Positions 1-64,000 of a stretch of 64,000 bases of DNA are shown here, piece by piece (the first letter of the stretch is position 1; each line of letters starts with the position of its first letter). The notes beneath the pieces were generated by a model. That model did not search any database and was not told where the DNA came from. It saw only the letters and a program-made list of their open reading frames with translations. This stretch comes from Bacillus sp. Y1 (GTDB lineage: Bacteria; Bacillota; Bacilli; Bacillales; Cytobacillaceae), in assembly GCF_003586445.1 (NCBI RefSeq), contig NZ_CP030028.1:1192501-1256500 (forward strand), read 5' to 3'. Position numbers and translations under genes: made by a program.

Positions 1-2
1 TA

Positions 3-71
3 TTAATGTATGGACGATCAACTTCTTTTAAAGACATTAAAAAAGCCCTCCAGCTTACAAAGAATGAATAA
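3..71 (+). CDS. 3' tail of a gene entering from the left
   Basis: Only the last 22 codons are inside the window; the frame is open from the left edge and ends at TAA 69-71, with the C-terminus ...FKDIKKALQLTKNE. It is followed two bases later by a strong terminator, which supports it being a real gene end. The fragment is too short to assign a family. Confidence 0.55.
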   Translation, partial: LMYGRSTSFKDIKKALQLTKNE

Positions 72-72
72 G

Positions 73-102
73 CAAGCTTCGATTTTGAAGCTTGTTTTTT
101 TT
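73..102 (+). terminator. Rho-independent terminator of the left-edge gene
   Basis: A perfect 8-bp stem (CAAGCTTC / GAAGCTTG) with a 6-nt loop is followed directly by a run of eight T. Confidence 0.9.
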
Positions 103-132
103 CATTTAGTAAAGGTATTGAACTTTGAAAAT

Positions 133-280
133 TGTCCAGCTCCAGCGCCCAGCAACTAGTGTACTTCGAGCTTCTCCCTACGATAAGTCAACATCGAATC
201 TCTTACGTTCTTCGTGTTTCCTTTATCTCAGTCGAAGCTCTCCAGTCCATACGTTGCTAAACGGCCGCCTCCGCTTTTCG
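133..280. repeat. Dispersed intergenic repeat, short copy
   Basis: This 148-bp block begins TGTCCAGCTCCAGCG and ends CCGCTTTTCG. It recurs at 51396-51661 with high identity over both ends. The copy here lacks a 119-bp internal module that the second copy carries. It contains short internal complementary segments and has no ribosome-binding site or convincing coding content. From memory, intergenic repeats starting with this type of sequence are common in Bacillaceae genomes; a database search was not possible here. Confidence 0.85.
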
Positions 281-349
281 CTAGAACGTGCATTCGTATT
301 TTTAAGATGCTAAAATATAGAAAAATAGAAATCCAAATGAGGAACGATT

Positions 350-1570
350 ATGAAGCGAGTAAAATTTATTCATGCTGCTGATTTGCATTTAGATAGTCCG
401 ATGGTGGGGCTGAAGTCTTTGCCTCCAACCATTTTCTCACGCCTAAAGGAAAGTACATTTGTCGCACTTGAAAGAATCGTGAATAAGGCGATTGAGGAAA
501 AAGTCGATTTTGTTATTTTAGCTGGCGACCTATTTGATAGTGAGGATAGAAGTATTAAAGCCCAAACAAGACTTCGTAATGAAATGAAGCGGCTTCAAAC
601 TCATGGAATACCTGTATTTGCTATTCATGGAAACCATGATCACCTAGAAGGAAGTTGGACTCATCTTGATATGCCTGAGAACGTACATATCTTTTCTACA
701 GATGTTGAAAGAAAGGTATATAAAACAGCAAGTGGACTCGATATCCATTTATACGGTTTTAGTTATCCTAGCCGGCATGTTTTTGAAAGAAAAATAGTTG
801 ATTATCGGAAAGAGGAAGATGCAGATTTTCATATTGGAATTTTACATGGAAACATCGAAGGAAACCATGATCATGGAAATTATGCCCCTTTTTCATTAAA
901 GGAATTACTAGACAAAGATTTTGATTATTGGGCTCTTGGACATATTCATAAGCGCATGATCCTCTCACAAGATCCTCCAGTCATTTATCCGGGAAATACG
1001 CAAGGGCGAAATAGAAAGGAAACAGGGATTAAAGGTGGGTATCTGATTGTGTTAGAGGAAGGGAAGAAAAGTTTTGAGTTCTTTCCTACCTCAGATTGTG
1101 TATGGATAGAAAAGGAAATCAATGTAAGTGAAGTAAATGGGTTTGAACAACTTTACTTAACTTGTAAAAGCGTGATTGATGCTGAGAGAGAAAATAAGAC
1201 AGGAATTCTGCTTAAACTCCATCTAACCAAGCTTTTAAAGGAAATTAATCCAAGTGAAAGAGACATTTTAAATGATTTATTGGAAGCTCTTCAAGAAGAT
1301 GAAAGAGAAGAAGCTTCCTTTGTTTGGCCATATGCTGTAACTGCTGAAGAACAGTGCATCTGGGATAAGGAGACATTGGCAAATCAAACTGATTTTTATG
1401 GGGAGTTATTTCGCCTTTCAGAGGAACCAGTGGAACTTGAAAGAGGTCTAGACTTATTATATCAGCATCCTCAAGCAAGGAAATTTTTGAACCCACTAAC
1501 CGATGAGGAAAAAAAAGAAATGATACGATATGCGGAGAGTTTTCTAGTGGAACAATTGTTAAAGGAGTAG
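350..1570 (+). CDS. yhaO: YhaO, Mre11/SbcD-like DNA repair phosphoesterase
   Basis: A calcineurin-like metallophosphoesterase of 406 residues. The Mre11/SbcD motifs appear in order: D11-x-H13, GD60LFD, GN95HD, LH166GN and GH198IH200, which together form the two-metal active site. Members of this family act as DNA exo/endonucleases with an SMC-like ATPase partner, and the next gene encodes one. The start is preceded by GAGGA. The stop at 1570 forms part of the ribosome-binding site of yhaN, so the two are clearly co-translated. It resembles B. subtilis YhaO in length and neighbourhood. The exact DNA substrate is not known from sequence. Confidence 0.9.
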   Translation: MKRVKFIHAADLHLDSPMVGLKSLPPTIFSRLKESTFVALERIVNKAIEEKVDFVILAGDLFDSEDRSIKAQTRLRNEMKRLQTHGIPVFAIHGNHDHLEGSWTHLDMPENVHIFSTDVERKVYKTASGLDIHLYGFSYPSRHVFERKIVDYRKEEDADFHIGILHGNIEGNHDHGNYAPFSLKELLDKDFDYWALGHIHKRMILSQDPPVIYPGNTQGRNRKETGIKGGYLIVLEEGKKSFEFFPTSDCVWIEKEINVSEVNGFEQLYLTCKSVIDAERENKTGILLKLHLTKLLKEINPSERDILNDLLEALQEDEREEASFVWPYAVTAEEQCIWDKETLANQTDFYGELFRLSEEPVELERGLDLLYQHPQARKFLNPLTDEEKKEMIRYAESFLVEQLLKE

Positions 1571-1582
1571 GAGGTGAAAGAC

Positions 1583-4567
1583 ATGAAAATTAAAGAAATA
1601 CAAATTTATGGTTATGGTAAATTAGAAAATGTTACGATTTCTAATCTAAATTCCTTTTCCGTTTTTTATGGAGAAAACGAAGCGGGCAAATCAACGATCA
1701 TGTCCTTTATACATAGTATGTTGTTTGGGTTTCCAACAAAAGTCCAGGCTGAGCAGAGGTATGAGCCGAAATCAGGAATTAGGTACGGTGGGAAGCTTCT
1801 TCTTGAAACAAGCGATAAAAGTCACATCGTTATTGAACGAACGAAAGGCAAAGCCACAGGTGATGTTACCGTTACTTTAGAGGATGGAACAAGGGGAGGA
1901 GAGGATCTCCTTAAAGAGCTTTTATCAAATATGGATAAATCTCTTTACCAATCTATCTTTTCATTTAATCTGCAGGGGCTACAAAATATCCATCAACTGA
2001 AAAAAGAGGATTTGGGCAGGTTTTTATTTTCTACGGGTGCTGTCGGTACAGATCGTTTGGTGTCGATAAACTCGACCCTTCAGAAAGAGTTGGATGAAAG
2101 GTTTAAACCAAGTGGAAAAAAACCTGTTATTAATGAAAAATTAAAAGAGCTAAAAGAAGTTTATAGTCAGTTAAAGAGTTCAGAAAATAAAAATGAAGGC
2201 TATTGGGAGTTGGTACGGAAACGCGATGAGCTAGTGGAGGAAATCTACCAACTAGCTCGAATAGAAGAAGACTTACTGCAAGAGCTACAGCAGCTACAAG
2301 AATGGAAAAAGCTTGAACCAGTTGTAAAAGAGTTTGAATATGTAAAAGAGAAAATAAAGGAAAAACCTCCTATTAAGTTTCCTGTAGATGGGATAAAAAG
2401 ACTAGATCAAATCATTCAATGGATGAAGCCGTTGGAAGCTCAAAAAGAAAGGCTAGATAGGAAAATTCTAGAGCTTAATGAGGAGATAAGTAATTCTCAA
2501 CCAAATCTCGAACTTCTAGGGAAGGAAGTAGACATTCAAGAAGCGTTGGACAGACTTCCTTTACTTGAAACTCTCAGTGAGGAAGAAAAAAGTTTGCGCA
2601 TTCAGCTTGAACATCTACAGAGACAGAAAAGAGAGATGCTGGACAAATTACATATTCCTCTAAACGATGATACACTCTTGAATATTGATACAAGTATGTT
2701 TATGAAGGAACGTGTGAATGTAGCGCATAAAAAACAATGGAAGCTCAATGAAAAGAAAGAAGAACTTGATGCGTTATTTGAGCAAGAAAAGTTGGACTTA
2801 GAGTTACTTGAAAAGAGAATAGCATCTTGTAAGAGTGAGTTACTTTCGGAGAAGGAATTTCGTGAGCTTGAGGAAAAGGTAAAGCACTCAAGTCCATCTA
2901 GCTTAAGAAGTGAGCTATTACAAGTGAAACAAACAATCAATATGTTAATGGGATATGAAGAGGAGGCAAATAAGGAATCGAAGAATCGTTTCTTTCAATT
3001 ACTGACATTTACATTAGTATGTATATTCCTTGGTGTGTTTGGTCTTCTGAAATCAGAATCTTTATTAATTCTTATTAGTATCAGTCTTTTTGTTATTGTG
3101 TTGTTTTCTTCACTTTTCACGAAAACGAAGAAAACAAAGAAAAATGTTCGAACGCAGTTAGAAGAATTAATAAAAAAGGAAAAAGAACTAGATATACAAA
3201 TGCAAGCATTAAATACTGAGAAATTTCACGAGTATAGCGGTCGGTTGGAAAAGGAGAAACAAAAAGCGGAAGAGTTCAAAATCCTTAACGTTAAATGGGA
3301 ACAACAAAATAACCATTATGAACGAATTATTTCAGAGTTTGAAAAGTGGGAAACTGAGTCCGCAGAAATGGAATCTGAACTGAAATCAATTGCGCAAAAA
3401 CTATGTTTATCAGAAGAAGTCACAAAGTCATATTTAGTAGACGCATTTGACCTCTTAGAACGTATCAAACGCATAATTCATGAGCAAAACGCCCTTCAAT
3501 TACAAATAGATAAAAAGATGGATGCCATTCAAAGGATTTCAAATCGTTTCGAAGAACTCGGAAGGATATTTATAGAGAAACATATACCATTGCCACAACT
3601 TGCAATGGAACTAAGAAATCGATTAAGAGAAGAACAGCAAAAGTATATAATATTCAGTGGAAAAAACGAGAAACTCGAAGAAAGTACAGATGAGCTTGAG
3701 AGGGTCCAAACTGAGCTGAAACAGTTTGTTACTGAAATGAAAGAGCTATTTGTTTTAGCTGAAGTAAACAATGAAGAGGAGTACCGTAGTGCAGGTCTTG
3801 AAATGGACAAACAAACGGAGGAAAGAAATAAAGTAGAAGAACTTCAAAAGCAAATCGCTTTTTCATCTTTAACAAAGGAAGTAATCGAAAAATTGATCAA
3901 GATTACTGATATTGAACAAGAGATAAAAGAAAAGAGTGCTGAAATTGAGGATAATCATACAAGACGTGAGGAAGCTCTAAAGACTCTTTCTGAAACAAAA
4001 CACCAAATTTCAATTCTAGAAGAAGGAGGAAAATATTCAGAACTCCTTCATAAGTATAAGCAATTGAAAGCGGAGCTAGAGGATGAAGCAAAAGACTGGG
4101 CACGCATTGCTTTAGCAAAAGAGCTATTGAACAAAACCATGAGGGTATTTAATGAAGAAAAGCTGCCGGCCGTTTTAGGAAAAGCCGAGGAATACTTATC
4201 ATTTTTAACGGATGGCAACTATCAGCGCATTGTTCCAAAAGAGAATGAAAGTGGGTTTCATATTCATCGCAAAGATTATTCTGTATTCGAAGCAAATGAA
4301 CTAAGTCAGGCGACAATGGAGCAGGTGTATGTTGCGATAAGACTTGCCCTTGTGACGACCATTTATAAAAAAAGACCCTTCCCTATTATGATTGATGATA
4401 GCTTTGTAAACTTTGATCACGTTCGAACGAGTCGTGTTCTTCAATTATTAAAGAAAATAACGAATAACCAAGTTTTATTTTTCACTTGCCACCGTCATTT
4501 ACTGAAGGATTTACAAAATAGCCATATCATCCGTCTCGATGAAAATCCTGTTCCTCATTTGAAGTGA
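1583..4567 (+). CDS. yhaN: YhaN, Rad50/SbcC-like coiled-coil ATPase
   Basis: A large ATPase of about 994 residues with an N-terminal Walker A (GENEAGKST, residues 30-38), a long Glu/Lys/Leu-rich coiled-coil middle and a C-terminal Walker B region (PIMIDDSFVNFD). This is the split-head layout of Rad50/SbcC proteins, the partner of YhaO. Two strongly hydrophobic stretches in the middle (near residues 470-515) look like transmembrane segments, which is unusual for an SMC-like protein. A GTG at 1574 lies in frame, but GGAGGTG at 1570-1576 is placed six bases from ATG 1583, so that ATG is the better start. Confidence 0.88.
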   Translation: MKIKEIQIYGYGKLENVTISNLNSFSVFYGENEAGKSTIMSFIHSMLFGFPTKVQAEQRYEPKSGIRYGGKLLLETSDKSHIVIERTKGKATGDVTVTLEDGTRGGEDLLKELLSNMDKSLYQSIFSFNLQGLQNIHQLKKEDLGRFLFSTGAVGTDRLVSINSTLQKELDERFKPSGKKPVINEKLKELKEVYSQLKSSENKNEGYWELVRKRDELVEEIYQLARIEEDLLQELQQLQEWKKLEPVVKEFEYVKEKIKEKPPIKFPVDGIKRLDQIIQWMKPLEAQKERLDRKILELNEEISNSQPNLELLGKEVDIQEALDRLPLLETLSEEEKSLRIQLEHLQRQKREMLDKLHIPLNDDTLLNIDTSMFMKERVNVAHKKQWKLNEKKEELDALFEQEKLDLELLEKRIASCKSELLSEKEFRELEEKVKHSSPSSLRSELLQVKQTINMLMGYEEEANKESKNRFFQLLTFTLVCIFLGVFGLLKSESLLILISISLFVIVLFSSLFTKTKKTKKNVRTQLEELIKKEKELDIQMQALNTEKFHEYSGRLEKEKQKAEEFKILNVKWEQQNNHYERIISEFEKWETESAEMESELKSIAQKLCLSEEVTKSYLVDAFDLLERIKRIIHEQNALQLQIDKKMDAIQRISNRFEELGRIFIEKHIPLPQLAMELRNRLREEQQKYIIFSGKNEKLEESTDELERVQTELKQFVTEMKELFVLAEVNNEEEYRSAGLEMDKQTEERNKVEELQKQIAFSSLTKEVIEKLIKITDIEQEIKEKSAEIEDNHTRREEALKTLSETKHQISILEEGGKYSELLHKYKQLKAELEDEAKDWARIALAKELLNKTMRVFNEEKLPAVLGKAEEYLSFLTDGNYQRIVPKENESGFHIHRKDYSVFEANELSQATMEQVYVAIRLALVTTIYKKRPFPIMIDDSFVNFDHVRTSRVLQLLKKITNNQVLFFTCHRHLLKDLQNSHIIRLDENPVPHLK

Positions 4568-4644
4568 GGACGGGATTACTTTTACAGCCGAAAGAATTAC
4601 CATCATCACCGTCTATGAATATTGACTTCTATGATGATTAATTA

Positions 4645-4653
4645 TGCTATACT
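4645..4653 (+). promoter_or_regulatory. Possible extended -10 promoter of yhaM
   Basis: TGCTATACT matches an extended -10 element (TGnTATAAT). A TTGACT lies upstream but at 20-bp spacing, too far for a standard -35. The start codon follows about 25 bp later. Confidence 0.4.
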
Positions 4654-4678
4654 AGAATCATAGAAAGGGGCGTATTTA

Positions 4679-5623
4679 ATGTCAAAAGGTATCCTTGATT
4701 ATGAAGTAGGAGAAGCTATTGAACAGTTTCTCCTAATAAAAAATTCTGTAAAAGGGATCGCTAGTAATGGTAAGCCCTTTTTAACGATTATTTTCCAAGA
4801 TCAAAGTGGGGAAATAGAAGCGAAACTTTGGGATGCATCTGATGAAGATGAGAAAATATATGCAGCACAAAAAATAGTGAGAATCGTTGGGGAAATACAG
4901 AACTACCGTGGACGTAATCAATTAAAGCTAAGACAAATCCGACCTGCAGCTCCCACAGATTCAGTGAAGTTAGCTGACTTCCTTGAAACAGCACCTGTTA
5001 GTAAGGATGAAATGTCTAGTAAAATTACACAATATATTTTTGAAATGAAAAACCCTAATATCCAGAGAATTACAAGGCATTTATTAAAGAAACATTTGAA
5101 TGAGTTTTTAGAGTATCCAGCTGCAACAAAAAACCACCATGAGTTTGTTTCAGGACTAGCTTACCATGTAGTTAGTATGCTTGACTTAGCTAAGGCAATA
5201 GCTGAGCTATACCCTAGCTTGGATAAAGATTTATTATACGCTGGAATCATTCTTCATGACTTAGGGAAAGTAACGGAACTATCTGGACCGATTTCGACTT
5301 CATATACCGTCGAAGGCAATCTTTTAGGTCATATCTCTATTATGGTGAACGAAATTGGTAAAGCGGCAGATGAGCTTCATATTGCTGGTGAAGAAGTCGT
5401 TATCCTCCAGCATCTTGTATTGAGCCATCATGGGAAGGCTGAGTGGGGGAGTCCAAAACCACCATTAATTAAAGAAGCAGAAATACTTCATTATATTGAT
5501 AATTTAGATGCAAAAATGAATATGCTAGACCGTGCATTAGAGAGAGTGAAACCTGGTGAGTTTACCGAAAGAATTTTCCCTCTAGAGCAAAGGTCATTTT
5601 ATAAGCCAACTTTTCATAAATAA
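4679..5623 (+). CDS. yhaM: YhaM, 3'-5' exoribonuclease
   Basis: A 314-residue protein matching YhaM-family 3'-to-5' exoribonucleases. An N-terminal OB-fold nucleic-acid-binding region (about residues 15-90) is followed by an HD metal-dependent hydrolase domain, with H163 and the H193-D194 pair (ILHDLGK) visible. YhaM trims RNA, and also DNA in B. subtilis, from the 3' end in the cytoplasm. It sits downstream of yhaO-yhaN as in B. subtilis but about 110 bp away and with its own candidate promoter. GAAAGGGG precedes the ATG. A terminator follows immediately. Confidence 0.93.
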
Positions 5624-5632
5624 TACCTTGCG

Positions 5633-5660
5633 AAAAATGCTCTTAATGGGCATTTTTTTG
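5633..5660 (+). terminator. Terminator of yhaM
   Basis: AAAAATGC / GCATTTTT stem (8 bp) with a 9-nt loop, followed by more T residues. Confidence 0.75.
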
Positions 5661-5722
5661 TTTTTTATCTCATATGGTTTATAAAGACTTGGACAACCAT
5701 TAAAGAAAAAGGAGGACGTTCT

Positions 5723-5893
5723 ATGATACCGATTTGGGTTTACTTTGTAGTTGCTGGTATTTTTATAAGTGCAATGATGGCACTTCGTACTGGGAGGAAA
5801 GAGAGAGAGGAAGAAATGCAAAGTATCGAACGAGAAGGAGAAATTTATATGAAGAGGGTTGAGAGAGCCAGAGAAGGCCGCTCAGCTCAATAA
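5723..5893 (+). CDS. yhaL: YhaL, small sporulation-associated membrane protein
   Basis: A 56-residue ORF beginning MIPIWVYFVVAGIFISAMMA, with a strong AGGAGG site upstream. One N-terminal transmembrane segment is followed by a charged, Arg/Glu-rich tail ending in GRSAQ. Length, composition and position between yhaM and prsA match YhaL of B. subtilis, annotated there as a sporulation protein. The biochemical role is unknown. It ends within a bidirectional terminator shared with the opposing prsA gene. Confidence 0.8.
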   Translation: MIPIWVYFVVAGIFISAMMALRTGRKEREEEMQSIEREGEIYMKRVERAREGRSAQ

Positions 5894-5924
5894 AAAAGGT
5901 TCCAGATATTCTGGAACCCTTTTT
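5894..5924. terminator. Bidirectional terminator between yhaL and prsA
   Basis: GGTTCCAGA / TCTGGAACC (9 bp, 3-nt loop) flanked by an A-run on the left and a T-run on the right, so it can serve both converging genes. Confidence 0.9.
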
Positions 5925-5940
5925 ACTTAGAAGGCTAATA

Positions 5941-6810
5941 TTAGCCTTGTGTTGTTGTTTCTTCACTTTCCAATGCTTTTTCTAAATCTTTATCTTTGAT
6001 TTCTACTTTTGCATCCTTAAGTTCACGTTCCATTGCTTCAGTAATCGATGCTTCGTCTAGCTTGGACACTTTTACTTGATGTTCAATTTCAGCTTTCATA
6101 TCTTCATATGATTGCTTTTCTTTCTTCTCAGTTACCTGGATAATATGGTAGCCATGTTCTGTTTTTACAGGATCACTGATTTTGTTAACTTCAAGTGCAT
6201 AGGCAGCCTCTTCAAACTCAGCAACCATTTGTCCAGCTCCGAACCAGCCAAGGTCTCCGCCGTTTGCTGCAGAAGCTGTATCTGTTGAGAATTCTTTTGC
6301 TACATCTTCAAATTTTTCTCCAGCATCAAGCTTATCTTTAACCTCTTTTGCTTTTGCCTCATCTTCAACTAAAATATGACGAGCTTTGATTTGTGGCTTA
6401 TAGTTTTCGTAGTATTCCTTCATTTCTTCTTCTGTAGCCTCAATATCCTTCACAGCAGCTTTTTCTTGTAGCATACCAATTCTAAACGTTTCACGAAGGT
6501 CTTCTTCGCTATCGTATCCATATTGAGATAAAGCAACTTCAAAATTGTCTCCTAGTTGTTCTTTTAATTCAGCAATTTTTTCATCTAACTCTTCATCGCT
6601 TACTTCATAGTTGTCAGAAAGAACTCTTTCATAAACAAGCTCACGTAAAGTAGCTTCTCCGTATTTTTCTTTCATTGCCTCGTAAAGCTCGTCCTTCGTA
6701 ATATCCCCTGCAGACGTTTCAACAACCGATGCAGAATCATTGGCATTGTTACAGGCAGTTAACGTAACGATACCAGCAATGACTGATAGGGATAACATCC
6801 ATTTTTTCAT
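5941..6810 (-). CDS. prsA: PrsA, extracytoplasmic foldase lipoprotein
   Basis: A 289-residue lipoprotein. MKKWMLSLSV starts a lipoprotein signal peptide with lipobox LTAC, the lipidated cysteine being C20. A parvulin-type peptidyl-prolyl isomerase domain spans about residues 141-230 (ARHILV ... GGDLGWFG ... GYHIIQV), flanked by a helical N-terminal region and a charged tail. PrsA helps secreted proteins fold on the outer face of the membrane. Although the frame is open further upstream, AGGAGTG at the right distance selects the start at 6810. In B. subtilis prsA expression is lowered by ScoC/Hpr, which is encoded nearby at 8738-9310. Confidence 0.95.
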   Translation of the reverse strand: MKKWMLSLSVIAGIVTLTACNNANDSASVVETSAGDITKDELYEAMKEKYGEATLRELVYERVLSDNYEVSDEELDEKIAELKEQLGDNFEVALSQYGYDSEEDLRETFRIGMLQEKAAVKDIEATEEEMKEYYENYKPQIKARHILVEDEAKAKEVKDKLDAGEKFEDVAKEFSTDTASAANGGDLGWFGAGQMVAEFEEAAYALEVNKISDPVKTEHGYHIIQVTEKKEKQSYEDMKAEIEHQVKVSKLDEASITEAMERELKDAKVEIKDKDLEKALESEETTTQG

Positions 6811-7061
6811 TTTGAACACTCCTACAAAATTATTTCGTATCATTCGGTCACAAACATTACTATACCATACCTTATGGGAAGAGCAAAAAAAAATATCTGT
6901 TCCACAATGGTAAATCTTCAAAAATAAGTAAATAGCCCATCCCATTATGGAATGGGTTACATAATATAAAGGGAACTAGCAATTAGTTCAATAAAAAAAT
7001 CGGGCATCCTTCAAGTTTATTGGAATGCCACCATTAAAATTAGAGAGAAAGGGAGGTTTTA

Positions 7062-7139
7062 ATGATGGGACACAATGGCTTTGCGCTACTTGTTGTATTA
7101 TTCATCTTATTGATTATTGTGGGGGCAGCTTATTGTTAA
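7062..7139 (+). CDS. YjcZ-type sporulation microprotein, copy 1
   Basis: A 25-residue ORF, MMGHNGFALLVVLFILLIIV..., that is a single hydrophobic helix after a short Gly-rich start. It resembles the YjcZ family of tiny sporulation proteins (short GG/H-rich head, then FALIVVLFILLIIVG). GGGAGG lies 5 bases from the first ATG and 8 from the second (7065); the second may be used. A near-identical paralogue follows at 7228. Confidence 0.75.
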   Translation: MMGHNGFALLVVLFILLIIVGAAYC

Positions 7140-7227
7140 GCTCCATATGAAATAACACGAATCCTTTTAACGGATGCAGCTGTACTTGAATAGGATATAT
7201 TAACTTTCCTTGAGAGGAGGTGTTAGA

Positions 7228-7311
7228 ATGGGTCACTCATATGGTGGAGGCTTTGCGCTAATTGTAGTATTGTTCATCCTTTTAATCATCGTTGGTGCTG
7301 CTTGGCTATAA
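7228..7311 (+). CDS. YjcZ-type sporulation microprotein, copy 2
   Basis: A 27-residue ORF beginning MGHSYGGGFALIVVLFILLI and ending GAAWL. The head has the GYGGGFALIVVLFILLIIVG pattern of YjcZ proteins. AGGAGGTG stands six bases upstream. It shares the core LFILLIIVGAA with copy 1, showing a local duplication. A strong terminator follows, so the two probably form one small spore-expressed unit. Molecular function is unknown. Confidence 0.82.
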   Translation: MGHSYGGGFALIVVLFILLIIVGAAWL

Positions 7312-7335
7312 GCGAATAAATGATAAAAGAAAAAA

Positions 7336-7365
7336 GAGCGGTGGATGAATGTCCACCGCTCCTTA
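7336..7365. terminator. Terminator after the YjcZ pair
   Basis: Perfect 10-bp stem GAGCGGTGGA / TCCACCGCTC with a 6-nt loop. A-rich sequence on the left lets it also serve the opposing gene at 7371. Confidence 0.85.
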
Positions 7366-7370
7366 TTGTT

Positions 7371-7550
7371 CTATGTAAATAGGATCTCTACATAGGAAGA
7401 TATCAGAAGGATCGTTATTAATATATTAATTGTCCTAAAAATTTGTGGCTGTCGTTCTTCAGGAATCTCTTTCTGTAAGCAGAGAGAGTTTGTAAGTTTG
7501 TTAATTTGGAATAAAATAAAAACGGCAAGTACTATAAAAAGAAAAATCAT
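7371..7550 (-). CDS. Small two-helix membrane protein, unknown
   Basis: A 59-residue ORF starting MIFLFIVLAVFILFQINKL, with a second hydrophobic segment at the C-terminus (NILITILLISSYVEILF) and a charged middle. AGGAGGG lies eight bases upstream of the ATG at 7550, which is preferred over earlier in-frame starts. It converges on the YjcZ pair across a shared terminator. I do not recognise the family. Confidence 0.65.
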   Translation of the reverse strand: MIFLFIVLAVFILFQINKLTNSLCLQKEIPEERQPQIFRTINILITILLISSYVEILFT

Positions 7551-7653
7551 CGTTAAATCCCTCCTATGGGAAGGTGTTTTCTTGTATTGTATCATAATCA
7601 ATTTTTAAGTTGAAAGAAAAATTGATTTTAGTAACTATTAGAGAAAGAGGACA

Positions 7654-8211
7654 TCAGTAAGATGTCCCTTCCTTATTAATAATTAAAATTTCATAACCAT
7701 CTTCGTTTTCTTCAATAAATGCATTCTTAGGAGCGCTAATTACATCTTTTCCGCAAATAAGATCAGAAACAGACATTCCAATATGGTAAGCTATTAAAAT
7801 CGTAAAATAATGTGCGTAATGCGGAAATACGAAGCAAGCTGCCAACAATACTGAATTAATAATGACAAATGGCGATAGTAAAGCGATTAAAAACTGATAC
7901 TTTTTAATAGGTTCTGTAATTTGAATTTTGATTGTTGGAATAAAACCAAATTTTATATCTACAATTTTTCTGACCTTCTCATTCAAATGAGCAATTGGTA
8001 AAAAATGTAGAAGTTTATGAGCCGGATACAGTAAAATTAATGCTAAAATAAAATAAATAAAATGATTGTCATAAAAGGTTGTTGCAACAAATAAGTATGT
8101 TGCCGGAATATAAAGTAGAATAAAAGTAAATAACATAGTTAAGGCAGACAGTATAAAAAGTCGCTGCGATCCATATTGTCTCGTAAAGTTTATTGTTTTC
8201 CAGCAATTCAA
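7654..8211 (-). CDS. DUF3267-like membrane protein
   Basis: A 185-residue protein with about four hydrophobic segments. It carries HKLLHFLP near residue 65 and a later G-C-D motif (SDLICGKDV), which resembles DUF3267-family membrane proteins, a group related to membrane metalloproteases. The first motif is HxxxH (HKLLH) rather than HExxH because Glu is replaced, so catalytic activity is doubtful. The start is TTG with GGAGG nine bases upstream. It lies between prsA and yhaI, where B. subtilis also has small uncharacterised yha genes. Family assignment is from memory of motif and topology. Confidence 0.6.
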   Translation of the reverse strand: MNCWKTINFTRQYGSQRLFILSALTMLFTFILLYIPATYLFVATTFYDNHFIYFILALILLYPAHKLLHFLPIAHLNEKVRKIVDIKFGFIPTIKIQITEPIKKYQFLIALLSPFVIINSVLLAACFVFPHYAHYFTILIAYHIGMSVSDLICGKDVISAPKNAFIEENEDGYEILIINKEGTSY

Positions 8212-8401
8212 GCGAATCAGCCTCCAAATGGAGATATAAGTATTTTGTAAGCTTCATATGTTCCACTTACTTTAGATACTTTACGATGAACAGATGAAAA
8301 AATCAATAGGAAAACTGCAAACAATTTTCGATAAATTTTTTGTCATATCATTTTACATTTTATACAATAGAATTTAGGAAGAATAGAAAAGAGGTAGAAG
8401 G

Positions 8402-8737
8402 ATGTTTGACGAGGAATTATTAGAGAGAATAAAGCGCTTAGAGTATCATCAATCCTTGCTTTTAAAGATGATTGGTAGCAATAAAGCAAAATTTGATATG
8501 TTAGTTATTGAAAGAGGCTTATCTGAAAGTGATGTACAGGTATTTTGTACGAATTGTGAACGAATGAGCATAGAGTTGGAAGAACAGAAAGCGGAAGGGT
8601 TTGTCTATTTTCATCCGCTTTTTAAAAAGTTTCAAGAAGAATTACACCCACGCCTACAAGTAGAAGAAGTAATTCATGCGTGTATCCTTCAAAGACTGTT
8701 TCTACCACTAATGGATGAGCTTAAAAGGTACTTATGA
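8402..8737 (+). CDS. yhaI: YhaI, DUF1878 family protein
   Basis: A 111-residue, largely helical soluble protein beginning MFDEELLERIKRLEYHQSLL. It matches the YhaI/DUF1878 family by start sequence, size and location next to hpr. No catalytic motif is visible and its role is unknown. GAGGTAGAAGG precedes the ATG. Its TGA at 8735-8737 abuts the stop codon of hpr on the other strand with no base between, and no terminator separates them. Confidence 0.82.
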   Translation: MFDEELLERIKRLEYHQSLLLKMIGSNKAKFDMLVIERGLSESDVQVFCTNCERMSIELEEQKAEGFVYFHPLFKKFQEELHPRLQVEEVIHACILQRLFLPLMDELKRYL

Positions 8738-9310
8738 TTATACATACTCAGATGATGATTTTTTCTTTGTAAGCTTTCCTTCTTTTTCTTCAAAATCCTG
8801 ATCAATGTTTCTAAATGATGTTTCGAAAATCTCCATAAAGTCGTCCCCATAAATATTTCGGACAATGGCCATTACCTCAATGATATCTGGAAACTTGCCG
8901 TATAGTTCCTTTAATGGCAAAGCACCTGAGAAAGCTGCATTTCCTGATGGCTCATAGTGTTCCATTAAGTCCAAAAGTATGCTTTCTCCTTTTTCCGTAA
9001 TTTGCACATACGTGTTTCGCTTATCATTTTCCTTTTTAGAGAATTGTAAAAGTCCTCGCTCCTCTAGCTTCTTTGAAAAGTTAAAAGCTGTTGAAACATG
9101 CATGACCCCAAATTTCGCCACATCAGAGATGGATGCACCATTTAGATGGTAAGCAATCCATAAAATATGATGTTCATTAATATTAAGATCATGTGGCTTA
9201 ATCCACTGCTGCCAATCTTTTTCAATGGCTTTCCAGAGAGCTTTGCTTAGTTGTGCAATTCTCTGACTAAATAGCATTGCTTCTTTCATTGTATAATCTT
9301 TTCCATCCAT
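8738..9310 (-). CDS. hpr: Hpr/ScoC, MarR-family transition-state regulator
   Basis: A 190-residue MarR-type DNA-binding protein very close to ScoC/Hpr of B. subtilis: [32 protein letters not shown], then the winged helix ([26 protein letters not shown]) and the wing (NDKRNTYVQ), and a C-terminal [13 protein letters not shown] region. ScoC represses protease, peptide-transport and sporulation genes at the end of growth. The upstream Shine-Dalgarno is weak (GGGTGA about ten bases from ATG 9310), so the exact start is less certain. It is tail to tail with yhaI. Confidence 0.95.
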
Positions 9311-9502
9311 CCCTATTAGTCACCCACTTTTTTTTGTCTATTATTTTCATTATGCCAATAAAACAAAAATTAATAAAGATGTAATTTACAAAATTTTTAG
9401 AAATTAGATAAAATTTTATTTCCAATCAAGATTTATATCGATAGATTTATAAGATTTATGGAAATAAACGTAAAAAATATCTTGAGATTTTCTTTACAAA
9501 AG

Positions 9503-9535
9503 AAAAAAATCCTTCTTTTCTTTTGAAAAAAAGGA
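9503..9535 (-). terminator. Terminator of yhaH
   Basis: Read on the minus strand, TCCTTTTTTTC / GAAAAGAAGGA forms an 11-bp stem with one mismatch and an AAAA loop, followed by seven T. The surrounding 9311-9560 gap is very AT-rich and otherwise holds only the probable hpr promoter region. Confidence 0.6.
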
Positions 9536-9563
9536 CAGATAAAAGCTTTTATTTCTATAATGA

Positions 9564-9920
9564 CTATTTTTTTTGTAAATCATTTTCAAGTTTTCGTAAC
9601 GCTTCTTGAATCGAATCAAGCTCCATTTTAATCGCATATTGGTTGGTGGCCGTAGACTCCTTCCAGGCTTGTACACTAATTTTTATATCATTAATCAAGC
9701 TTGTAAGGACAACTTTCCCTTCTTTAGTAACTGAAGCGACATCTTTGCTCACATCTCGTATAGAAGTGCTTAGAGTAGCCAGATTTTGTCTCCATTCTTC
9801 TTCAGAACGTACTAAATTTTTCCGAAGTGCTTCGCCAGATCGAGGAGTTGTTAGTAATGTAGCAACGCCACTAGCAATTCCTCCAACTACCATTCCAAGA
9901 AGGACTTTCTTTGCATTCAT
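9564..9920 (-). CDS. yhaH: YhaH, YtxH-domain protein
   Basis: A 118-residue protein beginning MNAKKVLLGMVVGGIASGVA, followed by LLTTPRSGEALR. That glycine-rich hydrophobic start followed by a TPRSG-type motif is the YtxH/general-stress domain. A helical, charged tail of about 80 residues follows. It matches YhaH in B. subtilis by position between hpr and trpP. YtxH proteins are usually small membrane-associated general-stress proteins; the function is not defined. AGGGGTGAG precedes the ATG. A terminator lies just downstream. Confidence 0.8.
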   Translation of the reverse strand: MNAKKVLLGMVVGGIASGVATLLTTPRSGEALRKNLVRSEEEWRQNLATLSTSIRDVSKDVASVTKEGKVVLTSLINDIKISVQAWKESTATNQYAIKMELDSIQEALRKLENDLQKK

Positions 9921-10051
9921 AAACTCACCCCTAAATAAACGTTTATAGGACTTATATTAACATGATTCATCATGGGAAAACATGTAGAATTACATAGATT
10001 CTATAAACCAAGCATATATATAAATATTTCACGAACAAGAAGGTGGTATGG

Positions 10052-10234
10052 ATGGTTAGCTTATTATTTCTAATAAGCATTATTTGTTTAGTAGCCGCAG
10101 TTTTTTATATTTTATCCCTAATGAAACCGGGTTTTTATCCTCCAAAAAAGCTGTTAAAAAAAAGGGCAGGCGCACTATTGGGGACTGGGATCCTCCTAAT
10201 GTTGGCTGCCATTCTTCTATCCAGCATAAAATAG
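10052..10234 (+). CDS. Small membrane protein, unknown
   Basis: A 60-residue ORF, MVSLLFLISIICLVAAVFYI..., with two transmembrane helices separated by a basic loop (PPKKLLKKRAG). AAGAAGGTGG sits just before ATG 10052; an in-frame GTG at 10043 lies within this site and is less likely. It converges on trpP across a shared terminator. I do not recognise the family. Confidence 0.65.
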   Translation: MVSLLFLISIICLVAAVFYILSLMKPGFYPPKKLLKKRAGALLGTGILLMLAAILLSSIK

Positions 10235-10259
10235 AAAAGAACCCTTGAAGGGTTCTTTT
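10235..10259. terminator. Bidirectional terminator, small membrane gene and trpP
   Basis: AAAAGAACCCT / AGGGTTCTTTT, an 11-bp perfect stem with a 3-nt loop and A/T runs on both sides. Confidence 0.9.
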
Positions 10260-10262
10260 CTA

Positions 10263-10790
10263 TTAACCAGAAATAACTTGCTGGTTAAGTTTTGTTCTTT
10301 TAACAATTACATAGGCAATTGGGTAAAGCACAATCATAGCAATTGTGTTAACCACAGTAGCTGGTAAGACCACACCAGCAAATAATGCTGCAAATGGGCC
10401 TGGTAACCCAGCAATTACACTAGCTGAACCTAAGAATACAAGTCCGGACACAACTGTACCAACAGCAGTTAATACACCAACACTGACCATATTATTTCTA
10501 AATTTCTTAAGAGCTAGAAATAGGCCAAAGAAAACAAAGGCAGTAATTGGCTTATCGATAATATTCGGGAATAGTCCTCCAGGAAAGCTCGTAGTTAAGC
10601 CAGAAATAATGCCTGTCACTAATGAAACAAGGAGCACATTTTTCTTTTCTGGGAATAGCATAATTCCTAAAAACATCATCGTTAACATCATGTCAGGCTT
10701 CATTCCAAAAAGAATTGGTGGAACAACTGCATGTAATACCGCACCCATACCCACTAGTAATGATAGTGCAACAAGATTTTTCGTATTCAT
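10263..10790 (-). CDS. trpP: TrpP (YhaG), tryptophan transporter
   Basis: A 175-residue integral membrane protein with about five hydrophobic segments, starting MNTKNLVALSLLVGMGAVLH and containing KPDMMLTMMF, GLTTSFPGGLFPNIIDKP and PATVVNTIAM, as in the TrpP family. TrpP imports tryptophan and in B. subtilis is regulated at translation by the tryptophan-activated TRAP protein binding GAG/UAG triplets over its ribosome-binding site. The leader here has GAGGAGAGATGAGAA directly before the start, which is both Shine-Dalgarno and triplet-rich, and an upstream 11-codon ORF overlapping the start. Confidence 0.92.
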   Translation of the reverse strand: MNTKNLVALSLLVGMGAVLHAVVPPILFGMKPDMMLTMMFLGIMLFPEKKNVLLVSLVTGIISGLTTSFPGGLFPNIIDKPITAFVFFGLFLALKKFRNNMVSVGVLTAVGTVVSGLVFLGSASVIAGLPGPFAALFAGVVLPATVVNTIAMIVLYPIAYVIVKRTKLNQQVISG

Positions 10791-10822
10791 TTCTCATCTC
10801 TCCTCGTCTGTTCTACTTTCAT
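10787..10822 (-). CDS. Possible 11-codon leader ORF overlapping trpP start
   Basis: ATG at 10822-10820 opens MKVEQTRRDEK and ends at TGA 10789-10787, so its stop overlaps the trpP ATG as ATGA. It has a strong AGGAGG seven bases upstream, better than the trpP site itself. There are no Trp codons. It could couple trpP translation to a site that TRAP can block. No homology can be claimed for so short an ORF. Confidence 0.45.
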   Translation of the reverse strand: MKVEQTRRDEK

Positions 10823-10873
10823 TTTCGTTCCTCCTATAGTGCACTCTTTGCCTATAGCGAAAAACTTGCTCTA
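10793..10873 (-). promoter_or_regulatory. Candidate TRAP-binding leader of trpP
   Basis: On the minus strand about nine GAG or UAG triplets are visible upstream of the trpP ATG (plus-strand CTC/CTA at 10793, 10798, 10803, 10813, 10831, 10834, 10844, 10852, 10869/10871). The three nearest the start are spaced GAG-N2-GAG-N2-GAG and overlap the Shine-Dalgarno. The others are irregularly spaced. TRAP regulation of trpP is established in B. subtilis; binding here is inferred. Confidence 0.5.
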
Positions 10874-10919
10874 ATTATATCACACTACTAATTATTAAAA
10901 AAGTTAACTATTCTGGTCA

Positions 10920-11996
10920 TTACTTTTGCGTAAATTTCTTCATGAACTCGGCTAGCTTTTCAACATGCTCAAGTGGAATAGCATTATAAATGGATGCACG
11001 GCAACCACCGACTGAACGGTGACCATTTAATCCAACAAAGCCCTCTTCTTTTGCCTGTTGAAGGAAAGCTTTTGTTGCTTCTTCACTTTGTAAAGTGAAA
11101 GTCACATTCATCTTCGAACGGCTATTAGGCGTAGCATGCCCGTTATAAAAACCTTCACTCTCATCAATCGCATCGTATAGAAGTTTAGCTTTTTGATCAT
11201 TTATTTTCTCAATTGCTGTAACACCGCCTTGATTTTCAACCCAATCAAGTACAAGCTTCAATAAATAAATAGCGATTGTAGGCGGTGTGTTATATAAGGA
11301 ATTGTTCTCAGCATAAGTTTTGTAATTAAGCATGGTTGGCAACGCATCTGTAGAGCGTTCTAACAAGCTTTTCTTCATGATTACGACAGTAACTCCTGAA
11401 GGTCCTAGATTTTTCTGTGCTCCAGCATAAATCAAATCAAATTTTTCAACTTGTAAATTTTTGCTTAAAATATCACTCGACATATCTGCAATTAAAGGAA
11501 CAGGTGAATCTGGGAAACTTTGCCATTGCGTACCGAAAATCGTGTTGTTACTAGTAATATGAAGGTAGGCAGTTTCAGGTGAAAGATCTGAGAGCGTAAA
11601 CTCTGGAATAGAGTTATAATTGCTATCTTTACTTGAAGCGAGAATGCTCGTTTGTCCAACTTTTTTTGCTTCCTTTAACGCTTTTTCAGACCAAGCACCA
11701 GAAAGGATATAAGAAGCTGTTTTACCTTCCTGGAGTAAGTTCATCGGAACCATAGAAAACTGAGTACTAGCACCACCTTGTAAGAAAAGGACTTCATAAT
11801 CATCAGGAATGTTCATCAGCTTTCTAAGCTTCGAGATGGCACCATCGTGAACCTCCTCATAGGGCTTACTTCTATGGCTTAACTCCATTACCGACATGCC
11901 GGTACCGTTAAAATTAAGCAAATGCTTTTGAGCTTCAATTAGAACCTCCGCTGGAAGAGCAGCTGGTCCTGCATTAAAATTTAGTGCACGATTCAT
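10920..11996 (-). CDS. serC: SerC, phosphoserine aminotransferase
   Basis: A 358-residue class V aminotransferase that makes 3-phosphoserine from 3-phosphohydroxypyruvate and glutamate in serine synthesis; the family also serves vitamin B6 synthesis in some bacteria. FNAGPAALP at the N-terminus, FLQGGASTQF for phosphate/PLP binding, SSDILS and the PLP lysine K195 (AGAQKNLGPSG) are all present, and GHRSVGGCRAS closes the active site. An earlier in-frame ATG at 12005 sits one base from GGAGG; ATG 11996 is at the right distance and matches the family start. Confidence 0.95.
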   Translation of the reverse strand: MNRALNFNAGPAALPAEVLIEAQKHLLNFNGTGMSVMELSHRSKPYEEVHDGAISKLRKLMNIPDDYEVLFLQGGASTQFSMVPMNLLQEGKTASYILSGAWSEKALKEAKKVGQTSILASSKDSNYNSIPEFTLSDLSPETAYLHITSNNTIFGTQWQSFPDSPVPLIADMSSDILSKNLQVEKFDLIYAGAQKNLGPSGVTVVIMKKSLLERSTDALPTMLNYKTYAENNSLYNTPPTIAIYLLKLVLDWVENQGGVTAIEKINDQKAKLLYDAIDESEGFYNGHATPNSRSKMNVTFTLQSEEATKAFLQQAKEEGFVGLNGHRSVGGCRASIYNAIPLEHVEKLAEFMKKFTQK

Positions 11997-12127
11997 ACAA
12001 TACATACCTCCAATTAGATATTTACGGTTTAAAGCAGCAAAGAAAAAAAGATATATTTATCCTAACAGAAAATCGTACTATGTAAAGATGAGAATTTGAA
12101 CATTATGAAAATTTTAAAAAGGAATAG

Positions 12128-12156
12128 AAAAAAGACTGTCCTAAAAGAACAGTCTT
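12128..12156 (-). terminator. Terminator of hit
   Basis: On the minus strand AAGACTGT / ACAGTCTT (8 bp) begins at the hit stop codon and is followed by TTTTCT. Confidence 0.75.
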
Positions 12157-12574
12157 ACAATTCACTGCTGATAGAATCCGCGATTTTACGAAGATCGTCT
12201 GGAGTGTAGTTGCTTTGATTTGACTTCCAAACTGCTCCAAATCCATCTCCTTCACCGTATCGAGGAATTAAATGCATATGGAAGTGGAACACTGATTGTC
12301 CAGCTTTTTCACCATTATTATTAACAAGGTTTAGACCAACTGGGTGATACGCATCTTTAATGGCATTGGCAATCTTCGGAGCCACTTTGAATAATTCGCT
12401 AGAAATCTCGGGAGTCAATTCGTAAAGATTTTCCTTATGTACCTTTGGAATGATCAATGTATGTCCTTTTGTTACTTGACTAATATCTAAAAACGCTACC
12501 ACGTGGTCATTTTCAAATACTTTCGCTGCGGGAATATCTCCATTCACAATTTTGCAAAAAATACAATCGCTCAT
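12155..12574 (-). CDS. hit: Hit, HIT-family nucleotide-binding hydrolase
   Basis: A 139-residue histidine-triad protein. The triad H97-F-H99-M-H101 (FHFHMHLIP) is intact, and C4, C7 and H46 look like zinc ligands as in other bacterial Hit proteins. HIT proteins hydrolyse nucleoside phosphoramidates or dinucleotides. In B. subtilis hit is next to ecsABC, transcribed the opposite way, and the same divergent arrangement is seen here across about 510 bp. GGAGGGACAAAT precedes the ATG. Confidence 0.93.
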   Translation of the reverse strand: MSDCIFCKIVNGDIPAAKVFENDHVVAFLDISQVTKGHTLIIPKVHKENLYELTPEISSELFKVAPKIANAIKDAYHPVGLNLVNNNGEKAGQSVFHFHMHLIPRYGEGDGFGAVWKSNQSNYTPDDLRKIADSISSEL

Positions 12575-12633
12575 TATTTGTCCCTCCTATTCATATATAT
12601 GTATATTTTACCATATTATTTAAACAAATAAGA

Positions 12634-12660
12634 GGGCAGGATTCGCAAGGAATCCCGCCC
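12634..12660. other. GC-rich hairpin between hit and ecsA
   Basis: GGGC-A-GGATTC / GAATCC-C-GCCC forms a stem with one mismatch and a 5-nt loop. On the minus strand it is followed by TCTTATTTGTTT, so it could end a minus-strand transcript from the repeat-bearing region to its right. No long T-run on either side. Confidence 0.5.
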
Positions 12661-12716
12661 GTTCTTGAAGGGGAAAGCTTTTTAATCGTTCTATAGCAAT
12701 AAATTCTCTTTGATAA

Positions 12717-12925
12717 ACACCTCATTTAAAAATGATTTGTCTATAGAGATTTCGATCCTTTGTTCAAGCGAACCATCCCCTTATCTTTATATGTTTTACA
12801 ACTTATAAAGCATAGCAGATTGGTCTTTTACGAACACCTCATTTATAAAAATGTGGTTAGATCAAAGCATATAGGAACGTTAAACGTATCGTGATTGATT
12901 ATTATCGCCCACTGACACCTCATTT
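12717..12925. repeat. Three ACACCTCATTT motifs in the hit-ecsA gap
   Basis: The 510-bp gap 12575-13084 holds no convincing gene. It contains ACACCTCATTT exactly three times (12717-12727, 12834-12844, 12915-12925). Each copy is followed by a complementary segment giving a small hairpin (TCATTT/AAATGA; CATTT/AAATG with outer ACC/GGT; TCAT-TTCG-ATGA). The decamer CACCTCATTT differs at one base from CACCTCCTTT of the 16S rRNA 3' end. Confidence 0.6.
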
Positions 12926-13084
12926 CGATGATTGAACATCTACTGTTGTTCCCCTTCGAATATTATCATGCCCGCATTGAGAGGTTCTATACAAAAAGAA
13001 ATGATTTTTTTTAAAAATGCCTATTTCTATTTTTTAGGATGACATTTTGTTAAAATGGTGCTAACAACAAATGGAGGAAGATAA

Positions 13085-13825
13085 ATGACACTTTTGCAGC
13101 TTTCAAATATAACCGGTGGATATACTAGAAACCCTGTTTTAAAAGACATTTCTTTTGATGTTAAAGCGAATGAAATTGTTGGTCTAATCGGACTAAACGG
13201 GGCAGGCAAAAGCACTACCATTAAACATATTATTGGCTTGATGGAGCCACAATCGGGTGAAATTACGATTAATGGAAAAGCCATACATACAAACAAAGAG
13301 GAATATAGAAGAGAATTTACGTTTGTACCAGAAACACCCATTCTTTATGATGAGTTAACATTAGATGAGCATTTACGTTTAACAGCTATGGCATATGGAT
13401 TAGACGAAAAGACCTTTCAGGAGAGAAAAGAAACCCTGTTGAAGGAATTTCGAATGAGTAAGAGGCTAAAATGGTTTCCTGCCCATTTCTCAAAAGGTAT
13501 GAAACAAAAGGTTATGATTATGTGTGCTTTTTTGGTTCAGCCCTCTCTTTACATTGTGGATGAGCCCTTTGTAGGACTGGATCCACTTGGAATTCAATCT
13601 TTGTTAGATCTTATGAAGAAGATGAAGGAAAGCGGTGCAGGGATATTAATGTCTACCCACATACTTGCAACAGCGGAAAGATATTGTGATCGGTTTGTTA
13701 TTCTGCATGAAGGTAAGGTTCGTGCGAAGGGCACGTTAGCAGAATTAAGGGAGCAATTTTCAATGCCGGATGCTACACTTGATGATCTTTATATTCAACT
13801 CACAAAGGAAGAAGACTATGTTTGA
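13085..13825 (+). CDS. ecsA: EcsA, ABC transporter ATPase
   Basis: A 246-residue ABC ATPase with Walker A (GLNGAGKS, 36-43), a non-canonical signature (FSKGM, 135-139, in place of LSGGQ) and Walker B ending D159-E160 (YIVDEP). This signature variant is typical of EcsA and related exporters. With EcsB it forms a transporter that in B. subtilis affects protein secretion, competence, sporulation and membrane proteolysis. GGAGG precedes the ATG. Its last eight bases overlap the start of ecsB. Confidence 0.94.
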   Translation: MTLLQLSNITGGYTRNPVLKDISFDVKANEIVGLIGLNGAGKSTTIKHIIGLMEPQSGEITINGKAIHTNKEEYRREFTFVPETPILYDELTLDEHLRLTAMAYGLDEKTFQERKETLLKEFRMSKRLKWFPAHFSKGMKQKVMIMCAFLVQPSLYIVDEPFVGLDPLGIQSLLDLMKKMKESGAGILMSTHILATAERYCDRFVILHEGKVRAKGTLAELREQFSMPDATLDDLYIQLTKEEDYV

Positions 13826-15026
13826 TGCACATAAGCTGTGGAGGGAGCGACTCGGAACAGCAAGTAAAGAAATTGGTCGTTATTCTCGATATATTTTTAA
13901 CGGTCATATCGTCATTGTCCTTGTTTTTTTATTAGGAACTGCTGCTTTCTACTATCAAGAATGGGTAAAGACATTATCAGGTGATTTTCCCGTTGCCCTA
14001 TTAATGGCAATCATTTTATCGTTAGTGGTTACAATTAGCCCCATTTTTACTTTTGTAGTTGATCCTGATAAAGTGTTTCTTCTTGCCCTTGAAGAAAGAC
14101 TCCAATCATATTTTAATCGGAGTATTCTTTTGAGTTTTTTTATTGGCTTGTATTTGTTAGTACTTTTCCTCGGTGTCCTAATGCCGATTTACGCTCAAGT
14201 AACAGGAAGTGGTTTTCATCATTTCCTTCCGTTTCTTGTCGTACTAGCTGGGTTAAAACTGTTAAATCTGTATATTAGATGGAGAGTACAATACTATGTG
14301 GAGGAGTCCACTCAAAGACTAGATACGGTTATTCGATTTGTGGTGAACGGAGTATTTTTATACCTTTTGTTTAATCAAGCAACTATTTGGTTAATTGGGG
14401 TTGTCGCTTTTTTATTACTTCTTCTTTTCTTTACATACTATAATCAAACAAAGAAAAAGGGATTAAAATGGGAGCGTCTTATTCAACTGGAAGAAAGAAG
14501 AATGATGTCATTTTATCGCTTAGCCAATTTGTTTACAGATGTTCCGAAATTAAAGGATGAGGTAAAGAGACGCAGGTGGCTGGATTGGATACCCTCAAGT
14601 TTGCCATATCAACAGGATGCTACATTTTTACATTTATTTCTTCAAACTTTTATCCGAGGTGGAGATTATCTAGGCTTGTGGATACGTCTAACCGTTATTG
14701 GAGGACTTGTCCTATATTTTGTCACTTTTGGATATGGACAAATCCTTTTCGTTGTCTTGTTTATTTACTTAACAGGCTTTCAATTGCTTCCATTGTGGAA
14801 TCACCATCAAAATAAGCTTTGGATACAATTATATCCAGTAAAAGAAATATCGAAAAAAATATCTTTTCAAAAGCTTCTTTTTGTCGTATTAAGCATTCAA
14901 TCCTTATTACTATCCATTCCCATCCTCTTAAAGGGTGACTTGGTTATCAGTGCTTTTGCTTTGTTTGCAGGGATTGCATTCAGTTATTTGTTTGTATATC
15001 AGTATAGTCATAAAAAGCTGACGTAA
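13818..15026 (+). CDS. ecsB: EcsB, ABC transporter permease
   Basis: A 402-residue permease with around ten hydrophobic segments. It starts MFDAHKLWRERLGTASKEIG, a conserved EcsB head that precedes the first membrane span. ATG 13818 overlaps the ecsA stop region by 8 bp and has AAGGAAG upstream, so translation is coupled to ecsA. The frame is open further upstream inside ecsA but without a ribosome-binding site. It is the membrane partner of EcsA; the exported substrate is not established. Confidence 0.92.
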   Translation: MFDAHKLWRERLGTASKEIGRYSRYIFNGHIVIVLVFLLGTAAFYYQEWVKTLSGDFPVALLMAIILSLVVTISPIFTFVVDPDKVFLLALEERLQSYFNRSILLSFFIGLYLLVLFLGVLMPIYAQVTGSGFHHFLPFLVVLAGLKLLNLYIRWRVQYYVEESTQRLDTVIRFVVNGVFLYLLFNQATIWLIGVVAFLLLLLFFTYYNQTKKKGLKWERLIQLEERRMMSFYRLANLFTDVPKLKDEVKRRRWLDWIPSSLPYQQDATFLHLFLQTFIRGGDYLGLWIRLTVIGGLVLYFVTFGYGQILFVVLFIYLTGFQLLPLWNHHQNKLWIQLYPVKEISKKISFQKLLFVVLSIQSLLLSIPILLKGDLVISAFALFAGIAFSYLFVYQYSHKKLT

Positions 15027-15079
15027 TTTTTACAAAGCTGGTTACACTATGACTACCTAGAAAAGAAAGGGGAGTCATG

Positions 15080-15196
15080 ATGGAAAATACAAGTCAATTT
15101 GTTGATAAACTGGCAGAAGATAAAAAAAAGGAACTGAAAAATAAGAAGAGTGGTAATAATCACCCAGAGAAAAGGCTTCCGAATAAGCAGCATTAA
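15080..15196 (+). CDS. Small basic hydrophilic protein, unknown
   Basis: A 38-residue ORF, MENTSQFVDKLAEDKKKELK..., rich in Lys, Asn and Glu with no hydrophobic helix, ending RLPNKQH. GGGGAG lies upstream, five bases from this ATG (a second ATG at 15077 is closer). It is followed by a strong terminator and lies between ecsB and ecsC. I do not recognise the family; its composition suits a small spore or stress protein, but that is only a guess. Confidence 0.65.
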   Translation: MENTSQFVDKLAEDKKKELKNKKSGNNHPEKRLPNKQH

Positions 15197-15199
15197 GTT

Positions 15200-15228
15200 G
15201 AAGAAGGCGACAGCCTTCTTCTTTTTTT
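15200..15228 (+). terminator. Terminator after the small ORF, before ecsC
   Basis: GAAGAAGGC / GCCTTCTTC (9 bp, 4-nt loop) followed by seven T. It should separate ecsAB from ecsC transcription at least in part. Confidence 0.9.
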
Positions 15229-15277
15229 GAAACAAATGTCTTCTTCAAACGTATAAAGGAAAGGAGGGGGAAATTTT

Positions 15278-16003
15278 ATGAATGAATACGAATTAAAGAT
15301 TTATCATGAAATCGTTTTATGGAAACGGAAATTATTTAAAAAATCACCTTTCCTTCAGCGAGTATCTAAAAAAGCACAAGGGAAAATAAATGAGTTGATC
15401 CCTGCAAAGGCGCATCAAATTATTACTGATAGCATTAAGCAAATGGTTAAAGCACTACTAGTAGGGTCTTATGTCACTACAAAAAAAGAGAATAGGGCCG
15501 GTTCATCGTTAATGGAAAAAGATAAAATGGCTGCTGAAAAACTTTCCTTTTACCGTAAAACAGCTACATTAGAAGGGGCGGGAACAGGAGCGGGAGGGAT
15601 TTTTTTAGGTTTAGCTGACTTTCCGCTACTATTGTCCATTAAAATGAAGTACTTAAGTGAAACAGCTACGATATACGGTTTTTATCCCGAAAAGCTTGAG
15701 GAACGAATATTTATTTTACATGTGTTCTCACTAGCCTTCTCAAGTGAAGAAAAAAGACTGGAAACATTTGAGGTAATTGAAAATTGGGAGGAAAGAAAAC
15801 AAAATTATGAGGATATGGACTGGCAATCTTTCCAACAAGAGTACCGAGATCATATTGACTTTATAAAAATGCTTCAGCTAGTCCCTGGGATTGGAGCAGT
15901 CGTAGGGGCGTATGCGAACTATAATCTTCTAGACTCTTTAGGAGAAGTGGCAATGAACTGTTATCGACTTCGTTTACTTAAAATGGCCCCACTGCCTGAG
16001 TAG
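15278..16003 (+). CDS. ecsC: EcsC family protein
   Basis: A 241-residue EcsC-domain protein. The family block EGAGTGAGGIFLGLADFPLL and the C-terminal LVPGIGAVVGAYANY glycine-rich helix are clear. EcsC is the third gene of the ecs locus in B. subtilis and its biochemical role is unknown. AAAGGAGGGGG precedes the ATG. A weak hairpin (ATG-CCC/GGGCAT) and T-run just after the stop may terminate it. The 52-bp tandem array begins about 30 bp downstream. Confidence 0.93.
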   Translation: MNEYELKIYHEIVLWKRKLFKKSPFLQRVSKKAQGKINELIPAKAHQIITDSIKQMVKALLVGSYVTTKKENRAGSSLMEKDKMAAEKLSFYRKTATLEGAGTGAGGIFLGLADFPLLLSIKMKYLSETATIYGFYPEKLEERIFILHVFSLAFSSEEKRLETFEVIENWEERKQNYEDMDWQSFQQEYRDHIDFIKMLQLVPGIGAVVGAYANYNLLDSLGEVAMNCYRLRLLKMAPLPE

Positions 16004-16034
16004 TAGGGCATTTTTTTATTCTTGAGACAATAAG

Positions 16035-16482
16035 GCTTGATCAAAAGTGAGGAGGATTTCAACAAAAAAGACAAGGTGAGGGGCGAGTCTTCCCGAATTG
16101 GGGGTTGATTCGGATAGGGAAGTCAAGGAGAAGAAGGAGGTAGTCCGAATGCGGGGTTGATTCGGACAGGAAAGACAAGGAGAAGAGGGACTTAGTCCGA
16201 AACAGGGGTTGATTCGGACAGCAAAGGCAAGGAGAAGAGAGAGTCAGTCCGAATGCAGGGTTGATTCGGACAGCAAAGGTAAGGGGAAGGGTGAGTCAGT
16301 CCGAATACGGGGTTGATTCGGACAGCAAAGGCAAGAAGAAGAAGGAGTCAGTCCGAATAGGGGGGGATTCGGACAGGGAAGGCAAGGAGAAGAGGTAGTC
16401 AGTCCGAATGCAGGGTTGATTCGGACAGCAAAGGCAAGGAGAAGAGGGACTTAGTCCGAAACAGGGGTTCATTTAGACAGAA
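16035..16482. repeat. Tandem array of 52-bp palindromic units
   Basis: Unit starts (GTCCGAAT or variant) fall at 16091, 16143, 16195, 16247, 16299, 16351, 16402 and 16454: spacings 52, 52, 52, 52, 52, 51, 52. Degenerate partial units lie at both ends. Each unit has arms GTCCGAAT and ATTCGGAC separated by 9 nt, then a purine-rich 27-28 nt segment to the next unit. The array fills the gap between the converging ecsC and yhaA genes. The period is not a multiple of 3, there is no ribosome-binding site, and variation is spread along the units. Confidence 0.95.
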
Positions 16483-16539
16483 ATAGGTTCAAAATGCTTT
16501 TAGATGTCTTAAACACAGGCTACTCTACTTTAAAAGGAA

Positions 16540-16566
16540 AAAGCTTGGAGGTTATCTCCGAGCTTT
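16540..16566 (-). terminator. Terminator of yhaA
   Basis: AAAGCTTGGAG / CTCCGAGCTTT, an 11-bp stem with one mismatch and a 5-nt loop, followed on the minus strand by TTTTCCTTTT. It overlaps the stop codon. Confidence 0.8.
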
Positions 16567-17734
16567 ATTTATAGTTAATGGCAGCTGAACCGAGCGTTTT
16601 AGCAGCTACGAGTAAGGCTTGTTCATCAATGTCGAATTTCGGGTGATGATGCGGGTAAGCTACCTCCACGCCAACAGGCTTCGCCCCAGTAAAGAAGAAA
16701 GTTCCTTTTACATGCTGTAGATAATAAGCGAAATCCTCTCCACCCATCTGCAGTTCTGCTTCTTCCACTACTTTGATCTCTTCCATATCATTTGCTAGTT
16801 GAACAAGATACTCAGTTTCTTCTTTATGATTAACAACAGCCGGATATCCTTTTACATACTCATAGGAATACGAGCAATCAGAGGCGATGCAAGTACCTTT
16901 CACAATGCGCTCGATTTCGTCAGCAATAAAATCTCGAAGGTCTTCGTTAAATGTACGGACGGTTCCGATTAATTTTGCTTTATCCGCAATTACGTTAAAG
17001 GCATTGTCTGCGACAAAGGATCCAACGGTTACAACAGCGGACTCTACTGGGCTGACACGTCTGCTTACGATTTGTTGTAAATTGGATACGAGTTGGGCAC
17101 CAACAACAATGGAATCCTTTGTTTTATGTGGCTGTGCTCCGTGTCCACCTTTGCCTTGGATGGTAATCACAAATCGATCTGCTGCTGCCATAATAGGACC
17201 TGTTCGGTATTGAATTTTCCCTGTAGGCTCGCTTGCCCATAAATGCGTACCAAAGATAACATCTACTCCTTCAAGGCAACCTGCTTCAATCATGGATGCC
17301 GCGCCTCCTGGAGCATACTCTTCTGCATGTTGATGAATCATAATATATGTACCGTGAAGTTCATCTTTTAATTCATGGAGTACTTTAGCTAGGATAAGTA
17401 AGGACGCAGTATGACCATCGTGCCCACAAGCATGCATAACTCCTGGAACAGTTGATTTGTATGGAACATCCTTTTCATCCTGAATAGGAAGTGCATCAAA
17501 GTCTGCACGTAAGGCAATTGTTTTTCCAGGATAGTTTCCTTGTATCTTGGCTACTACCCCATTGCCACCGACACCTCTTTGTACTTCCACACCGAGTTTT
17601 TCATAATAAGATGCGATAAAGTTAGCTGTGTTCACTTCCTGAAAAGAAAGCTCTGGATGCTGATGCAAGTATCTTCGAATCTCAACCATTTCAGGATAAT
17701 AATCTTCTAGCTTTGTAAACAGTGTCGTAAGCAA
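16565..17734 (-). CDS. yhaA: YhaA-like M20 amidohydrolase
   Basis: An M20-family metallo-amidohydrolase of about 389 residues related to amino-acid and hippurate deacylases. HQHPELSFQE, the metal-binding GVMHACGHDGHTA and the EEYAPGGAASMIEAG and MGGEDFAYY motifs are intact. Such enzymes cleave N-acyl groups from amino acids; the substrate is unknown. Location next to ecsC matches yhaA in B. subtilis. The longest frame begins at GTG 17746, but that overlaps the AGGAG site; TTG 17734 is better spaced, so the start is uncertain. Confidence 0.85.
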   Translation of the reverse strand: MLTTLFTKLEDYYPEMVEIRRYLHQHPELSFQEVNTANFIASYYEKLGVEVQRGVGGNGVVAKIQGNYPGKTIALRADFDALPIQDEKDVPYKSTVPGVMHACGHDGHTASLLILAKVLHELKDELHGTYIMIHQHAEEYAPGGAASMIEAGCLEGVDVIFGTHLWASEPTGKIQYRTGPIMAAADRFVITIQGKGGHGAQPHKTKDSIVVGAQLVSNLQQIVSRRVSPVESAVVTVGSFVADNAFNVIADKAKLIGTVRTFNEDLRDFIADEIERIVKGTCIASDCSYSYEYVKGYPAVVNHKEETEYLVQLANDMEEIKVVEEAELQMGGEDFAYYLQHVKGTFFFTGAKPVGVEVAYPHHHPKFDIDEQALLVAAKTLGSAAINYK

Positions 17735-17810
17735 ATTAATCCCCACTCCTTTTACTAATTTCAGATAATTATAACATCTTTTTCACTAAAAAATGGTTAT
17801 CTTTGATATG

Positions 17811-17845
17811 AAAAAACGAAAGACTACCTGAAAGGTAGTCTTTCG
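17811..17845 (-). terminator. Terminator of the lactonase-family gene
   Basis: CGAAAGACTACCT / AGGTAGTCTTTCG, a perfect 13-bp stem with a 3-nt loop; on the minus strand it runs into TTTTTTC. Confidence 0.92.
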
Positions 17846-17849
17846 TTCG

Positions 17850-18905
17850 TTAAATAGTTAAAAACTTCACGCAAACGGCATAAGGAACGGTAATGTCAGA
17901 TTGAAGCAGACTAAGTTTACCTGTTTCTTTGTCTCTAGCAAAAAGGACAAGGTTGCCTGACTCTTGATTAGATGCAACAATATACGATTCTGTAGGGTCT
18001 AGTGCAAAGTCACGAGGCCAATCACCTTCTGTTGGTGTATGTTCTAAAAATGAAAGGGAACCATTTTCGTCTGCAACAAAGCTTGCAATACTATTATGTC
18101 CGCGATTTCCAGCGTACACAAAACGTCCATCGGAGCTGATGTGAATCGCGCTTCCTTGATTGTTTTCGGTAAAATCTGAAGGAAGTGTTGAAATCGCTTG
18201 AATTTGATTGAAGCTACCGTTAGTTGAATCGTATTGAAGAACGAGTACTTCACCACTAAATTCTGTCATCACATAAGCGAGTGGTTTTGTTGGATGGAAC
18301 ACAATATGTCTTGGGCCGCTTCCAGGTTTCACAGAAAGTTCATAAACTAGGGATAATTGATCTTCTTTCAGTTCATATGTAAAGATTTTATCAATTCCAA
18401 GTTCAACTGCCACCACGTATTTTCCATCAGGAGTTAGGCCAGAGTAGTGAGTATGAGCTTTCTCCTGTCTAGGATCTGGGCCGCTTCCTGTATGGGCAAC
18501 GCTTGAGGAAGCCGGTTGAATTTCACCCGTTTTTGGGTTTACCTTATGCACTTCAACTGTTCCTTTATGGTAATTTGCGGTAAACAATGCGGTATTGCTA
18601 GGGTTTATCTCTAAGTGACAAGGAGGAGAACCAGCAGACCCTCGATCATTAATTTTTTGAAGCTTACCTGTACCTTCTTCAATAGAAAATGATGTTACCC
18701 CACCAAGATCACCGTTTTTTGAAACGGAATACAGAAATTTGTTATCACCTGTAATAGAAACATAGGTAGGATTTTCTACTTTACCAGCAAGTTCAACCTC
18801 TTCTATTTTTCCAGCTTTTGTGTCTAAAACAAAGCGATAAATCCCTTCACTATCACCTTTTGTGTACGTACCTACATATCCAATTACTTTATCAGCGCTA
18901 CTCAA
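17850..18905 (-). CDS. Lactonase-family seven-bladed beta-propeller protein
   Basis: A 351-residue cytoplasmic protein of the 6-phosphogluconolactonase (Pgl/YkgB-type) beta-propeller family. Family marks include YVGTYTKGDSEGIY at the start, GSPPCHLEINP, DPRQEKAHTHY, GPRHIVFHP, GSAIHISSDGRFVYAGNRGH and GDWPRDFALDP. E. coli Pgl hydrolyses 6-phosphogluconolactone in the pentose phosphate pathway; other members act on carboxy-muconolactones, so the substrate here is open. The start is TTG with GGAGGG six bases upstream. It is divergent from licR. Confidence 0.85.
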   Translation of the reverse strand: MSSADKVIGYVGTYTKGDSEGIYRFVLDTKAGKIEEVELAGKVENPTYVSITGDNKFLYSVSKNGDLGGVTSFSIEEGTGKLQKINDRGSAGSPPCHLEINPSNTALFTANYHKGTVEVHKVNPKTGEIQPASSSVAHTGSGPDPRQEKAHTHYSGLTPDGKYVVAVELGIDKIFTYELKEDQLSLVYELSVKPGSGPRHIVFHPTKPLAYVMTEFSGEVLVLQYDSTNGSFNQIQAISTLPSDFTENNQGSAIHISSDGRFVYAGNRGHNSIASFVADENGSLSFLEHTPTEGDWPRDFALDPTESYIVASNQESGNLVLFARDKETGKLSLLQSDITVPYAVCVKFLTI

Positions 18906-18994
18906 GGCATTCCCTCCAATAAATTAATATACAATGTTATCCTATTCTTACAGTCATTGAAAATCAAGAAGGAAGTCTTATTTTAATTATCAAC

Positions 18995-19023
18995 TTGACA
19001 AGAAATAGAGAGAAATGTTAACT
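18995..19023 (+). promoter_or_regulatory. Candidate sigma-A promoter of licR
   Basis: TTGACA at 18995-19000, 17-bp spacer, then TTAACT as a weak -10. A perfect -35 with a poor -10 would fit an activated or weak promoter. Confidence 0.45.
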
Positions 19024-19095
19024 TTTCAGAAAAGTCCGTAGAACGAATTAAAGCATATTTTAGAAAGAAATAGATTTTAGGGGAGTAGGTTCGAA

Positions 19096-21021
19096 ATGAT
19101 TATTTCTCGTCTCACGATGATACTCGGAGAACTAATGGGAGCGAAGGTGCCTATTACGAGCGAGTATTTAGCAAGCGTTATTAAAGTAACATCAAGAACC
19201 ATTCGTAATGATATGAAAGACCTTCAGGCAATCCTTGAAAAGAACGGTGCAGATATTAAGTCAGTACGAGGAACAGGATACGAACTAGTTGTAAATAATA
19301 ACCAACAGTTTATCACCTTTATAAATGAAGTGTTTCAAGATACGGCTGAAACGAGCGTTGGAAGGCCCGACTCACCTGAAGAACGGATACGGTATATTAT
19401 TACAAGGCTACTTCTAACCAATAAATTTGTAAAGCTTGACCATTTAGCTGATGAAATATTTGTTAGTCGCTCAACGATCTTAAATGACGTAAAGGATATT
19501 AAGAAAATCCTCTCACGGTATGGATTAAGTTTAGAAAAGAAACCTAATTATGGTTTAAGGATTAAAGGTGATGAAGTCAAGGTCCGCTTTTGTATGTCGG
19601 ATTATATTTTTAATAAAAAAAGGGACGAACTTGATATTGTTAATGAACAACTGAATATCCTAACCAAGGAAGAAATTCTAGTGATTCGAAACGTCATATT
19701 AGCGCTTATTAGGGAACATCATATTACCCTTTCTGATGTGGGCTTAAATAATTTGATAATCCATGTAGCAATAGCTTGTAAGCGTATCCGTGAAGGAAAT
19801 CATGTATTATTGTATTCAGATGAACTAAATGAAATCATTGGACAAAAAGAATTTTCTGTTGCAGAAAAAATTGTGAAAAATCTAAGTGAAACCCTTATGG
19901 TTGATTTTCCAGAAAATGAGGTCGCTTATATAGCCATTCATCTTTTAGGTACGAAAATGATTGAAAAATCACCTGGTGAGCAAGTGGAGAAAGTAATTGA
20001 TAATAAAATTGCTCAGTTAGTATCTGACATCCTTGCAAAAATCGATGAAAAGCTGTCATTAGGAATTAGCGAAGATAAGGAACTCTTAGAACAAATGTGT
20101 CTACATATTAAACCAGCAATCAATCGTTACCGTTATGGAATGAACTTGAGAAATCCAATGATTGATGAAATCAAGGCTAATTATCCAGTAGCGTTTCAAG
20201 CAGGGCTTATTGCTGGTAAAGAGATGAAAAAACAACTAAGCATAGATATTGACGAGAATGAAATTGGATACCTTGCCCTCCATATAGGAGTAGCCATGGA
20301 GCGGAAGCAAATCCACCATGGTCCGAAAAGATGCTTAATTGTTTGTGCATCAGGAGTAGGTAGTGCGAGATTGCTTTACTATAAGCTTCAGTCAACCTTT
20401 GGACCAAAGCTTGATATTGTCGATACTACAGAATTTTATAAGCTTCAGCAGATGGATCTACATGATATTGATTTCATTATTAGTACAGTACCTATTCAGC
20501 AAAAAATGTCCATTCCTGTCATCCATGTGAACACATTTTTAGGTGATCAAGATTTAAAAAAAATTAGGTCCGCCGTGTCAGAGCAAACGACATCTCTTGA
20601 GTATACGAGGGAAGAACTAGTTTTCTTACAACAAGCACTTTTATCAAAAGAAGAAGTGTTATCTTATATGTTTTCGAATTTGAAAGAAATGGGTTTGATA
20701 GATGATGTTTTCATTGAATCAGTGAAGGAGAGAGAATCTCTGTCTTCCACATCCTTTGGGAATTTTGTTGCTATTCCACATCCATTAAATCCATTAACAG
20801 ACGAGACATTTTGGTCAATTTGTACCTTACAAAAGCCGATAGAGTGGGACGATAAACTTGTACAATTTGTTTGTTTACTTAGTGTTGAAAAGGATAGTAG
20901 CGGAGATTTACAAAGAATGTACGATATGCTCGGTAAAGTGATCGATGATCGTGAGTTAGTACAACAATTAATAAAATCAAAGTCCTATCATGAATTTAAA
21001 GACACCTTCTTAAAGGTTTAG
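19096..21021 (+). CDS. licR: LicR/ManR-type PTS-controlled transcriptional activator
   Basis: A 641-residue modular regulator. Two N-terminal helix-turn-helix regions (SRTIRNDMKDLQ; HLADEIFVSRSTILNDVKDI) are followed by two PTS regulation domains with conserved His (IAIHLLGTK; LALHIGVAMER), an EIIB-like domain with C417 (VCASGVGSA) and a C-terminal EIIA-like domain with H562 (IPHPLNPL). Such activators sense PTS phosphorylation through these residues and turn on the neighbouring sugar operon. The genes that follow encode a lactose/cellobiose-family PTS and a phospho-beta-glucosidase, so the inducer is probably an oligo-beta-glucoside. GGGGAG precedes the ATG. Confidence 0.88.
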   Translation: MIISRLTMILGELMGAKVPITSEYLASVIKVTSRTIRNDMKDLQAILEKNGADIKSVRGTGYELVVNNNQQFITFINEVFQDTAETSVGRPDSPEERIRYIITRLLLTNKFVKLDHLADEIFVSRSTILNDVKDIKKILSRYGLSLEKKPNYGLRIKGDEVKVRFCMSDYIFNKKRDELDIVNEQLNILTKEEILVIRNVILALIREHHITLSDVGLNNLIIHVAIACKRIREGNHVLLYSDELNEIIGQKEFSVAEKIVKNLSETLMVDFPENEVAYIAIHLLGTKMIEKSPGEQVEKVIDNKIAQLVSDILAKIDEKLSLGISEDKELLEQMCLHIKPAINRYRYGMNLRNPMIDEIKANYPVAFQAGLIAGKEMKKQLSIDIDENEIGYLALHIGVAMERKQIHHGPKRCLIVCASGVGSARLLYYKLQSTFGPKLDIVDTTEFYKLQQMDLHDIDFIISTVPIQQKMSIPVIHVNTFLGDQDLKKIRSAVSEQTTSLEYTREELVFLQQALLSKEEVLSYMFSNLKEMGLIDDVFIESVKERESLSSTSFGNFVAIPHPLNPLTDETFWSICTLQKPIEWDDKLVQFVCLLSVEKDSSGDLQRMYDMLGKVIDDRELVQQLIKSKSYHEFKDTFLKV

Positions 21022-21057
21022 AGGTTGGTGTCTTTTCTTTTAAAAGAGAAACCTGAT

Positions 21058-21071
21058 TGTAAGCGATTACT
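21058..21071 (+). promoter_or_regulatory. cre-like site before the first EIIB gene
   Basis: TGTAAGCGATTACT fits the catabolite-responsive element pattern WTGNAANCGNWNNCW at every fixed position. It lies 29 bp before the EIIB start, in the gap after licR, and suggests CcpA control. Confidence 0.6.
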
Positions 21072-21099
21072 TTTTAATGTTAGTAAAGGGGGATTTGTG

Positions 21100-21405
21100 A
21101 TGAATATTTTATTATGCTGTGCAGCTGGTATGTCAACAAGCTTACTAGTAAGAAAAATGAATCAAACTTCAATGGATCAGGGGGAAAACAATAAAATCTG
21201 GGCGGTACCCGGTGATGTTGTTTATAAACATATTAAAGACGCAGACGTTATCCTACTAGGTCCACAAGTTCGTCATTTACTTCCTGAACTTAAAAAGCTT
21301 GGAGAAGAAAAAGGAATTCCAGTGGATGTGATCAACACTGTTCATTATGGAACTTGTAATGGTGTTGAAGTTTTAAAATATGCAAAACTATTAAAAAATA
21401 AATAA
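21100..21405 (+). CDS. PTS lactose/cellobiose EIIB, copy 1
   Basis: A 101-residue EIIB of the lactose/chitobiose family: [17 protein letters not shown] with the phosphorylated cysteine C7 before AAGMST, then [12 protein letters not shown] and HYGTCNG. EIIB passes phosphate from EIIA to the incoming sugar on EIIC. It follows licR, has its own terminator and is about 60 percent identical by eye to the second EIIB at 21655. The frame is open upstream, but GGGGG before ATG 21100 selects this start. Confidence 0.9.
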
Positions 21406-21409
21406 AGCA

Positions 21410-21444
21410 AAAAACAGGGTGATATAATATGCTCCCTGTTTTTT
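21410..21444 (+). terminator. Terminator after EIIB copy 1
   Basis: AAAAACAGGG / CCCTGTTTTT, a 10-bp stem with a 14-nt loop and more T after it. It separates licR-EIIB1 from the rest of the locus. Confidence 0.85.
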
Positions 21445-21496
21445 TGTGTGAAAAATGAATTCAATAGTCATTTCCTTTGAGAAACGGAAAAATGAT

Positions 21497-21583
21497 AGAT
21501 GTAAGTGAAAGCGTTTTACATCTACAATAAAGACATCAAGAAGAGACAACAAGGCAAAACAATAAAAAGTAAGACTTCTTGAT
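21497..21583 (+). promoter_or_regulatory. Two inverted repeats upstream of the main PTS operon
   Basis: AGATGTAA (21497-21504) and TTACATCT (21516-21523) form a perfect palindrome around GTGAAAGCGTT, which also resembles a cre half-site. Downstream, ATCAAGAAG (21535-21543) pairs with CTTCTTGAT (21575-21583) across 31 nt. The first is a candidate LicR or CcpA operator, the second a leader hairpin or second operator. Both lie in the 246-bp gap before the operon. Confidence 0.5.
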
Positions 21584-21654
21584 ATCAGTCAATCATTCAC
21601 TTAATCGCTCTCAATGCTTAAGAGTGTAACTTAAAATATTAGGAGGAATTAATG

Positions 21655-21957
21655 ATGAACATCTTATTATGTTGTGCGGCAGGTATGTCTACAAGTTTAC
21701 TAGTAACAAAAATGGAAGCGGCTGCAAAGGAACAAGGACTTGAGTCAAAAATTTGGGCAGTAAGTTCAGACCAAGTAAAAGCGAATATCGATCAAGCAGA
21801 TGTATTGCTTCTTGGACCACAAGTACGTTACCTATTACCTCAAATGCAACAACTTGGAAAAGAAAAGAATATCCCGGTTGATTCTATCAACCCAATTCAC
21901 TACGGAATGTGTAATGGGGCAGAAGTGTTAAAAACAGCTGTAGCACTAAAAAACTAA
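21655..21957 (+). CDS. licB: PTS lactose/cellobiose EIIB, copy 2 (LicB-like)
   Basis: A 100-residue [24 protein letters not shown]..., with the active cysteine C7 and the same GPQVRYLLP and HYGMCNG features as copy 1. AGGAGG is eight bases upstream of this ATG; another ATG at 21652 is possible. It is the first gene of the EIIB-EIIC-EIIA-GH1-HPr-HAD run, so it is probably the main transport EIIB. Which specific beta-glucoside is carried cannot be read from the sequence. Confidence 0.9.
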
Positions 21958-21990
21958 ATATCTCTTTAAAAGAGAAGGGAATGAAACGTG

Positions 21991-23322
21991 ATGAATAAGT
22001 TTTTAGGTTTCCTTGAATCAAAGTTTATGCCTTTTGCTGGTAAATTAGCCGCACAAAGACATTTAGGTGCTTTAAAAGATGGAATTATCCTAGCGATGCC
22101 AATGATTATTATCGGTTCTGTATTCCTAATTTTAGGTTTCCTACCGATTCCTGGTTACGCCGATTTCATGGCAAGTGTGTTCGGAGATCAATGGTTAGCA
22201 AAATTAATGTATCCAACAGATGCAACGTTTAACATGATGGGTCTAATCGCTGCATTCGGTATTGCATATCGTCTAGCTGAGAGGTATGGCATTGACGCCA
22301 TTACAGCTGGGGTAATCTCACTGTGTGCGTTCTTACTTGCTACACCATTCAATGTGCCGTTTACTCCAGATGGAGCAACAGAAGCGATCGCAGTTGGAGG
22401 AGCAATTCCAGTTGCATTTATGGGAAGTAAAGGACTTTTCGTAGCGATCCTAATCGGTTTATTCTCAACAGAAGTGTATAACTTCATTCTTAAGAAAAAT
22501 ATTGTTATTAAAATGCCAGATAGCGTTCCACCGGCAGTAAGTAAATCGTTTGTTGCACTTGTTCCTGGTTTTATTGTTATCACTATTATCTTCTTAATTC
22601 GTTTAGTAATTGAGTACTTTGGAATTAGCAGTATTCATGACGTGGTTCAATTAGTACTTGGTAAGCCACTTGGATTATTAGGCGGAAGCTTAATCGGTTC
22701 GATTGTTGCCTACATGCTTATTATGATGCTTTGGTCAGCAGGTCTTCACGGAACAAACATCGTTGCAGGTGTACTAAGCCCAGTTTGGTTAATGGCAACA
22801 GAAGAAAACCAAATTGCGTTCCGTGCAGGTGAAGAATTACCAAATATCTTTACATCTCAATTCTTTGAAGTATTCGTCAACATCGGTGGTACTGGTGCTA
22901 CATTTGGTCTAGCTATGCTTATGCTTTTCTGGGCAAAGAGCCAACAAATGAAGGCGCTTGGTAAATTATCGGCTGGTCCTGGAACATTCATGATCAACGA
23001 ACCAATCATTTTTGGTACACCAATCGTAATGAACCCATTACTAATCGTACCATTCTTCTTAACACCGATCGTTCTAATCATTGTAACGTACTACTCAATG
23101 AAGTTAGGTTTAGTTGCGAAGCCAGCAGGTATCGCGATTCCTTGGACAACGCCGCCAATTATCGGTGGATACCTAGCAACTGGAGGTAAAATTTCAGGTG
23201 CGGTTATGCAGGCTGTCAACGTCGTTATCGCTCTAGCTATTTACTTCCCGTTCTTCAGAATGTGGGATAAGATGAAGCAACAAGAAGAGGGCGGAGTAAA
23301 TAATTCATCAAAAGTGAGTTAA
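21991..23322 (+). CDS. licC: PTS cellobiose/oligo-beta-glucoside EIIC permease
   Basis: A 443-residue EIIC of the lactose/cellobiose family with about ten membrane segments. It starts MNKFLGFLESKFMPFAGKLA, then AQRHLGALKDGIILAMPMII, and carries the substrate-loop motifs GLHGTNIV, GPGTFMINEPIIFGTPIVMNP and AIPWTTPPIIGGYLATGG. The domain translocates the sugar, phosphorylated by EIIB. GTG 21988 is also in frame; ATG 21991 with AAGGGA upstream is preferred. A strong hairpin lies between it and the EIIA gene. Confidence 0.93.
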   Translation: MNKFLGFLESKFMPFAGKLAAQRHLGALKDGIILAMPMIIIGSVFLILGFLPIPGYADFMASVFGDQWLAKLMYPTDATFNMMGLIAAFGIAYRLAERYGIDAITAGVISLCAFLLATPFNVPFTPDGATEAIAVGGAIPVAFMGSKGLFVAILIGLFSTEVYNFILKKNIVIKMPDSVPPAVSKSFVALVPGFIVITIIFLIRLVIEYFGISSIHDVVQLVLGKPLGLLGGSLIGSIVAYMLIMMLWSAGLHGTNIVAGVLSPVWLMATEENQIAFRAGEELPNIFTSQFFEVFVNIGGTGATFGLAMLMLFWAKSQQMKALGKLSAGPGTFMINEPIIFGTPIVMNPLLIVPFFLTPIVLIIVTYYSMKLGLVAKPAGIAIPWTTPPIIGGYLATGGKISGAVMQAVNVVIALAIYFPFFRMWDKMKQQEEGGVNNSSKVS

Positions 23323-23347
23323 TTAAGCGTTAAAAAATAGCAGAAGG

Positions 23348-23379
23348 ATTCTCACATGAGTTTATGTGAGAATGCTTTT
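23348..23379 (+). terminator. Intra-operon terminator between EIIC and EIIA
   Basis: ATTCTCACAT / ATGTGAGAAT (10-bp perfect stem, 6-nt loop) followed by GCTTTTT. It should reduce, or allow control of, expression of the genes downstream. Confidence 0.8.
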
Positions 23380-23397
23380 TATACGGAGGGACTTACA

Positions 23398-23724
23398 ATG
23401 GCAACAATGGAAGAAACAGTATTTCAGATTATTTTACATGGTGGAAATGGAAAAAGCTCTTCAATGGAAGCGATCGCAGCAGCGAAACGAGGAGATTTCA
23501 CAGAAGCACGTGCAAAACTACAGGAAGCCGCAGATGCATTAAACGAAGCACACCATGTTCAAACTTCATTGATTCAAGGAGAAATTAGAGGAGAAAAGGT
23601 AGAAATTTCTCTATTAATGGTTCATGCTCAAGATCACTTAATGAATGCAATCACACTAAAAGATTTAGCAACTGAATTTGTGGATCTGTACGAAACGATT
23701 AAGTTAGAGAAAGTTTCTAGCTAA
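23398..23724 (+). CDS. licA: PTS lactose/cellobiose EIIA
   Basis: A 108-residue three-helix EIIA. The motif LLMVHAQDHLMNA contains the conserved His that accepts phosphate from HPr, and SSMEAIAAAKRGDF is the typical early helix. It feeds phosphate to the EIIB proteins encoded just upstream. The frame opens earlier (23356), but that part overlaps the preceding hairpin, and GGAGGG seven bases before ATG 23398 fixes the start. Confidence 0.92.
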   Translation: MATMEETVFQIILHGGNGKSSSMEAIAAAKRGDFTEARAKLQEAADALNEAHHVQTSLIQGEIRGEKVEISLLMVHAQDHLMNAITLKDLATEFVDLYETIKLEKVSS

Positions 23725-23787
23725 CAATTTGTTTCAGTAATTTCTGAGGAAAGAAAGCATAATAACAAAGAATTGGTTCTGGTGTGA

Positions 23788-25284
<1,497 letters not shown>

Positions 25285-25305
25285 GCATATTAGGAGGTTT
25301 TAATG

Positions 25306-25572
25306 ATGGCAAAGAAAACTTTTACAGTAATTGATGAAACAGGTATTCATGCAAGACCAGCCACACTTCTTGTAAGCACGGCAAGTAAATTCAACTCAGA
25401 TGTGAAACTAGCTTACAAGGAAAAGGAAGTTAACCTCAAGTCCATTATGGGTGTAATGTCTTTAGGTATTCCTAAAGGTGCATCAATTACAATTACAACT
25501 GAGGGTGCAGATGAAGAGGAAGCGTTAAAAGGTCTTACTGATGTATTAGCTAAAGAAGGACTTGCAGAATAA
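25306..25572 (+). CDS. HPr phosphocarrier inside the PTS operon
   Basis: An 88-residue HPr. Counting from ATG 25306 places the catalytic His at residue 15 (GIHARPA) and the HPr-kinase target Ser at residue 46 (LKSIMG), the standard numbering. AGGAGG is eight bases upstream, so this start is favoured over ATG 25303. Unlike Crh, it keeps His15, so it should work as a phosphoryl donor and as a CcpA co-repressor. No ptsI is next to it, so it is either an operon-specific second HPr or a relocated ptsH. Confidence 0.92.
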
Positions 25573-25580
25573 AATCAAGT

Positions 25581-25608
25581 AGCCCCATTCAATTTTTGGA
25601 TGGGGTTT
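25581..25608 (+). terminator. Weak terminator after the HPr gene
   Basis: AGCCCCAT / ATGGGGTT (one wobble pair) with a loop rich in T, followed by TCT. Partial termination before the HAD gene is likely. Confidence 0.5.
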
Positions 25609-25628
25609 CTAATTGGGGGAGAAGTTAC

Positions 25629-26408
25629 ATGTCCAAAAAATTGGTCTTTTTTGATATTGATGGAACATTATATAATGAAGAAAAAAAATTACCACAATCG
25701 GCAAAGGAATCTATTCAGCAGTTAAAGGATCAAGGTCATGAGGTAGCAATTGCGACAGGGAGATCTCCTTTTAATATAACCGAGATTCGAAAAGAGTTAG
25801 AAATAGATAATTATGTAAGCTTTAATGGTCAGTATGTCGTATTAAATGGACAAGTGATATACAAAAATCCAATCAACACCTCAGCTTTAGAAGAGCTTAC
25901 AAATTTTTCAACTAAAAATAAACACCCGATCGTGTATTTAGATCACGAAGATATGAAAGGAAATGTAGAATCACATACGATGTTAGAAGAGGCTGTTGGT
26001 TCTTTAAGTGTAAGTGGAAAGGTTGGATATGATCCTATATATCATCAAGATCGAGAAATATATCAATCCTTTTTAATATATAGAGATGAAGATCAAGTGG
26101 ATTATAAATCAGCATTTCCTCAATTAGATTTTATCCGCTGGCACCAATATGCGGTGGATGTGTTACCTGCTGGAGGATCAAAAGCGGTAGGAATTCAAGC
26201 GGCTATGAATCATTTTGGCATTGCACCTGAGCATGTGTATGCTTTTGGAGATGGATTAAATGATATTGAGATGCTTACCTTTGTTAAGAATAGTGTAGCT
26301 ATGGGAAATGCACATGAAAAGGCGAAGAGTGCTGCTAAATACGTAACCAAGCATGTGGACGAAGATGGGATTGCATACGGTTTAGAATTGGTCGGGCTGT
26401 TGAAGTAA
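25629..26408 (+). CDS. Cof-type HAD phosphatase
   Basis: A 259-residue HAD hydrolase of the Cof/YidA group: motif I FFDIDGTLYN, motif II IATGR, the lysine of motif III (GGSKAVGI) and motif IV FGDGLNDIEML. These enzymes dephosphorylate small phosphorylated metabolites such as sugar phosphates, which suits its place at the end of a PTS operon; the substrate is unknown. GGGGAG is seven bases before ATG 25629. A strong bidirectional terminator follows. Confidence 0.88.
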   Translation: MSKKLVFFDIDGTLYNEEKKLPQSAKESIQQLKDQGHEVAIATGRSPFNITEIRKELEIDNYVSFNGQYVVLNGQVIYKNPINTSALEELTNFSTKNKHPIVYLDHEDMKGNVESHTMLEEAVGSLSVSGKVGYDPIYHQDREIYQSFLIYRDEDQVDYKSAFPQLDFIRWHQYAVDVLPAGGSKAVGIQAAMNHFGIAPEHVYAFGDGLNDIEMLTFVKNSVAMGNAHEKAKSAAKYVTKHVDEDGIAYGLELVGLLK

Positions 26409-26409
26409 A

Positions 26410-26444
26410 AAACCATCGTCAGAAAGAATCTGACGATGGTTTTT
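26410..26444. terminator. Bidirectional terminator, PTS operon and transporter gene
   Basis: AAAACCATCGTCAGA / TCTGACGATGGTTTT, a perfect 15-bp stem with a 5-nt loop and A/T runs either side. Confidence 0.95.
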
Positions 26445-26445
26445 T

Positions 26446-27840
26446 CTATATTAAAAAGATAGCTACAATCGTGGTAACGACGAGACCTATACAAACAGGA
26501 AGCAGGTTTCGTCGGGCTAATTCAAACGGATCCACATTACAAATGGCAGCAGCCGGAATAAGAGCCCAAGGAACTAATGTTCCACCACCAACCCATATGG
26601 CCGAAATTTGGCCGAGAGCCGTTAATGTAGCAGCACCAGCACCAATTCCCTCAGCAAACAGGTTGGCAACAGAACCGGCCAGTGAAATGCCTGAAAAACC
26701 TGACCCATCTAACCCTGTAATAGCTCCGACTGTTGTAAGAGTTACCGCAGCAATCTCATTGCTTAACGGAACAATACCAGCTAAGGAGACACTAAGGTCA
26801 TTGACGATCCCTTGTGATGCTTCAGGTAAATATTCACCAATGATGACTGAAAAGCCAGCATCGCCAAGATAGAAGAAGGCGGCAATAGGAATAACAGGTC
26901 CAAAAACCTTAAACCCAAATTGAAATCCTTCTATTAAATAGCTCGTTGTTTTTTCCAGTCCTTTGTTTTTATGCCCAACGATTGTGATTAGTATGAGGAT
27001 CACGATCGATGTTCCCCCAACTAATGCCGTTGCATCCCCTCCTTGTAAATCGAGTAAGAACATGGCGACAACATCTAATAAAAACAAAAAGGGGATCAGC
27101 AGTGAGAAAAATCTTTTCTGTTTAAGAGATAATAAGTTTTTCTCAGTATTTTCATCCGTAGACTTAGAGTGAATATAAGAAGTTGTGGTTAGCTTGCCGA
27201 GTTTCATATCTCTTTTTAAAAAGAAGAAAGCAGTTATGGTGGTAACAACACCCATGACGATGACAAGAGGAACACTAGCACTAATGACCTCACTAACTGG
27301 TAATCCAGCAGCATCGGCAGTTAATTTGGGTGCAGCCTGAATAATAAAATCACCAGATAGCGCAATTCCGTGACCAAATAAGTTCATAGCCATTGCCACA
27401 CCCAAGGCAGGTAGACCAACTCGGATTGCGACAGGTAGTAACACGGCACCTAGGAGTGCAACGGCAGGAGACGGCCAAAAAAACCAAGAAATAACCATCA
27501 TTAAAATACCGATCGTCCAGTATGCGAGTGCTGGTGTACGTATAATTTTTGCAAAAGGAGAAATCATCACATCATTAATACCGGTTGTAGTTAAACTTCT
27601 ACTCATAGCTACGATAATGGAAATGACTAGAATAGTAGGGAGCAACTCAGTAATAGCATATATAAAACTAGAAAATATATCACTAATAGAAGCGCTAAGT
27701 GAACCGGTAGCGGTAATCGCTATTAAAAATATTCCCGTTATACATACGAGTGAGGTATCTCTTCTCATGACCATAAATCCTATAATTAAAATGATAAAGG
27801 AAAGGTAAATCCAATGTAATGCTGTTAACTCAATACCCAT
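26446..27840 (-). CDS. Multi-pass transporter-like membrane protein (YhfA position)
   Basis: A 464-residue protein with roughly twelve membrane segments, glycine/alanine-rich, with PSPAVALLGAVLLPVAIRVG, FGHGIALSGDF and GGGTLVPWALIPAAA. It looks like an ion-transporter-superfamily permease (CitM/DctM-like fold). By position, between yhaA and yhgC/hmoB, it could correspond to B. subtilis yhfA, an uncharacterised transporter of similar length, but I cannot confirm that. AGGAG is upstream of the ATG. No substrate can be assigned. Confidence 0.65.
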   Translation of the reverse strand: MGIELTALHWIYLSFIILIIGFMVMRRDTSLVCITGIFLIAITATGSLSASISDIFSSFIYAITELLPTILVISIIVAMSRSLTTTGINDVMISPFAKIIRTPALAYWTIGILMMVISWFFWPSPAVALLGAVLLPVAIRVGLPALGVAMAMNLFGHGIALSGDFIIQAAPKLTADAAGLPVSEVISASVPLVIVMGVVTTITAFFFLKRDMKLGKLTTTSYIHSKSTDENTEKNLLSLKQKRFFSLLIPFLFLLDVVAMFLLDLQGGDATALVGGTSIVILILITIVGHKNKGLEKTTSYLIEGFQFGFKVFGPVIPIAAFFYLGDAGFSVIIGEYLPEASQGIVNDLSVSLAGIVPLSNEIAAVTLTTVGAITGLDGSGFSGISLAGSVANLFAEGIGAGAATLTALGQISAIWVGGGTLVPWALIPAAAICNVDPFELARRNLLPVCIGLVVTTIVAIFLI

Positions 27841-27959
27841 CGAACAAACTCCTTTCTCCTATATAAGGGAACATGCCTTTTTAGGCTCTTGCCCTAATAT
27901 GGTTGGTTGCTACAGAATATGTAAAATGGGCAAAGATGTGAGAGGGAAAAGAAAATCTT

Positions 27960-27975
27960 TCCGTCTCTAGACGGA
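27960..27975. promoter_or_regulatory. Palindrome upstream of liaF
   Basis: TCCGTCT-CT-AGACGGA, a 16-bp perfect inverted repeat 115 bp before liaF in the 250-bp gap with the divergent transporter gene. It could be an operator, possibly for LiaR. The loop is too short for a good terminator. Confidence 0.4.
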
Positions 27976-28090
27976 GAAAAAGAACTACTGGAGTTTGGTT
28001 CAGGTTTTCAAAAGAAGAGGTAAAATGAAAAAAGGAGAATATAGAAAATGATCGAATTATTAAGCTATTGATTGAAAGTAGGCGGATGAT

Positions 28091-28873
28091 TTGAGATATC
28101 AAACTATAAACCAAGTACTGTTTGCAATAATGCTCTTACTAGTAGGGGGTGTGCTCCTCCTTGTTAATATAGGTGTCATTTCCATGGAAATAACAGAGTT
28201 ATTTGTCGTTTCTTATCCATTTCTGCTATTTGTCATTGCAACGATTCTCTGTGTAAAAGCCTTAGTTGAAAGGGGGAATTTGTTTTTTTCTTTATTCTTA
28301 GTTCTTTTTTCTTCTATATTAATATTTGATCGGATTGGAAAATTAGATTTTGGATTTTGGGAGTTTTGGAAGCTTTGGCCATATATTATTATTTATATTG
28401 CCGTTAGCATACTGACTAGAAAAAATAAAATTAGGTTTCATTTTCATGAGGATATGCCTAGAGATGCGTTTAAAACACTTGATGAAAAAGGGAAGAAAAA
28501 GAGAAAAAGAGCTAGAGGCTTTTCGATTGGTGATGTTAGTTTTAAACAAGCCAATTGGTCAGTAGAACCAATGGAGCTTTATAACACAATTGGAGACTAT
28601 TTCATTGATTTTAGCCAAGCATACATTCCGGAAAAAGAAACTCCGATAATCGTTCAAGGATGGATTGGAGATGTCAAGATGATCATACCAGAAGATGTCC
28701 CTGTTTTTGTCCAATCTTATATAAAGGTAGGAGATATTCGTATCTTTGATAAGGAAACCGATGCAATCAATCGCGGGTTAACCTATCAATCACCAGGCTA
28801 TGAGGAAGCTGTTCGAAAGTTAAAGATATCGATTGAGTTGAAAATTGGATCGGTACGTATTGATAAGGTATAG
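28091..28873 (+). CDS. liaF: LiaF, inhibitor of the LiaRS cell-envelope stress system
   Basis: A 260-residue protein with four N-terminal membrane segments, a Lys/Arg-rich cytoplasmic linker (KGKKKRKRARG) and a C-terminal beta-rich domain with GWIGDVKMIIPEDVPVFVQ and IGSVRI, the cell-wall-active antibiotic response (LiaF/VraT) fold. LiaF keeps the LiaS kinase off in unstressed cells. The start is TTG with AGGCGG upstream. It is followed directly by liaS and liaR in the conserved order; liaIH is not next to it. Confidence 0.88.
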   Translation: MRYQTINQVLFAIMLLLVGGVLLLVNIGVISMEITELFVVSYPFLLFVIATILCVKALVERGNLFFSLFLVLFSSILIFDRIGKLDFGFWEFWKLWPYIIIYIAVSILTRKNKIRFHFHEDMPRDAFKTLDEKGKKKRKRARGFSIGDVSFKQANWSVEPMELYNTIGDYFIDFSQAYIPEKETPIIVQGWIGDVKMIIPEDVPVFVQSYIKVGDIRIFDKETDAINRGLTYQSPGYEEAVRKLKISIELKIGSVRIDKV

Positions 28874-28882
28874 GTGAAGCAT

Positions 28883-29929
28883 ATGAAGAAAAGAGTCGGT
28901 ATTCGTTTCTGGTTTTTACAAAGTTTTATTATGATGGCATTCATTAGTTCTCTTTGTTTCTTTCTAGGATTACAAATTTATTTATTTAATGTGCAATCAT
29001 CTAGCTTATCCATATATACAACCTTTTGGCTTACCCTCTATGTTTTTTTGATTCTTTTGCTTATTGGGGGGTACTTTGGCATTAAGGGTAGTTATTTAAT
29101 TAAAGGAAGATTGTCAGATATCTACTTATTTATTTCTACGCTAAGAAGTGGAAAGTTTTCTGAGAGAATACCAGAATTTGAGAAGGATGAAATTGGCCTT
29201 ATTACGGAAGAATTAAATCATTTGGCTGAATACATTCAAGAACAAGTAAATTCCACGAGAAGATTAGCTGATGAAAAGACGGCACTCGCACAGACTGCAC
29301 ATACAGCAGCGGTCATGGAAGAGCGACAACGATTGGCAAGAGATCTTCATGATGTGGTTAGTCAGCAGCTGTTTGCGCTCAGTATGATTAGCTCAGCCAC
29401 CATCCGGACATTTGACATTAACCCCTTAAAAGCGAAGGAACAATTAGAACAGATATCAGAAATTGCAGTTAAAGCACAAGGTGAAATGAGAGCATTATTA
29501 CTTCATCTTCGACCTGTTCAGTTAAAAGATGATAGCCTATGTGATGGCGTAATCAAGTTAATTCAAGAGCTAAAAGGGAAAACAGGCATTGATTTTCAAG
29601 CGAGCATTGATGAGCTTGATTGTGTTTCAAAAGCAACGGAAGAGCATTTGTTTCGAATTATTCAAGAAGCCCTGTCCAATATTTTAAAACATGCAGAAGC
29701 TACAAAAATAACGATTACATTAACAGAAAAGGAATCGTATATTTATTTGTTTATAGCCGATAACGGAAAAGGCTTTGACCCAGAGGTTGTTCGGATGACG
29801 TCTTATGGAATGAAAACAATGAGAGAACGATGTGAAGAGATCGGTGGCATTTTTGCGATACGCTCCAAAAAGAAGGAAGGTACATATATTGATATTAGGA
29901 TACCTGTGACTGGGAGGGGGACTGTATGA
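28883..29929 (+). CDS. liaS: LiaS, sensor histidine kinase
   Basis: A 348-residue NarL-type (HisKA_3) histidine kinase. Two membrane helices flank a very short extracellular loop, which marks it as an intramembrane-sensing kinase. A HAMP-like region leads to the phosphorylated H156 (ARDLHDVVSQQL) and an ATPase domain (EEHLFRIIQEALSNILKHA; ADNGKGFD; YGMKTMRER). It would phosphorylate LiaR in response to envelope stress under LiaF control. GTG 28874 is in frame, but AGGTG six bases before ATG 28883 supports the later start. Overlaps liaR by 4 bp. Confidence 0.9.
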   Translation: MKKRVGIRFWFLQSFIMMAFISSLCFFLGLQIYLFNVQSSSLSIYTTFWLTLYVFLILLLIGGYFGIKGSYLIKGRLSDIYLFISTLRSGKFSERIPEFEKDEIGLITEELNHLAEYIQEQVNSTRRLADEKTALAQTAHTAAVMEERQRLARDLHDVVSQQLFALSMISSATIRTFDINPLKAKEQLEQISEIAVKAQGEMRALLLHLRPVQLKDDSLCDGVIKLIQELKGKTGIDFQASIDELDCVSKATEEHLFRIIQEALSNILKHAEATKITITLTEKESYIYLFIADNGKGFDPEVVRMTSYGMKTMRERCEEIGGIFAIRSKKKEGTYIDIRIPVTGRGTV

Positions 29930-30576
29930 TTAGACTAGCTGTCGTAGATGACCATGAAGTTGTACGAAAAGGAATTATCTCATATTTGCAGACAGAACCA
30001 GATATCGAGATTGTAGGAGAAGCCAATTGTGGAAAAGAGGCAGTGATATTAGTTGCTGATAAAAAACCTGATGTTGTTCTGATGGATTTACTTATGGAAG
30101 ATGGCACGGGAATTGATGCAACCAAGGCAATTCTATCCTTTAATCCCAATTGTAAAATTATTATCATAACTAGCTTTTATGATGATGAACAAGTATTTCC
30201 AGCGATTGAGGCTGGGGTATTTAGCTATATGCTAAAAACAGCAACTGCTGATGAAATCGTTCAAGCGATTAGGAAAGCTGCTCGAGGCGAATCAGTGATC
30301 GAACCGAAAGTAGCCAATCGGATGATGAGTCGTTTGAGAGTAAAGGAAAAGAAACCCCATGATGAGCTCACAGATAGAGAAATGGAAGTATTAATATGCA
30401 TCGGTGATGGAAAAACGAATCAGGAAATTAGTAATGAGCTATACATCGGTGTGAAGACGGTGAAAACTCATGTGAGCAATATTTTGAGTAAATTACAAGT
30501 GGCTGATCGAACTCAGGCGGCGGTATATGCAAATCGAAATGGACTAATGAAATTAAAAGAGGGCCGGGATGGATAG
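29926..30576 (+). CDS. liaR: LiaR, response regulator
   Basis: A 216-residue NarL/LuxR-type response regulator: receiver domain with phospho-acceptor D54 (VVLMDLLM) and the conserved Lys (SYMLKTATADE), then a LuxR helix-turn-helix (LTDREMEVLICIGDGKTNQE ... VKTHVSNILSKL). ATGA overlap with liaS shows translational coupling. In B. subtilis LiaR turns on liaIH and its own operon after bacitracin, vancomycin or daptomycin-type stress. The targets here lie outside the immediate locus. Confidence 0.92.
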   Translation: MIRLAVVDDHEVVRKGIISYLQTEPDIEIVGEANCGKEAVILVADKKPDVVLMDLLMEDGTGIDATKAILSFNPNCKIIIITSFYDDEQVFPAIEAGVFSYMLKTATADEIVQAIRKAARGESVIEPKVANRMMSRLRVKEKKPHDELTDREMEVLICIGDGKTNQEISNELYIGVKTVKTHVSNILSKLQVADRTQAAVYANRNGLMKLKEGRDG

Positions 30577-30590
30577 CATTCCCGGCTTTT
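30563..30590 (+). terminator. Terminator of liaFSR
   Basis: GCCGGGA / TCCCGGC (7 bp) overlapping the liaR stop, followed by TTTT and CTC. Confidence 0.75.
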
Positions 30591-30592
30591 CT

Positions 30593-31108
30593 CTATTCCT
30601 TCTCTAGGACAAGGTTGTATTTTGTCACAAAGGAAGGTCTAGCGAAGATTTGTGGTTGTTGCTGATCAATCCCCTTCTCGGTTTTTCTTTTCTCATGAGC
30701 TTTTTCATAAGCCTTTGACTCCTGCCATTTTAAAAAGTCCTTTTCTTCTTTCCATGCAGTCAAAATGATGTATGTATCGTTAGAAAGGGGACGTAGCACA
30801 CGAATTGCTGCAAATCCAGGTTCCTGTTCAATAAGCCTAGCCCGATTTTTGAAGCGATACTCGAACACAGGCCTACCCTCTTCGCTAACAGGAATATTGT
30901 TAAACACAAAAAAAGCTCCATTTGCCAATTCCCCTGATTGATCAATCGCTTCATACTTCCTTTGGGAGGCGAAGACTGTACTGCCATCTGTTTCATGGAT
31001 GAGAAGTGTTGTTTCATTATCCTGCATAAGCAGCATCTTTTCCTGAAAATGCTTTTCCTTTAGTGAGTGCATAAACTCATACGTCCCATTTGTCATAAAG
31101 ATATTCAT
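30593..31108 (-). CDS. hmoB: HmoB (YhgC), heme-degrading monooxygenase
   Basis: A 171-residue protein with a C-terminal antibiotic-biosynthesis monooxygenase (ABM) ferredoxin-like domain (PVFEYRFKNRARLIEQEPGF; LRPLSNDTYIILTAWKEEKDFLKWQES). This matches HmoB/YhgC, which opens the heme ring to release iron in B. subtilis. It lies next to the hemEHY genes, as in B. subtilis, so heme breakdown and synthesis are neighbours. Start ATG at 31108 has AAGGGGTG upstream. Confidence 0.85.
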   Translation of the reverse strand: MNIFMTNGTYEFMHSLKEKHFQEKMLLMQDNETTLLIHETDGSTVFASQRKYEAIDQSGELANGAFFVFNNIPVSEEGRPVFEYRFKNRARLIEQEPGFAAIRVLRPLSNDTYIILTAWKEEKDFLKWQESKAYEKAHEKRKTEKGIDQQQPQIFARPSFVTKYNLVLEKE

Positions 31109-31217
31109 ACTCTTTCACCCCTTACAATGTATAAACTTATTATAACGAGAAGAGCTAGCCAATCCTAATTTCAACTTGGAATAAAAGAAAAAAACATTTT
31201 ATAAAAAAGAAGATTTT

Positions 31218-31246
31218 TTGACAGATGAGGCGGTTATCTATACATA
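31218..31246 (+). promoter_or_regulatory. Candidate promoter of hemEHY
   Basis: Perfect -35 TTGACA (31218-31223) with TACATA 17 bp later as a weak -10; TATACA at 15-bp spacing is an alternative. The hemE start lies about 115 bp downstream. Confidence 0.45.
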
Positions 31247-31359
31247 TATAGTAGAAAAAGCTATATTAGAAGATGTGTATGTAAGCGCAGTATTTTTAAA
31301 ATATGAGTAAAGTATATTAAAATGGGAGATAGCTTGTTTTTTTGAAAGGGGTCAACATA

Positions 31360-32403
31360 ATGGTAAGACAAATTAATGAAACATTTTTAAAGGCAGCAAG
31401 AGGAGAACAAACGGATTATACCCCTGTTTGGTATATGAGACAGGCAGGAAGGTCACAACCTGAATATCGTGAAATTAAAGAAAAATATTCTTTATTTGAA
31501 ATCACTCATCAGCCTGAGCTTTGTGCGTATGTAACAAGACTTCCAGTGGAGCAATACGATGTCGATGCAGCCATTTTATATAAAGATATTATGTCACCGC
31601 TACCTGCTATCGGAGTAGATGTAGAAATAAAATCAGGAATCGGTCCGGTCATTTCAAATCCTATCCAATCGTTAGCTGATGTAGAGAAATTAGGCGAGAT
31701 TCATCCAGAAGAGGATGTTCCATATGTGCTGGATACGATTAAGCTTCTAACGGAGGAACAGCTTAACGTGCCCCTCATCGGATTTGCTGGAGCACCATTT
31801 ACACTAGCTAGCTATATGATCGAAGGTGGACCATCGAAAAACTATAACAAAACCAAATCATTTATGTACTCAGAACCAAAGGCATGGTTTGCGCTAATGG
31901 ATAAATTGGCAGAGATGACTATTACATATGTGAAATCACAAATAAAAGCCGGCGCACGTGCCATTCAGATCTTTGATTCTTGGGTCGGTGCCTTAAATGT
32001 TCAGGACTATCGCTATTTTATTAAGCCTGTGATGAACCGAATTTTTAGTGCACTCAGAGAAGAAAACGTCCCATTAATTATGTTTGGCGTGGGTGCAAGT
32101 CATTTAGCACTAGAATGGAATGATCTTCCTCTAGATGTTGTTGGGTTAGATTGGCGTCTACAAATTGAAGAAGCCCGTCAAATGGGAGTACATAAAACGG
32201 TTCAAGGAAACTTAGATCCGGCTATTTTATTGGCTCCATGGGAAGTAATAGAGGAGCGTGCAAAAGCGATTCTTGATCAAGGACTTACACATCCAGGGCA
32301 TATTTTTAACTTAGGACATGGTGTGTTTCCTTCCGTTAATCCTGATACATTAAAGCGTCTAACAACTTTTGTTCATGAATATACAGCAGCAAACAAACGT
32401 TAA
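31360..32403 (+). CDS. hemE: HemE, uroporphyrinogen decarboxylase
   Basis: A 347-residue enzyme that removes four carboxyl groups from uroporphyrinogen III to give coproporphyrinogen III. The two signature blocks [16 protein letters not shown] and [17 protein letters not shown] are present, with the C-terminal FNLGHGVFP. It begins the heme run hemE-hemH-hemY of Gram-positive coproporphyrin-dependent synthesis. AAAGGGG eight bases before ATG 31360 fixes the start; the frame opens a few codons earlier. Confidence 0.96.
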
Positions 32404-32535
32404 TAATTCTTAATTAATAATAATTATTATATTTTAAGTATTATTACTAGAACTTTCACGTTTTTTTTGGCAAAATAAATGAATGAGTGAAAAATTGCTG
32501 GAAAAATCGTGAATAAACAGGATGTGAGGGATATT

Positions 32536-33471
32536 ATGACAAAGAAAGTAATGGGGCTTTTAGTAATGGCCTATGGAACTCCTTACAAGGAGGAGGATAT
32601 TGAGCGTTATTATACGCATATTCGCCATGGTCGTAAGCCATCTCCTGAAATGCTAGAGGATTTAAAAAATCGCTATGAAGCAATTGGTGGCATTTCTCCA
32701 CTTGCAAAAATAACGCAAGAACAAGGAGAGAAATTACAGGAGCATTTAAATAAAGTTCAGGATCAAGTGGAATTTAAGCTTTACTTAGGTTTAAAGCATA
32801 TCGAACCGTTCGTTGAAGATGCTGTGAAACAAATGCACGAGGATGGCATTCAAGAAGCAGTGAGTATCGTGCTTGCGCCGCATTTCTCTACCTTTAGCGT
32901 AAAGTCATACAACGGACGAGCTCATGAGGAAGCAGAGAAACTTGGAAATCTTAAAATTACATCAGTTGAAAGCTGGTTTGATGAGCCTAAGTTTATTCAA
33001 TATTGGTCTGAGAAAGTAAAGGCAACTTTTGATTCTATGCCAGTAGAAGAAAAAGATCATTCGGTTTTAATTGTTTCTGCTCACAGCTTACCTGAGAAAA
33101 TCCTTCAATCGGGGGATCCATATCCGGATCAGCTTCAAAAAACAGCTGATTACATTGCTGAGAGTGCCGGTGTAAAAAACTATGCAGTTGGCTGGCAAAG
33201 TGCTGGGAATACACCAGAGCCATGGCTTGGACCTGATGTTCAGGATTTAACGAGAGAGTTATACGAAAAGAATGGTTATAAAGCATTTGTATACACACCA
33301 GTTGGCTTTGTCGCTGACCATCTAGAGGTTCTTTATGATAATGATTATGAGTGTAAGATTATTACGGAAGAATTAGGTGTGTCGTATTACCGACCAGAAA
33401 TGCCGAATTCACAACCATTATTTATAGATGCGATGGCAACGGTTGTACTGGACAAGTTAAACATGAGATAA
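32536..33471 (+). CDS. hemH: HemH (CpfC), coproporphyrin ferrochelatase
   Basis: A 311-residue ferrochelatase very close to B. subtilis Hem[33 protein letters not shown] with the metal-binding His, SAHSLPEKI, and [18 protein letters not shown] with the conserved Glu pair. In Firmicutes it inserts iron into coproporphyrin III rather than protoporphyrin. ATG 32536 follows GTGAGGG; the frame is open nine codons further upstream. The 130-bp AT-rich gap after hemE has no clear terminator, so co-transcription is likely. Confidence 0.95.
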
Positions 33472-33505
33472 CGTAAACAACTTTTAGAAAAGAAGGCGAT
33501 TAACC

Positions 33506-34915
33506 GTGTTGGAAGAAAAAAAGAAGGTTGTCATAATCGGGGGAGGCATAACAGGTATAACAGCTGCTTACTACTTACAAAAGGAAGCTCGTGAAAAGGG
33601 CTTACCGATTGACGTATGCCTTGTTGAAGCAACGCATCGTCTAGGTGGAAAAATACAGACTGTTGTTCGTGACGGTTTTGTCATTGAAAGAGGTCCAGAC
33701 TCCTACCTAGAGAGAAAGCAAAGTGCGACGCGTCTTGTAAAGGAAGCAGGAATGGAGTCAAAGCTTGTGAACAATACAGCTGGGAAATCGTATGTATTGG
33801 TTCAAGATAGGCTGCATCCGATGCCAGGTGGTTCTGTTATGGGTATCCCAACACAATTAGCCCCATTTGTTACGACTGGACTATTTTCTATTCAAGGAAA
33901 GTTAAGAGCCGCTGGTGATTTTGTACTACCAAAGTCAAATCCAGTTGAGGATCAATCATTAGGTACCTTCTTTAGAAGAAGACTAGGAGATGAAGTGGTT
34001 GAAAACTTAATTGAGCCACTTCTTTCGGGTATCTACGCAGGGGATATTGACCAAATGAGCCTCATGGCAACCTTCCCACAATTTTATCAGGTAGAACAAA
34101 AATATGGCAGTTTAGTTCTTGGAATGAAAAAAGCAACACCTCAAGCTCCGAAAAAATCGCCTGAAGCAAAGAGTAAAGGTATTTTCTTAACACTGACTTC
34201 AGGGTTGCAGTCTTTAGTGGACGGAATTGAAACAAAACTTGAGGCTGGGTCGGTGTTGAAGGGAATCCGTGTTGATCGGATAAAAAAGGTGGACAAAGGA
34301 TACAAGCTTGAGTTAAATAATGGAGACAAACTTGCAGCTGATGCTATTGTCTCAGCCGTACCACATCATGTGACACATGCGATGTTTCAGCAGTATGATT
34401 TCTTCGATCCTTTTGAACATATGCCATCTACTTCAGTGGCAACCGTTGCATTGGCTTTTCCAAAAGAAGCAGTAGAAAAGGATATCAATGGGACCGGATT
34501 TGTCGTGTCGCGAAATAGCGATTATTCGATAACTGCCTGTACGTGGACACATAAAAAATGGCCACATGCATGCCCTGAAGGTAGTGTTCTGCTTCGTTGT
34601 TATGTTGGTCGTCCTGGCGATGAGGCGATTGTAGATTTATCTGATGATGAGTTAACTAGAATTGTCCTTGAAGACTTGAATAAGACCATGAATATCACGA
34701 TGGATCCAGATTTTGTTGTTGTTTCAAGGTGGAAGGACTCAATGCCTCAATACACCGTTGGACATAAACAAAGAATTCAAAGGGTCAATGAGCATGTTGC
34801 TCAAGAATTGCCGGGTGTATTTTTAGCAGGAGCTTCTTTTGAAGGCTTAGGGATTCCTGATTGTATTGATCAAGGTGAGGTAGCAGTAAAAAAGGTATTA
34901 CAATTTCTTCAATAA
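33506..34915 (+). CDS. hemY: HemY (CgoX), coproporphyrinogen III oxidase
   Basis: A 469-residue FAD enzyme. The dinucleotide-binding GGGITGITAAYYL lies near the N-terminus, followed by EATHRLGGKIQT, ERGPDSYLERK and the C-terminal FAD motif LAGASFEGLGIPDCIDQG. In Gram-positive bacteria this protein oxidises coproporphyrinogen III to coproporphyrin III, before HemH acts. The start is GTG 33506 (next codon TTG) with AAGGCGA upstream. It is the last gene of the hem run and is followed by a terminator. Confidence 0.95.
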   Translation: MLEEKKKVVIIGGGITGITAAYYLQKEAREKGLPIDVCLVEATHRLGGKIQTVVRDGFVIERGPDSYLERKQSATRLVKEAGMESKLVNNTAGKSYVLVQDRLHPMPGGSVMGIPTQLAPFVTTGLFSIQGKLRAAGDFVLPKSNPVEDQSLGTFFRRRLGDEVVENLIEPLLSGIYAGDIDQMSLMATFPQFYQVEQKYGSLVLGMKKATPQAPKKSPEAKSKGIFLTLTSGLQSLVDGIETKLEAGSVLKGIRVDRIKKVDKGYKLELNNGDKLAADAIVSAVPHHVTHAMFQQYDFFDPFEHMPSTSVATVALAFPKEAVEKDINGTGFVVSRNSDYSITACTWTHKKWPHACPEGSVLLRCYVGRPGDEAIVDLSDDELTRIVLEDLNKTMNITMDPDFVVVSRWKDSMPQYTVGHKQRIQRVNEHVAQELPGVFLAGASFEGLGIPDCIDQGEVAVKKVLQFLQ

Positions 34916-34925
34916 AATTTTTTAA

Positions 34926-34952
34926 GGGACTCTTTACTAGGAGTCTCTTTTT
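34926..34952 (+). terminator. Terminator of hemEHY
   Basis: GGGACTC / GAGTCTC stem with one wobble pair, 8-nt loop, then TTTTTC. Confidence 0.7.
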
Positions 34953-34957
34953 CACTA

Positions 34958-34986
34958 TTGACACAAACTCTAGAAGGTGGTAAATT
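34958..34986 (+). promoter_or_regulatory. Promoter of yhgD
   Basis: TTGACA (34958-34963), 17-bp spacer, TAAATT (34981-34986). The predicted start of transcription near 34993 lies just upstream of the operator at 35002. Confidence 0.7.
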
Positions 34987-35001
34987 ACTGGTTATACAAA
35001 A

Positions 35002-35024
35002 TGACCATTTTGTTCATTTGGTCA
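35002..35024. promoter_or_regulatory. Operator of YhgD at its own gene
   Basis: TGACCA-N11-TGGTCA, a 23-bp near-palindrome between promoter and yhgD start. Its reverse complement matches the site at 35637-35659 before yhgE at nearly every position, including the inner AATGAACA. A shared site at both genes is the pattern expected of an autoregulated TetR repressor. Confidence 0.75.
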
Positions 35025-35041
35025 GTTATTGAGGTGAAGAT

Positions 35042-35614
35042 ATGGGGATTGATCGAAAAAAGCTAATTGTTGATGCTGCGACAAAGTCTTTTTCGCAGTT
35101 TGGCTATAAAGCGACGACCATAGACCAAGTTGCAAAAATTGCAAATGTTGGAAAAGGAACGATCTATACCTTTTTTAAAAACAAGGAAGAGCTGTTTGAT
35201 GAGATTATATCTAGCTTGATAAAGGAGCTAAAAGTAACAGCAGATGAGGCATTTTTAGGTGATTTACCATTTCATGAAAAGCTGCATCAGGCATTGTATC
35301 AAATCCTTGAATTTCGGATGAGCCACCAGCTTTCAATTAAGCTTTTTCAGGAGGCAAGAGAAATTGGTACACCTGCAGTAGTAGATGTGATTAATCGGAT
35401 GGAAAATAATATATTGAGAAATATTGAAGAACGAGTAGCCAAAGCCATTGAAACAGGAAGTATACAATCTTGTGACCCAAAGGTAACGGCGTTTGTTATG
35501 CTGAAGCTTTATATTGCTTTAATTTTCGATTGGGAAAAAAATAATCCACCACTTGAAAAAGACGAGATAGCCAAGCTATTCGAACAATATATATTTAAGG
35601 GTTTAGCCAAATAA
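35042..35614 (+). CDS. yhgD: YhgD, TetR-family regulator
   Basis: A 190-residue TetR repressor with an N-terminal helix-turn-helix (FGYKATTIDQVAKIANVGKG ... TFFKNKEELF) and a helical ligand-binding domain. In B. subtilis yhgD precedes yhgE as here. The two 23-bp matching palindromes at 35002 and 35637 very probably are its operators, so it should repress itself and yhgE. The ligand is unknown. GAGGTGAAG precedes the ATG. Confidence 0.88.
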   Translation: MGIDRKKLIVDAATKSFSQFGYKATTIDQVAKIANVGKGTIYTFFKNKEELFDEIISSLIKELKVTADEAFLGDLPFHEKLHQALYQILEFRMSHQLSIKLFQEAREIGTPAVVDVINRMENNILRNIEERVAKAIETGSIQSCDPKVTAFVMLKLYIALIFDWEKNNPPLEKDEIAKLFEQYIFKGLAK

Positions 35615-35627
35615 GCCCTTCTTTTTT
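35597..35627 (+). terminator. Terminator overlapping the yhgD stop
   Basis: AAGGGTTTA / ATAAGCCCTT imperfect stem followed by CTTTTTT. yhgE then starts with its own operator, so it is probably a separate transcript. Confidence 0.6.
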
Positions 35628-35636
35628 GTTATAAAA

Positions 35637-35659
35637 TGACCAAATGAACATTTTAGTCA
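35637..35659. promoter_or_regulatory. Operator of YhgD before yhgE
   Basis: TGACCA-N11-TAGTCA, 23 bp, the counterpart in inverse orientation of the site at 35002. It lies 28 bp before the yhgE start. Confidence 0.75.
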
Positions 35660-35686
35660 ATATGAATATAAAGGGGAGAATAACAA

Positions 35687-37843
35687 TTGAAAAATAATCT
35701 TCTAAAAGAAGAGATCGCAGCGGTGTTTCGAAATCGGAAACTATTGATCCCACTTATCGCCGTACTTTTTATTCCTATTCTATATAGTGGGATGTTTTTA
35801 TGGGCATTTTGGGATCCATATGATCACTTGAAGGACCTTCCAGTAGCGATTGTAAATGAAGATGATGGTGCAACTTATGAAGGAAAAGAACTTCATCTAG
35901 GTGATGACTTAGTCGACAAGTTAAAGGAAAGTCAAGATTTTCATTTTGAGTTTGTTGATCGTACAGTTGCAAACGATGACCTAGAAAACCAAAAATATTA
36001 TATGATCGTCGAGATACCTGATAATTTTTCTAAAAATGCGACGACACTTTTAGATGAAAACCCAGAGAAGCTTTCACTTACGTATATACCAAATGAAGGA
36101 TATAACTTCTTAGCTGCACAAATTGGCGGTACAGCAATTGAAAAGATTAAAGCGTCTCTTTCAGCAAAAGTAACAGAAACATATGCGGAAAGTATGTTTG
36201 ACAAAGTAGGAGAACTTGCGGATGGAATGACGAAAGCAAGTGAAGGTGCGAATGATTTGAGCACTGGAACAGCTGATCTTTTGGCAGGGACTTCAAACTT
36301 TCATGAAAAGCTGACCCAATTTTCAAATGGAACAGAGAAGTTTTCGGAAGGTATGACAAGTGCCACAAACGGGACAATTGCCATTAATAAAGGTGCGTCC
36401 GATTTATCAGCAGGTTTAGGACAATTAACCAATGGCCAAACCGAGCTTGTTACAGCCTCAAAGAGAATTCAATCGGGACTAGGCAGTTTAAATGAAGGAA
36501 TTACAGATGTAAACACAGGGTTAGAAACTGTGAATGATAAGGTTCCGGCGTTAATCGATGGAACAAGTGAGTTAATGAAAGGGGCAGCAACACTTGAAAC
36601 CTCACTTGCTGAATGGAAAAAGGGTGCCGAGGCGGTTAATGGTGGCGTAAAGGCACTCACTCAATCCTTACAAGCGGTGATCTCACAAATGCCTGAAGGC
36701 CAGGAGAGAGCTGTTCTTGAACAAACACTCGCCTCTTTAGATACAAACACCCAAATACTAGCAGAAAAATCGGCTCTTTTGTCCGTGGGTGCAAGCAATC
36801 TTGAAAATGGCATGGGATCCTTACTAGCAGGACAAAAAGAACTTCAAGGTGGATTACATCAATTAGAAGAAGGTACGAATGCTTTAGTAACAGGATCTTC
36901 AGAACTTTATGCGGGCCAAACAACGTTCGAGTCTGGCATGGAATACTTTCAACAAAAGCTTACTGAAGCCTCAAATGGTGCCCAAAAGATTAGTGATGGT
37001 ACAAATGGGTTAGTTTCCGGGGTTACAGAGCTATCGGAGGCTTCTAAAACCATTGCATCAAGTGCCAGTCAGTTACAAGAAGGTAGCGATAAAATTGTCG
37101 ATGGAAACAATAAGCTACTTGACGGTAGCAATGAACTGTCTACAAAGCTAGTTGAAGGAGCAGACAAAGCATCCAGCGTGGATGCTACGGATAAAACATT
37201 TGATATGATGGCACAGCCAGTCGAAGTGAAGGAAAAGAAAGTGAATGAAGTATCAAACTACGGTACAGGGTTCGCTCCATACTTCCTTTCATTAGGATTG
37301 TTCGTAGGAGCTTTACTTCTATCAATTGTGTTTCCTTTAAAGGAGCCAGCATCTATTCCTAAGAGTGGAATGAACTGGTTCATAAGCAAATTTTCTATTA
37401 TTGGTATAGTTGGTGTATTACAGGGGATTGTAGCAGCCACCGTGTTACTACTAGGTCTAGGATTACAGGTTGAAAGTACCGTTTACTTTTATCTATTCAC
37501 CATCATCACTAGTATCACGTTTGTGGCATTAATTCAATTATTGGTCACAACACTTGGAGATCCAGGTCGTTTTGTCGCCATTATCGTTCTCATTTTACAA
37601 TTAACAACAAGTGCAGGAACTTTTCCATTGGAGCTTATTCCAAACGCATTACAACCGTTTAATTTATTATTGCCAATGACTTATTCGGTTCAAGGATTTA
37701 AAGCGGTTATTTCAAGTGGGGATTACTCATTCATGTGGCATAACGCATATATCCTATTATCGTTTGCTGTTGTATGTGCGATTGGTACCATTCTTTATTT
37801 TTCAAAAATGCATAAGCGCCAGTTTCGTGTAATGGCAGAATAA
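35687..37843 (+). CDS. yhgE: YhgE/Pip-family membrane protein
   Basis: A 718-residue member of the YhgE/Pip family (Pip is the phage infection protein of Lactococcus). One N-terminal membrane helix is followed by about 500 extracellular residues full of short repeats of the type G-x-x-x-L-x-x-G-x-x-x-L, then about five C-terminal membrane helices resembling ABC-2 permeases. The family is linked to secretion and phage adsorption; the role here is unknown. The start is TTG with GGGGAG eight bases upstream. It is controlled by the YhgD operator just before it. Confidence 0.88.
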   Translation: MKNNLLKEEIAAVFRNRKLLIPLIAVLFIPILYSGMFLWAFWDPYDHLKDLPVAIVNEDDGATYEGKELHLGDDLVDKLKESQDFHFEFVDRTVANDDLENQKYYMIVEIPDNFSKNATTLLDENPEKLSLTYIPNEGYNFLAAQIGGTAIEKIKASLSAKVTETYAESMFDKVGELADGMTKASEGANDLSTGTADLLAGTSNFHEKLTQFSNGTEKFSEGMTSATNGTIAINKGASDLSAGLGQLTNGQTELVTASKRIQSGLGSLNEGITDVNTGLETVNDKVPALIDGTSELMKGAATLETSLAEWKKGAEAVNGGVKALTQSLQAVISQMPEGQERAVLEQTLASLDTNTQILAEKSALLSVGASNLENGMGSLLAGQKELQGGLHQLEEGTNALVTGSSELYAGQTTFESGMEYFQQKLTEASNGAQKISDGTNGLVSGVTELSEASKTIASSASQLQEGSDKIVDGNNKLLDGSNELSTKLVEGADKASSVDATDKTFDMMAQPVEVKEKKVNEVSNYGTGFAPYFLSLGLFVGALLLSIVFPLKEPASIPKSGMNWFISKFSIIGIVGVLQGIVAATVLLLGLGLQVESTVYFYLFTIITSITFVALIQLLVTTLGDPGRFVAIIVLILQLTTSAGTFPLELIPNALQPFNLLLPMTYSVQGFKAVISSGDYSFMWHNAYILLSFAVVCAIGTILYFSKMHKRQFRVMAE

Positions 37844-37850
37844 AAAATAA

Positions 37851-37876
37851 CCCCAGTCAGTTGACTGGGGCCTTTA
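37851..37876. terminator. Terminator of yhgE
   Basis: CCCCAGTC / GACTGGGG perfect stem with 4-nt loop, then CCTTTATT; an A-rich left flank could also serve yhfH on the other strand. Confidence 0.75.
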
Positions 37877-37891
37877 TTGTAAACTATGAAT

Positions 37892-38026
37892 CTATATGTT
37901 TGTTACATCCATGCAATGCTCGCACTTATTGCCATAGCATTCATGTTGTTCTTCAATTTTATTCCCACATTGAACACATTCCTTCGGTGGTAAGTTCCTG
38001 AAAAATTCAACAATGCTCTCAAACAT
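37892..38026 (-). CDS. yhfH: YhfH family small zinc-ribbon-like protein
   Basis: A 44-residue protein starting MFESIVEFFRNLPPKECVQC, with cysteines in CVQC and CEHC and two further Cys/His between them, a likely zinc site. It matches YhfH of B. subtilis in size, cysteine pattern and place beside yhfI. GGGGGA is upstream of the ATG. The role is unknown. Confidence 0.8.
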   Translation of the reverse strand: MFESIVEFFRNLPPKECVQCGNKIEEQHECYGNKCEHCMDVTNI

Positions 38027-38186
38027 ATAAGTTCCCCCTATTATGGTGTTTGAAACAGATTAATTATTAATTAAATTGTATTATAACAGTTTAGGTGTGT
38101 CAATCATTGTTTTACCTATTTTTCATAAATATATAAAAAAGCTATAATAAACGATAGATATAATAAAAAGCGGAGGGAATTATTCA

Positions 38187-38921
38187 ATGAAGCTCACAAC
38201 GATAGGTTTTTGGGGTGGTTATCCCAAAGCAAATGAAGCTAGCACAGGCTATGTGTTAGAACATAACGGTTTTCAATTATTGGTTGATTGTGGAAGCGCG
38301 GTTTTGTCTAAGTTACAAAATTATTACCAGCCTGAAGAACTAGATGCGGTTGTATTATCTCATTATCATGCCGATCATATCGCAGACATTGGGGCCTTAC
38401 AACATGCTCGATTGATTCAAGGGTTTTTAGGGAGTCAGATGAATACATTACCGATTTATGCACATGATGGCGATTCATATGAATTTTCTAAGTTAACGTA
38501 CAAATCCATAACAAAAGGGATTGCATATGATCCGAATGCTGAATTGAAAGTAGGTCCATTTGTTATTCGATTTTTATTAACAAAGCATCCGGTTCCTTGC
38601 TATGCGATGAGATTTGAGGCTGATGGCAAAGCTCTTGTATACACAGCAGATACTTCGTTTATTGAGGAGTTTGTTTCATTTAGTGAGGGAGCCGAAGTTC
38701 TATTATGTGAATGTAATTTCTATGGAAATCAGGATGGTAGTGGAGCCGGGCATATGAACAGCTTTGATGCTGGAAAGCTTGCAGCTAGGGCAAATGTTAA
38801 GCAGCTCGTGTTAACCCATCTTCCACACTATGGAGAACTACAGCAGTTAGTAGACGAAGCAAAGCAACATTATAATGGCCCAACAGGCTTGGCCCACACC
38901 GGACAAGTGATTGAATTATAA
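38187..38921 (+). CDS. yhfI: YhfI, metallo-beta-lactamase-fold hydrolase
   Basis: A 244-residue MBL-fold enzyme of the RNase Z/ElaC-like branch. The zinc motif SHYHADH (HxHxDH) is intact, followed by a later His (LLTKHPVPC), the bridging Asp (YTADTSF) and a C-terminal LTHLPH. It begins MKLTTIGFWGGYPKANEAST as YhfI does. It has all ligands for two metals, so it is probably an active hydrolase; the substrate is unknown. GGAGGG precedes the ATG. lplJ follows after 12 bp, likely in one transcript. Confidence 0.88.
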   Translation: MKLTTIGFWGGYPKANEASTGYVLEHNGFQLLVDCGSAVLSKLQNYYQPEELDAVVLSHYHADHIADIGALQHARLIQGFLGSQMNTLPIYAHDGDSYEFSKLTYKSITKGIAYDPNAELKVGPFVIRFLLTKHPVPCYAMRFEADGKALVYTADTSFIEEFVSFSEGAEVLLCECNFYGNQDGSGAGHMNSFDAGKLAARANVKQLVLTHLPHYGELQQLVDEAKQHYNGPTGLAHTGQVIEL

Positions 38922-38933
38922 GGAGAGAGAAGT

Positions 38934-39923
38934 ATGTTATTTATTGATAATAAAGGGATCACAGATCCAAGAGTAAATTTAGCGATTGAAGAATATTGCC
39001 TGAAAAATTTAAACATAGATGAAACGTATCTTCTTTTCTACATAAATGAACCATCTATTATCATTGGCAAAAATCAAAATACGATTGAAGAAATAAATAC
39101 GGACTACGTTGAGGAAAACGGTATTCTTGTAGTCCGTAGGCTTTCAGGTGGTGGTGCTGTTTACCATGACTTAGGAAATTTGAATTTTAGCTTTATCACC
39201 AAGGACGATGGAGAAAGCTTTCATAATTTTAAAAAGTTTACGGATCCGGTCGTTGAAGCTTTGCATGAACTAGGAGTACAGGCAGAATTAAGTGGGAGAA
39301 ACGACATTGTGGTTGAAGGTAGAAAGATTTCTGGGAATGCACAGTTTTCTACAAAAGGACGAATGTTCAGTCATGGAACGCTTATGCTTGATTCAGAAAT
39401 TGACCATGTTGTATCAGCATTAAAGGTACGTAAGGATAAAATTGAGTCAAAAGGAATCAAGTCGATTCGAAGCAGAGTCGCTAATATTTCTGAGTTTTTA
39501 TCAGAAAAGGTTTTAATGGAAGAGTTTCGTTCCTTGCTTCTAGAGAAGATCTTTGGTGGTACAGAGAATGTAAATGAGTATGTGTTAACAGAAGAAGACT
39601 GGAAGAATATACACGAACTTTCAAAAGAGCGCTATCAAAATTGGGAATGGAATTACGGGAAGTCCCCCAAGTTTAATTTCCAGCATTCGCACCGATTCCC
39701 AGTGGGGCATATTGATGTCAGGTTAGAAGTGAATAAAGGGGTTATTGAAAGCTGCAAAATTTATGGTGATTTCTTTGGAGTTGGAGATGTCACCGATATA
39801 GAAGAAAAACTAACGGGAATTCGTTACGATAAAGCTGTGATACAATTAGCGTTGGACGATGTAAATATTAAACATTATTTTGGTAATGTAACAAAAGAAG
39901 ATTTTTTACAATTAATTTATTAA
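38934..39923 (+). CDS. lplJ: LplJ, lipoate-protein ligase
   Basis: A 329-residue lipoate-protein ligase A family enzyme which attaches free lipoate, through lipoyl-AMP, to dehydrogenase E2 subunits and GcvH. RRLSGGGAVYHDLGNLNFSF is the lipoyl-AMP binding motif, then GRNDIVVEGRKISGNAQ with the catalytic Lys, and SHGTLMLD. The C-terminal accessory domain is present. It matches LplJ (YhfJ) of B. subtilis, which also follows yhfI. AAGGAGAGAG precedes the ATG. Confidence 0.94.
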   Translation: MLFIDNKGITDPRVNLAIEEYCLKNLNIDETYLLFYINEPSIIIGKNQNTIEEINTDYVEENGILVVRRLSGGGAVYHDLGNLNFSFITKDDGESFHNFKKFTDPVVEALHELGVQAELSGRNDIVVEGRKISGNAQFSTKGRMFSHGTLMLDSEIDHVVSALKVRKDKIESKGIKSIRSRVANISEFLSEKVLMEEFRSLLLEKIFGGTENVNEYVLTEEDWKNIHELSKERYQNWEWNYGKSPKFNFQHSHRFPVGHIDVRLEVNKGVIESCKIYGDFFGVGDVTDIEEKLTGIRYDKAVIQLALDDVNIKHYFGNVTKEDFLQLIY

Positions 39924-39941
39924 CATATTGGGGGAATATGA

Positions 39942-40928
39942 ATGGCAATTTTAGTAACAGGTGGAGCCGGCTATATTGGTAGCCACACAGTGGTAGAGCT
40001 TTTGAATCATGGAGAAGAAGTAGTGGTTGTAGACAATTTACAAACCGGTCATCTCCCAGCGGTAAAGGGCGCAACTTACTATCAAGTGGATTTACGCGAT
40101 TCGAAAGCATTAAGTGAAGTGTTTTCAAAGCACTCGATTGAAGCGGTGATTCATTTTGCGGCGAGTTCTCTAGTAGGAGAAAGTGTAGAGAAGCCGCTCA
40201 TGTATTACGAAAATAATCTTATTGCTTCACACTCATTGGTCTCTGTTATGGTGGAGCATCATGTGAAAAAAATTGTGTTTTCATCAACAGCTGCAACATA
40301 TGGGGAGCCGAAAGAGGTTCCGATTTCAGAGGAGTCAGAAACGTCTCCCACGAATCCATATGGAGAAACAAAGCTTGCTATGGAAAAAATGTTCCGTTGG
40401 TGTGATGGGGCTTACGGCTTAAAGTCGATATCCTTGCGCTATTTTAATGCCGCTGGGGCTCACCCGGACGGAATTATTGGAGAGGACCACTCACCTGAAA
40501 CTCATTTAATCCCAATAATATTGCAGGTAGCATTAGGTCAGAGAGAGCATATTGGTATCTATGGTGATGATTATCCGACTGAGGACGGAACATGTATCCG
40601 CGATTATATTCATGTCATGGACCTTGCTAACGCTCACTGGTTAGCTTTAGAATATTTGCGTAAAAATGAAGTAAGTGATGTGTTCAACTTAGGAAATGGC
40701 CGAGGCTTTTCGGTAAAAGAGGTAATCGAAACAGCAAGAACAGTTACAAAGCATGAAATTCCAGCTGTAGTTAGTCCACGTCGAGCGGGAGATCCAGCTG
40801 TATTAATTGCATCATCTGGAAAAGCTCAGCAAACATTAGGCTGGCAGCCAAAGTATAACCAATTAGAAACCATTATTGAAACCGCATGGAATTGGCATCA
40901 GAACAATCCTGGTGGTTATGAGAAATAG
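39942..40928 (+). CDS. galE: GalE, UDP-glucose 4-epimerase
   Basis: A 328-residue extended short-chain dehydrogenase. The NAD-binding GGAGYIGSH is at residues 7-15, the catalytic Tyr/Lys pair at Y140-x3-K144 (NPYGETK), and the sugar-binding FNAAGAHPDG and ED-GTCIRDYIHV are present. It interconverts UDP-glucose and UDP-galactose, supplying galactose for cell-surface sugars. GGGGGAATATGA precedes the ATG. It follows lplJ by 18 bp and is not part of this neighbourhood in B. subtilis, so it is a local rearrangement. Confidence 0.94.
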   Translation: MAILVTGGAGYIGSHTVVELLNHGEEVVVVDNLQTGHLPAVKGATYYQVDLRDSKALSEVFSKHSIEAVIHFAASSLVGESVEKPLMYYENNLIASHSLVSVMVEHHVKKIVFSSTAATYGEPKEVPISEESETSPTNPYGETKLAMEKMFRWCDGAYGLKSISLRYFNAAGAHPDGIIGEDHSPETHLIPIILQVALGQREHIGIYGDDYPTEDGTCIRDYIHVMDLANAHWLALEYLRKNEVSDVFNLGNGRGFSVKEVIETARTVTKHEIPAVVSPRRAGDPAVLIASSGKAQQTLGWQPKYNQLETIIETAWNWHQNNPGGYEK

Positions 40929-40937
40929 TATGTAGGT

Positions 40938-40963
40938 GGGGCTCCGAGGGATGGAGCCCCTTT
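40938..40963. terminator. Terminator between galE and the coat gene
   Basis: GGGGCTCC / GGAGCCCC perfect 8-bp stem with a 7-nt loop, then TTTGTGTGTT. Confidence 0.8.
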
Positions 40964-40968
40964 GTGTG

Positions 40969-41664
40969 TTATTGAAGGATGCGGTTTTGCTGGTTGCTTT
41001 GCATATTTTGCATTCCCTGTGTACCTTGGATACCTTGGGAACCACCTGATGTAGCGAACGAATTAAGCAGCTGTTGCGTGTCTTCTTCTCTCAGCTGAGG
41101 AACTTGATAAAATTCCTTTTTGTTTTGATATAAGAAGATTTCGTACGCCATTTCCAAATAATTAGGGATACTATCCTGTAGCACGCGTCGAACAATCGGA
41201 TTCGTAGCTTCACCAGCAGCCATCGTCATCGTTTGAGCAGATGACTTCATGCAGCCAAGCATGAGAGAAGACAAACACTTATCGTCAATTTCGGCTGCAG
41301 ACTGCTTTGGTTTAGTCGGTTGGGAGGGTTTAATACCATAAACAACATCATTTGATTGCTTCATCATATAGCTAGAAGTTGGGTGACTTGGATCTTGTCC
41401 AGTTTTAAAACACTCGACCAACACATTATATTGATCCGTAATAAATTGACGTTGGCGAACGACAATATCCTTTAACTCGGGATCCTTAATCTGTTGCTCG
41501 AACATTAAATACTGATCAATCGTACCAAGAGTTCCCGAAATCACCTCATGCACATCAAGAATCTCATGTGCCCCGTGATTCACTGTTCTTGCCATATTCG
41601 GTGAAGCCATCATATTATTTGTAGAAGCAGTTTGCATATTGTTTTGCTGTTGTTGTGTTATCAT
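40969..41664 (-). CDS. CotF/YhcQ-like spore coat protein
   Basis: A 231-residue protein with the CotF-type ferritin-like fold signature (HEILDVHEVISGTLGTIDQY; LKDIVVRQRQFITDQYNVLV) and low-complexity Gln/Asn/Met/Gly ends (MITQQQQNNMQ; QGIQGTQGMQNMQ). It resembles YhcQ/CotF coat proteins, made late in the mother cell and placed on the spore. GGGG and GAGACGG precede ATG 41664; further upstream the frame continues but without a start signal. The second tandem array lies upstream of its start. Confidence 0.82.
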   Translation of the reverse strand: MITQQQQNNMQTASTNNMMASPNMARTVNHGAHEILDVHEVISGTLGTIDQYLMFEQQIKDPELKDIVVRQRQFITDQYNVLVECFKTGQDPSHPTSSYMMKQSNDVVYGIKPSQPTKPKQSAAEIDDKCLSSLMLGCMKSSAQTMTMAAGEATNPIVRRVLQDSIPNYLEMAYEIFLYQNKKEFYQVPQLREEDTQQLLNSFATSGGSQGIQGTQGMQNMQSNQQNRILQ

Positions 41665-41790
41665 CCGTCTCAACCCCCACTTTCGGATTTGTACAGCTAA
41701 ATACCGTACGTGTCTATTATGGTGAAAGATGTGGGGGAGCATACGGGGTGAAAATTTGGGAAAAATGGTAGTTTGGAGAAGATAAATGTA

Positions 41791-42093
41791 TTTATGACGT
41801 GATAGGCGAAAAAGCAGGAGTGTTGGCGTCATAAGAAAAAGTTTATGACGTGAGAGCACAGAAAAACAGGGGTGTTGGCGTCGTAAGAAAAGGTTTATGA
41901 CGTGAGAGCAAGGAAAAACAGGGGTGTTGGCGTCATAAGAAAAAGTTTATGACGTGAGAGCGAGAAAAACAGGGGTGTTGGCGTCATAAGAAAAGGTTTA
42001 TGACGTGAGAGCAAGGAAAAACAGGGGTGTTGGCGTCATAAGAAAAGGTTTATGACGTGAGAGCGAGAAAAACAGGGACGTCCGCGTCATAAA
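41791..42093. repeat. Tandem array of 51/52-bp palindromic units
   Basis: Units begin with TTTATGACG at 41791, 41842, 41894, 41946, 41997 and 42049: spacings 51, 52, 52, 51, 52. Each has arm TTATGACG, an about 28-nt segment TGAGAGC...CAGGGGTGTTGG, arm CGTCATAA, then a 9-nt A-rich spacer. The last unit diverges in its middle. There is no coding signal. The array lies between the 3' end of the NERD gene and the start of the coat gene. Confidence 0.95.
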
Positions 42094-42095
42094 AG

Positions 42096-42128
42096 AAGCT
42101 CAATATATATTCATGCTATATTGAGCTT
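42096..42128 (-). terminator. Terminator of the NERD-domain gene
   Basis: AAGCTCAATATA / TATATTGAGCTT, a perfect 12-bp stem with a 9-nt loop, directly after the stop and directly before the tandem array. Confidence 0.85.
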
Positions 42129-43039
42129 TAAAATTCTGAAAAGTAGGTTGATCTTTTATTACCATATCTTTTAAAGTTTTGCAAAAGTACTCTTCGAATT
42201 AATCTCCTCGACTTCACCGCACCCTCGCACCACTCATAAATAGCATTCGTTGTTACTAACCGATCCGGAAACAGCAGCACAAACTCACGGACGCTTCTAA
42301 TGATTGCATCGTCAATACTTTCAATTGTGCCGCATGTACAGACCAATCTCGTTTCTGTAGCTTCTTTGAAAAATGTATAGCAATGGGAACAATAAATTCC
42401 CTTCTGCAGCATCTCATAAGAATAATCAGGTTTCCTTTTTATAGGAGATGTCGTCAAATGATGAGTGAGAAGTTTATTTGCAATTTTCTCATGTAGGTGA
42501 GTGGTTTTGGTTGGTTTAATGGCAAGTGTTCTTAGTAAACGGTGGATTTGAGTAGGGTGGATAATGGGTGTTTTTATTGGGGCTTGATAGAGGGTGAACT
42601 CAGGATTAACAAACACTAAAAGCGGTTCGATAGGAAGCGTACAACCGTGTTCCTGCAAAAAGCGGCGCAGCAATGCTTCGCTTCTCTGCAACTGTTCTAG
42701 GGGATTTTTAATTTCCTTATCTGATGAAGCATACCAACGGTCTCCTCTAACAAAAAAATCCCCTTCAAAATTTTTCACTTCAAACAACAAAATGGATTCT
42801 TGAAAAATTGCTAGGGAATCCATTTGAAAAAGATTATTTCCGAACTCAAGCAGAACGTCATTTAACAGCAGAAACTCATTTGTCAATGTACTGACATATT
42901 CGTCAAACAACAATTCGCCAGCGTAGCCCTTTTCAAGATGTTGGTAATGAGAAACATCCTTTTCACACAAGCTCATTCGTAAAAATAAACTGCGATATAA
43001 CAATAGGTTTTCTGATTCTTTTCTAGATTTAAGTAACAT
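42128..43039 (-). CDS. NERD-domain protein with C-terminal zinc-ribbon-like motif
   Basis: A 303-residue protein. The N-terminal half holds a nuclease-related (NERD) domain: YAGELLFDEYV, NDVLLE ... NLFQMDSLAIFQESILLFEVKNFEG, with the E-x-K of a restriction-like fold. The C-terminal half has CSHC and CTCG, which could bind zinc, then a basic region (KSRRLIRRVLLQNFKRYGNKR). Such proteins are found in many Bacillaceae near mobile or variable regions; the function is unproven. The tandem palindromic array begins just past its terminator. Confidence 0.8.
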   Translation of the reverse strand: MLLKSRKESENLLLYRSLFLRMSLCEKDVSHYQHLEKGYAGELLFDEYVSTLTNEFLLLNDVLLEFGNNLFQMDSLAIFQESILLFEVKNFEGDFFVRGDRWYASSDKEIKNPLEQLQRSEALLRRFLQEHGCTLPIEPLLVFVNPEFTLYQAPIKTPIIHPTQIHRLLRTLAIKPTKTTHLHEKIANKLLTHHLTTSPIKRKPDYSYEMLQKGIYCSHCYTFFKEATETRLVCTCGTIESIDDAIIRSVREFVLLFPDRLVTTNAIYEWCEGAVKSRRLIRRVLLQNFKRYGNKRSTYFSEF

Positions 43040-43101
43040 CTTTCACATCCTTTCCTTTTCAGTGTATATCTTCTTGAATGATTTGTCTAAAAATTCATAA
43101 A

Positions 43102-43115
43102 TGTATGCGTTTACA
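43102..43115 (-). promoter_or_regulatory. cre site at the lcfB promoter
   Basis: Read on the minus strand, TGTAAACGCATACA fits the cre core TGNAANCGNWNNCW. It ends one base before the -35 hexamer, a position suited to CcpA control of fatty-acid use. Confidence 0.6.
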
Positions 43116-43116
43116 C

Positions 43117-43145
43117 TTGTAAGCCTAATTGCCAACCAATATAAT
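43117..43145 (+). promoter_or_regulatory. Promoter of lcfB
   Basis: TTGTAA (43117-43122), 17-bp spacer, perfect TATAAT (43140-43145). Confidence 0.75.
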
Positions 43146-43169
43146 GGAAGTAGGGGTTTATTTTCATTT

Positions 43170-43189
43170 ATGAATGAATAATCATTCAT
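43170..43189. promoter_or_regulatory. FadR (YsiA) operator before lcfB
   Basis: ATGAATGA-ATAA-TCATTCAT, a perfect palindrome matching the known Bacillus FadR box, located about 18 bp after the expected start of transcription. FadR represses beta-oxidation genes until long-chain acyl-CoA binds it. Confidence 0.88.
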
Positions 43190-43201
43190 AACAAGTGCTT
43201 G

Positions 43202-43297
43202 AACAAATATACGAACAAATCACACAACAACACAACAACACAACAACAATCACACACCTCAGACCACCATACGAACAAACCAAAACAACCAAATAAA
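43202..43297 (+). repeat. G-depleted CA-rich leader of lcfB
   Basis: This 96-nt stretch contains only three G. It includes three tandem CACAACAA units (43223-43246) and two copies of ATACGAACAAA (43209, 43269) 60 bp apart. It lies between the FadR box and the lcfB ribosome-binding site, so it is expected to be an unstructured 5' UTR. Confidence 0.7.
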
Positions 43298-43309
43298 GGG
43301 GATGGAGCG

Positions 43310-44863
43310 ATGAATTTATCTGCTCAGTTACACGAGACGGCAAAAGCATTGCCTCAAAAAACAGCGTATTATTTTAATGATGAGGCTAGCACGTATGCTG
43401 AATTGGATGGGGCAATTACGAAGTTTGCGTCAGGGCTAGAGTCACTTGGGGTCAAAAAAGGGGATCATATTGCGTTACTTTTGGGGAATTCACCATATTT
43501 TGTTGTTAGTTTGTACGGAGCACTGCGATTAGGGGCAACAGTGATTCCGGTCAATCCGATTTATACTCCGGATGAAATTGGCTATATTATTAAAAACGGG
43601 GATGTAAAAACAGTTGTTGCACTGGATCTTTTACTTCCACTTGCAGAAAAAATGCATCATTTACTGCCTGAGGTTGAAAATTATATCATTTGTGAAACAC
43701 CTCAAGGTAAGGAACGGGGACTTAATAATAGCAACTTAACGGTTGGAGATAAGCTACATACATTTACAAGCATACTCGCATCCGGTGACTTAAGCTATCA
43801 GGGGCCAGAGCTTAATGAAGATGATGTGGCAGTGATTTTGTACACATCAGGTACAACTGGAAAGCCAAAGGGTGCCATGCTCACTCACAAAAATTTATAC
43901 AGCAATGCAAAAGATACAGGCGATTATTTGAAAATGAACGAGGATGACAGTGTCATTACTACTCTTCCAATGTTTCATGTGTTTTGTTTAACGGTCGCGC
44001 TTAATGCACCTTTATTAAGTGGGGCAACCATTTTAATTGATTCAAAATTTAGTCCGGCTGAAATTTTCCGCTTATCAAAAAAATATCAACCGACTGTTTT
44101 TGCTGGTGTACCTACTATGTATAACTTCCTTTATCAATACGAAGCAGGTGATCCAAAGGACTTACAATCATTACGATTATGTATTTCTGGTGGTGCTTCG
44201 ATGCCGGTTTCCTTACTGGAAAACTTTGAAAGGAAGTTCAACGTGCTTATTTCTGAAGGGTACGGACTTTCAGAAGCTTCACCGGTTACTTGCTTTAATC
44301 CGCTTGATCGTCCGAGGAAAGCAGGTTCTATTGGTCAGTCCATTATTCATGTGGAAAACAAGATTGTAAATGAATTAGGAGAAGAGGTTCCTGTTGGTCA
44401 AGTTGGTGAGCTTATCGTTTCCGGTCCCAATGTAATGAAGGGATATTATAAAATGCCAGAGGAAACACAGGCGGCCATTCGTAATGGTTGGTTATACACC
44501 GGTGATTTAGCTCGAAAGGATGAGGAAGGTTATTTTTATATCGTTGACCGGAAAAAGGACCTTATTCTTGTCGGTGGCTACAATGTGTATCCGAGAGAAG
44601 TAGAGGAAGTGCTTTATAGTCATCCAGATATTATCGAGGTGGCTGTGCTTGGCGTTCCTGATCCGGAACAAGGGGAAGCGGTCAAAAGTTATGTGGTAAC
44701 AAAGAATGCAGAGCTAACAGAAGAGGACGTTCTTGCTTATTGCCGTGAGAGGTTAGCAAAATACAAGATTCCTAGTTCTGTAGATTTTCTTGAAGAGCTT
44801 CCAAAGAATACAACCGGGAAAATTTTACGAAGAGCGTTAAAACAACAAATCATTCAAGCATAG
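43310..44863 (+). CDS. lcfB: LcfB (YhfL), long-chain acyl-CoA synthetase
   Basis: A 517-residue AMP-forming acyl-CoA synthetase. The ATP/AMP motif [48 protein letters not shown] and the C-terminal [11 protein letters not shown] lysine motif are intact. It activates long-chain fatty acids with CoA for beta-oxidation. The frame is open upstream through the CA-rich leader, but GGGG then GGAG before ATG 43310, and family start MNLSAQLH, fix the start. Controlled by a FadR box and a cre. The enoyl-CoA hydratase gene follows. Confidence 0.93.
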
Positions 44864-44870
44864 GATTAGA

Positions 44871-44900
44871 AAAAAGCAGGCTGAAATATGTCTGCTTTTT
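44871..44900 (+). terminator. Terminator of lcfB
   Basis: AAAAAGCAG / CTGCTTTTT, 9-bp perfect stem with a 12-nt loop. The next gene begins 21 bp later, so read-through may be used for co-expression. Confidence 0.75.
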
Positions 44901-44920
44901 GATTGAAGGAGGAATGATCT

Positions 44921-45697
44921 GTGAGCCTTATACTTTTTGAAAAAAAGGACTTCATCGGTTTTGTTACTTTGCATCGTCAGGATGCCATGAATGCTTTCAA
45001 TTATGACTCCTTGCTGCAACTTCAGGAAATTGTGCGAAGAGTTCGTCATGACCGTGAAGTGCGTGCTGTCCTAATCACCGGTTCAGGTAATAAAGCCTTT
45101 AGTGTAGGTGCTGATTTAAAGGAACGGAAACACCTCTCACCAGATGATGTGATGAGAAATGTGCACAAAATCGGAGAAGTATTTTCAGAAATAAGCGAGC
45201 TTCCTCAACCAACCATCGCGGCTATTAATGGATATGCCTTTGGTGGTGGAATGGAGCTGGCTCTAGCTTGTGATTTCCGTCTTGCGGTAAAAGGCACTAA
45301 AATGGGGTTGACCGAAACGAGCCTTGGAATCATACCAGGTGCAGGTGGTACACAGCGTTTACCACGTTTAATTGGTGAAACAAAAGCATTGGAGCTTATT
45401 TTAACTGCTAGAAAAATAACAGCTGAACAAGCAGAACATTTAGGGATCGTAAACAAAGTGACTGAATCAGATGCCCTTATGAATGAATCCTTAGAGCTGG
45501 CTAAGGAGATGCTGGCTAATGCACCTATTGCCCTTCAGCAAGCGAAATTTGCTGTTCGTCAAGGGATGAGTGTAGATTTGAATACGGCATTAATGATTGA
45601 AAGGAAAGCTTATGAGGTAACGATACCAACCGAGGATCGGAAGGAAGCGTTACAAGCCTTTAGTGAAAAGAGAAAACCAAATTTTCAAGGAAAGTAG
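44921..45697 (+). CDS. Enoyl-CoA hydratase/isomerase family protein
   Basis: A 258-residue crotonase-fold enzyme. The oxyanion-hole segments FSVGADLKER and INGYAFGGGMELALACDFRLA are present, with the catalytic pair in TETSLGIIPGAGGTQRLPR (Glu in the first loop, conserved GAGGTQ). It would hydrate 2-enoyl-CoA in beta-oxidation, which suits its place right after lcfB. The start is GTG 44921 with GGAGG eight bases upstream. Exact chain-length preference cannot be told. Confidence 0.88.
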   Translation: MSLILFEKKDFIGFVTLHRQDAMNAFNYDSLLQLQEIVRRVRHDREVRAVLITGSGNKAFSVGADLKERKHLSPDDVMRNVHKIGEVFSEISELPQPTIAAINGYAFGGGMELALACDFRLAVKGTKMGLTETSLGIIPGAGGTQRLPRLIGETKALELILTARKITAEQAEHLGIVNKVTESDALMNESLELAKEMLANAPIALQQAKFAVRQGMSVDLNTALMIERKAYEVTIPTEDRKEALQAFSEKRKPNFQGK

Positions 45698-45703
45698 ATA
45701 AAA

Positions 45704-45733
45704 GGGCCAGTCGGAAACGATTGGTTCTTTTTT
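45704..45733 (+). terminator. Terminator of the enoyl-CoA hydratase gene
   Basis: GCCAGTC / GATTGGT stem (two wobble pairs, extended by outer G-C pairs) with a GGAAAC loop, then CTTTTTTTG. Confidence 0.7.
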
Positions 45734-45771
45734 GTAGTATAATAAATATTTAGAAAATTTATAAAAAAGAC

Positions 45772-45800
45772 TTGTAGAAAAGAACGGCTCCTTATATAAT
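45772..45800 (+). promoter_or_regulatory. Promoter of the ABC importer operon
   Basis: TTGTAG (45772-45777), 17-bp spacer, TATAAT (45795-45800), 75 bp before the binding-protein gene. Confidence 0.75.
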
Positions 45801-45875
45801 TATAGGTAGGTATTTTAGTGCATAAAAGCATAAAAGTAAAAAAGTGATAGAGAGAGAGTAAGAGGGGGAAATATT

Positions 45876-46868
45876 ATGCTAAGAAAAATGAAATCACTCG
45901 CTGCCATTTCGGTTGCAGGAGCATTATTCTTAAGTGGCTGTGGCAGCTCAGAAACAGATAATGCAAATGGAGATTCAGAAGTAAAGACACTTAAAGTTGG
46001 TGTAACTCAGATTGTTGAGCATCCATCGTTAGATGCTGCTCTTGAAGGCTTCCAAAAAGCGCTTAAAGAGGAAGGGCTTGAAGTGGAATATGATGTGCAA
46101 ATTGCACAAGGAGACCAAAATAATAACCAATCGATTGCTAACAACTTTGTTGGTGATAAAGTGGACTTAATTTTTGCTAACTCTACACCAAGTGCATTGA
46201 GCGCGTTAAACGCAACGAAGGAAATTCCAATTGTGTTTACGTCTGTTACTGATCCAGTAGGTGCGGGTCTTGTAACGGCTATGGATCAGCCAGGAGATAA
46301 TATTACAGGTACAACAGATACACATCCAGACGCGATTCCGAATATGGTTAATTTTATGAACGAGAACTTTAGTGGTGGTACGGTTGGAGTTATTTACAAT
46401 TCAGGTGAACAAAATTCAGTTGCCCAAATCGATCTTGTTAAGGAAGCGCTAAAAGGGACAGACTTGAAGCTTGCTGAAGCTACAGTTTCTACTTCTTCTG
46501 AAGTAAAGCAAGCAGCTGAATCATTAATCGGTAAGGCGGATATGTTCTATATCATTACTGATAACACAGTTGTTTCTGCTTTAGAGTCTGTTATTCAAGT
46601 AGCTAATGATGAAGATTTACCGTTGTTTGTAGGCGAGCTAGATTCAGTAAAACGCGGTGGTTTTGCAGGATTCGGCTTTGACTACGGTGATATTGGCTAT
46701 GAAGCAGGAGTTATGGCTGCACAAATCCTAAAAGGTGAAAAGAAGGCATCAGAATTACCTGTTCAATATCCACAAAACCTAAAGCTATTAATCAACCAAA
46801 CAGCTGCAAAGGAAATGGGTATTGAAATAAAGGATGAATGGAAAGAACTTGCGGAACTTGTAGACTAA
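45876..46868 (+). CDS. ABC importer substrate-binding lipoprotein (TrpX-like)
   Basis: A 330-residue lipoprotein, signal peptide with lipobox LSGC and lipidated C22. The mature part is the two-lobe ABC_sub_bind fold (LKVGVTQIVEHPSLDAALEG; DLIFANSTPSALSAL; IPIVFTSVTDPVGAGLV; GVIYNSGEQNSV). This family, with the permease and ATPase that follow, includes the TrpXYZ aromatic amino-acid importer of streptococci, but substrates vary. AGGGGGAA precedes the ATG. Confidence 0.87.
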   Translation: MLRKMKSLAAISVAGALFLSGCGSSETDNANGDSEVKTLKVGVTQIVEHPSLDAALEGFQKALKEEGLEVEYDVQIAQGDQNNNQSIANNFVGDKVDLIFANSTPSALSALNATKEIPIVFTSVTDPVGAGLVTAMDQPGDNITGTTDTHPDAIPNMVNFMNENFSGGTVGVIYNSGEQNSVAQIDLVKEALKGTDLKLAEATVSTSSEVKQAAESLIGKADMFYIITDNTVVSALESVIQVANDEDLPLFVGELDSVKRGGFAGFGFDYGDIGYEAGVMAAQILKGEKKASELPVQYPQNLKLLINQTAAKEMGIEIKDEWKELAELVD

Positions 46869-46881
46869 TGAATATTGGTTT

Positions 46882-46909
46882 GGGCTTCTGGATTTATTCC
46901 TTGAAGCCC
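46882..46909 (+). other. Hairpin between binding protein and permease genes
   Basis: GGGCTTC / GAAGCCC, 7 bp with a 14-nt loop, without a long T-run. Hairpins at this place in importer operons often stabilise the upstream binding-protein mRNA. Confidence 0.55.
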
Positions 46910-46937
46910 TTCCGTATTTAAGAAAGGAGAAGCATCT

Positions 46938-47969
46938 ATGTTTACAGCGATTTTTTCATCAGTGGAGGCAGGTGCCATTTATGCCCTTATGGCGCTTGGC
47001 GTGTACTTGTCTTTTAGAATACTAGACTTCCCCGATTTAACGGTGGATGGAAGCTTTGTAACCGGAGCATCAGTTGCTGCTATATTAATTGTGTCAGGTA
47101 CCAATCCTTTTATCGCAACCATGGCGGCACTTGTCGCAGGATTTATTGCCGGTTGCATGACGGGCCTTCTTCATACCAAAGGAGGAATCAATCCCTTATT
47201 GTCTGGGATCTTAATGATGATTGCTCTTTATTCGATCAACCTACGAATTATGGGGAAATCGAACGTTCCACTTTTATCAGAGGAAACAGTCATTACAAAG
47301 ATTTCAGATTTTTGGACGAATTTAAATATTGATCAGACAATCAGCTCGTTGTTTGCTTCCATAGGATTAGCCGACTATACTCCAAAAACATGGGGGATTT
47401 TGCTTTTTATGATCATCCTTGCATTTATTATTAAAGGATTGATCGATGCATTCTTAAAGACAGATATCGGCCTGGCGTTGCGTGCGACAGGTGACAATGA
47501 AACGATGATTCGTAGCTTTTCAGCTAACACCGATACGTTAAAGGTGATCGGTTTAGGTTTATCAAATGCCCTCGTTGCCTTTGCTGGGGCACTTATTGCT
47601 CAGTACAATGGATTTAGTGATGTTGGAATGGGTATTGGTATGATTATCATTGGTTTGGCATCGGTAATTATCGGGGAAGCAATCTTTGGGGCGAAAAATA
47701 TTGTTCGTGCGACCTTCGCTGTAATCGGTGGTGCGATCGTGTATCGAATTATTGTTACGTTAGCGTTACGAGTAGAGTTTTTAGAAACGGGAGATATGAA
47801 GTTAATTACTGCGATTATTGTTGTTTCTGCCCTTGTTGTTCCTAAGTTGGTTAATCAGCAAAAAGAAAGACAGCGTAAGAAAAAACGCCTGCTTGAATCC
47901 TCATTAAGACAAAATAACTCCTTAGAGAAGAGTGGTGAACAGCTTGCTGCAGCTAAATCAGATTTATAA
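46938..47969 (+). CDS. ABC importer permease
   Basis: A 343-residue inner-membrane permease of the branched-chain/ribose-type family (BPD_transp_2) with about nine membrane segments. FRILDFPDLTVDGSFVTGA and the cytoplasmic coupling segment DIGLALRATGDNETMIRSF are typical of the permeases paired with ABC_sub_bind proteins. AAAGGAGAAG precedes the ATG. The last 38 bp overlap the ATPase gene. The C-terminus is very basic (KERQRKKKR). Confidence 0.87.
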   Translation: MFTAIFSSVEAGAIYALMALGVYLSFRILDFPDLTVDGSFVTGASVAAILIVSGTNPFIATMAALVAGFIAGCMTGLLHTKGGINPLLSGILMMIALYSINLRIMGKSNVPLLSEETVITKISDFWTNLNIDQTISSLFASIGLADYTPKTWGILLFMIILAFIIKGLIDAFLKTDIGLALRATGDNETMIRSFSANTDTLKVIGLGLSNALVAFAGALIAQYNGFSDVGMGIGMIIIGLASVIIGEAIFGAKNIVRATFAVIGGAIVYRIIVTLALRVEFLETGDMKLITAIIVVSALVVPKLVNQQKERQRKKKRLLESSLRQNNSLEKSGEQLAAAKSDL

Positions 47970-48738
47970 AGTGTTTAATGAAGGCACACCGGATGAAAAG
48001 ATTGCCATTAATCATGTTAATTTGTCTTTGAATAAGGGAGACTTTGTCACTGTGATCGGAAGTAACGGAGCTGGGAAATCAACTCTTATGAACCTTATCT
48101 CTGGGAAAATGTTTCCTGATATTGGTCAGGTGAAGGTAGATGGCCAGGATGTTACTACAATGAAAGAGCATAAACGTTCCCGTCTCATTGGTCGGGTGTT
48201 TCAGGATCCAATGGCAGGAACAGCTCCTTCTATGACGATAGAAGAAAATTTAGCAATCGCCTATTCTAGAGCATCCTCACGAGGGTTGAGCAGAGGAGTA
48301 ACCAAAAAACGCCGTGAATTTTTTATCGGAAAATTAGAGTCACTTCATCTAGGACTTGAAAATCGACTTCAGGCGAAGGTTGGACTTTTATCAGGAGGAG
48401 AGCGCCAAGCATTATCCTTATTGATGGCAACCTTTACTGATCCAAAAATCCTTCTCTTAGATGAGCATACAGCTGCTCTTGATCCATCACGAGCGGAGCT
48501 TATTACAAACCTAACTAGAGATATCGTGAATGAAACGAATTTAACGACGTTAATGGTGACCCATAATATGCAACAGGCACTTGATCTTGGTAACCGACTG
48601 ATCATGATGGATAGTGGGCAAATCATTTTTGAAGCAAATGAAGAGGAAAAATCAAAGCTAACTGTCGAAAAGCTTCTAGAGGAATTCCAGCGTATTCGTG
48701 GTTCTAAAATGAGTAGTGACCGTTCGGTGCTTGTATAG
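47932..48738 (+). CDS. ABC importer ATPase
   Basis: A 268-residue ABC ATPase with Walker A (GSNGAGKST), the signature LLSGGERQA, Walker B (ILLLDEHTAALD, with His in place of Pro after Glu) and switch His (MVTHNM). The 5' end overlaps the permease gene. The longest start is GTG 47932; GTG 47935 and TTG 47944 are alternatives and none has a strong ribosome-binding site, which suits coupled translation. It completes the three-gene importer. Confidence 0.87.
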   Translation: MVNSLLQLNQIYKVFNEGTPDEKIAINHVNLSLNKGDFVTVIGSNGAGKSTLMNLISGKMFPDIGQVKVDGQDVTTMKEHKRSRLIGRVFQDPMAGTAPSMTIEENLAIAYSRASSRGLSRGVTKKRREFFIGKLESLHLGLENRLQAKVGLLSGGERQALSLLMATFTDPKILLLDEHTAALDPSRAELITNLTRDIVNETNLTTLMVTHNMQQALDLGNRLIMMDSGQIIFEANEEEKSKLTVEKLLEEFQRIRGSKMSSDRSVLV

Positions 48739-48740
48739 AG

Positions 48741-48778
48741 AACACATCAGAGAGACTCTCTGTGTGTTTTCTTTTTTT
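48741..48778 (+). terminator. Terminator of the ABC importer operon
   Basis: AACACA-CAGAGAG / CTCTCTG-TGTGTT stem, followed by a T-rich run with seven consecutive T. Confidence 0.8.
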
Positions 48779-48785
48779 GTGTCTC

Positions 48786-48826
48786 TTGATGGATATTATC
48801 TGTACAGGTATAATATTCGTTACCTG
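48786..48826 (+). promoter_or_regulatory. Promoter of azlCD with overlapping inverted repeat
   Basis: TTGATG (48786-48791), 17-bp spacer, TATAAT (48809-48814). CAGGTA (48805-48810) and TACCTG (48821-48826) form an inverted repeat that covers the -10 and the start point, a good place for a repressor. Confidence 0.6.
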
Positions 48827-48889
48827 AGTTTCCAGTTTTATGTATTTTGTTAGATTCGTAGAGGATAGACAACATGGTGGTGAATTTTT

Positions 48890-49621
48890 TTGGAAGAAGT
48901 AGTTTCTGTTAGAAGTAACAGTGAGTTTCGAAAGGGAATACAAGCAGGATTGTCGATTGGCATTGGCTATTTTCCGATTGCGTTAACATTTGGATTGCTC
49001 GCAAAAACAACAGGACTTACTGTTACTGAAACCGTACTAATGAGTATCATTGTATTCGCTGGTGCTTCTCAATATATTTCACTTAGCTTGCTCACGCTTG
49101 GTACAGGAGTATTTGAGATTGTATTAACAACATTTATTGTAAACATCAGACATTTTCTCATGTCAGCTTCCTTGAATGAAAAAGTTGAAAAGGAAGGGAC
49201 TTCACTTAAAATGCTCTATTCATTTGGAATAACAGATGAGACGTTTTCTGTTGCCGCATTAAAAGATGGCAAGGTTTCGACTGGTTTTCTGTTTGGAGTC
49301 ATTACCGTTTCATATTCGAGCTGGGTCATTAATTCTGGTTTAGGCCATATTATTGGTGCTTCTCTACCACAGACTCTTCAAGAAAGTATGTCTGTTGCTC
49401 TTTATGCGATGTTTATCGGACTTTTAGTTCCTTCGATGGAAAAGAGCGTGAAGGTGGTCTTTTTAGCGGTAATAGCCGCGAGTTTTAACACGATATTTAC
49501 CATGACAGAAGTCCTTTCTACTGGCTGGTCCATTGTCGCTTCCACTTTGCTTTCAGCTATTATTGTGGAAGTTGTTCAAACACTAAGGGGACGGGAGGGA
49601 GAGCAGGAACATGAAAAGTGA
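48890..49621 (+). CDS. azlC: AzlC, branched-chain amino-acid exporter large subunit
   Basis: A 243-residue membrane protein of the AzlC/YgaZ family: GIQAGLSIGIGYFPIALTFG, FAGASQYISLSLL and NIRHFLMSASL are conserved. With AzlD it exports branched-chain amino acids; in B. subtilis azlCD causes 4-azaleucine resistance. The start is TTG 48890 with GGTGGTG upstream. It overlaps azlD by 11 bp. The B. subtilis regulator gene azlB is not next to it here. Confidence 0.9.
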   Translation: MEEVVSVRSNSEFRKGIQAGLSIGIGYFPIALTFGLLAKTTGLTVTETVLMSIIVFAGASQYISLSLLTLGTGVFEIVLTTFIVNIRHFLMSASLNEKVEKEGTSLKMLYSFGITDETFSVAALKDGKVSTGFLFGVITVSYSSWVINSGLGHIIGASLPQTLQESMSVALYAMFIGLLVPSMEKSVKVVFLAVIAASFNTIFTMTEVLSTGWSIVASTLLSAIIVEVVQTLRGREGEQEHEK

Positions 49622-49916
49622 GATTCTATGGATGATTGTCGGAATGGGATTTGTCACTTATATTCCAAGAATGCTTCCGTTCGTCCTTTTTAAAGGAAAA
49701 GAATTGCCCCCATTTTTGCAAGGAATTCTGAAAAACGTACCATACGCAACGCTTGGGGCACTAATATTCCCTGGCATATTATTTATTCAAGATGACCTTT
49801 GGTATGGTATCCTTGGGGCTGCAGCCGCGTTTATCGCTGCTTTTCTTGGTGCAAATGTAATAATAGTCGTTATTGGTTCAATCACGGTACTTACGGTGTA
49901 TTCCTATTTTTTCTAA
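49611..49916 (+). CDS. azlD: AzlD, branched-chain amino-acid exporter small subunit
   Basis: A 101-residue protein with four hydrophobic segments, of the AzlD/YgaH family: VTYIPRMLPFVLFKGKELPP, then LKNVPYATLGALIFPGIL. It pairs with AzlC in the membrane. Its ATG lies inside the 3' end of azlC with GGGAGGGAG upstream, so translation is coupled. A terminator begins right at the stop codon. Confidence 0.9.
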   Translation: MKSEILWMIVGMGFVTYIPRMLPFVLFKGKELPPFLQGILKNVPYATLGALIFPGILFIQDDLWYGILGAAAAFIAAFLGANVIIVVIGSITVLTVYSYFF

Positions 49917-49917
49917 G

Positions 49918-49946
49918 CTGTTTCTCCCGGAGGAACAGTTTTTTTA
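49918..49946 (+). terminator. Terminator of azlCD
   Basis: CTGTTTCTCC / GGAGGAACAG stem (one wobble pair) followed by seven T. Confidence 0.8.
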
Positions 49947-50044
49947 ATATCTTTTGGGATATAGTAATTACTGGTTCTAAATCCTATTTTTATTACTAAA
50001 ATAAGTACAAAAGGATTGGACAAGGTGGAAAGGGGAGATATTTT

Positions 50045-51319
50045 TTGGCTAAGAAAATTGGCTTGTACGGTGTGCTTGCCTTTTGTTTATATGTACTCTT
50101 TTTTTACTGGTATTTATTTTATTATTCACAATCAAGCTTGCCGTTTGAATACCAGGGTACGAAGGCAGATCCTGCTACTTTTTTAAATGAAAGAGAGTTA
50201 ATGTTAACAGAAGAATACTCAAAAATTCGTAACTTCTTGTTTTTTATCTCGACCCCAATTGAATGGTTATTTTATTTGCTTATTCTATTGTTTGGTCTAT
50301 CTAAGTCGTTTAAGCGCTGGTCGGAACAATCGGCCAAATATCGGATTCTCCAGCAGGCAATTTATTTAATTTGGTTGTCAGTAGCTGCCTTTATAGCTAC
50401 TACTCCATTAAGCTATGTTAGCTATTCACTCTCAAAGAAATACAATATTTCAACACAATCCTTTTCGTCTTGGATGAAGGACGAGTTGATCGATTTTTGG
50501 ATTAATTACGGTACTTTGTTTCTCATTGTGACCGTTCTGTATTGGCTGATGAGAAAGAGCGGTAAGAAGTGGTGGTTTTATGCGTGGTTAATTTCCATAC
50601 CGTTCACTTTATTTATGATGTTTTTACAACCAGTAGTGATTGATCCATTGTACAATGATTTTTACCCTCTTAAAAATAAGGAGCTTGAGGCTAAAATCCT
50701 TGATATAGCGGACTCGGCTGGAATTCCTGCAGAGCATGTATTTGAAGTGAATATGGCAGAAAAGACGAATGCCCTCAATGCGTATGTAACAGGAATTGGA
50801 TCCAATTCTAGAATTGTTTTATGGGATACGACTCTTAATCGATTAACAGAAGACCAAATTCTATTTATCATGGCTCATGAAATGGCACATTATGTGGAAA
50901 AGCATTTGTATATTGGAATTGCTGGGTATTTGGTGTTCTCCTTGCTAGGACTTTATATCATCTCGAGGTTAATGAGAGTGATTGTGAGCAGATGGGGAGA
51001 GGCATTAAAAATTTCTGCAGTTAACGATATTGGATCACTCCCACTGTTTCTTTTGCTGTTATCGATGCTGATGTATGTATCAAGTCCATTTTCAAATACG
51101 GTGTCGCGATACCAAGAGATGCGTGCAGATCAATATGCAATTGAAATGACGCAGAATTCAGAGGCAGCGATTGGAACATTCCAAGAGCTAACAAAAGCGG
51201 GGCTTAGTCAGGTAAATCCACCTCTACTTGTAAAAATATTCCGTTATGGTCATCCAACCATGCTTGAGCGTATTACAAGAATTGAAGAATATGAACTTGA
51301 GCAAAGAAATCAGCAATAA
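50045..51319 (+). CDS. yhfN: YhfN, M48 (Ste24-like) membrane metalloprotease
   Basis: A 424-residue integral membrane peptidase of the M48/Ste24 group. An N-terminal CAAX-protease-1-type membrane region precedes the zinc motif H278-E-M-A-H282 (MAHEMAHYVEKH), and the third ligand Glu lies in YQEMRADQYA. Ste24-like enzymes cleave membrane-associated peptides; the bacterial substrate is unknown. The start is TTG 50045 with AAGGGGAG upstream. Position and length match YhfN of B. subtilis. A strong terminator follows. Confidence 0.9.
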   Translation: MAKKIGLYGVLAFCLYVLFFYWYLFYYSQSSLPFEYQGTKADPATFLNERELMLTEEYSKIRNFLFFISTPIEWLFYLLILLFGLSKSFKRWSEQSAKYRILQQAIYLIWLSVAAFIATTPLSYVSYSLSKKYNISTQSFSSWMKDELIDFWINYGTLFLIVTVLYWLMRKSGKKWWFYAWLISIPFTLFMMFLQPVVIDPLYNDFYPLKNKELEAKILDIADSAGIPAEHVFEVNMAEKTNALNAYVTGIGSNSRIVLWDTTLNRLTEDQILFIMAHEMAHYVEKHLYIGIAGYLVFSLLGLYIISRLMRVIVSRWGEALKISAVNDIGSLPLFLLLLSMLMYVSSPFSNTVSRYQEMRADQYAIEMTQNSEAAIGTFQELTKAGLSQVNPPLLVKIFRYGHPTMLERITRIEEYELEQRNQQ

Positions 51320-51320
51320 G

Positions 51321-51358
51321 AAGAAAATGGGGCCCTTTATAAGGAGCCCCATTTTCTT
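51321..51358. terminator. Terminator of yhfN
   Basis: AAGAAAATGGGGC / GCCCCATTTTCTT, perfect 13-bp stem with 12-nt loop, followed by CTTT. The A-rich left flank makes it effective in both directions. Confidence 0.9.
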
Positions 51359-51395
51359 CTTTAAAATAGTATTATAAATATCGCACTTTGATTAC

Positions 51396-51661
51396 TGTCC
51401 AGCTCCAGCGCTCATCAACTAGTGTACTTCGATCTTCTCCCTACGATAAGTCAACATCGAATCGCTTACGCTCTCCGTGTTGTCTAGCTCAGCACCTAGC
51501 TCCTCGGGGTCATAAGCCAAAGCCCTACAGAGGTCAGGACCTCTTTCGTTCTTCGTCTTATGCCTGTCGGAGCTGATCAAGGTGCTTCCGCATTTCGGAT
51601 TCCTTTATCTCAGTCGAAGCTCTCCAGTCCATACGTTGCTAAACGAGCGCTTCCGCTTTTC
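51396..51661. repeat. Dispersed intergenic repeat, long copy with nested module
   Basis: This 266-bp block matches the 148-bp repeat at 133-280 in its left part (51396-51480) and right part (51600-51661). Between them is an extra 119-bp module (51481-51599) that itself begins TGTCTAGCTCAGCACCTAG and ends near GGTGCTTCCG, echoing the outer repeat ends. It abuts the stop codon of yhzC. With the terminator before it, it fills the gap from yhfN to yhzC. Confidence 0.9.
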
Positions 51662-51898
51662 TTAAGTCCCAAATCTCTTGGTCAACAGCTTGTATTCATT
51701 TGATAGCTTAAAAAACTCTTGTCTGTTTCTTTCGTCAATGGCTTGATCAATTCGTTTTGTTAGTTTTTCTTTTTCCGCTTTTAACAATGATTCTGACAGC
51801 AGCATCTCAACGTACAAATCTAACACAAATGATTCCTTCGCTTTTTTACGATTCATGGCACTGGATTTCATTAGCTCTGTATAAGATTTTTCTTTCAT
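51662..51898 (-). CDS. yhzC: YhzC-like IDEAL-domain protein
   Basis: A 78-residue charged protein beginning MKEKSYTELMKSSAMNRKKA. The middle (FVLDLYVEMLLSESLLKAEK) and the C-terminal IDQAIDERNRQEFFKLSNEY are the IDEAL domain, a short helical module seen in several Bacillus proteins. B. subtilis yhzC stands next to comK, as here. Function is unknown. AGAGGTGATTTC precedes ATG 51898; the frame is open further upstream but without a good site. The stop codon touches the repeat copy. Confidence 0.8.
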   Translation of the reverse strand: MKEKSYTELMKSSAMNRKKAKESFVLDLYVEMLLSESLLKAEKEKLTKRIDQAIDERNRQEFFKLSNEYKLLTKRFGT

Positions 51899-52090
51899 TG
51901 AAATCACCTCTGATGTCTTTTTCATATTATATTTAACAATATAGAAAATATCAACAGAATTTTTAAAAAATTTAGAAAGTTTAAGTTTCAATTGTGAACT
52001 AATTCCGAATTTTTCACAAAATCTAATATTGTTTTTATTCAAGCTGATATGATAGGAGGTGAATCAAAATTGTGATAAGGAGATGAAAGA

Positions 52091-52654
52091 ATGAGAATGC
52101 AGCATCAAAGAAATCTGGTAGAGGAGTACGAAATTAACCCATTTACGATGGTGATTATGCCTACTACGTATGGGTGCAAAACATATTCAAAGGTATATGA
52201 AACAGAAGATACTTGCCTTTCCCCTTTTAAGCCCATTGAAATCATAAAAAAAAGCTGTCAGTTTTTTGGATCAAGTTATGAAGGTAGAAAGGACGGAGTT
52301 AGACAGCTAACTGGAATCACACATAAGGTCCCCATTCCTGTTTCCCCTACAAATTTCATCTATTTTTTTCCAACCACTTCCCCCGATAATTCGGAATGTA
52401 TTTGGCTTGCTCATGAGCATATCGTCGATTATAAAAAGGGTGATAAGAGTGAGACGACGGTCATGTTCACGAACAAGGAAGTCATGGATATTCCAATTTC
52501 CTACAACTCTTTTCACAACCAAATCTCAAGAACCTTGCTAGTACGATCCAAGTTAGGAAAGCGTCTAGAGGATACAAGAACCATGTATGTGAATTTTGGG
52601 AAAAAGATGAGGGCGTCAGAAAACCAACTGGATTACGGAAATTACGGGCATTAA
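52091..52654 (+). CDS. comK: ComK, competence transcription factor
   Basis: A 187-residue ComK homologue: CQFFGSSYEGRKDGVRQLTG, IPVSPTNFIYFFPT, WLAHEHIVDY and the strongly conserved ISYNSFHNQISRT are all present. ComK drives late competence (DNA uptake) genes and its own gene by binding AT-rich K-boxes. The ORF is intact and of normal length. Upstream sequence is AT-rich, but I do not see a perfect pair of AAAA-N5-TTTT boxes. AAGGAGATGAAAG precedes the ATG. It is divergent from yhzC. Confidence 0.93.
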   Translation: MRMQHQRNLVEEYEINPFTMVIMPTTYGCKTYSKVYETEDTCLSPFKPIEIIKKSCQFFGSSYEGRKDGVRQLTGITHKVPIPVSPTNFIYFFPTTSPDNSECIWLAHEHIVDYKKGDKSETTVMFTNKEVMDIPISYNSFHNQISRTLLVRSKLGKRLEDTRTMYVNFGKKMRASENQLDYGNYGH

Positions 52655-52663
52655 GTCAACATG

Positions 52664-52698
52664 AACAGGAGCAGCTCTATGCTTCTGTTTTGTTATTT
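52664..52698. terminator. Terminator of comK
   Basis: AACAGGAGC / GCTTCTGTT (9 bp, one wobble pair, 8-nt loop) then TTGTTATTTT. It lies over the last codons and stop of the opposing yhjD gene. Confidence 0.7.
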
Positions 52699-53051
52699 TG
52701 TCGCTTATATAAATAATACTCAAGCAGTTCTTGGACTTTGTTTCGAATTCTTGGATTAAAATAATTATGATGCTCTTCGTATCCTTTATAAAGAAAGGTG
52801 AACATCGTAAATGCTTCGTCGTGATTGGACTGGTATACTTTCATTTTATTTTTACTCATATAGCGCTTAATCTCACTAAGCTCCTTTTGGACGACCTTCA
52901 TGGTTTCTTCAATTAAATGAAGATATGGTTCCTTTAACTTAATGGTACTTGTGTTAACACTTTGAATGTCACGATTTAGAACGGTAAGTACCATTGGTAA
53001 GTAGATGGCCTGCTCAATCATATTTCTTTCTTCCGGTGGAATTCTAGTCAT
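52677..53051 (-). CDS. yhjD: YhjD-like helical protein, unknown role
   Basis: A 124-residue soluble, helical protein starting MTRIPPEERNMIEQAIYLPM, with a conserved-looking C-terminal FLYKGYEEHHNYFNPRIRNK. I associate it with the YhjD family of Bacillus, supported by a yhjE-like gene a little downstream, as in B. subtilis. The function is unknown. AAAGGT nine bases upstream supports ATG 53051. Its 3' end is tail to tail with comK. Confidence 0.65.
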   Translation of the reverse strand: MTRIPPEERNMIEQAIYLPMVLTVLNRDIQSVNTSTIKLKEPYLHLIEETMKVVQKELSEIKRYMSKNKMKVYQSNHDEAFTMFTFLYKGYEEHHNYFNPRIRNKVQELLEYYLYKRQNNKTEA

Positions 53052-53265
53052 ATTTATCGAACCTTTCAGACTAAAATAAGAACATTTGTTCTCTTTTATT
53101 TTATACGATTCAAGAGGGAAAGGCAAGATGCTACCTTTACCTATTTATTGGAATGTAGTAGTTGTGCGTTAGTTTGCGAAAAGAAAAAAGAAAAAATAAG
53201 TTTTTTAGAAGGAATAATATTTCTGTTATCGAAGTAAATAAGTAAATATGAAGGAGATGATATGG

Positions 53266-55254
53266 GTGAATAAAAGAACGTTAGTGGCAGAAGATTTATA
53301 TCTACTAAAATCAGTAGCAGACCCCCAGCTAGCTAGCAACGGACAAGACCTTGTGTATATTCAAACGTCAATCGATGAAAAGAAAAATGATTATGTCTCC
53401 AATATTTTTTACATGAATGTAGAGGAGAAATCGGACCCTGTTCAATGGACTTTTGGTACGGAGCGAAATTTTTCTCCAAGATGGTCACCATGTGGAGAGA
53501 AGGTAGCGTTTGTTTCAACCAGAAACGGTAAGGGACAGATATACATACTGCATAAAAAGGGTGGGGAAGCGAGGCAGCTTACAAAAATAGCTCATGGGGT
53601 TAGCAATCCGGTTTGGTCACCTGATGGAAAACAAATCGCTTTTACTACCGGGTTAAAACCAGGGGAAGAACTTAGTGAGAAAGAAGAGAAAAGTGAGGAA
53701 AATCCAAAGCTTCTCAAGCCATTAATAGTAGAGAAGATGAAGTATAAATCGGATGCAGCCGGATTCCTAGATGAAAAAGTAAAACAGGTTGCTATCGTGA
53801 ACGTTGAAAGTGGAGAGGTACAGCTGATTACTTCGGGCAATACGGATATCCATTTACAAAGCTGGTCTCCAGATGGGAATACACTTGCAGTATCAGCTGA
53901 TCTAAGTGAAGATACAGATTTTTCGTTCATAAATGATTTCTTTTTATTAGATATAAAAACAAAAGAGCTAAGAAAAGTGACAGAAGGTACAGGTTATTTT
54001 GGCAGTGCTAGCTTTTCTCCGGATGGAAAATATATCGGATTATTTGGTCACGAAAGAGAATTTGAGAATGCGACTTTGACCAAGCTTTGGATTTATGATG
54101 TTGAGGGAGAAACATTATCTTGCTTAACAGAAGGTACTGACTTGCTTGTCGGAGACTTCGCAATCGGAGATTTTCATCAAGGGGTAGTCACTCCAGGTTT
54201 GCTTTGGGGAGAAAACAGTACGAGTTTTTATTTCTTGGCAACCGATCATGGAAATACAGTTCTATACTACGGTTCGGTAGAAGGCGAGCTGTATCCAGCA
54301 TTGCTTGATAAGCAGCATGTATACGGTGCAACTACGGGTGGACAAGTGAATCGAGCAGTCGTTGCAATCAGTAAACCAACGGAGCCAGGAGATCTTTACC
54401 TATTGGATGTACCAACGGGAGAGCTTAAGCAACTGACAAGTGTAAATAAAGAATTTCTTGAAGAGGTCGTCCTCGCGGAAGTGGAGGAAATTGAATGTAC
54501 ATCCACCGATAACTGGCAGTTACATGGTTGGATCATGAAGCCGGCTACATTCAACAAAGGTGAAAAGTATCCGTGTATTTTAGAAATTCACGGTGGACCT
54601 CATGCGATGTATGCCAATACGTATTTTCATGAGTTTCAAATGCTAGCCGCTGCCGGATATGCCGTTTTATTTATTAATCCAAGAGGTAGTCACGGATACG
54701 GACAGTCATTTGTTGATGCGGTTCGTGGAGATTATGGTGGAAGAGATTATGCAGATTTAATGGATGCGGTCGATTTTGCATTGGAAAAGATTGACTTTAT
54801 AGAAGAAAATAAATTAGGGGTTACTGGCGGAAGCTATGGCGGCTTTATGACAAACTGGATTGTTGGACACACGAACCGATTTAAGGCGGCAGTTACTCAG
54901 CGCTCCATTTCGAACTGGATTAGCTTTTATGGAGTAAGTGATATAGGGTATTATTTTAACGCATGGCAAATAAAAGCGGAGCTTGAGGACTTAGATACAT
55001 TGTGGAAGCATTCCCCACTCGCCTATGTAAAAAAGATAGAAACACCTCTCCTTATCCTGCATAGTGAAAAGGATTATCGTTGTCCAATCGAGCAGGCTGA
55101 GCAGTTATACATTGCGTTAAAGCATCGTAAAAAAGAAACGAAATTCGTGCGTTTCCCTGAATCGAATCATGAGTTATCAAGAAGCGGAAAGCCTAATTTA
55201 AGAATCGAGAGATTAAACCATATTCTTGGATGGTTTAAAGAATATATTCAATAA
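53266..55254 (+). CDS. S9-family acylaminoacyl/prolyl oligopeptidase
   Basis: A 662-residue cytoplasmic serine peptidase of family S9 (YuxL/DPP-like). WD40-like PD40 propeller repeats come first (NPVWSPDGKQIAFTT; LQSWSPDGNTLAVSA; SASFSPDGKYIGLFG), then an alpha/beta hydrolase domain with the nucleophile in TGGSYGGFMTNW, an Asp near HSEKDYRCP and the His in ESNHELSRSG. It would cleave short peptides. ATG 53248 is in frame, but AAGGAG at 53251 makes GTG 53266 (MNKRTLVAEDLY) the likely start. Confidence 0.9.
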   Translation: MNKRTLVAEDLYLLKSVADPQLASNGQDLVYIQTSIDEKKNDYVSNIFYMNVEEKSDPVQWTFGTERNFSPRWSPCGEKVAFVSTRNGKGQIYILHKKGGEARQLTKIAHGVSNPVWSPDGKQIAFTTGLKPGEELSEKEEKSEENPKLLKPLIVEKMKYKSDAAGFLDEKVKQVAIVNVESGEVQLITSGNTDIHLQSWSPDGNTLAVSADLSEDTDFSFINDFFLLDIKTKELRKVTEGTGYFGSASFSPDGKYIGLFGHEREFENATLTKLWIYDVEGETLSCLTEGTDLLVGDFAIGDFHQGVVTPGLLWGENSTSFYFLATDHGNTVLYYGSVEGELYPALLDKQHVYGATTGGQVNRAVVAISKPTEPGDLYLLDVPTGELKQLTSVNKEFLEEVVLAEVEEIECTSTDNWQLHGWIMKPATFNKGEKYPCILEIHGGPHAMYANTYFHEFQMLAAAGYAVLFINPRGSHGYGQSFVDAVRGDYGGRDYADLMDAVDFALEKIDFIEENKLGVTGGSYGGFMTNWIVGHTNRFKAAVTQRSISNWISFYGVSDIGYYFNAWQIKAELEDLDTLWKHSPLAYVKKIETPLLILHSEKDYRCPIEQAEQLYIALKHRKKETKFVRFPESNHELSRSGKPNLRIERLNHILGWFKEYIQ

Positions 55255-55263
55255 TCTAGTAAG

Positions 55264-55296
55264 TACCCATGGGAAATGAGTCCTGTGGGTATTTTT
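55264..55296 (+). terminator. Terminator of the S9 peptidase gene
   Basis: TACCCA / TGGGTA with a 16-nt loop followed by TTTTTG. Confidence 0.65.
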
Positions 55297-55346
55297 GTTA
55301 TAAAATGGGCGAATCCGTTCTCTTTTTCAATTAGGAGGTGTACAAT

Positions 55347-55373
55347 ATGAAAAAAAGGACCATGTTAGAATAA
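55347..55373 (+). CDS. Eight-codon ORF with strong ribosome-binding site
   Basis: TTAGGAGGTGTACAAT precedes ATG; the ORF reads MKKRTMLE and stops. It lies 33 bp before yhjE. It may be a leader peptide or the remnant of a gene; a function cannot be assigned. Confidence 0.3.
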   Translation: MKKRTMLE

Positions 55374-55405
55374 TATGCAGCTTATTTACGTGAGGAGATT
55401 AAGTA

Positions 55406-56032
55406 ATGGATGTAGAATTAATCAAAGCTTGGTTTACTCTTGAAAATATTATGGATTTAATTGAAAAATACCGTTCCTTTGGCCCACTACCGGGAATATT
55501 ACTTCCATTACTAGAAGCGTTTCTTCCGTTTTTACCACTTTTCCTTTTTGTGATGGCAAATGCAAGTGCATTTGGATTATGGTTTGGATTTTTATTTTCT
55601 TGGATAGGTGCATCTGGTGGAGCATTAATTGTTTTTCTCTTAGTTAGGAAGTTTGGTCAAAAGAGAATATTAAACTTTTTAAAAAAGCATCCCCAAGTAC
55701 AAAAACTCATGGTTTGGGTGGAGAACCATGGATTTGGACCACTGTTTTTACTTTTATGCTTTCCTTTTACACCATCAGCTGTTGTGAACATTGTAGCTGG
55801 TTTATCTAAAATAAGTATTGCTCAATATATGCTAGCTGTTTTGACTGGGAAAATGGTGATGATTTTTATGATTAGTTTTGTTGGCTACGATATACATTCT
55901 TTGATTACTCAACCCGTCCGTACAGCGATCGTTGGTTTTGTTATTATTTTGCTTTGGTTTATAGGAAAAAGGATTGAGGCCCGTCTCAACCGTGTTGAAA
56001 CTAGAGTAAGTGAACCGCAAAGATCAAAATAA
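55406..56032 (+). CDS. yhjE: YhjE-like DedA/VTT-domain membrane protein
   Basis: A 208-residue membrane protein of the SNARE-associated/VTT (DedA, TVP38) family with about five hydrophobic segments. FLPLFLFVMANASAFGLWFG and the conserved GPLFLLLCFPFTPSAVVNIVAG block are visible. Family members help flip or distribute undecaprenyl phosphate or phosphatidylethanolamine. It matches YhjE by length and place after yhjD, with the S9 peptidase between. GAGGAGATT precedes the ATG. Confidence 0.82.
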   Translation: MDVELIKAWFTLENIMDLIEKYRSFGPLPGILLPLLEAFLPFLPLFLFVMANASAFGLWFGFLFSWIGASGGALIVFLLVRKFGQKRILNFLKKHPQVQKLMVWVENHGFGPLFLLLCFPFTPSAVVNIVAGLSKISIAQYMLAVLTGKMVMIFMISFVGYDIHSLITQPVRTAIVGFVIILLWFIGKRIEARLNRVETRVSEPQRSK

Positions 56033-56064
56033 AGGAAGGATATCAACAAAAAGGAGGGATGAAA

Positions 56065-56175
56065 ATGAAAAGGTTTGCCCCTGTTATACAAACAAAACTA
56101 ATTCCCCCTGCAGTAAAGGAAGGGTTAATTCGGCGGGCAAAGCTCACGAATAAAATGAAAGCGATACCAAAATAA
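56065..56175 (+). CDS. Small basic protein of 36 residues, unknown
   Basis: MKRFAPVIQTKLIPPAVKEG... is strongly basic (many Lys/Arg, no hydrophobic helix) and ends KMKAIPK. AGGAGGG is six bases upstream of the ATG. It sits between yhjE and the SDR gene, with short spacing to both. I do not recognise it. It could be a small ribosome- or nucleic-acid-binding protein, but this rests on charge alone. Confidence 0.5.
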   Translation: MKRFAPVIQTKLIPPAVKEGLIRRAKLTNKMKAIPK

Positions 56176-56203
56176 TAGAGTTTTTAAACTGAGGAGGAAA
56201 AGT

Positions 56204-56944
56204 ATGAGATTACAGGGGAAAGTAGCAATCATTACAGGGGCGGCCAATGGAATTGGCTTTGCGGCAGCGAGTTTATTTGCGAGAGAAGGCGCAAAGGTGG
56301 CTTTAGTGGATTACGATGCCAGCTTAGGAGAAACAAAGACAGAGGAATTAAGGGCAAAGGGGTATCAAGTGGCTTTTTTTCAAGTAAATGTGGCTGATCG
56401 TGATAGTGTAAATGCAATGGTGGAGGAAGTAGTTGGTCGTTTTGGTGGGATTGATATTCTAGTGAATAATGCTGGTATTACTCGTGATGCGATGCTATCG
56501 AAGTTAGCGGTAGAAGATTTTCAGCAAGTGATTGATGTTAATTTAACTGGAGTATTTCATTGTACACAAGCCGTACTACCTATTTTAGTTTCTAACGGAA
56601 AAGGGAGAATCATTAATACGTCATCTGTCTCTGGAGTATACGGAAATGTGGGTCAAACCAATTATGCTGCCACCAAAGCGGGAGTGGTTGGTATGACAAA
56701 AACATGGGCCAAGGAGCTTGGGCGTAAAGGAATCAATGTAAACGCAGTGGCCCCAGGTTTTATCTCTACAGGAATGACAGCCAAGGTACCGGAAAAAGTA
56801 TTAGAGCAAATGAAGATGATGGTCCCACTTGGTAGACTGGGAAATCCAGAAGATATTGCGAATGCTTACCTATTCTTAGCATCGGAAGAATCCAACTATG
56901 TGAATGGAACTGTGCTGCATGTTGATGGAGGAATCATGATGTAA
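56204..56944 (+). CDS. FabG/PhaB-type short-chain dehydrogenase
   Basis: A 246-residue classical SDR. The cofactor motif TGAANGIGFAAA, NNAG, the catalytic Ser in NTSSVSGVYG and YAATK (Tyr-x3-Lys), and the C-terminal VLHVDGG are all intact. It resembles 3-oxoacyl-ACP or acetoacetyl-CoA reductases and would use NAD(P)H. No other fatty-acid or PHA gene is adjacent, so the substrate is open. GAGGAGGAAAAGT precedes the ATG. A terminator follows. Confidence 0.87.
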   Translation: MRLQGKVAIITGAANGIGFAAASLFAREGAKVALVDYDASLGETKTEELRAKGYQVAFFQVNVADRDSVNAMVEEVVGRFGGIDILVNNAGITRDAMLSKLAVEDFQQVIDVNLTGVFHCTQAVLPILVSNGKGRIINTSSVSGVYGNVGQTNYAATKAGVVGMTKTWAKELGRKGINVNAVAPGFISTGMTAKVPEKVLEQMKMMVPLGRLGNPEDIANAYLFLASEESNYVNGTVLHVDGGIMM

Positions 56945-56952
56945 CTAAGAGG

Positions 56953-56980
56953 CTAGTCCAAATATTTGGGCTAGTTTTTT
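56953..56980 (+). terminator. Terminator of the SDR gene
   Basis: CTAGTCCAAA / TTTGGGCTAG stem (wobble pair) followed by seven T. Confidence 0.8.
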
Positions 56981-57116
56981 TGTGATCTTTTCCGTGTAAC
57001 TTTCGTGTAAAAGCGAATGGATGGGAAGTGAGGAAGGCCTTAATTGCCCTCCTAAACAAACTGCCACAAAGTACGGTCAAATAGAACCGCCAGCCAAACT
57101 CCTTCCCATTCCTCAC

Positions 57117-57884
57117 CTACTGCCTATTCAGCAAATACCCCGTAATAATCTGATTAACATAACTAGGCTGTCTGGTTGGCAACTGGTGTGATTCTCCTTT
57201 TATAACAAAGATCTCGACATCAGCCAGTTCTTTTTTATACGTTTTAATGTACGTTTTAAACATGTCGGCTCTGCTTCCGTACATTAGTAGAACAGGTGCA
57301 GTGATTTTTACTAAATCCTCTTTGCAGTTAAAATGCATAACATCATAATAGTATTTTGCCCAGACATGATGGTTAGCTTTGTACATATGCTCTTTTAACT
57401 CACGGCGAAATTGTCGATCCTTTGTATGGGAAATTGCCAAAACGTTAGCTAATAAATTTTTGCTTTTTGTTGCAGTATACACACCCAAACGGTGCTCATT
57501 TTTAATCATCCAACGATCAACTATGGGATAACCTCCGGATAAAATGAGAGTATGAACTCTACTTGGATGATGTATAGCCAAATATTGGGCAATAGCTCCA
57601 CCAGAGGAATAACCAAAAATAACAGCTGCTGTAATATTTAAACCATTCATAAACTCAATGATATCCTCGCCAAATCGTTCAACGGACACTTCTCTTACCA
57701 CATTGTATGAACTGTCTCCATGTCCAGGTAAATCGGGCAAAATAATACGGAAATGCTTGGATAAAGCTTTTTGCTCGTAAAAAACCTTTCTTCCCATGCC
57801 TGGGGGATGGAGGAAAATAATAGGAATTCCTTCACCCATATCTTCATAACAGATACGTTCATCATTAACTACGATGCTCTTCAT
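57117..57884 (-). CDS. Alpha/beta hydrolase
   Basis: A 255-residue alpha/beta hydrolase. The oxyanion region HPPGMGRKVF, nucleophile elbow GYSSGGA, the acid in LLMYGSRADMF and the final His in KGESHQLPTRQP are recognisable. It begins MKSIVVNDERICYEDMGEG. AGGAGA precedes ATG 57884; the frame starts six codons earlier. The substrate is unknown. It is divergent from the DeoR gene. Confidence 0.82.
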   Translation of the reverse strand: MKSIVVNDERICYEDMGEGIPIIFLHPPGMGRKVFYEQKALSKHFRIILPDLPGHGDSSYNVVREVSVERFGEDIIEFMNGLNITAAVIFGYSSGGAIAQYLAIHHPSRVHTLILSGGYPIVDRWMIKNEHRLGVYTATKSKNLLANVLAISHTKDRQFRRELKEHMYKANHHVWAKYYYDVMHFNCKEDLVKITAPVLLMYGSRADMFKTYIKTYKKELADVEIFVIKGESHQLPTRQPSYVNQIITGYLLNRQ

Positions 57885-58026
57885 GTAGTATCTCCTAACC
57901 ATATTTCTTTAAGGATAGTATGTGAAAAGTGAATGGTGTTCAAAGTAGGAATTAAATACCATTCATAAAATGGATAAAAACCACCGAAATACTTAACTTT
58001 AATTAAATATATTGAAAAAACAAGCG

Positions 58027-58046
58027 TAATTACTTATAATTACTTA
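58027..58046 (+). promoter_or_regulatory. Tandem decamer repeat before the DeoR gene
   Basis: TAATTACTTA occurs twice directly in tandem, so the copies lie on the same face of the helix, 29 bp before the start codon. DeoR-family repressors often bind such direct repeats, so autoregulation is possible. Confidence 0.45.
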
Positions 58047-58074
58047 TAAATAATTAATGTGAGATGAAAAAATC

Positions 58075-58857
58075 ATGTATCAAGAAGAACGTTTAGTAGC
58101 TATTCTTAGTTATTTAAAAGAACATAAACGAATTACTGTTGAAGAAATTTGTTCAGAACTAGAGGTTTCAAGAGATACCGCTAGAAGAGACTTGGTTCGC
58201 CTTGAAGAGGAAGGGCGAATTATCCGGACAAGAGGAGGAGCATTGCTTCCAACCGAACATCAGATGGTTATGGACTATAACCATCGTTTAAAGGTGGTTT
58301 CTAGTGAAAAGCAGGTGATTGGGGAAAAAGCCGCAACATTCCTAAAAACAGGAGATGCCATCATTTTAGATGCTTCAACTACAGTTCAAGCATGTGCCGA
58401 GCATGTAGAAAATATGGAATGTACGATTATTACCAATTCTATTAACTCTGCAGAAATTTTATCTAAACATCCGCTTGTTTCGATTCATCTCGTAGGAGGA
58501 GAGCTTCACAAAAAGCATCGTTATTTGTTTGGATCACAGGCGATTGAGAAATTGGCCCAGTATTCTGTTGATAAAGCTTTTATTGGAGCAGTGGGTATAT
58601 CCGAAATGGGTTTGACAAGTGCGCATGAAGAGGATGGGATGTTAAAGAAAAAAATGATGCAGCAGGCTAGACAAGTGATTGTATTAGCAGATCATACAAA
58701 ATTTGGAGTAAATGGTTTCTTTCAATTTGGAAGTTTTACAGATATAGATGTACTAATCACGGATCGTATGCCTAGTGGTGACTTTATGCAACTCTTACAA
58801 GAGAAAGATGTAGAGTTAGTCATAGCTGGCGAGGGGGAGGAAGAAGAAAATGACTAA
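58075..58857 (+). CDS. DeoR-family transcriptional regulator
   Basis: A 260-residue DeoR regulator. The N-terminal winged helix has VEEICSELEVSRDTARRDLVRLEEEGRIIRTRGGAL, the family signature, followed by a sugar-phosphate-sensing DeoRC domain (TTVQACAEHV; TIITNS; GGELHKKHRYLFG; KAFIGAVGISEMGLTS; ADHTKFG). It would respond to a phosphorylated sugar. The gene overlaps the HAD phosphatase gene by 8 bp, so that phosphatase is its most likely target. Confidence 0.9.
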   Translation: MYQEERLVAILSYLKEHKRITVEEICSELEVSRDTARRDLVRLEEEGRIIRTRGGALLPTEHQMVMDYNHRLKVVSSEKQVIGEKAATFLKTGDAIILDASTTVQACAEHVENMECTIITNSINSAEILSKHPLVSIHLVGGELHKKHRYLFGSQAIEKLAQYSVDKAFIGAVGISEMGLTSAHEEDGMLKKKMMQQARQVIVLADHTKFGVNGFFQFGSFTDIDVLITDRMPSGDFMQLLQEKDVELVIAGEGEEEEND

Positions 58858-59716
58858 TCTAATCGCAATTGACTTAGATGGTACATTATTGAGCCACGAA
58901 AATACCATCAGTGCTGAAAACATGGAGGCGTTGACTTTTGCCCATAATCAAGGAGTAATGGTCGTAATTGCAACAGGACGTTCTTATCACGATGTCAAAA
59001 ACATACTGAATGATTGTAACTTTCCCATTACTCCATGGATTATTTCAGCGAATGGATCAACCATTCATCACCCGAACGGTGAGAAAGTCCACTCGGTTCC
59101 CATTGATAAAGATGCAGCAGAACCAATCTTGAAATGGCTTGAGGATGAAAACTTTTATTATGAAGTGTTTGCCGACAATACTTTACTTACACCACAGCAT
59201 GGGAGAGAACTACTATCAATGGAAGCAGAAAAACTGAGAACGGAAAATCCCTCTGTCAAAGAAGAGGATATACAGCGGGCATTAGCGACTCAGTACAGTC
59301 AAACGGGATTTGAATTTGTCCCCTCCTATCAAGATATCATTAGTAAAGATGCAGACATTTATAATATTCTTGCCTTTTCCTTTCATGATGAAAAATTAAA
59401 TAGAGGAAAAGAAAACTTCCGAGGTTTAAAAGGATTGAATATTGTTTCGTCGGGTAAACATAATTTTGAATTTATACATGAAAACTCCTCAAAAGGAAAG
59501 GCTTTAGAAAAATTAGGAGAAATCATACAAATTCCACTTCTAAAAATGGCAGCAGTGGGAGATAATTACAATGATATATCCATGTTAACGATGGTAGGAA
59601 GAAGTGCTGCCATGGGAAATGCTGATGATGCAGTAAAAGAAAAAGCACATGAGGTAACTCTTGAAAATCATGAACATGGAGTTGCTCATTTTATCTATCG
59701 TCTCCTAAAAAAATAG
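58850..59716 (+). CDS. Cof-type HAD phosphatase
   Basis: A 288-residue HAD hydrolase of the Cof/YkrA-like group with a large cap. Motif I is IAIDLDGTLLS, motif II IATGRSY, the lysine NSSKGKALEKL, and motif IV VGDNYNDISML. It would dephosphorylate a sugar phosphate or similar. GGGGAGG lies ten bases upstream of the ATG, inside the end of the DeoR gene. Paired with that regulator, it looks like a small sugar-phosphate detoxification or recycling unit. Confidence 0.88.
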   Translation: MTNLIAIDLDGTLLSHENTISAENMEALTFAHNQGVMVVIATGRSYHDVKNILNDCNFPITPWIISANGSTIHHPNGEKVHSVPIDKDAAEPILKWLEDENFYYEVFADNTLLTPQHGRELLSMEAEKLRTENPSVKEEDIQRALATQYSQTGFEFVPSYQDIISKDADIYNILAFSFHDEKLNRGKENFRGLKGLNIVSSGKHNFEFIHENSSKGKALEKLGEIIQIPLLKMAAVGDNYNDISMLTMVGRSAAMGNADDAVKEKAHEVTLENHEHGVAHFIYRLLKK

Positions 59717-59721
59717 ATATC

Positions 59722-59790
59722 CATGGTTGGCGTAACTTGATTGCAAGGCGTGACAACCAAGATATAAAAGGTCAACCATATTGGTTGGCC
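59722..59790 (+). other. Four mutually complementary segments before addB
   Basis: ATGGTTG (59723-59729), CAACCAA (59754-59760), GGTCAACCAT (59770-59779) and TTGGTTGGCC (59781-59790) can pair as 1:2 plus 3:4, or 1:3, or 2:4. The 3:4 hairpin is followed by only a moderate T tract. It could be an attenuator or just the terminator of the HAD gene. The remaining gap to addB shows no gene. Confidence 0.45.
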
Positions 59791-59926
59791 TATTTCATTT
59801 CTTAAATTACGATTTTAAAAATGGAAGGAAAAAGCGGTTCATGGATAGTAGGTTATTACCCTATTTCCGGGAGTACCTATGGTAAGATAATAGGATAGAT
59901 AAGGAACGTACGAGGGAGGTTTTCTT

Positions 59927-62900
59927 ATGGCAGTTCACTTAGTTATCGGGAGATCTGGAACTGGAAAAACGCAATTGTGTTTAGATGAGATAAGAGAAGA
60001 AATGCTGCAACGCCCAGTGGGAGATCCAATTGTTTACTTAGTACCTGACCAAATGACATTTTCTTCTGAATATAAATTGATTACAACACCTGGGCTTGGG
60101 GGAATGATTCGAACTCAGGTTTTTAGTTTTTCAAGACTAGCCTGGCGAGTGTTGCAGGAAACTGGTGGGAATACTAGGTACCATTTAAATAGTGTTGGTA
60201 TTAATATGTTGATTCGTAAGATTGTTGAGGAGAGAAAAGCAGAATTAAAGCTCTTTAATCTTTCTGCTGACAAAAATGGGTTTATCCAGCAGCTCGAACA
60301 AATGTTGGTTGAATTTAAAAGATACTTAGTCAGACCAGAAGAGTTGCTCATTCAACAGCAATCTGAGCAAATGAATAAAGTCCTTCGTGATAAATTACAT
60401 GATTTAGAGTTGATTTATAAACATTTTGAAGATGCCCTTTTTGGTTCATACGTGGACTCTGAGGATTATTTCAAATTATTAGCTGAAAAAATTCCGTTAT
60501 CTCATTATCTTAAGGATGCAGAAATATATATTGACGGATTTTATAGTTTTACACCACAAGAGTATTTCATCATAAGTCAGCTCATGAAGCATTGTAAAAA
60601 AGTAACGATCACTCTTACTTTAGATGAGCCGTACAATGAAAAATATCCAGATGAATTGCATTTATTCCGTATGAATGCTGAGACTTGTCAAAGTCTTTAT
60701 GAGATTGCTAGAGTAGAAAAATTAGAAATAAGAGAAACCATTTTATCTGAGCAAAAGAGATGGCAGCATCCATCACTCAAGCATTTGGAAACATTTTTTG
60801 ATACGCGTCCTACAACTGTATTTAAAGGGGAAACTGCTGTTACGATTGGACAAGCAGTTAATCGTCGAGCGGAAATTGAAGGAATTGCACGCGAAATTCT
60901 ATCACTTGTTCGAACAAATAATTATAGATACAAAGACATTGCCATTATGATGAGAAATGGTCATGAATACAAGGATTTAATTGAAACGGTCTTCGATGAT
61001 TACGAAATTCCTTTCTTTGTGGATCAAAAACGTACGATGCTTCATCATCCTGTTATCGAACTTATTCGCTCCACGCTTGAAGTGATCAACGGATACTGGC
61101 GGTATGAACCTGTGTTTCGAGCGGTAAAAACAGAGCTTCTTTATCCGCTTCATGTCGATTCTAATAAAATGAGAGAGCAAATGGACCAGCTTGAAAACTT
61201 TGTCCTCGCGTTTGGAATTCAAGGAGATAAGTGGACAAGACGTGATCGGTGGGTATATCGCCGAATGAGAGGACTTGAATTAGAATCGGTTGCCCAAACG
61301 AATAAGGAAAAAGACCTCGAACAAAAGTTAAACGAGCTTCGACTGATGATCTCAGCACCGATCCTTCGCTTATCAAGAAGATTGAAAAAAGCTGAGAATG
61401 GCAGCAAATTAGCGGAGGCACTCTTTCTTTATCTGGAGGAATTAGAAATCCCTGCAAAGCTTGAGCGATGGAAAATTGCTGAAGAGGAAAAGGGAGAATT
61501 AACAAAAGCAAGAGAGCATGATCAAGCATGGAACGGTGTGATTGAGCTTTTGGATCAGTTTGTTGAAATGTTAGGGGATGAAAAAATTTCTCCAAAGCAG
61601 TTTTCAAATGTTTTGGATGCAGGATTAGAAGCACTGCAGTTCTCTTTAGTGCCCCCGGCAATGGACCAAGTGCTGGGTGCTGATCTCGAAAAATCCCGTC
61701 TAACCGATGTGAAAGTAGCTTTTATTATTGGAATAACTGAAGGGGTTCTACCTGCTAAATTTTCGGAGGATGGAATATTTGCCGATGAGGACCGGGAGCA
61801 GTTATTACAAAATGGTTTAAAGATTTCCGCGAGCAGTAAAACCCGTTTATTGGATGAGGAATTTATCGCCTACAAGGCTTTTACCACTCCGTCTGAGCGA
61901 TTGTATGTTTCTTATCCACTAGCAAATTCTGAAGGAAAGGCATTAATAGCCTCGCCATATATTAAGAGAATGGTTGATATGTTCCCAGATGGTGAAGCTC
62001 TATCGTTCATGACTGAGCCTTCGGAGCTTGCTGAGTTGGAACAATTAAAATTTGTTGCACATCAAAATACGGCTTTGGCTTATTTAACTTCACAGCTTCA
62101 ACTAAAGAAAAGAAATTACCCTATCTACGACTTATGGTGGGATGTGTATAACTATTACCAGTCAAAACCGCATTTTCAAAGGGACGTAAGGAAAGTACTT
62201 TCCAGCTTAACCTATGAAAATCGAACATCTAAGCTGTCCGAGGAGACAAGCAAGGATTTGTATGGAGAAGAAATCCAATCGAGTGTCAGTCGAATGGAAA
62301 TGTTCCATAGCTGCCCGTTTTCACATTTCTCCCAGCATGGGTTAAAGCTTAGAGAACGCCAAGTATTTAAGCTGGAAGCACCGGATATTGGAGAGCTCTT
62401 TCACGCGGCATTAAAGTATATAACCGAAACAATTGTGGCCAGCAAATTGTCATGGTCAGATGTGTCAAAGGATGAAATGGAAAATTTGGCAAAACAAGCA
62501 GTGGATTTACTTGCACCAAAACTACAAAATGAAATTCTATTAAGCTCGAATCGCCACCATTATATTAAACGAAAGCTAGAACAAATTATTCAGCGGGCTT
62601 CGCTTATTTTACGTGACCATGCGAAGGCAAGTGGGTTTGCACCGGTAGGACTTGAATTACCATTTGGACCAACGGAACAAATAAAGCCTGCACCATTTAC
62701 CTTGAAAAATGGAACAAAGATGGAGCTAGTGGGTCGTATTGACCGAGTAGACAAAGCCGCTCATGACGGTGAAGTGTTCCTGCGAATACTCGACTATAAA
62801 TCCAGTGCAAAAGACGTAAATGTAAACGAAATTTATTATGGTTTGGCCCTGCAAATGCTTACGTATTTAGATATCATTATTTCAAACTCTGAATCTTTGA

Positions 62901-63433
62901 TTGGTACTAAGGCTAGCCCAGCAGGGGTTGTGTATTTCCATGTGCATAATCCGATGATAAGTACGAGCAAAATGCTTACGTTAGATGAGATAGAAACAGA
63001 GCTTTTCAAAAAATTTAAGATGAATGGTTTATTGCTAGGCGAAGAAAATGTGATCAAACTCATGGATCAAACATTGGAGTCTGGTGAATCGACGATTATC
63101 TCTGCAGGAATTAAAAAAGACGGGTCGCTAACGAAAAGATCAAAAGTGGCTAGTAAGGAAGAATTTAATCAGTTGCGTTCGTATGTTAGAAGTATGTACG
63201 TAAAAACAGGAAATAGTATAGTCGACGGTGCCGTTCAAATTTCTCCTTATAAAATGAAGGAGAAAACACCTTGTACTTTTTGTTCTTTCAAGTCTGTTTG
63301 TCAATTCGATGAGTCATTACAGACCAATAAATATAGGATGCTGAAGGTTGAAGATAAGGAGACTGTAATAGAAAAAATGCGAAAGGAGAGTGTTGAAAAT
63401 GGCGAGCATGAAACTTCCACCGAAGCCGAGTGA
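59927..63433 (+). CDS. addB: AddB, helicase-nuclease subunit B
   Basis: A 1168-residue subunit of AddAB, the Gram-positive counterpart of RecBCD that processes double-strand breaks to give 3' single strands for RecA. The N-terminal Walker A (GRSGTGKTQ) belongs to an inactivated helicase-like fold. The C-terminal RecB-type nuclease motif [12 protein letters not shown] is intact, and cysteines in [10 protein letters not shown] and [10 protein letters not shown] supply the iron-sulfur staple. GAGGGAGG precedes the ATG. Overlaps addA by 35 bp. Length equals the B. subtilis protein closely. Confidence 0.96.
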
Positions 63434-64000
63434 TGTGACTTGGACAGATGACCAGTGGAAAGCAATTGTTGCGAACGGACAGGATATATTAGTTGCTGCC
63501 GCAGCAGGGTCAGGAAAAACGGCCGTTCTTGTTGAGAGAATGATCAAGAAAATTGTTTCGGAAGATGATCCGATGGACGTTGATGAGATGCTAGTCGTTA
63601 CCTTCACAAATGCTTCCGCGGCAGAAATGAAGCACCGTATGGGAGAGGCACTCGAGAAGGCGATTGATGAAAATCCCACATCGAGACATCTTCGAAAGCA
63701 ACTAAGTTTATTAAATAAGGCAAGCATATCAACTCTTCATTCCTTTTGCTTAGAGGTAATTCGGAAGTTTTATTATAAAATTGAAGTTGATCCCGGTTTT
63801 AGAATTGCTGACGAAACGGAAGCACAGCTCTTAAGAGATGAGGTTTTAGATACTTTATTCGAAGAAGAGTACGGGAAGGAAGCTAATACTGAATTTTTTG
63901 ATTTAGTTGATATGTTTTCAAATGACCGCAGTGATGCGGCACTTCAAGTGATTATCCGGGAGCTTTATGACTTTGCACGTTCAAATCCATCGCCCAAGAG
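63399..64000 (+). CDS. addA: AddA, helicase-nuclease subunit A (5' part)
   Basis: The first 200 codons of addA; the gene runs off the right edge. [20 protein letters not shown] leads to the UvrD-type helicase motif [16 protein letters not shown], then [16 protein letters not shown] (motif Ia) and [16 protein letters not shown]. AddA supplies the 3'-5' helicase and one nuclease of AddAB. GAAAGGAGAG precedes the ATG within addB, so the subunits are translationally coupled. Confidence 0.95.

Follow-up and report, generated by a model that had tools for sequence, protein, structure and literature searches.

Tandem 52-bp arrays with differing arms share a dyad geometry in Bacillus sp. Y1 and its relatives

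Tandem arrays in the genome of Bacillus sp. Y1 and in related genomes are built on one plan, in which each unit of about 52 bp bears a dyad of roughly 27 bp that is mostly odd-centred and whose outer ends favour NG[TG][CA]. The arms of the dyad are constrained, the arrays tend to lie past the terminators of genes, with convergent neighbours overrepresented relative to background gaps, and two arm families replace each other on one grid at an orthologous site. It is roughly an even call whether the arrays are phased strings of operators for putative dimeric DNA-binding proteins, with one dimer per five helical turns, which is the explanation we favour. Protein binding, side-by-side assembly and a role in the chromosome are what we infer from these observations. 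The two arrays of the window, by which we mean the whole stretch of 64,000 nucleotides that was analysed, have the following surroundings.

15278 to 16003, plus strand: EcsC family gene, neighbour of array 1 (Pfam PF12787, E 6e-87)
15980 to 16018, plus strand: stem-loop followed by a T-run, 3' of the upstream gene (read from the sequence)
16093 to 16477, plus strand: array 1, about seven 52-bp units, with degenerate units at both ends
16540 to 16566, no strand assigned: stem-loop AAAGCTTGGAGGTTATCTCCGAGCTTT, a likely terminator that separates array 1 from the convergent gene downstream of it (read from the sequence)
16565 to 17746, minus strand: M20 peptidase gene, neighbour of array 1 (Pfam PF01546, E 3e-41)
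40969 to 41859, minus strand: Coat F domain ORF, neighbour of array 2 (Pfam PF07875, E 3e-17)
41791 to 42092, plus strand: array 2, about six 51-52-bp units
42096 to 42128, no strand assigned: stem-loop AAGCTCAATATA...TATATTGAGCTT, a likely terminator that separates array 2 from the minus-strand gene at its 3' end (read from the sequence)
42128 to 43039, minus strand: NERD domain gene, neighbour of array 2 (Pfam PF08378, E 4e-18)

Array 1 was called by TRF at 16093-16460 (period 52, 7.1 copies). Its unit is a 25-bp dyad, GTCCGAAT-N9-ATTCGGAC, followed by a purine-rich linker of 27 nt, and the coordinates give a layout of arm 8, gap 9, arm 8 and linker 27, with the exception of one unit (16351-16374) that has a gap of 8. 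TRF placed array 2 at 41791-42092 (period 52, 5.9 copies), where the unit consists of a 24-bp dyad, CGTCATAA-N8-TTATGACG, and a linker of 27-28 nt. The window contains GTCCGAAT and TTATGACG 11 times each, where 1.35 and 1.69 occurrences, respectively, would be expected; each count was reached in 0 of 100 shuffles. The original prediction had assigned both arrays one architecture. The 51-52-bp grid and the inverted 8-bp arms are indeed common to both, but array 1 has a short gap of 9 and array 2 one of 8. The order arm - 28 - arm' - 9 proposed for array 2 is the same repeat read from another starting phase; in the phase of array 1, its short gap is 8, not 9, and its dyad is even-centred. A GGGG run had been put forward as a further common feature. 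In array 1 this run is located within the 9-nt gap, in array 2 within the long linker, and many other GTCCGAAT arrays of the genome are without it, so a single shared G-run motif does not characterise the class. The stem-loop and T-run at 15980-16018 are likely an intrinsic terminator that separates the upstream gene from array 1. The GTG start listed for the Coat F ORF falls inside array 2, and the true start is therefore probably further in.

The period common to both arrays is more than a coincidence. Arm-blind TRF (period of at least 30, at least three copies) was run on the window and on 120 stretches, each of 20 kb, taken from eight genomes, and 23 of the 29 arrays listed had a period of 51-53 or a multiple of it, which answers the concern that many other periods would be found. 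With gaps of 6-12 allowed, the gap was 9 in 89 of 93 dyads of the own genome; these dyads and the arm-blind scans provide the unbiased figures. Loci fetched by pattern had a gap of 9 in 1141 of 1182 dyads and a spacing of 52 in 899 of 1054, of 51 in 88 and of 53 in 45, counts that are partly built in because the fetch pattern fixed the arms, a gap of 9 and a period of 50-54. One array was divided over two loci (L101/L097). A uniform spacing of 51 or 53 bp is seen in some arrays, so that phase across long arrays is not strict, and this counts against reading them as phased operators. The two-unit GTCCGAAT pattern was present in at least 26 organisms, from more than one genus, among the matches listed. 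A scan of the phylum found it in G000 alone of 398 genomes, in a sample with two other genomes of the family of G000. That genome carries GTCCGAAT, CGTCATAA and GGGCACTAAA arrays, and G031 has at least eight unit types. At the orthologous site of array 2, three relatives have a 52-bp array with different arms, which indicates that the grid, not one sequence, is kept. The predicted class of fixed geometry and differing arms thus holds, with unrelated-looking families on a 52-bp grid within one genome, in relatives without GTCCGAAT and at one orthologous site. None of the arrays examined lies inside a longer ORF, and 63 of 142 were set aside as overlapping stop-free ORFs made largely of array. 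Coding repeats were rejected, since 52 is not divisible by three and the ORFs across arrays are stop-free through composition.

Repeats of this size have been described before. Subirana and Messeguer published a study in 2021, which had a predecessor in 2020. The 2021 study deals with tandem repeats in Bacillus whose size is constant (52 or 20-21 nt) but whose sequence varies, and whose function is unknown; those of 51-53 nt are noncoding, with several families per genome, and few periods besides 20-21 nt accompany them (PMC8161180). The original prediction, which knew of no named element class of this description, is not supported on this point. Arrays 1 (7.1 copies) and 2 (5.9) agree with the published class in having a period of 51-53 nt and at least four copies, in the presence of several families of one size and different sequence per genome (G000; G031), and in being noncoding, with a period that is not a multiple of three. 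The families are called species-specific in that paper, a reported and not a defining property, and the GTCCGAAT pattern, with at least 26 organisms among the matches listed, does not share it. Its main text does not contain "palindrom" or "hairpin", yet it notes that a single repeat often has short signals "and their reverse", and the published B. oceanisediminis consensus 79_52_5 contains TTCGGAC and GTCCGAA (PMC8161180). Literature searches and a word check of this main text did not find the dyad rule in print. CRISPR arrays are similar in that a partly palindromic block alternates regularly with a spacer of fixed length, but the linkers here are near-identical within an array rather than unique, many arrays occur per genome, and a Pfam scan of six neighbour ORFs found no cas gene; a CRISPR array was consequently rejected.

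The rule for the dyad rests on parity, span and outer ends. Among 23 family representatives, the centre was odd in 16, even in 3 (array 2 included) and tied in 4, and the even-centred families count against the operator reading. The span profile of 27 units peaks at 25 (z 14.9) and 27 (z 12.8), with even spans at z -1.7 to 1.0, and 26 published units give the same profile (25, z 16.2; 27, z 13.8); the published set has 27 units, of which alcalophilus_41, a near-copy of alcalophilus_11, was omitted from this profile and from the positive outer-end test below. Taken singly, many published units are not above their shuffles, and 16 of our own units run beside the published set also had a weak even-span signal (26, z 2.5; 28, z 2.7). 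Once the register was set to span 27 and 9 columns, both sets were positive for NG[TG][CA] ends: 24 of 46 arms had them, where shuffles gave 2.5 (maximum 7.8 of 300), as did 22 of 52 published arms, where shuffles gave 2.5 (maximum 6.7). An earlier test in another register (span 25 or 27, 8 columns) was negative, with 4 of 46 against 2.7 shuffled. These common ends, which could come from shared descent, supersede the description of arms of different families as unrelated. Nor is the sequence of the palindrome free, as had been suggested: the GTCCGAAT arm is the same in at least 26 organisms, and within the unit variation is lower in the arms than elsewhere. For 95 GTCCGAAT arrays, mean within-array diversity was 0.019 in arms, 0.118 in the loop and 0.092 in the linker, with arms below linker in 93. 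Other families gave 0.033, 0.090 and 0.079 in 12 arm-blind arrays (15 entered, 3 had too few units), with arms below linker in 10 (Wilcoxon p 0.016). Arms are more variable than linkers in L171 and L119, which counts against the operator reading.

Arrays tend to be placed at gene ends. At 53 of 116 gene 3' ends beside arrays, an intrinsic terminator separates the stop codon from the array, and at 10 of 116 one stands on the far side of the array (2 of 348 when shuffled). The gene context of 99 arrays was convergent in 30 and divergent in 12, compared to 45 and 100 of 330 background gaps. With respect to replication, the purine-rich strand was the leading strand in 28 of 32 arrays tested; this test took arrays already located and left out L209 (G001, near the terminus) and L239. 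A symmetric dyad does not explain this purine skew, which was counted against the operator reading.

If the arrays are strings of operators, they would act as DNA-level elements, offering dyad-symmetric sites to putative sequence-reading dimers. The suggestion in the original prediction that a protein may read the arms survives in this form, on a helically phased grid. With sites spaced at 52 bp, which is five turns at 10.4 bp, adjacent dimers would be on the same face of the helix and could assemble side by side. The outer bases of the half-site would be common to the class, and the inner bases, which would define the family, may be recognised by paralogous or specificity-shifted proteins. 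Since the arrays lie in untranscribed spacers past terminators, such an assembly would organise the chromosome or provide insulation at gene ends, and would not regulate a given gene. The CIRCE operator of HrcA, a 9-9-9 inverted repeat of 27 bp, is also odd-centred. This likeness is in geometry alone, as CIRCE is a single promoter operator of other sequence and is not tandem. A fuller version, which we hold with more doubt than belief, is a satellite-chromatin system, with dozens of phased arrays per chromosome in silent gene-end spacers, oriented with replication. Each array would be coated by a dimer of one diversifying putative family that contacts the constant outer bases of the 27-bp odd-centred dyad, and inner specificity would change, so that arm families swap at a site on a constant 52-bp grid.

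It is unlikely that the arrays are selfish or mobile repeats, like REPs, whose dyads are recognised, spread and amplified by a transposase-type or other enzyme, with host function secondary or absent. Exact GTCCGAAT dyads are patchy among relatives (0 to 93 per genome), and one genome has at least 23 dispersed arrays. There is one clear presence/absence site, at 1.416 Mb, where G003 and G004 have a single terminator sequence and no array, and G000 and G002 have about 27-42 bp of terminator sequence on both sides of the array. Long flanking direct repeats accompany 3 of 99 arrays against 0.2% of shuffled pairs, which favours mobility, but they are limited to these 3 arrays, so a general target-site duplication was rejected. 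REP/BIME elements (GTAG- and CGTC-tagged) are also short intergenic palindromes that favour 3' ends and convergent pairs, with several families per species (Di Nocera 2013, PMC3733652). As described there, one end of a REP bears an unpaired tag, GTAG or CGTC, and REPs occur dispersed or as dimers, whereas the arrays here have outer bases paired on both sides and repeat in strict tandem at 52 bp. Y1_Tnp, the domain of the REP transposase, has one match in G000 and does not track the dyads across 61 genomes (12 of 13 with GTCCGAAT dyads, 39 of 48 without), and a REP transposase was dropped from consideration. Array 1 had no match in plasmid or phage collections, and the sole viral_contigs match (L323) looks like an unrelated TGTCCGAA-rich repeat; an origin from either was rejected. 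Mobility alone also leaves a fixed 52-bp period over unrelated arms unexplained.

Subirana and Messeguer consider a chromosome role as one option and RNA elements as a second (PMC8161180). We find it still less probable that the arrays are transcribed and function as hairpin strings, either as sponges or as small RNAs. Transcription of 52-nt repeats in B. coagulans was reported from RNA-seq, which counts against the operator reading (PMC8625621), and strand-asymmetric purine-rich linkers would remain unfolded between hairpins. However, most arrays lie past the terminator of the neighbouring gene, and their own terminators are not in excess (11 of 77 in the direction of the purine strand, 7 of 77 in the opposite). 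Hairpin-type covariation is absent from the arms, with 6 both-sided Watson-Crick changes against 498 one-sided, and G-U is not preferred (G-U 127, A-C 130), which disfavours the idea that only the fold matters. RNA loops would allow both parities and several lengths, but parity and gap are nearly fixed here, and the window had no Rfam match, so a known RNA family was rejected. Neutral satellites, in which slippage or unequal exchange amplifies chance units and replication mechanics set the period, are the most improbable: unit number varies among relatives at the site of array 1, where G001 has about nine, G004 two and G003 one or two that are decayed, but the arm constraint strains this reading, arms are common to more than one genus, and the same samples also contain neutral arrays, whose periods are different (119, 195, 45).

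To the 2021 description the present analysis adds the dyad, its span and parity, the outer ends, a multi-genus family, the arm swap and the position past terminators. It is difficult to see how a repeat length of five helical turns could be kept while the sequence varies, unless some structure reads the geometry of the DNA. The dyad rule (span of about 27 bp, odd centre, ends NG[TG][CA]) provides a concrete probe for a pull-down. If such a protein is found, it would reveal a hitherto unrecognised layer in how a large group of soil bacteria organise their chromosomes.

Both tandem arrays of the window were recovered with TRF, and their arm counts greatly exceed chance. Once placed in phase, they have a common layout of arm, short gap, inverted arm (together a dyad) and linker. 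The unit is GTCCGAAT-N9-ATTCGGAC plus 27 nt in array 1 and CGTCATAA-N8-TTATGACG plus 27–28 nt in array 2, for which the original prediction had given a short gap of 9, one too many.

Tandem arrays and stem-loops, positions in the window
16093 to about 16477: array 1, genuine tandem array (TRF)
41791–42092: array 2, genuine tandem array (TRF)
15980–16018: stem-loop between gene end and array 1 (sequence)
16540–16566: stem-loop between gene end and array 1 (sequence)
42096–42128: stem-loop between gene end and array 2 (sequence)

The window occupies 1192501–1256500 of one 5028825-bp contig. In this genome, exact dyads (GTCCGAATN{6,12}ATTCGGAC) number 93, with a gap of 9 in 89, and the backward control of the pattern had no matches. 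These dyads are grouped in many arrays on a 52-bp grid, and array 2 has relatives at eight more sites (nine matches in total). TRF without fixed arms (arm-blind) was applied to 40 stretches of 20 kb spread evenly over the genome plus the window, to 20 stretches each of two relatives with GTCCGAAT dyads (G001 and G009), and to 40 stretches from five genomes without them. By hand count, 23 of 29 arrays (period ≥30, ≥3 copies) had a period of 51–53 bp or a multiple; the others had periods of 119, 195, 54 and 45 bp, and two of 40 bp (20-bp unit TTTATTTGCGATT). Three genomes (G031, G028, and G023) lack GTCCGAAT yet hold 52-bp arrays with different arms, while none were seen in TRF samples of 0.14 Mb of G014 and 0.12 Mb of G026. 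Because 51–53-bp periods dominate this survey, including genomes without GTCCGAAT, the likeness of the two window arrays is a property of a class and not chance.

The class is already known, and the window arrays add new members. Subirana and Messeguer (PMC8161180) described a 52-nt class and a 20–21-nt companion class in 176 Bacillus genomes. The genome studied here also has a second class that agrees with the companion, with a unit of about 20 bp containing TTTATTTGCGATT, periods of 40, 60 and 80, and a length of two helical turns. Two further repeats were seen: a 119-bp unit (L143:15864-16358; 4.2 copies, 98% identity) and a 125-bp unit of G001, present in 2.2 copies, which includes a tRNA 5'-half-like stretch, GTAGCTCAGTCGGTAGAGCA (L204:4297-4574).

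Arrays of the TTTATTTGCGATT class, by fetched DNA stretch
L140:19198-19387: ~20-bp-unit array
L158:2367-2555: ~20-bp-unit array
L169:8650-8780: ~20-bp-unit array
L174:14877-15174: ~20-bp-unit array
L009:912-1245: ~20-bp-unit array

In a collection of genome contigs, the two-unit GTCCGAAT pattern matched at least 119 stretches from at least 26 organisms, counted from titles; hosts among the matches listed include Neobacillus, Mesobacillus, Robertmurraya, Peribacillus, Aquibacillus, Ammoniphilus, Natribacillus, and Texcoconibacillus. A thin sample of 398 phylum genomes contained it once, in the strain's own genome. At least one GTCCGAAT dyad occurs in 13 of 61 relatives, and twice a rich and an empty member fall within one genus (23 dyads in G009 versus 0 in G033; 81 in G030 versus 0 in G006). 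The single dyads in G004, G035, and G052 carry little weight, since control patterns also matched once each in two genomes; that of G035 is located within a degenerate array. G052, a genome from another family, also has a lone perfect palindrome with 11-bp arms (CAGTCCGAATC/GATTCGGACTG; L253:5690-5735) and no array around it.

Arrays lie between genes, often past their ends. With ORFs called heuristically, 99 of 140 arrays had one on each side, and none lay within a longer ORF. Flanks were convergent in 30, tandem in 57 and divergent in 12, against 45, 185 and 100 of 330 background gaps. An intrinsic terminator separates stop codon and array at 53 of 116 array-facing gene 3' ends (shuffled, 2/348), and lies on the far side of the array at 10 of the 116; both window arrays follow the terminator-then-array pattern, with three stem-loops. 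Where replication termini were placed by skew (G000, the strain's own genome, G001, and G009), purines are enriched on the leading strand at 28 of the 32 arrays located (p 1.9e-5), the exceptions being L241, L147, and two in L236. This bias exceeds the usual chromosomal skew: leading-strand purine content is 0.525 in the genome's own intergenic DNA and well above other intergenic DNA in array linkers, and it reaches ≥0.66 in 8 of 23 own arrays versus 0 of 167 own intergenic segments (≥200 nt).

Arrays also come and go, and their arms are replaced, at orthologous sites. The array 1 family has about nine units at its site in G001, two in G004, and a decayed remnant in G003. At the array 2 site, G002 carries the CGTCATAA family, and G001, G003, and G004 have instead a 52-bp array with arms GGTAACC/GGTTCCC, which begins at the identical base after the common flank AAATGGTAGTT and has similar linkers (GTGAG..CAAAGAAAAA). 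A site at 1.416 Mb holds an array between two copies of a terminator sequence (~27–42 bp) in G000 and G002; the sequence is single in G003 and G004, both array-free there. At L213, G001 and G004 have an array, and G000 and G003 a short terminator region instead. That the arrays are mobile REP-like repeats is unlikely in our estimation; long flanking direct repeats accompany 3 of 99 arrays.

The array between the two terminator copies (L164:8280-9095, with L316, L317, and L315) looks like an insertion that duplicated a long stretch of its target. In G001, the 1.416 Mb terminator has a different insertion of ~1.7 kb, bordered by short repeats (CATAACA; L318:2170-2290, L321:1170-1520). The array at L057:629-1192 sits between 64-bp imperfect direct repeats.

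The dyad follows a rule across families. Complementarity scored at every span in 27 arm-blind units was highest at 25 (z 14.9) and 27 (z 12.8), with even spans flat (z −1.7 to 1.0), and in 26 published consensus units the maxima fell at these two spans as well (z 16.2 for 25, z 13.8 for 27), with z from −0.5 to 2.0 at even spans, although these z values exaggerate independence, because adjacent odd spans have one centre and some units belong to the same family. Dyad centres in 23 family representatives were odd in 16, even in 3 and tied in 4. Many units are laid out 9-9-9, such as GGTCGTCAA-N9-TTGACGACC (G023) and TGTCCAATA...TAACGGACA (G031); array 2, even-centred, is one of few exceptions. 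When units are aligned in a fixed register of span 27, 24 of 46 arms start NG[TG][CA] (300 shuffles: mean 2.5, max 7.8), and among published arms 22 of 52 do so (shuffled mean 2.5, max 6.7); an earlier outer-end test in a different register was negative (4/46 arms).

Arms are the constrained part of the unit. Per-site variation in 95 GTCCGAAT arrays is 0.019 in arms, 0.118 in loops and 0.092 in linkers. The corresponding values for 12 arm-blind arrays from other families are 0.033, 0.090 and 0.079, with L171 and L119 as exceptions. Among 1182 dyads, 498 arm changes were one-sided (G-U 127, A-C 130, transversions 241) and 6 were two-sided Watson-Crick changes. These changes fit the prediction of double-stranded sequence reading and not the upkeep of RNA hairpins, and the constancy of gap and parity agrees with this; we consider it quite unlikely that the arrays are strings of such hairpins. 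Neutral satellites are very unlikely.

In the literature searched, which excluded the 2020 J. Bacteriol. paper of Subirana and Messeguer, we found no report of the dyad rule, the common outer ends, the multi-genus family, the location past terminators, the leading-strand purines, or the arm swap. With middling confidence, we interpret each array as a phased series of operators to which putative dimeric DNA-binding proteins would bind. Weighed against this are the even-centred families, the uniform 51- or 53-bp spacing of some arrays, and repeat transcription in B. coagulans, as reported in PMC8625621. If the operator interpretation is correct, each family would have a reader protein, which may assemble cooperatively along the array and could have a role in the chromosome.
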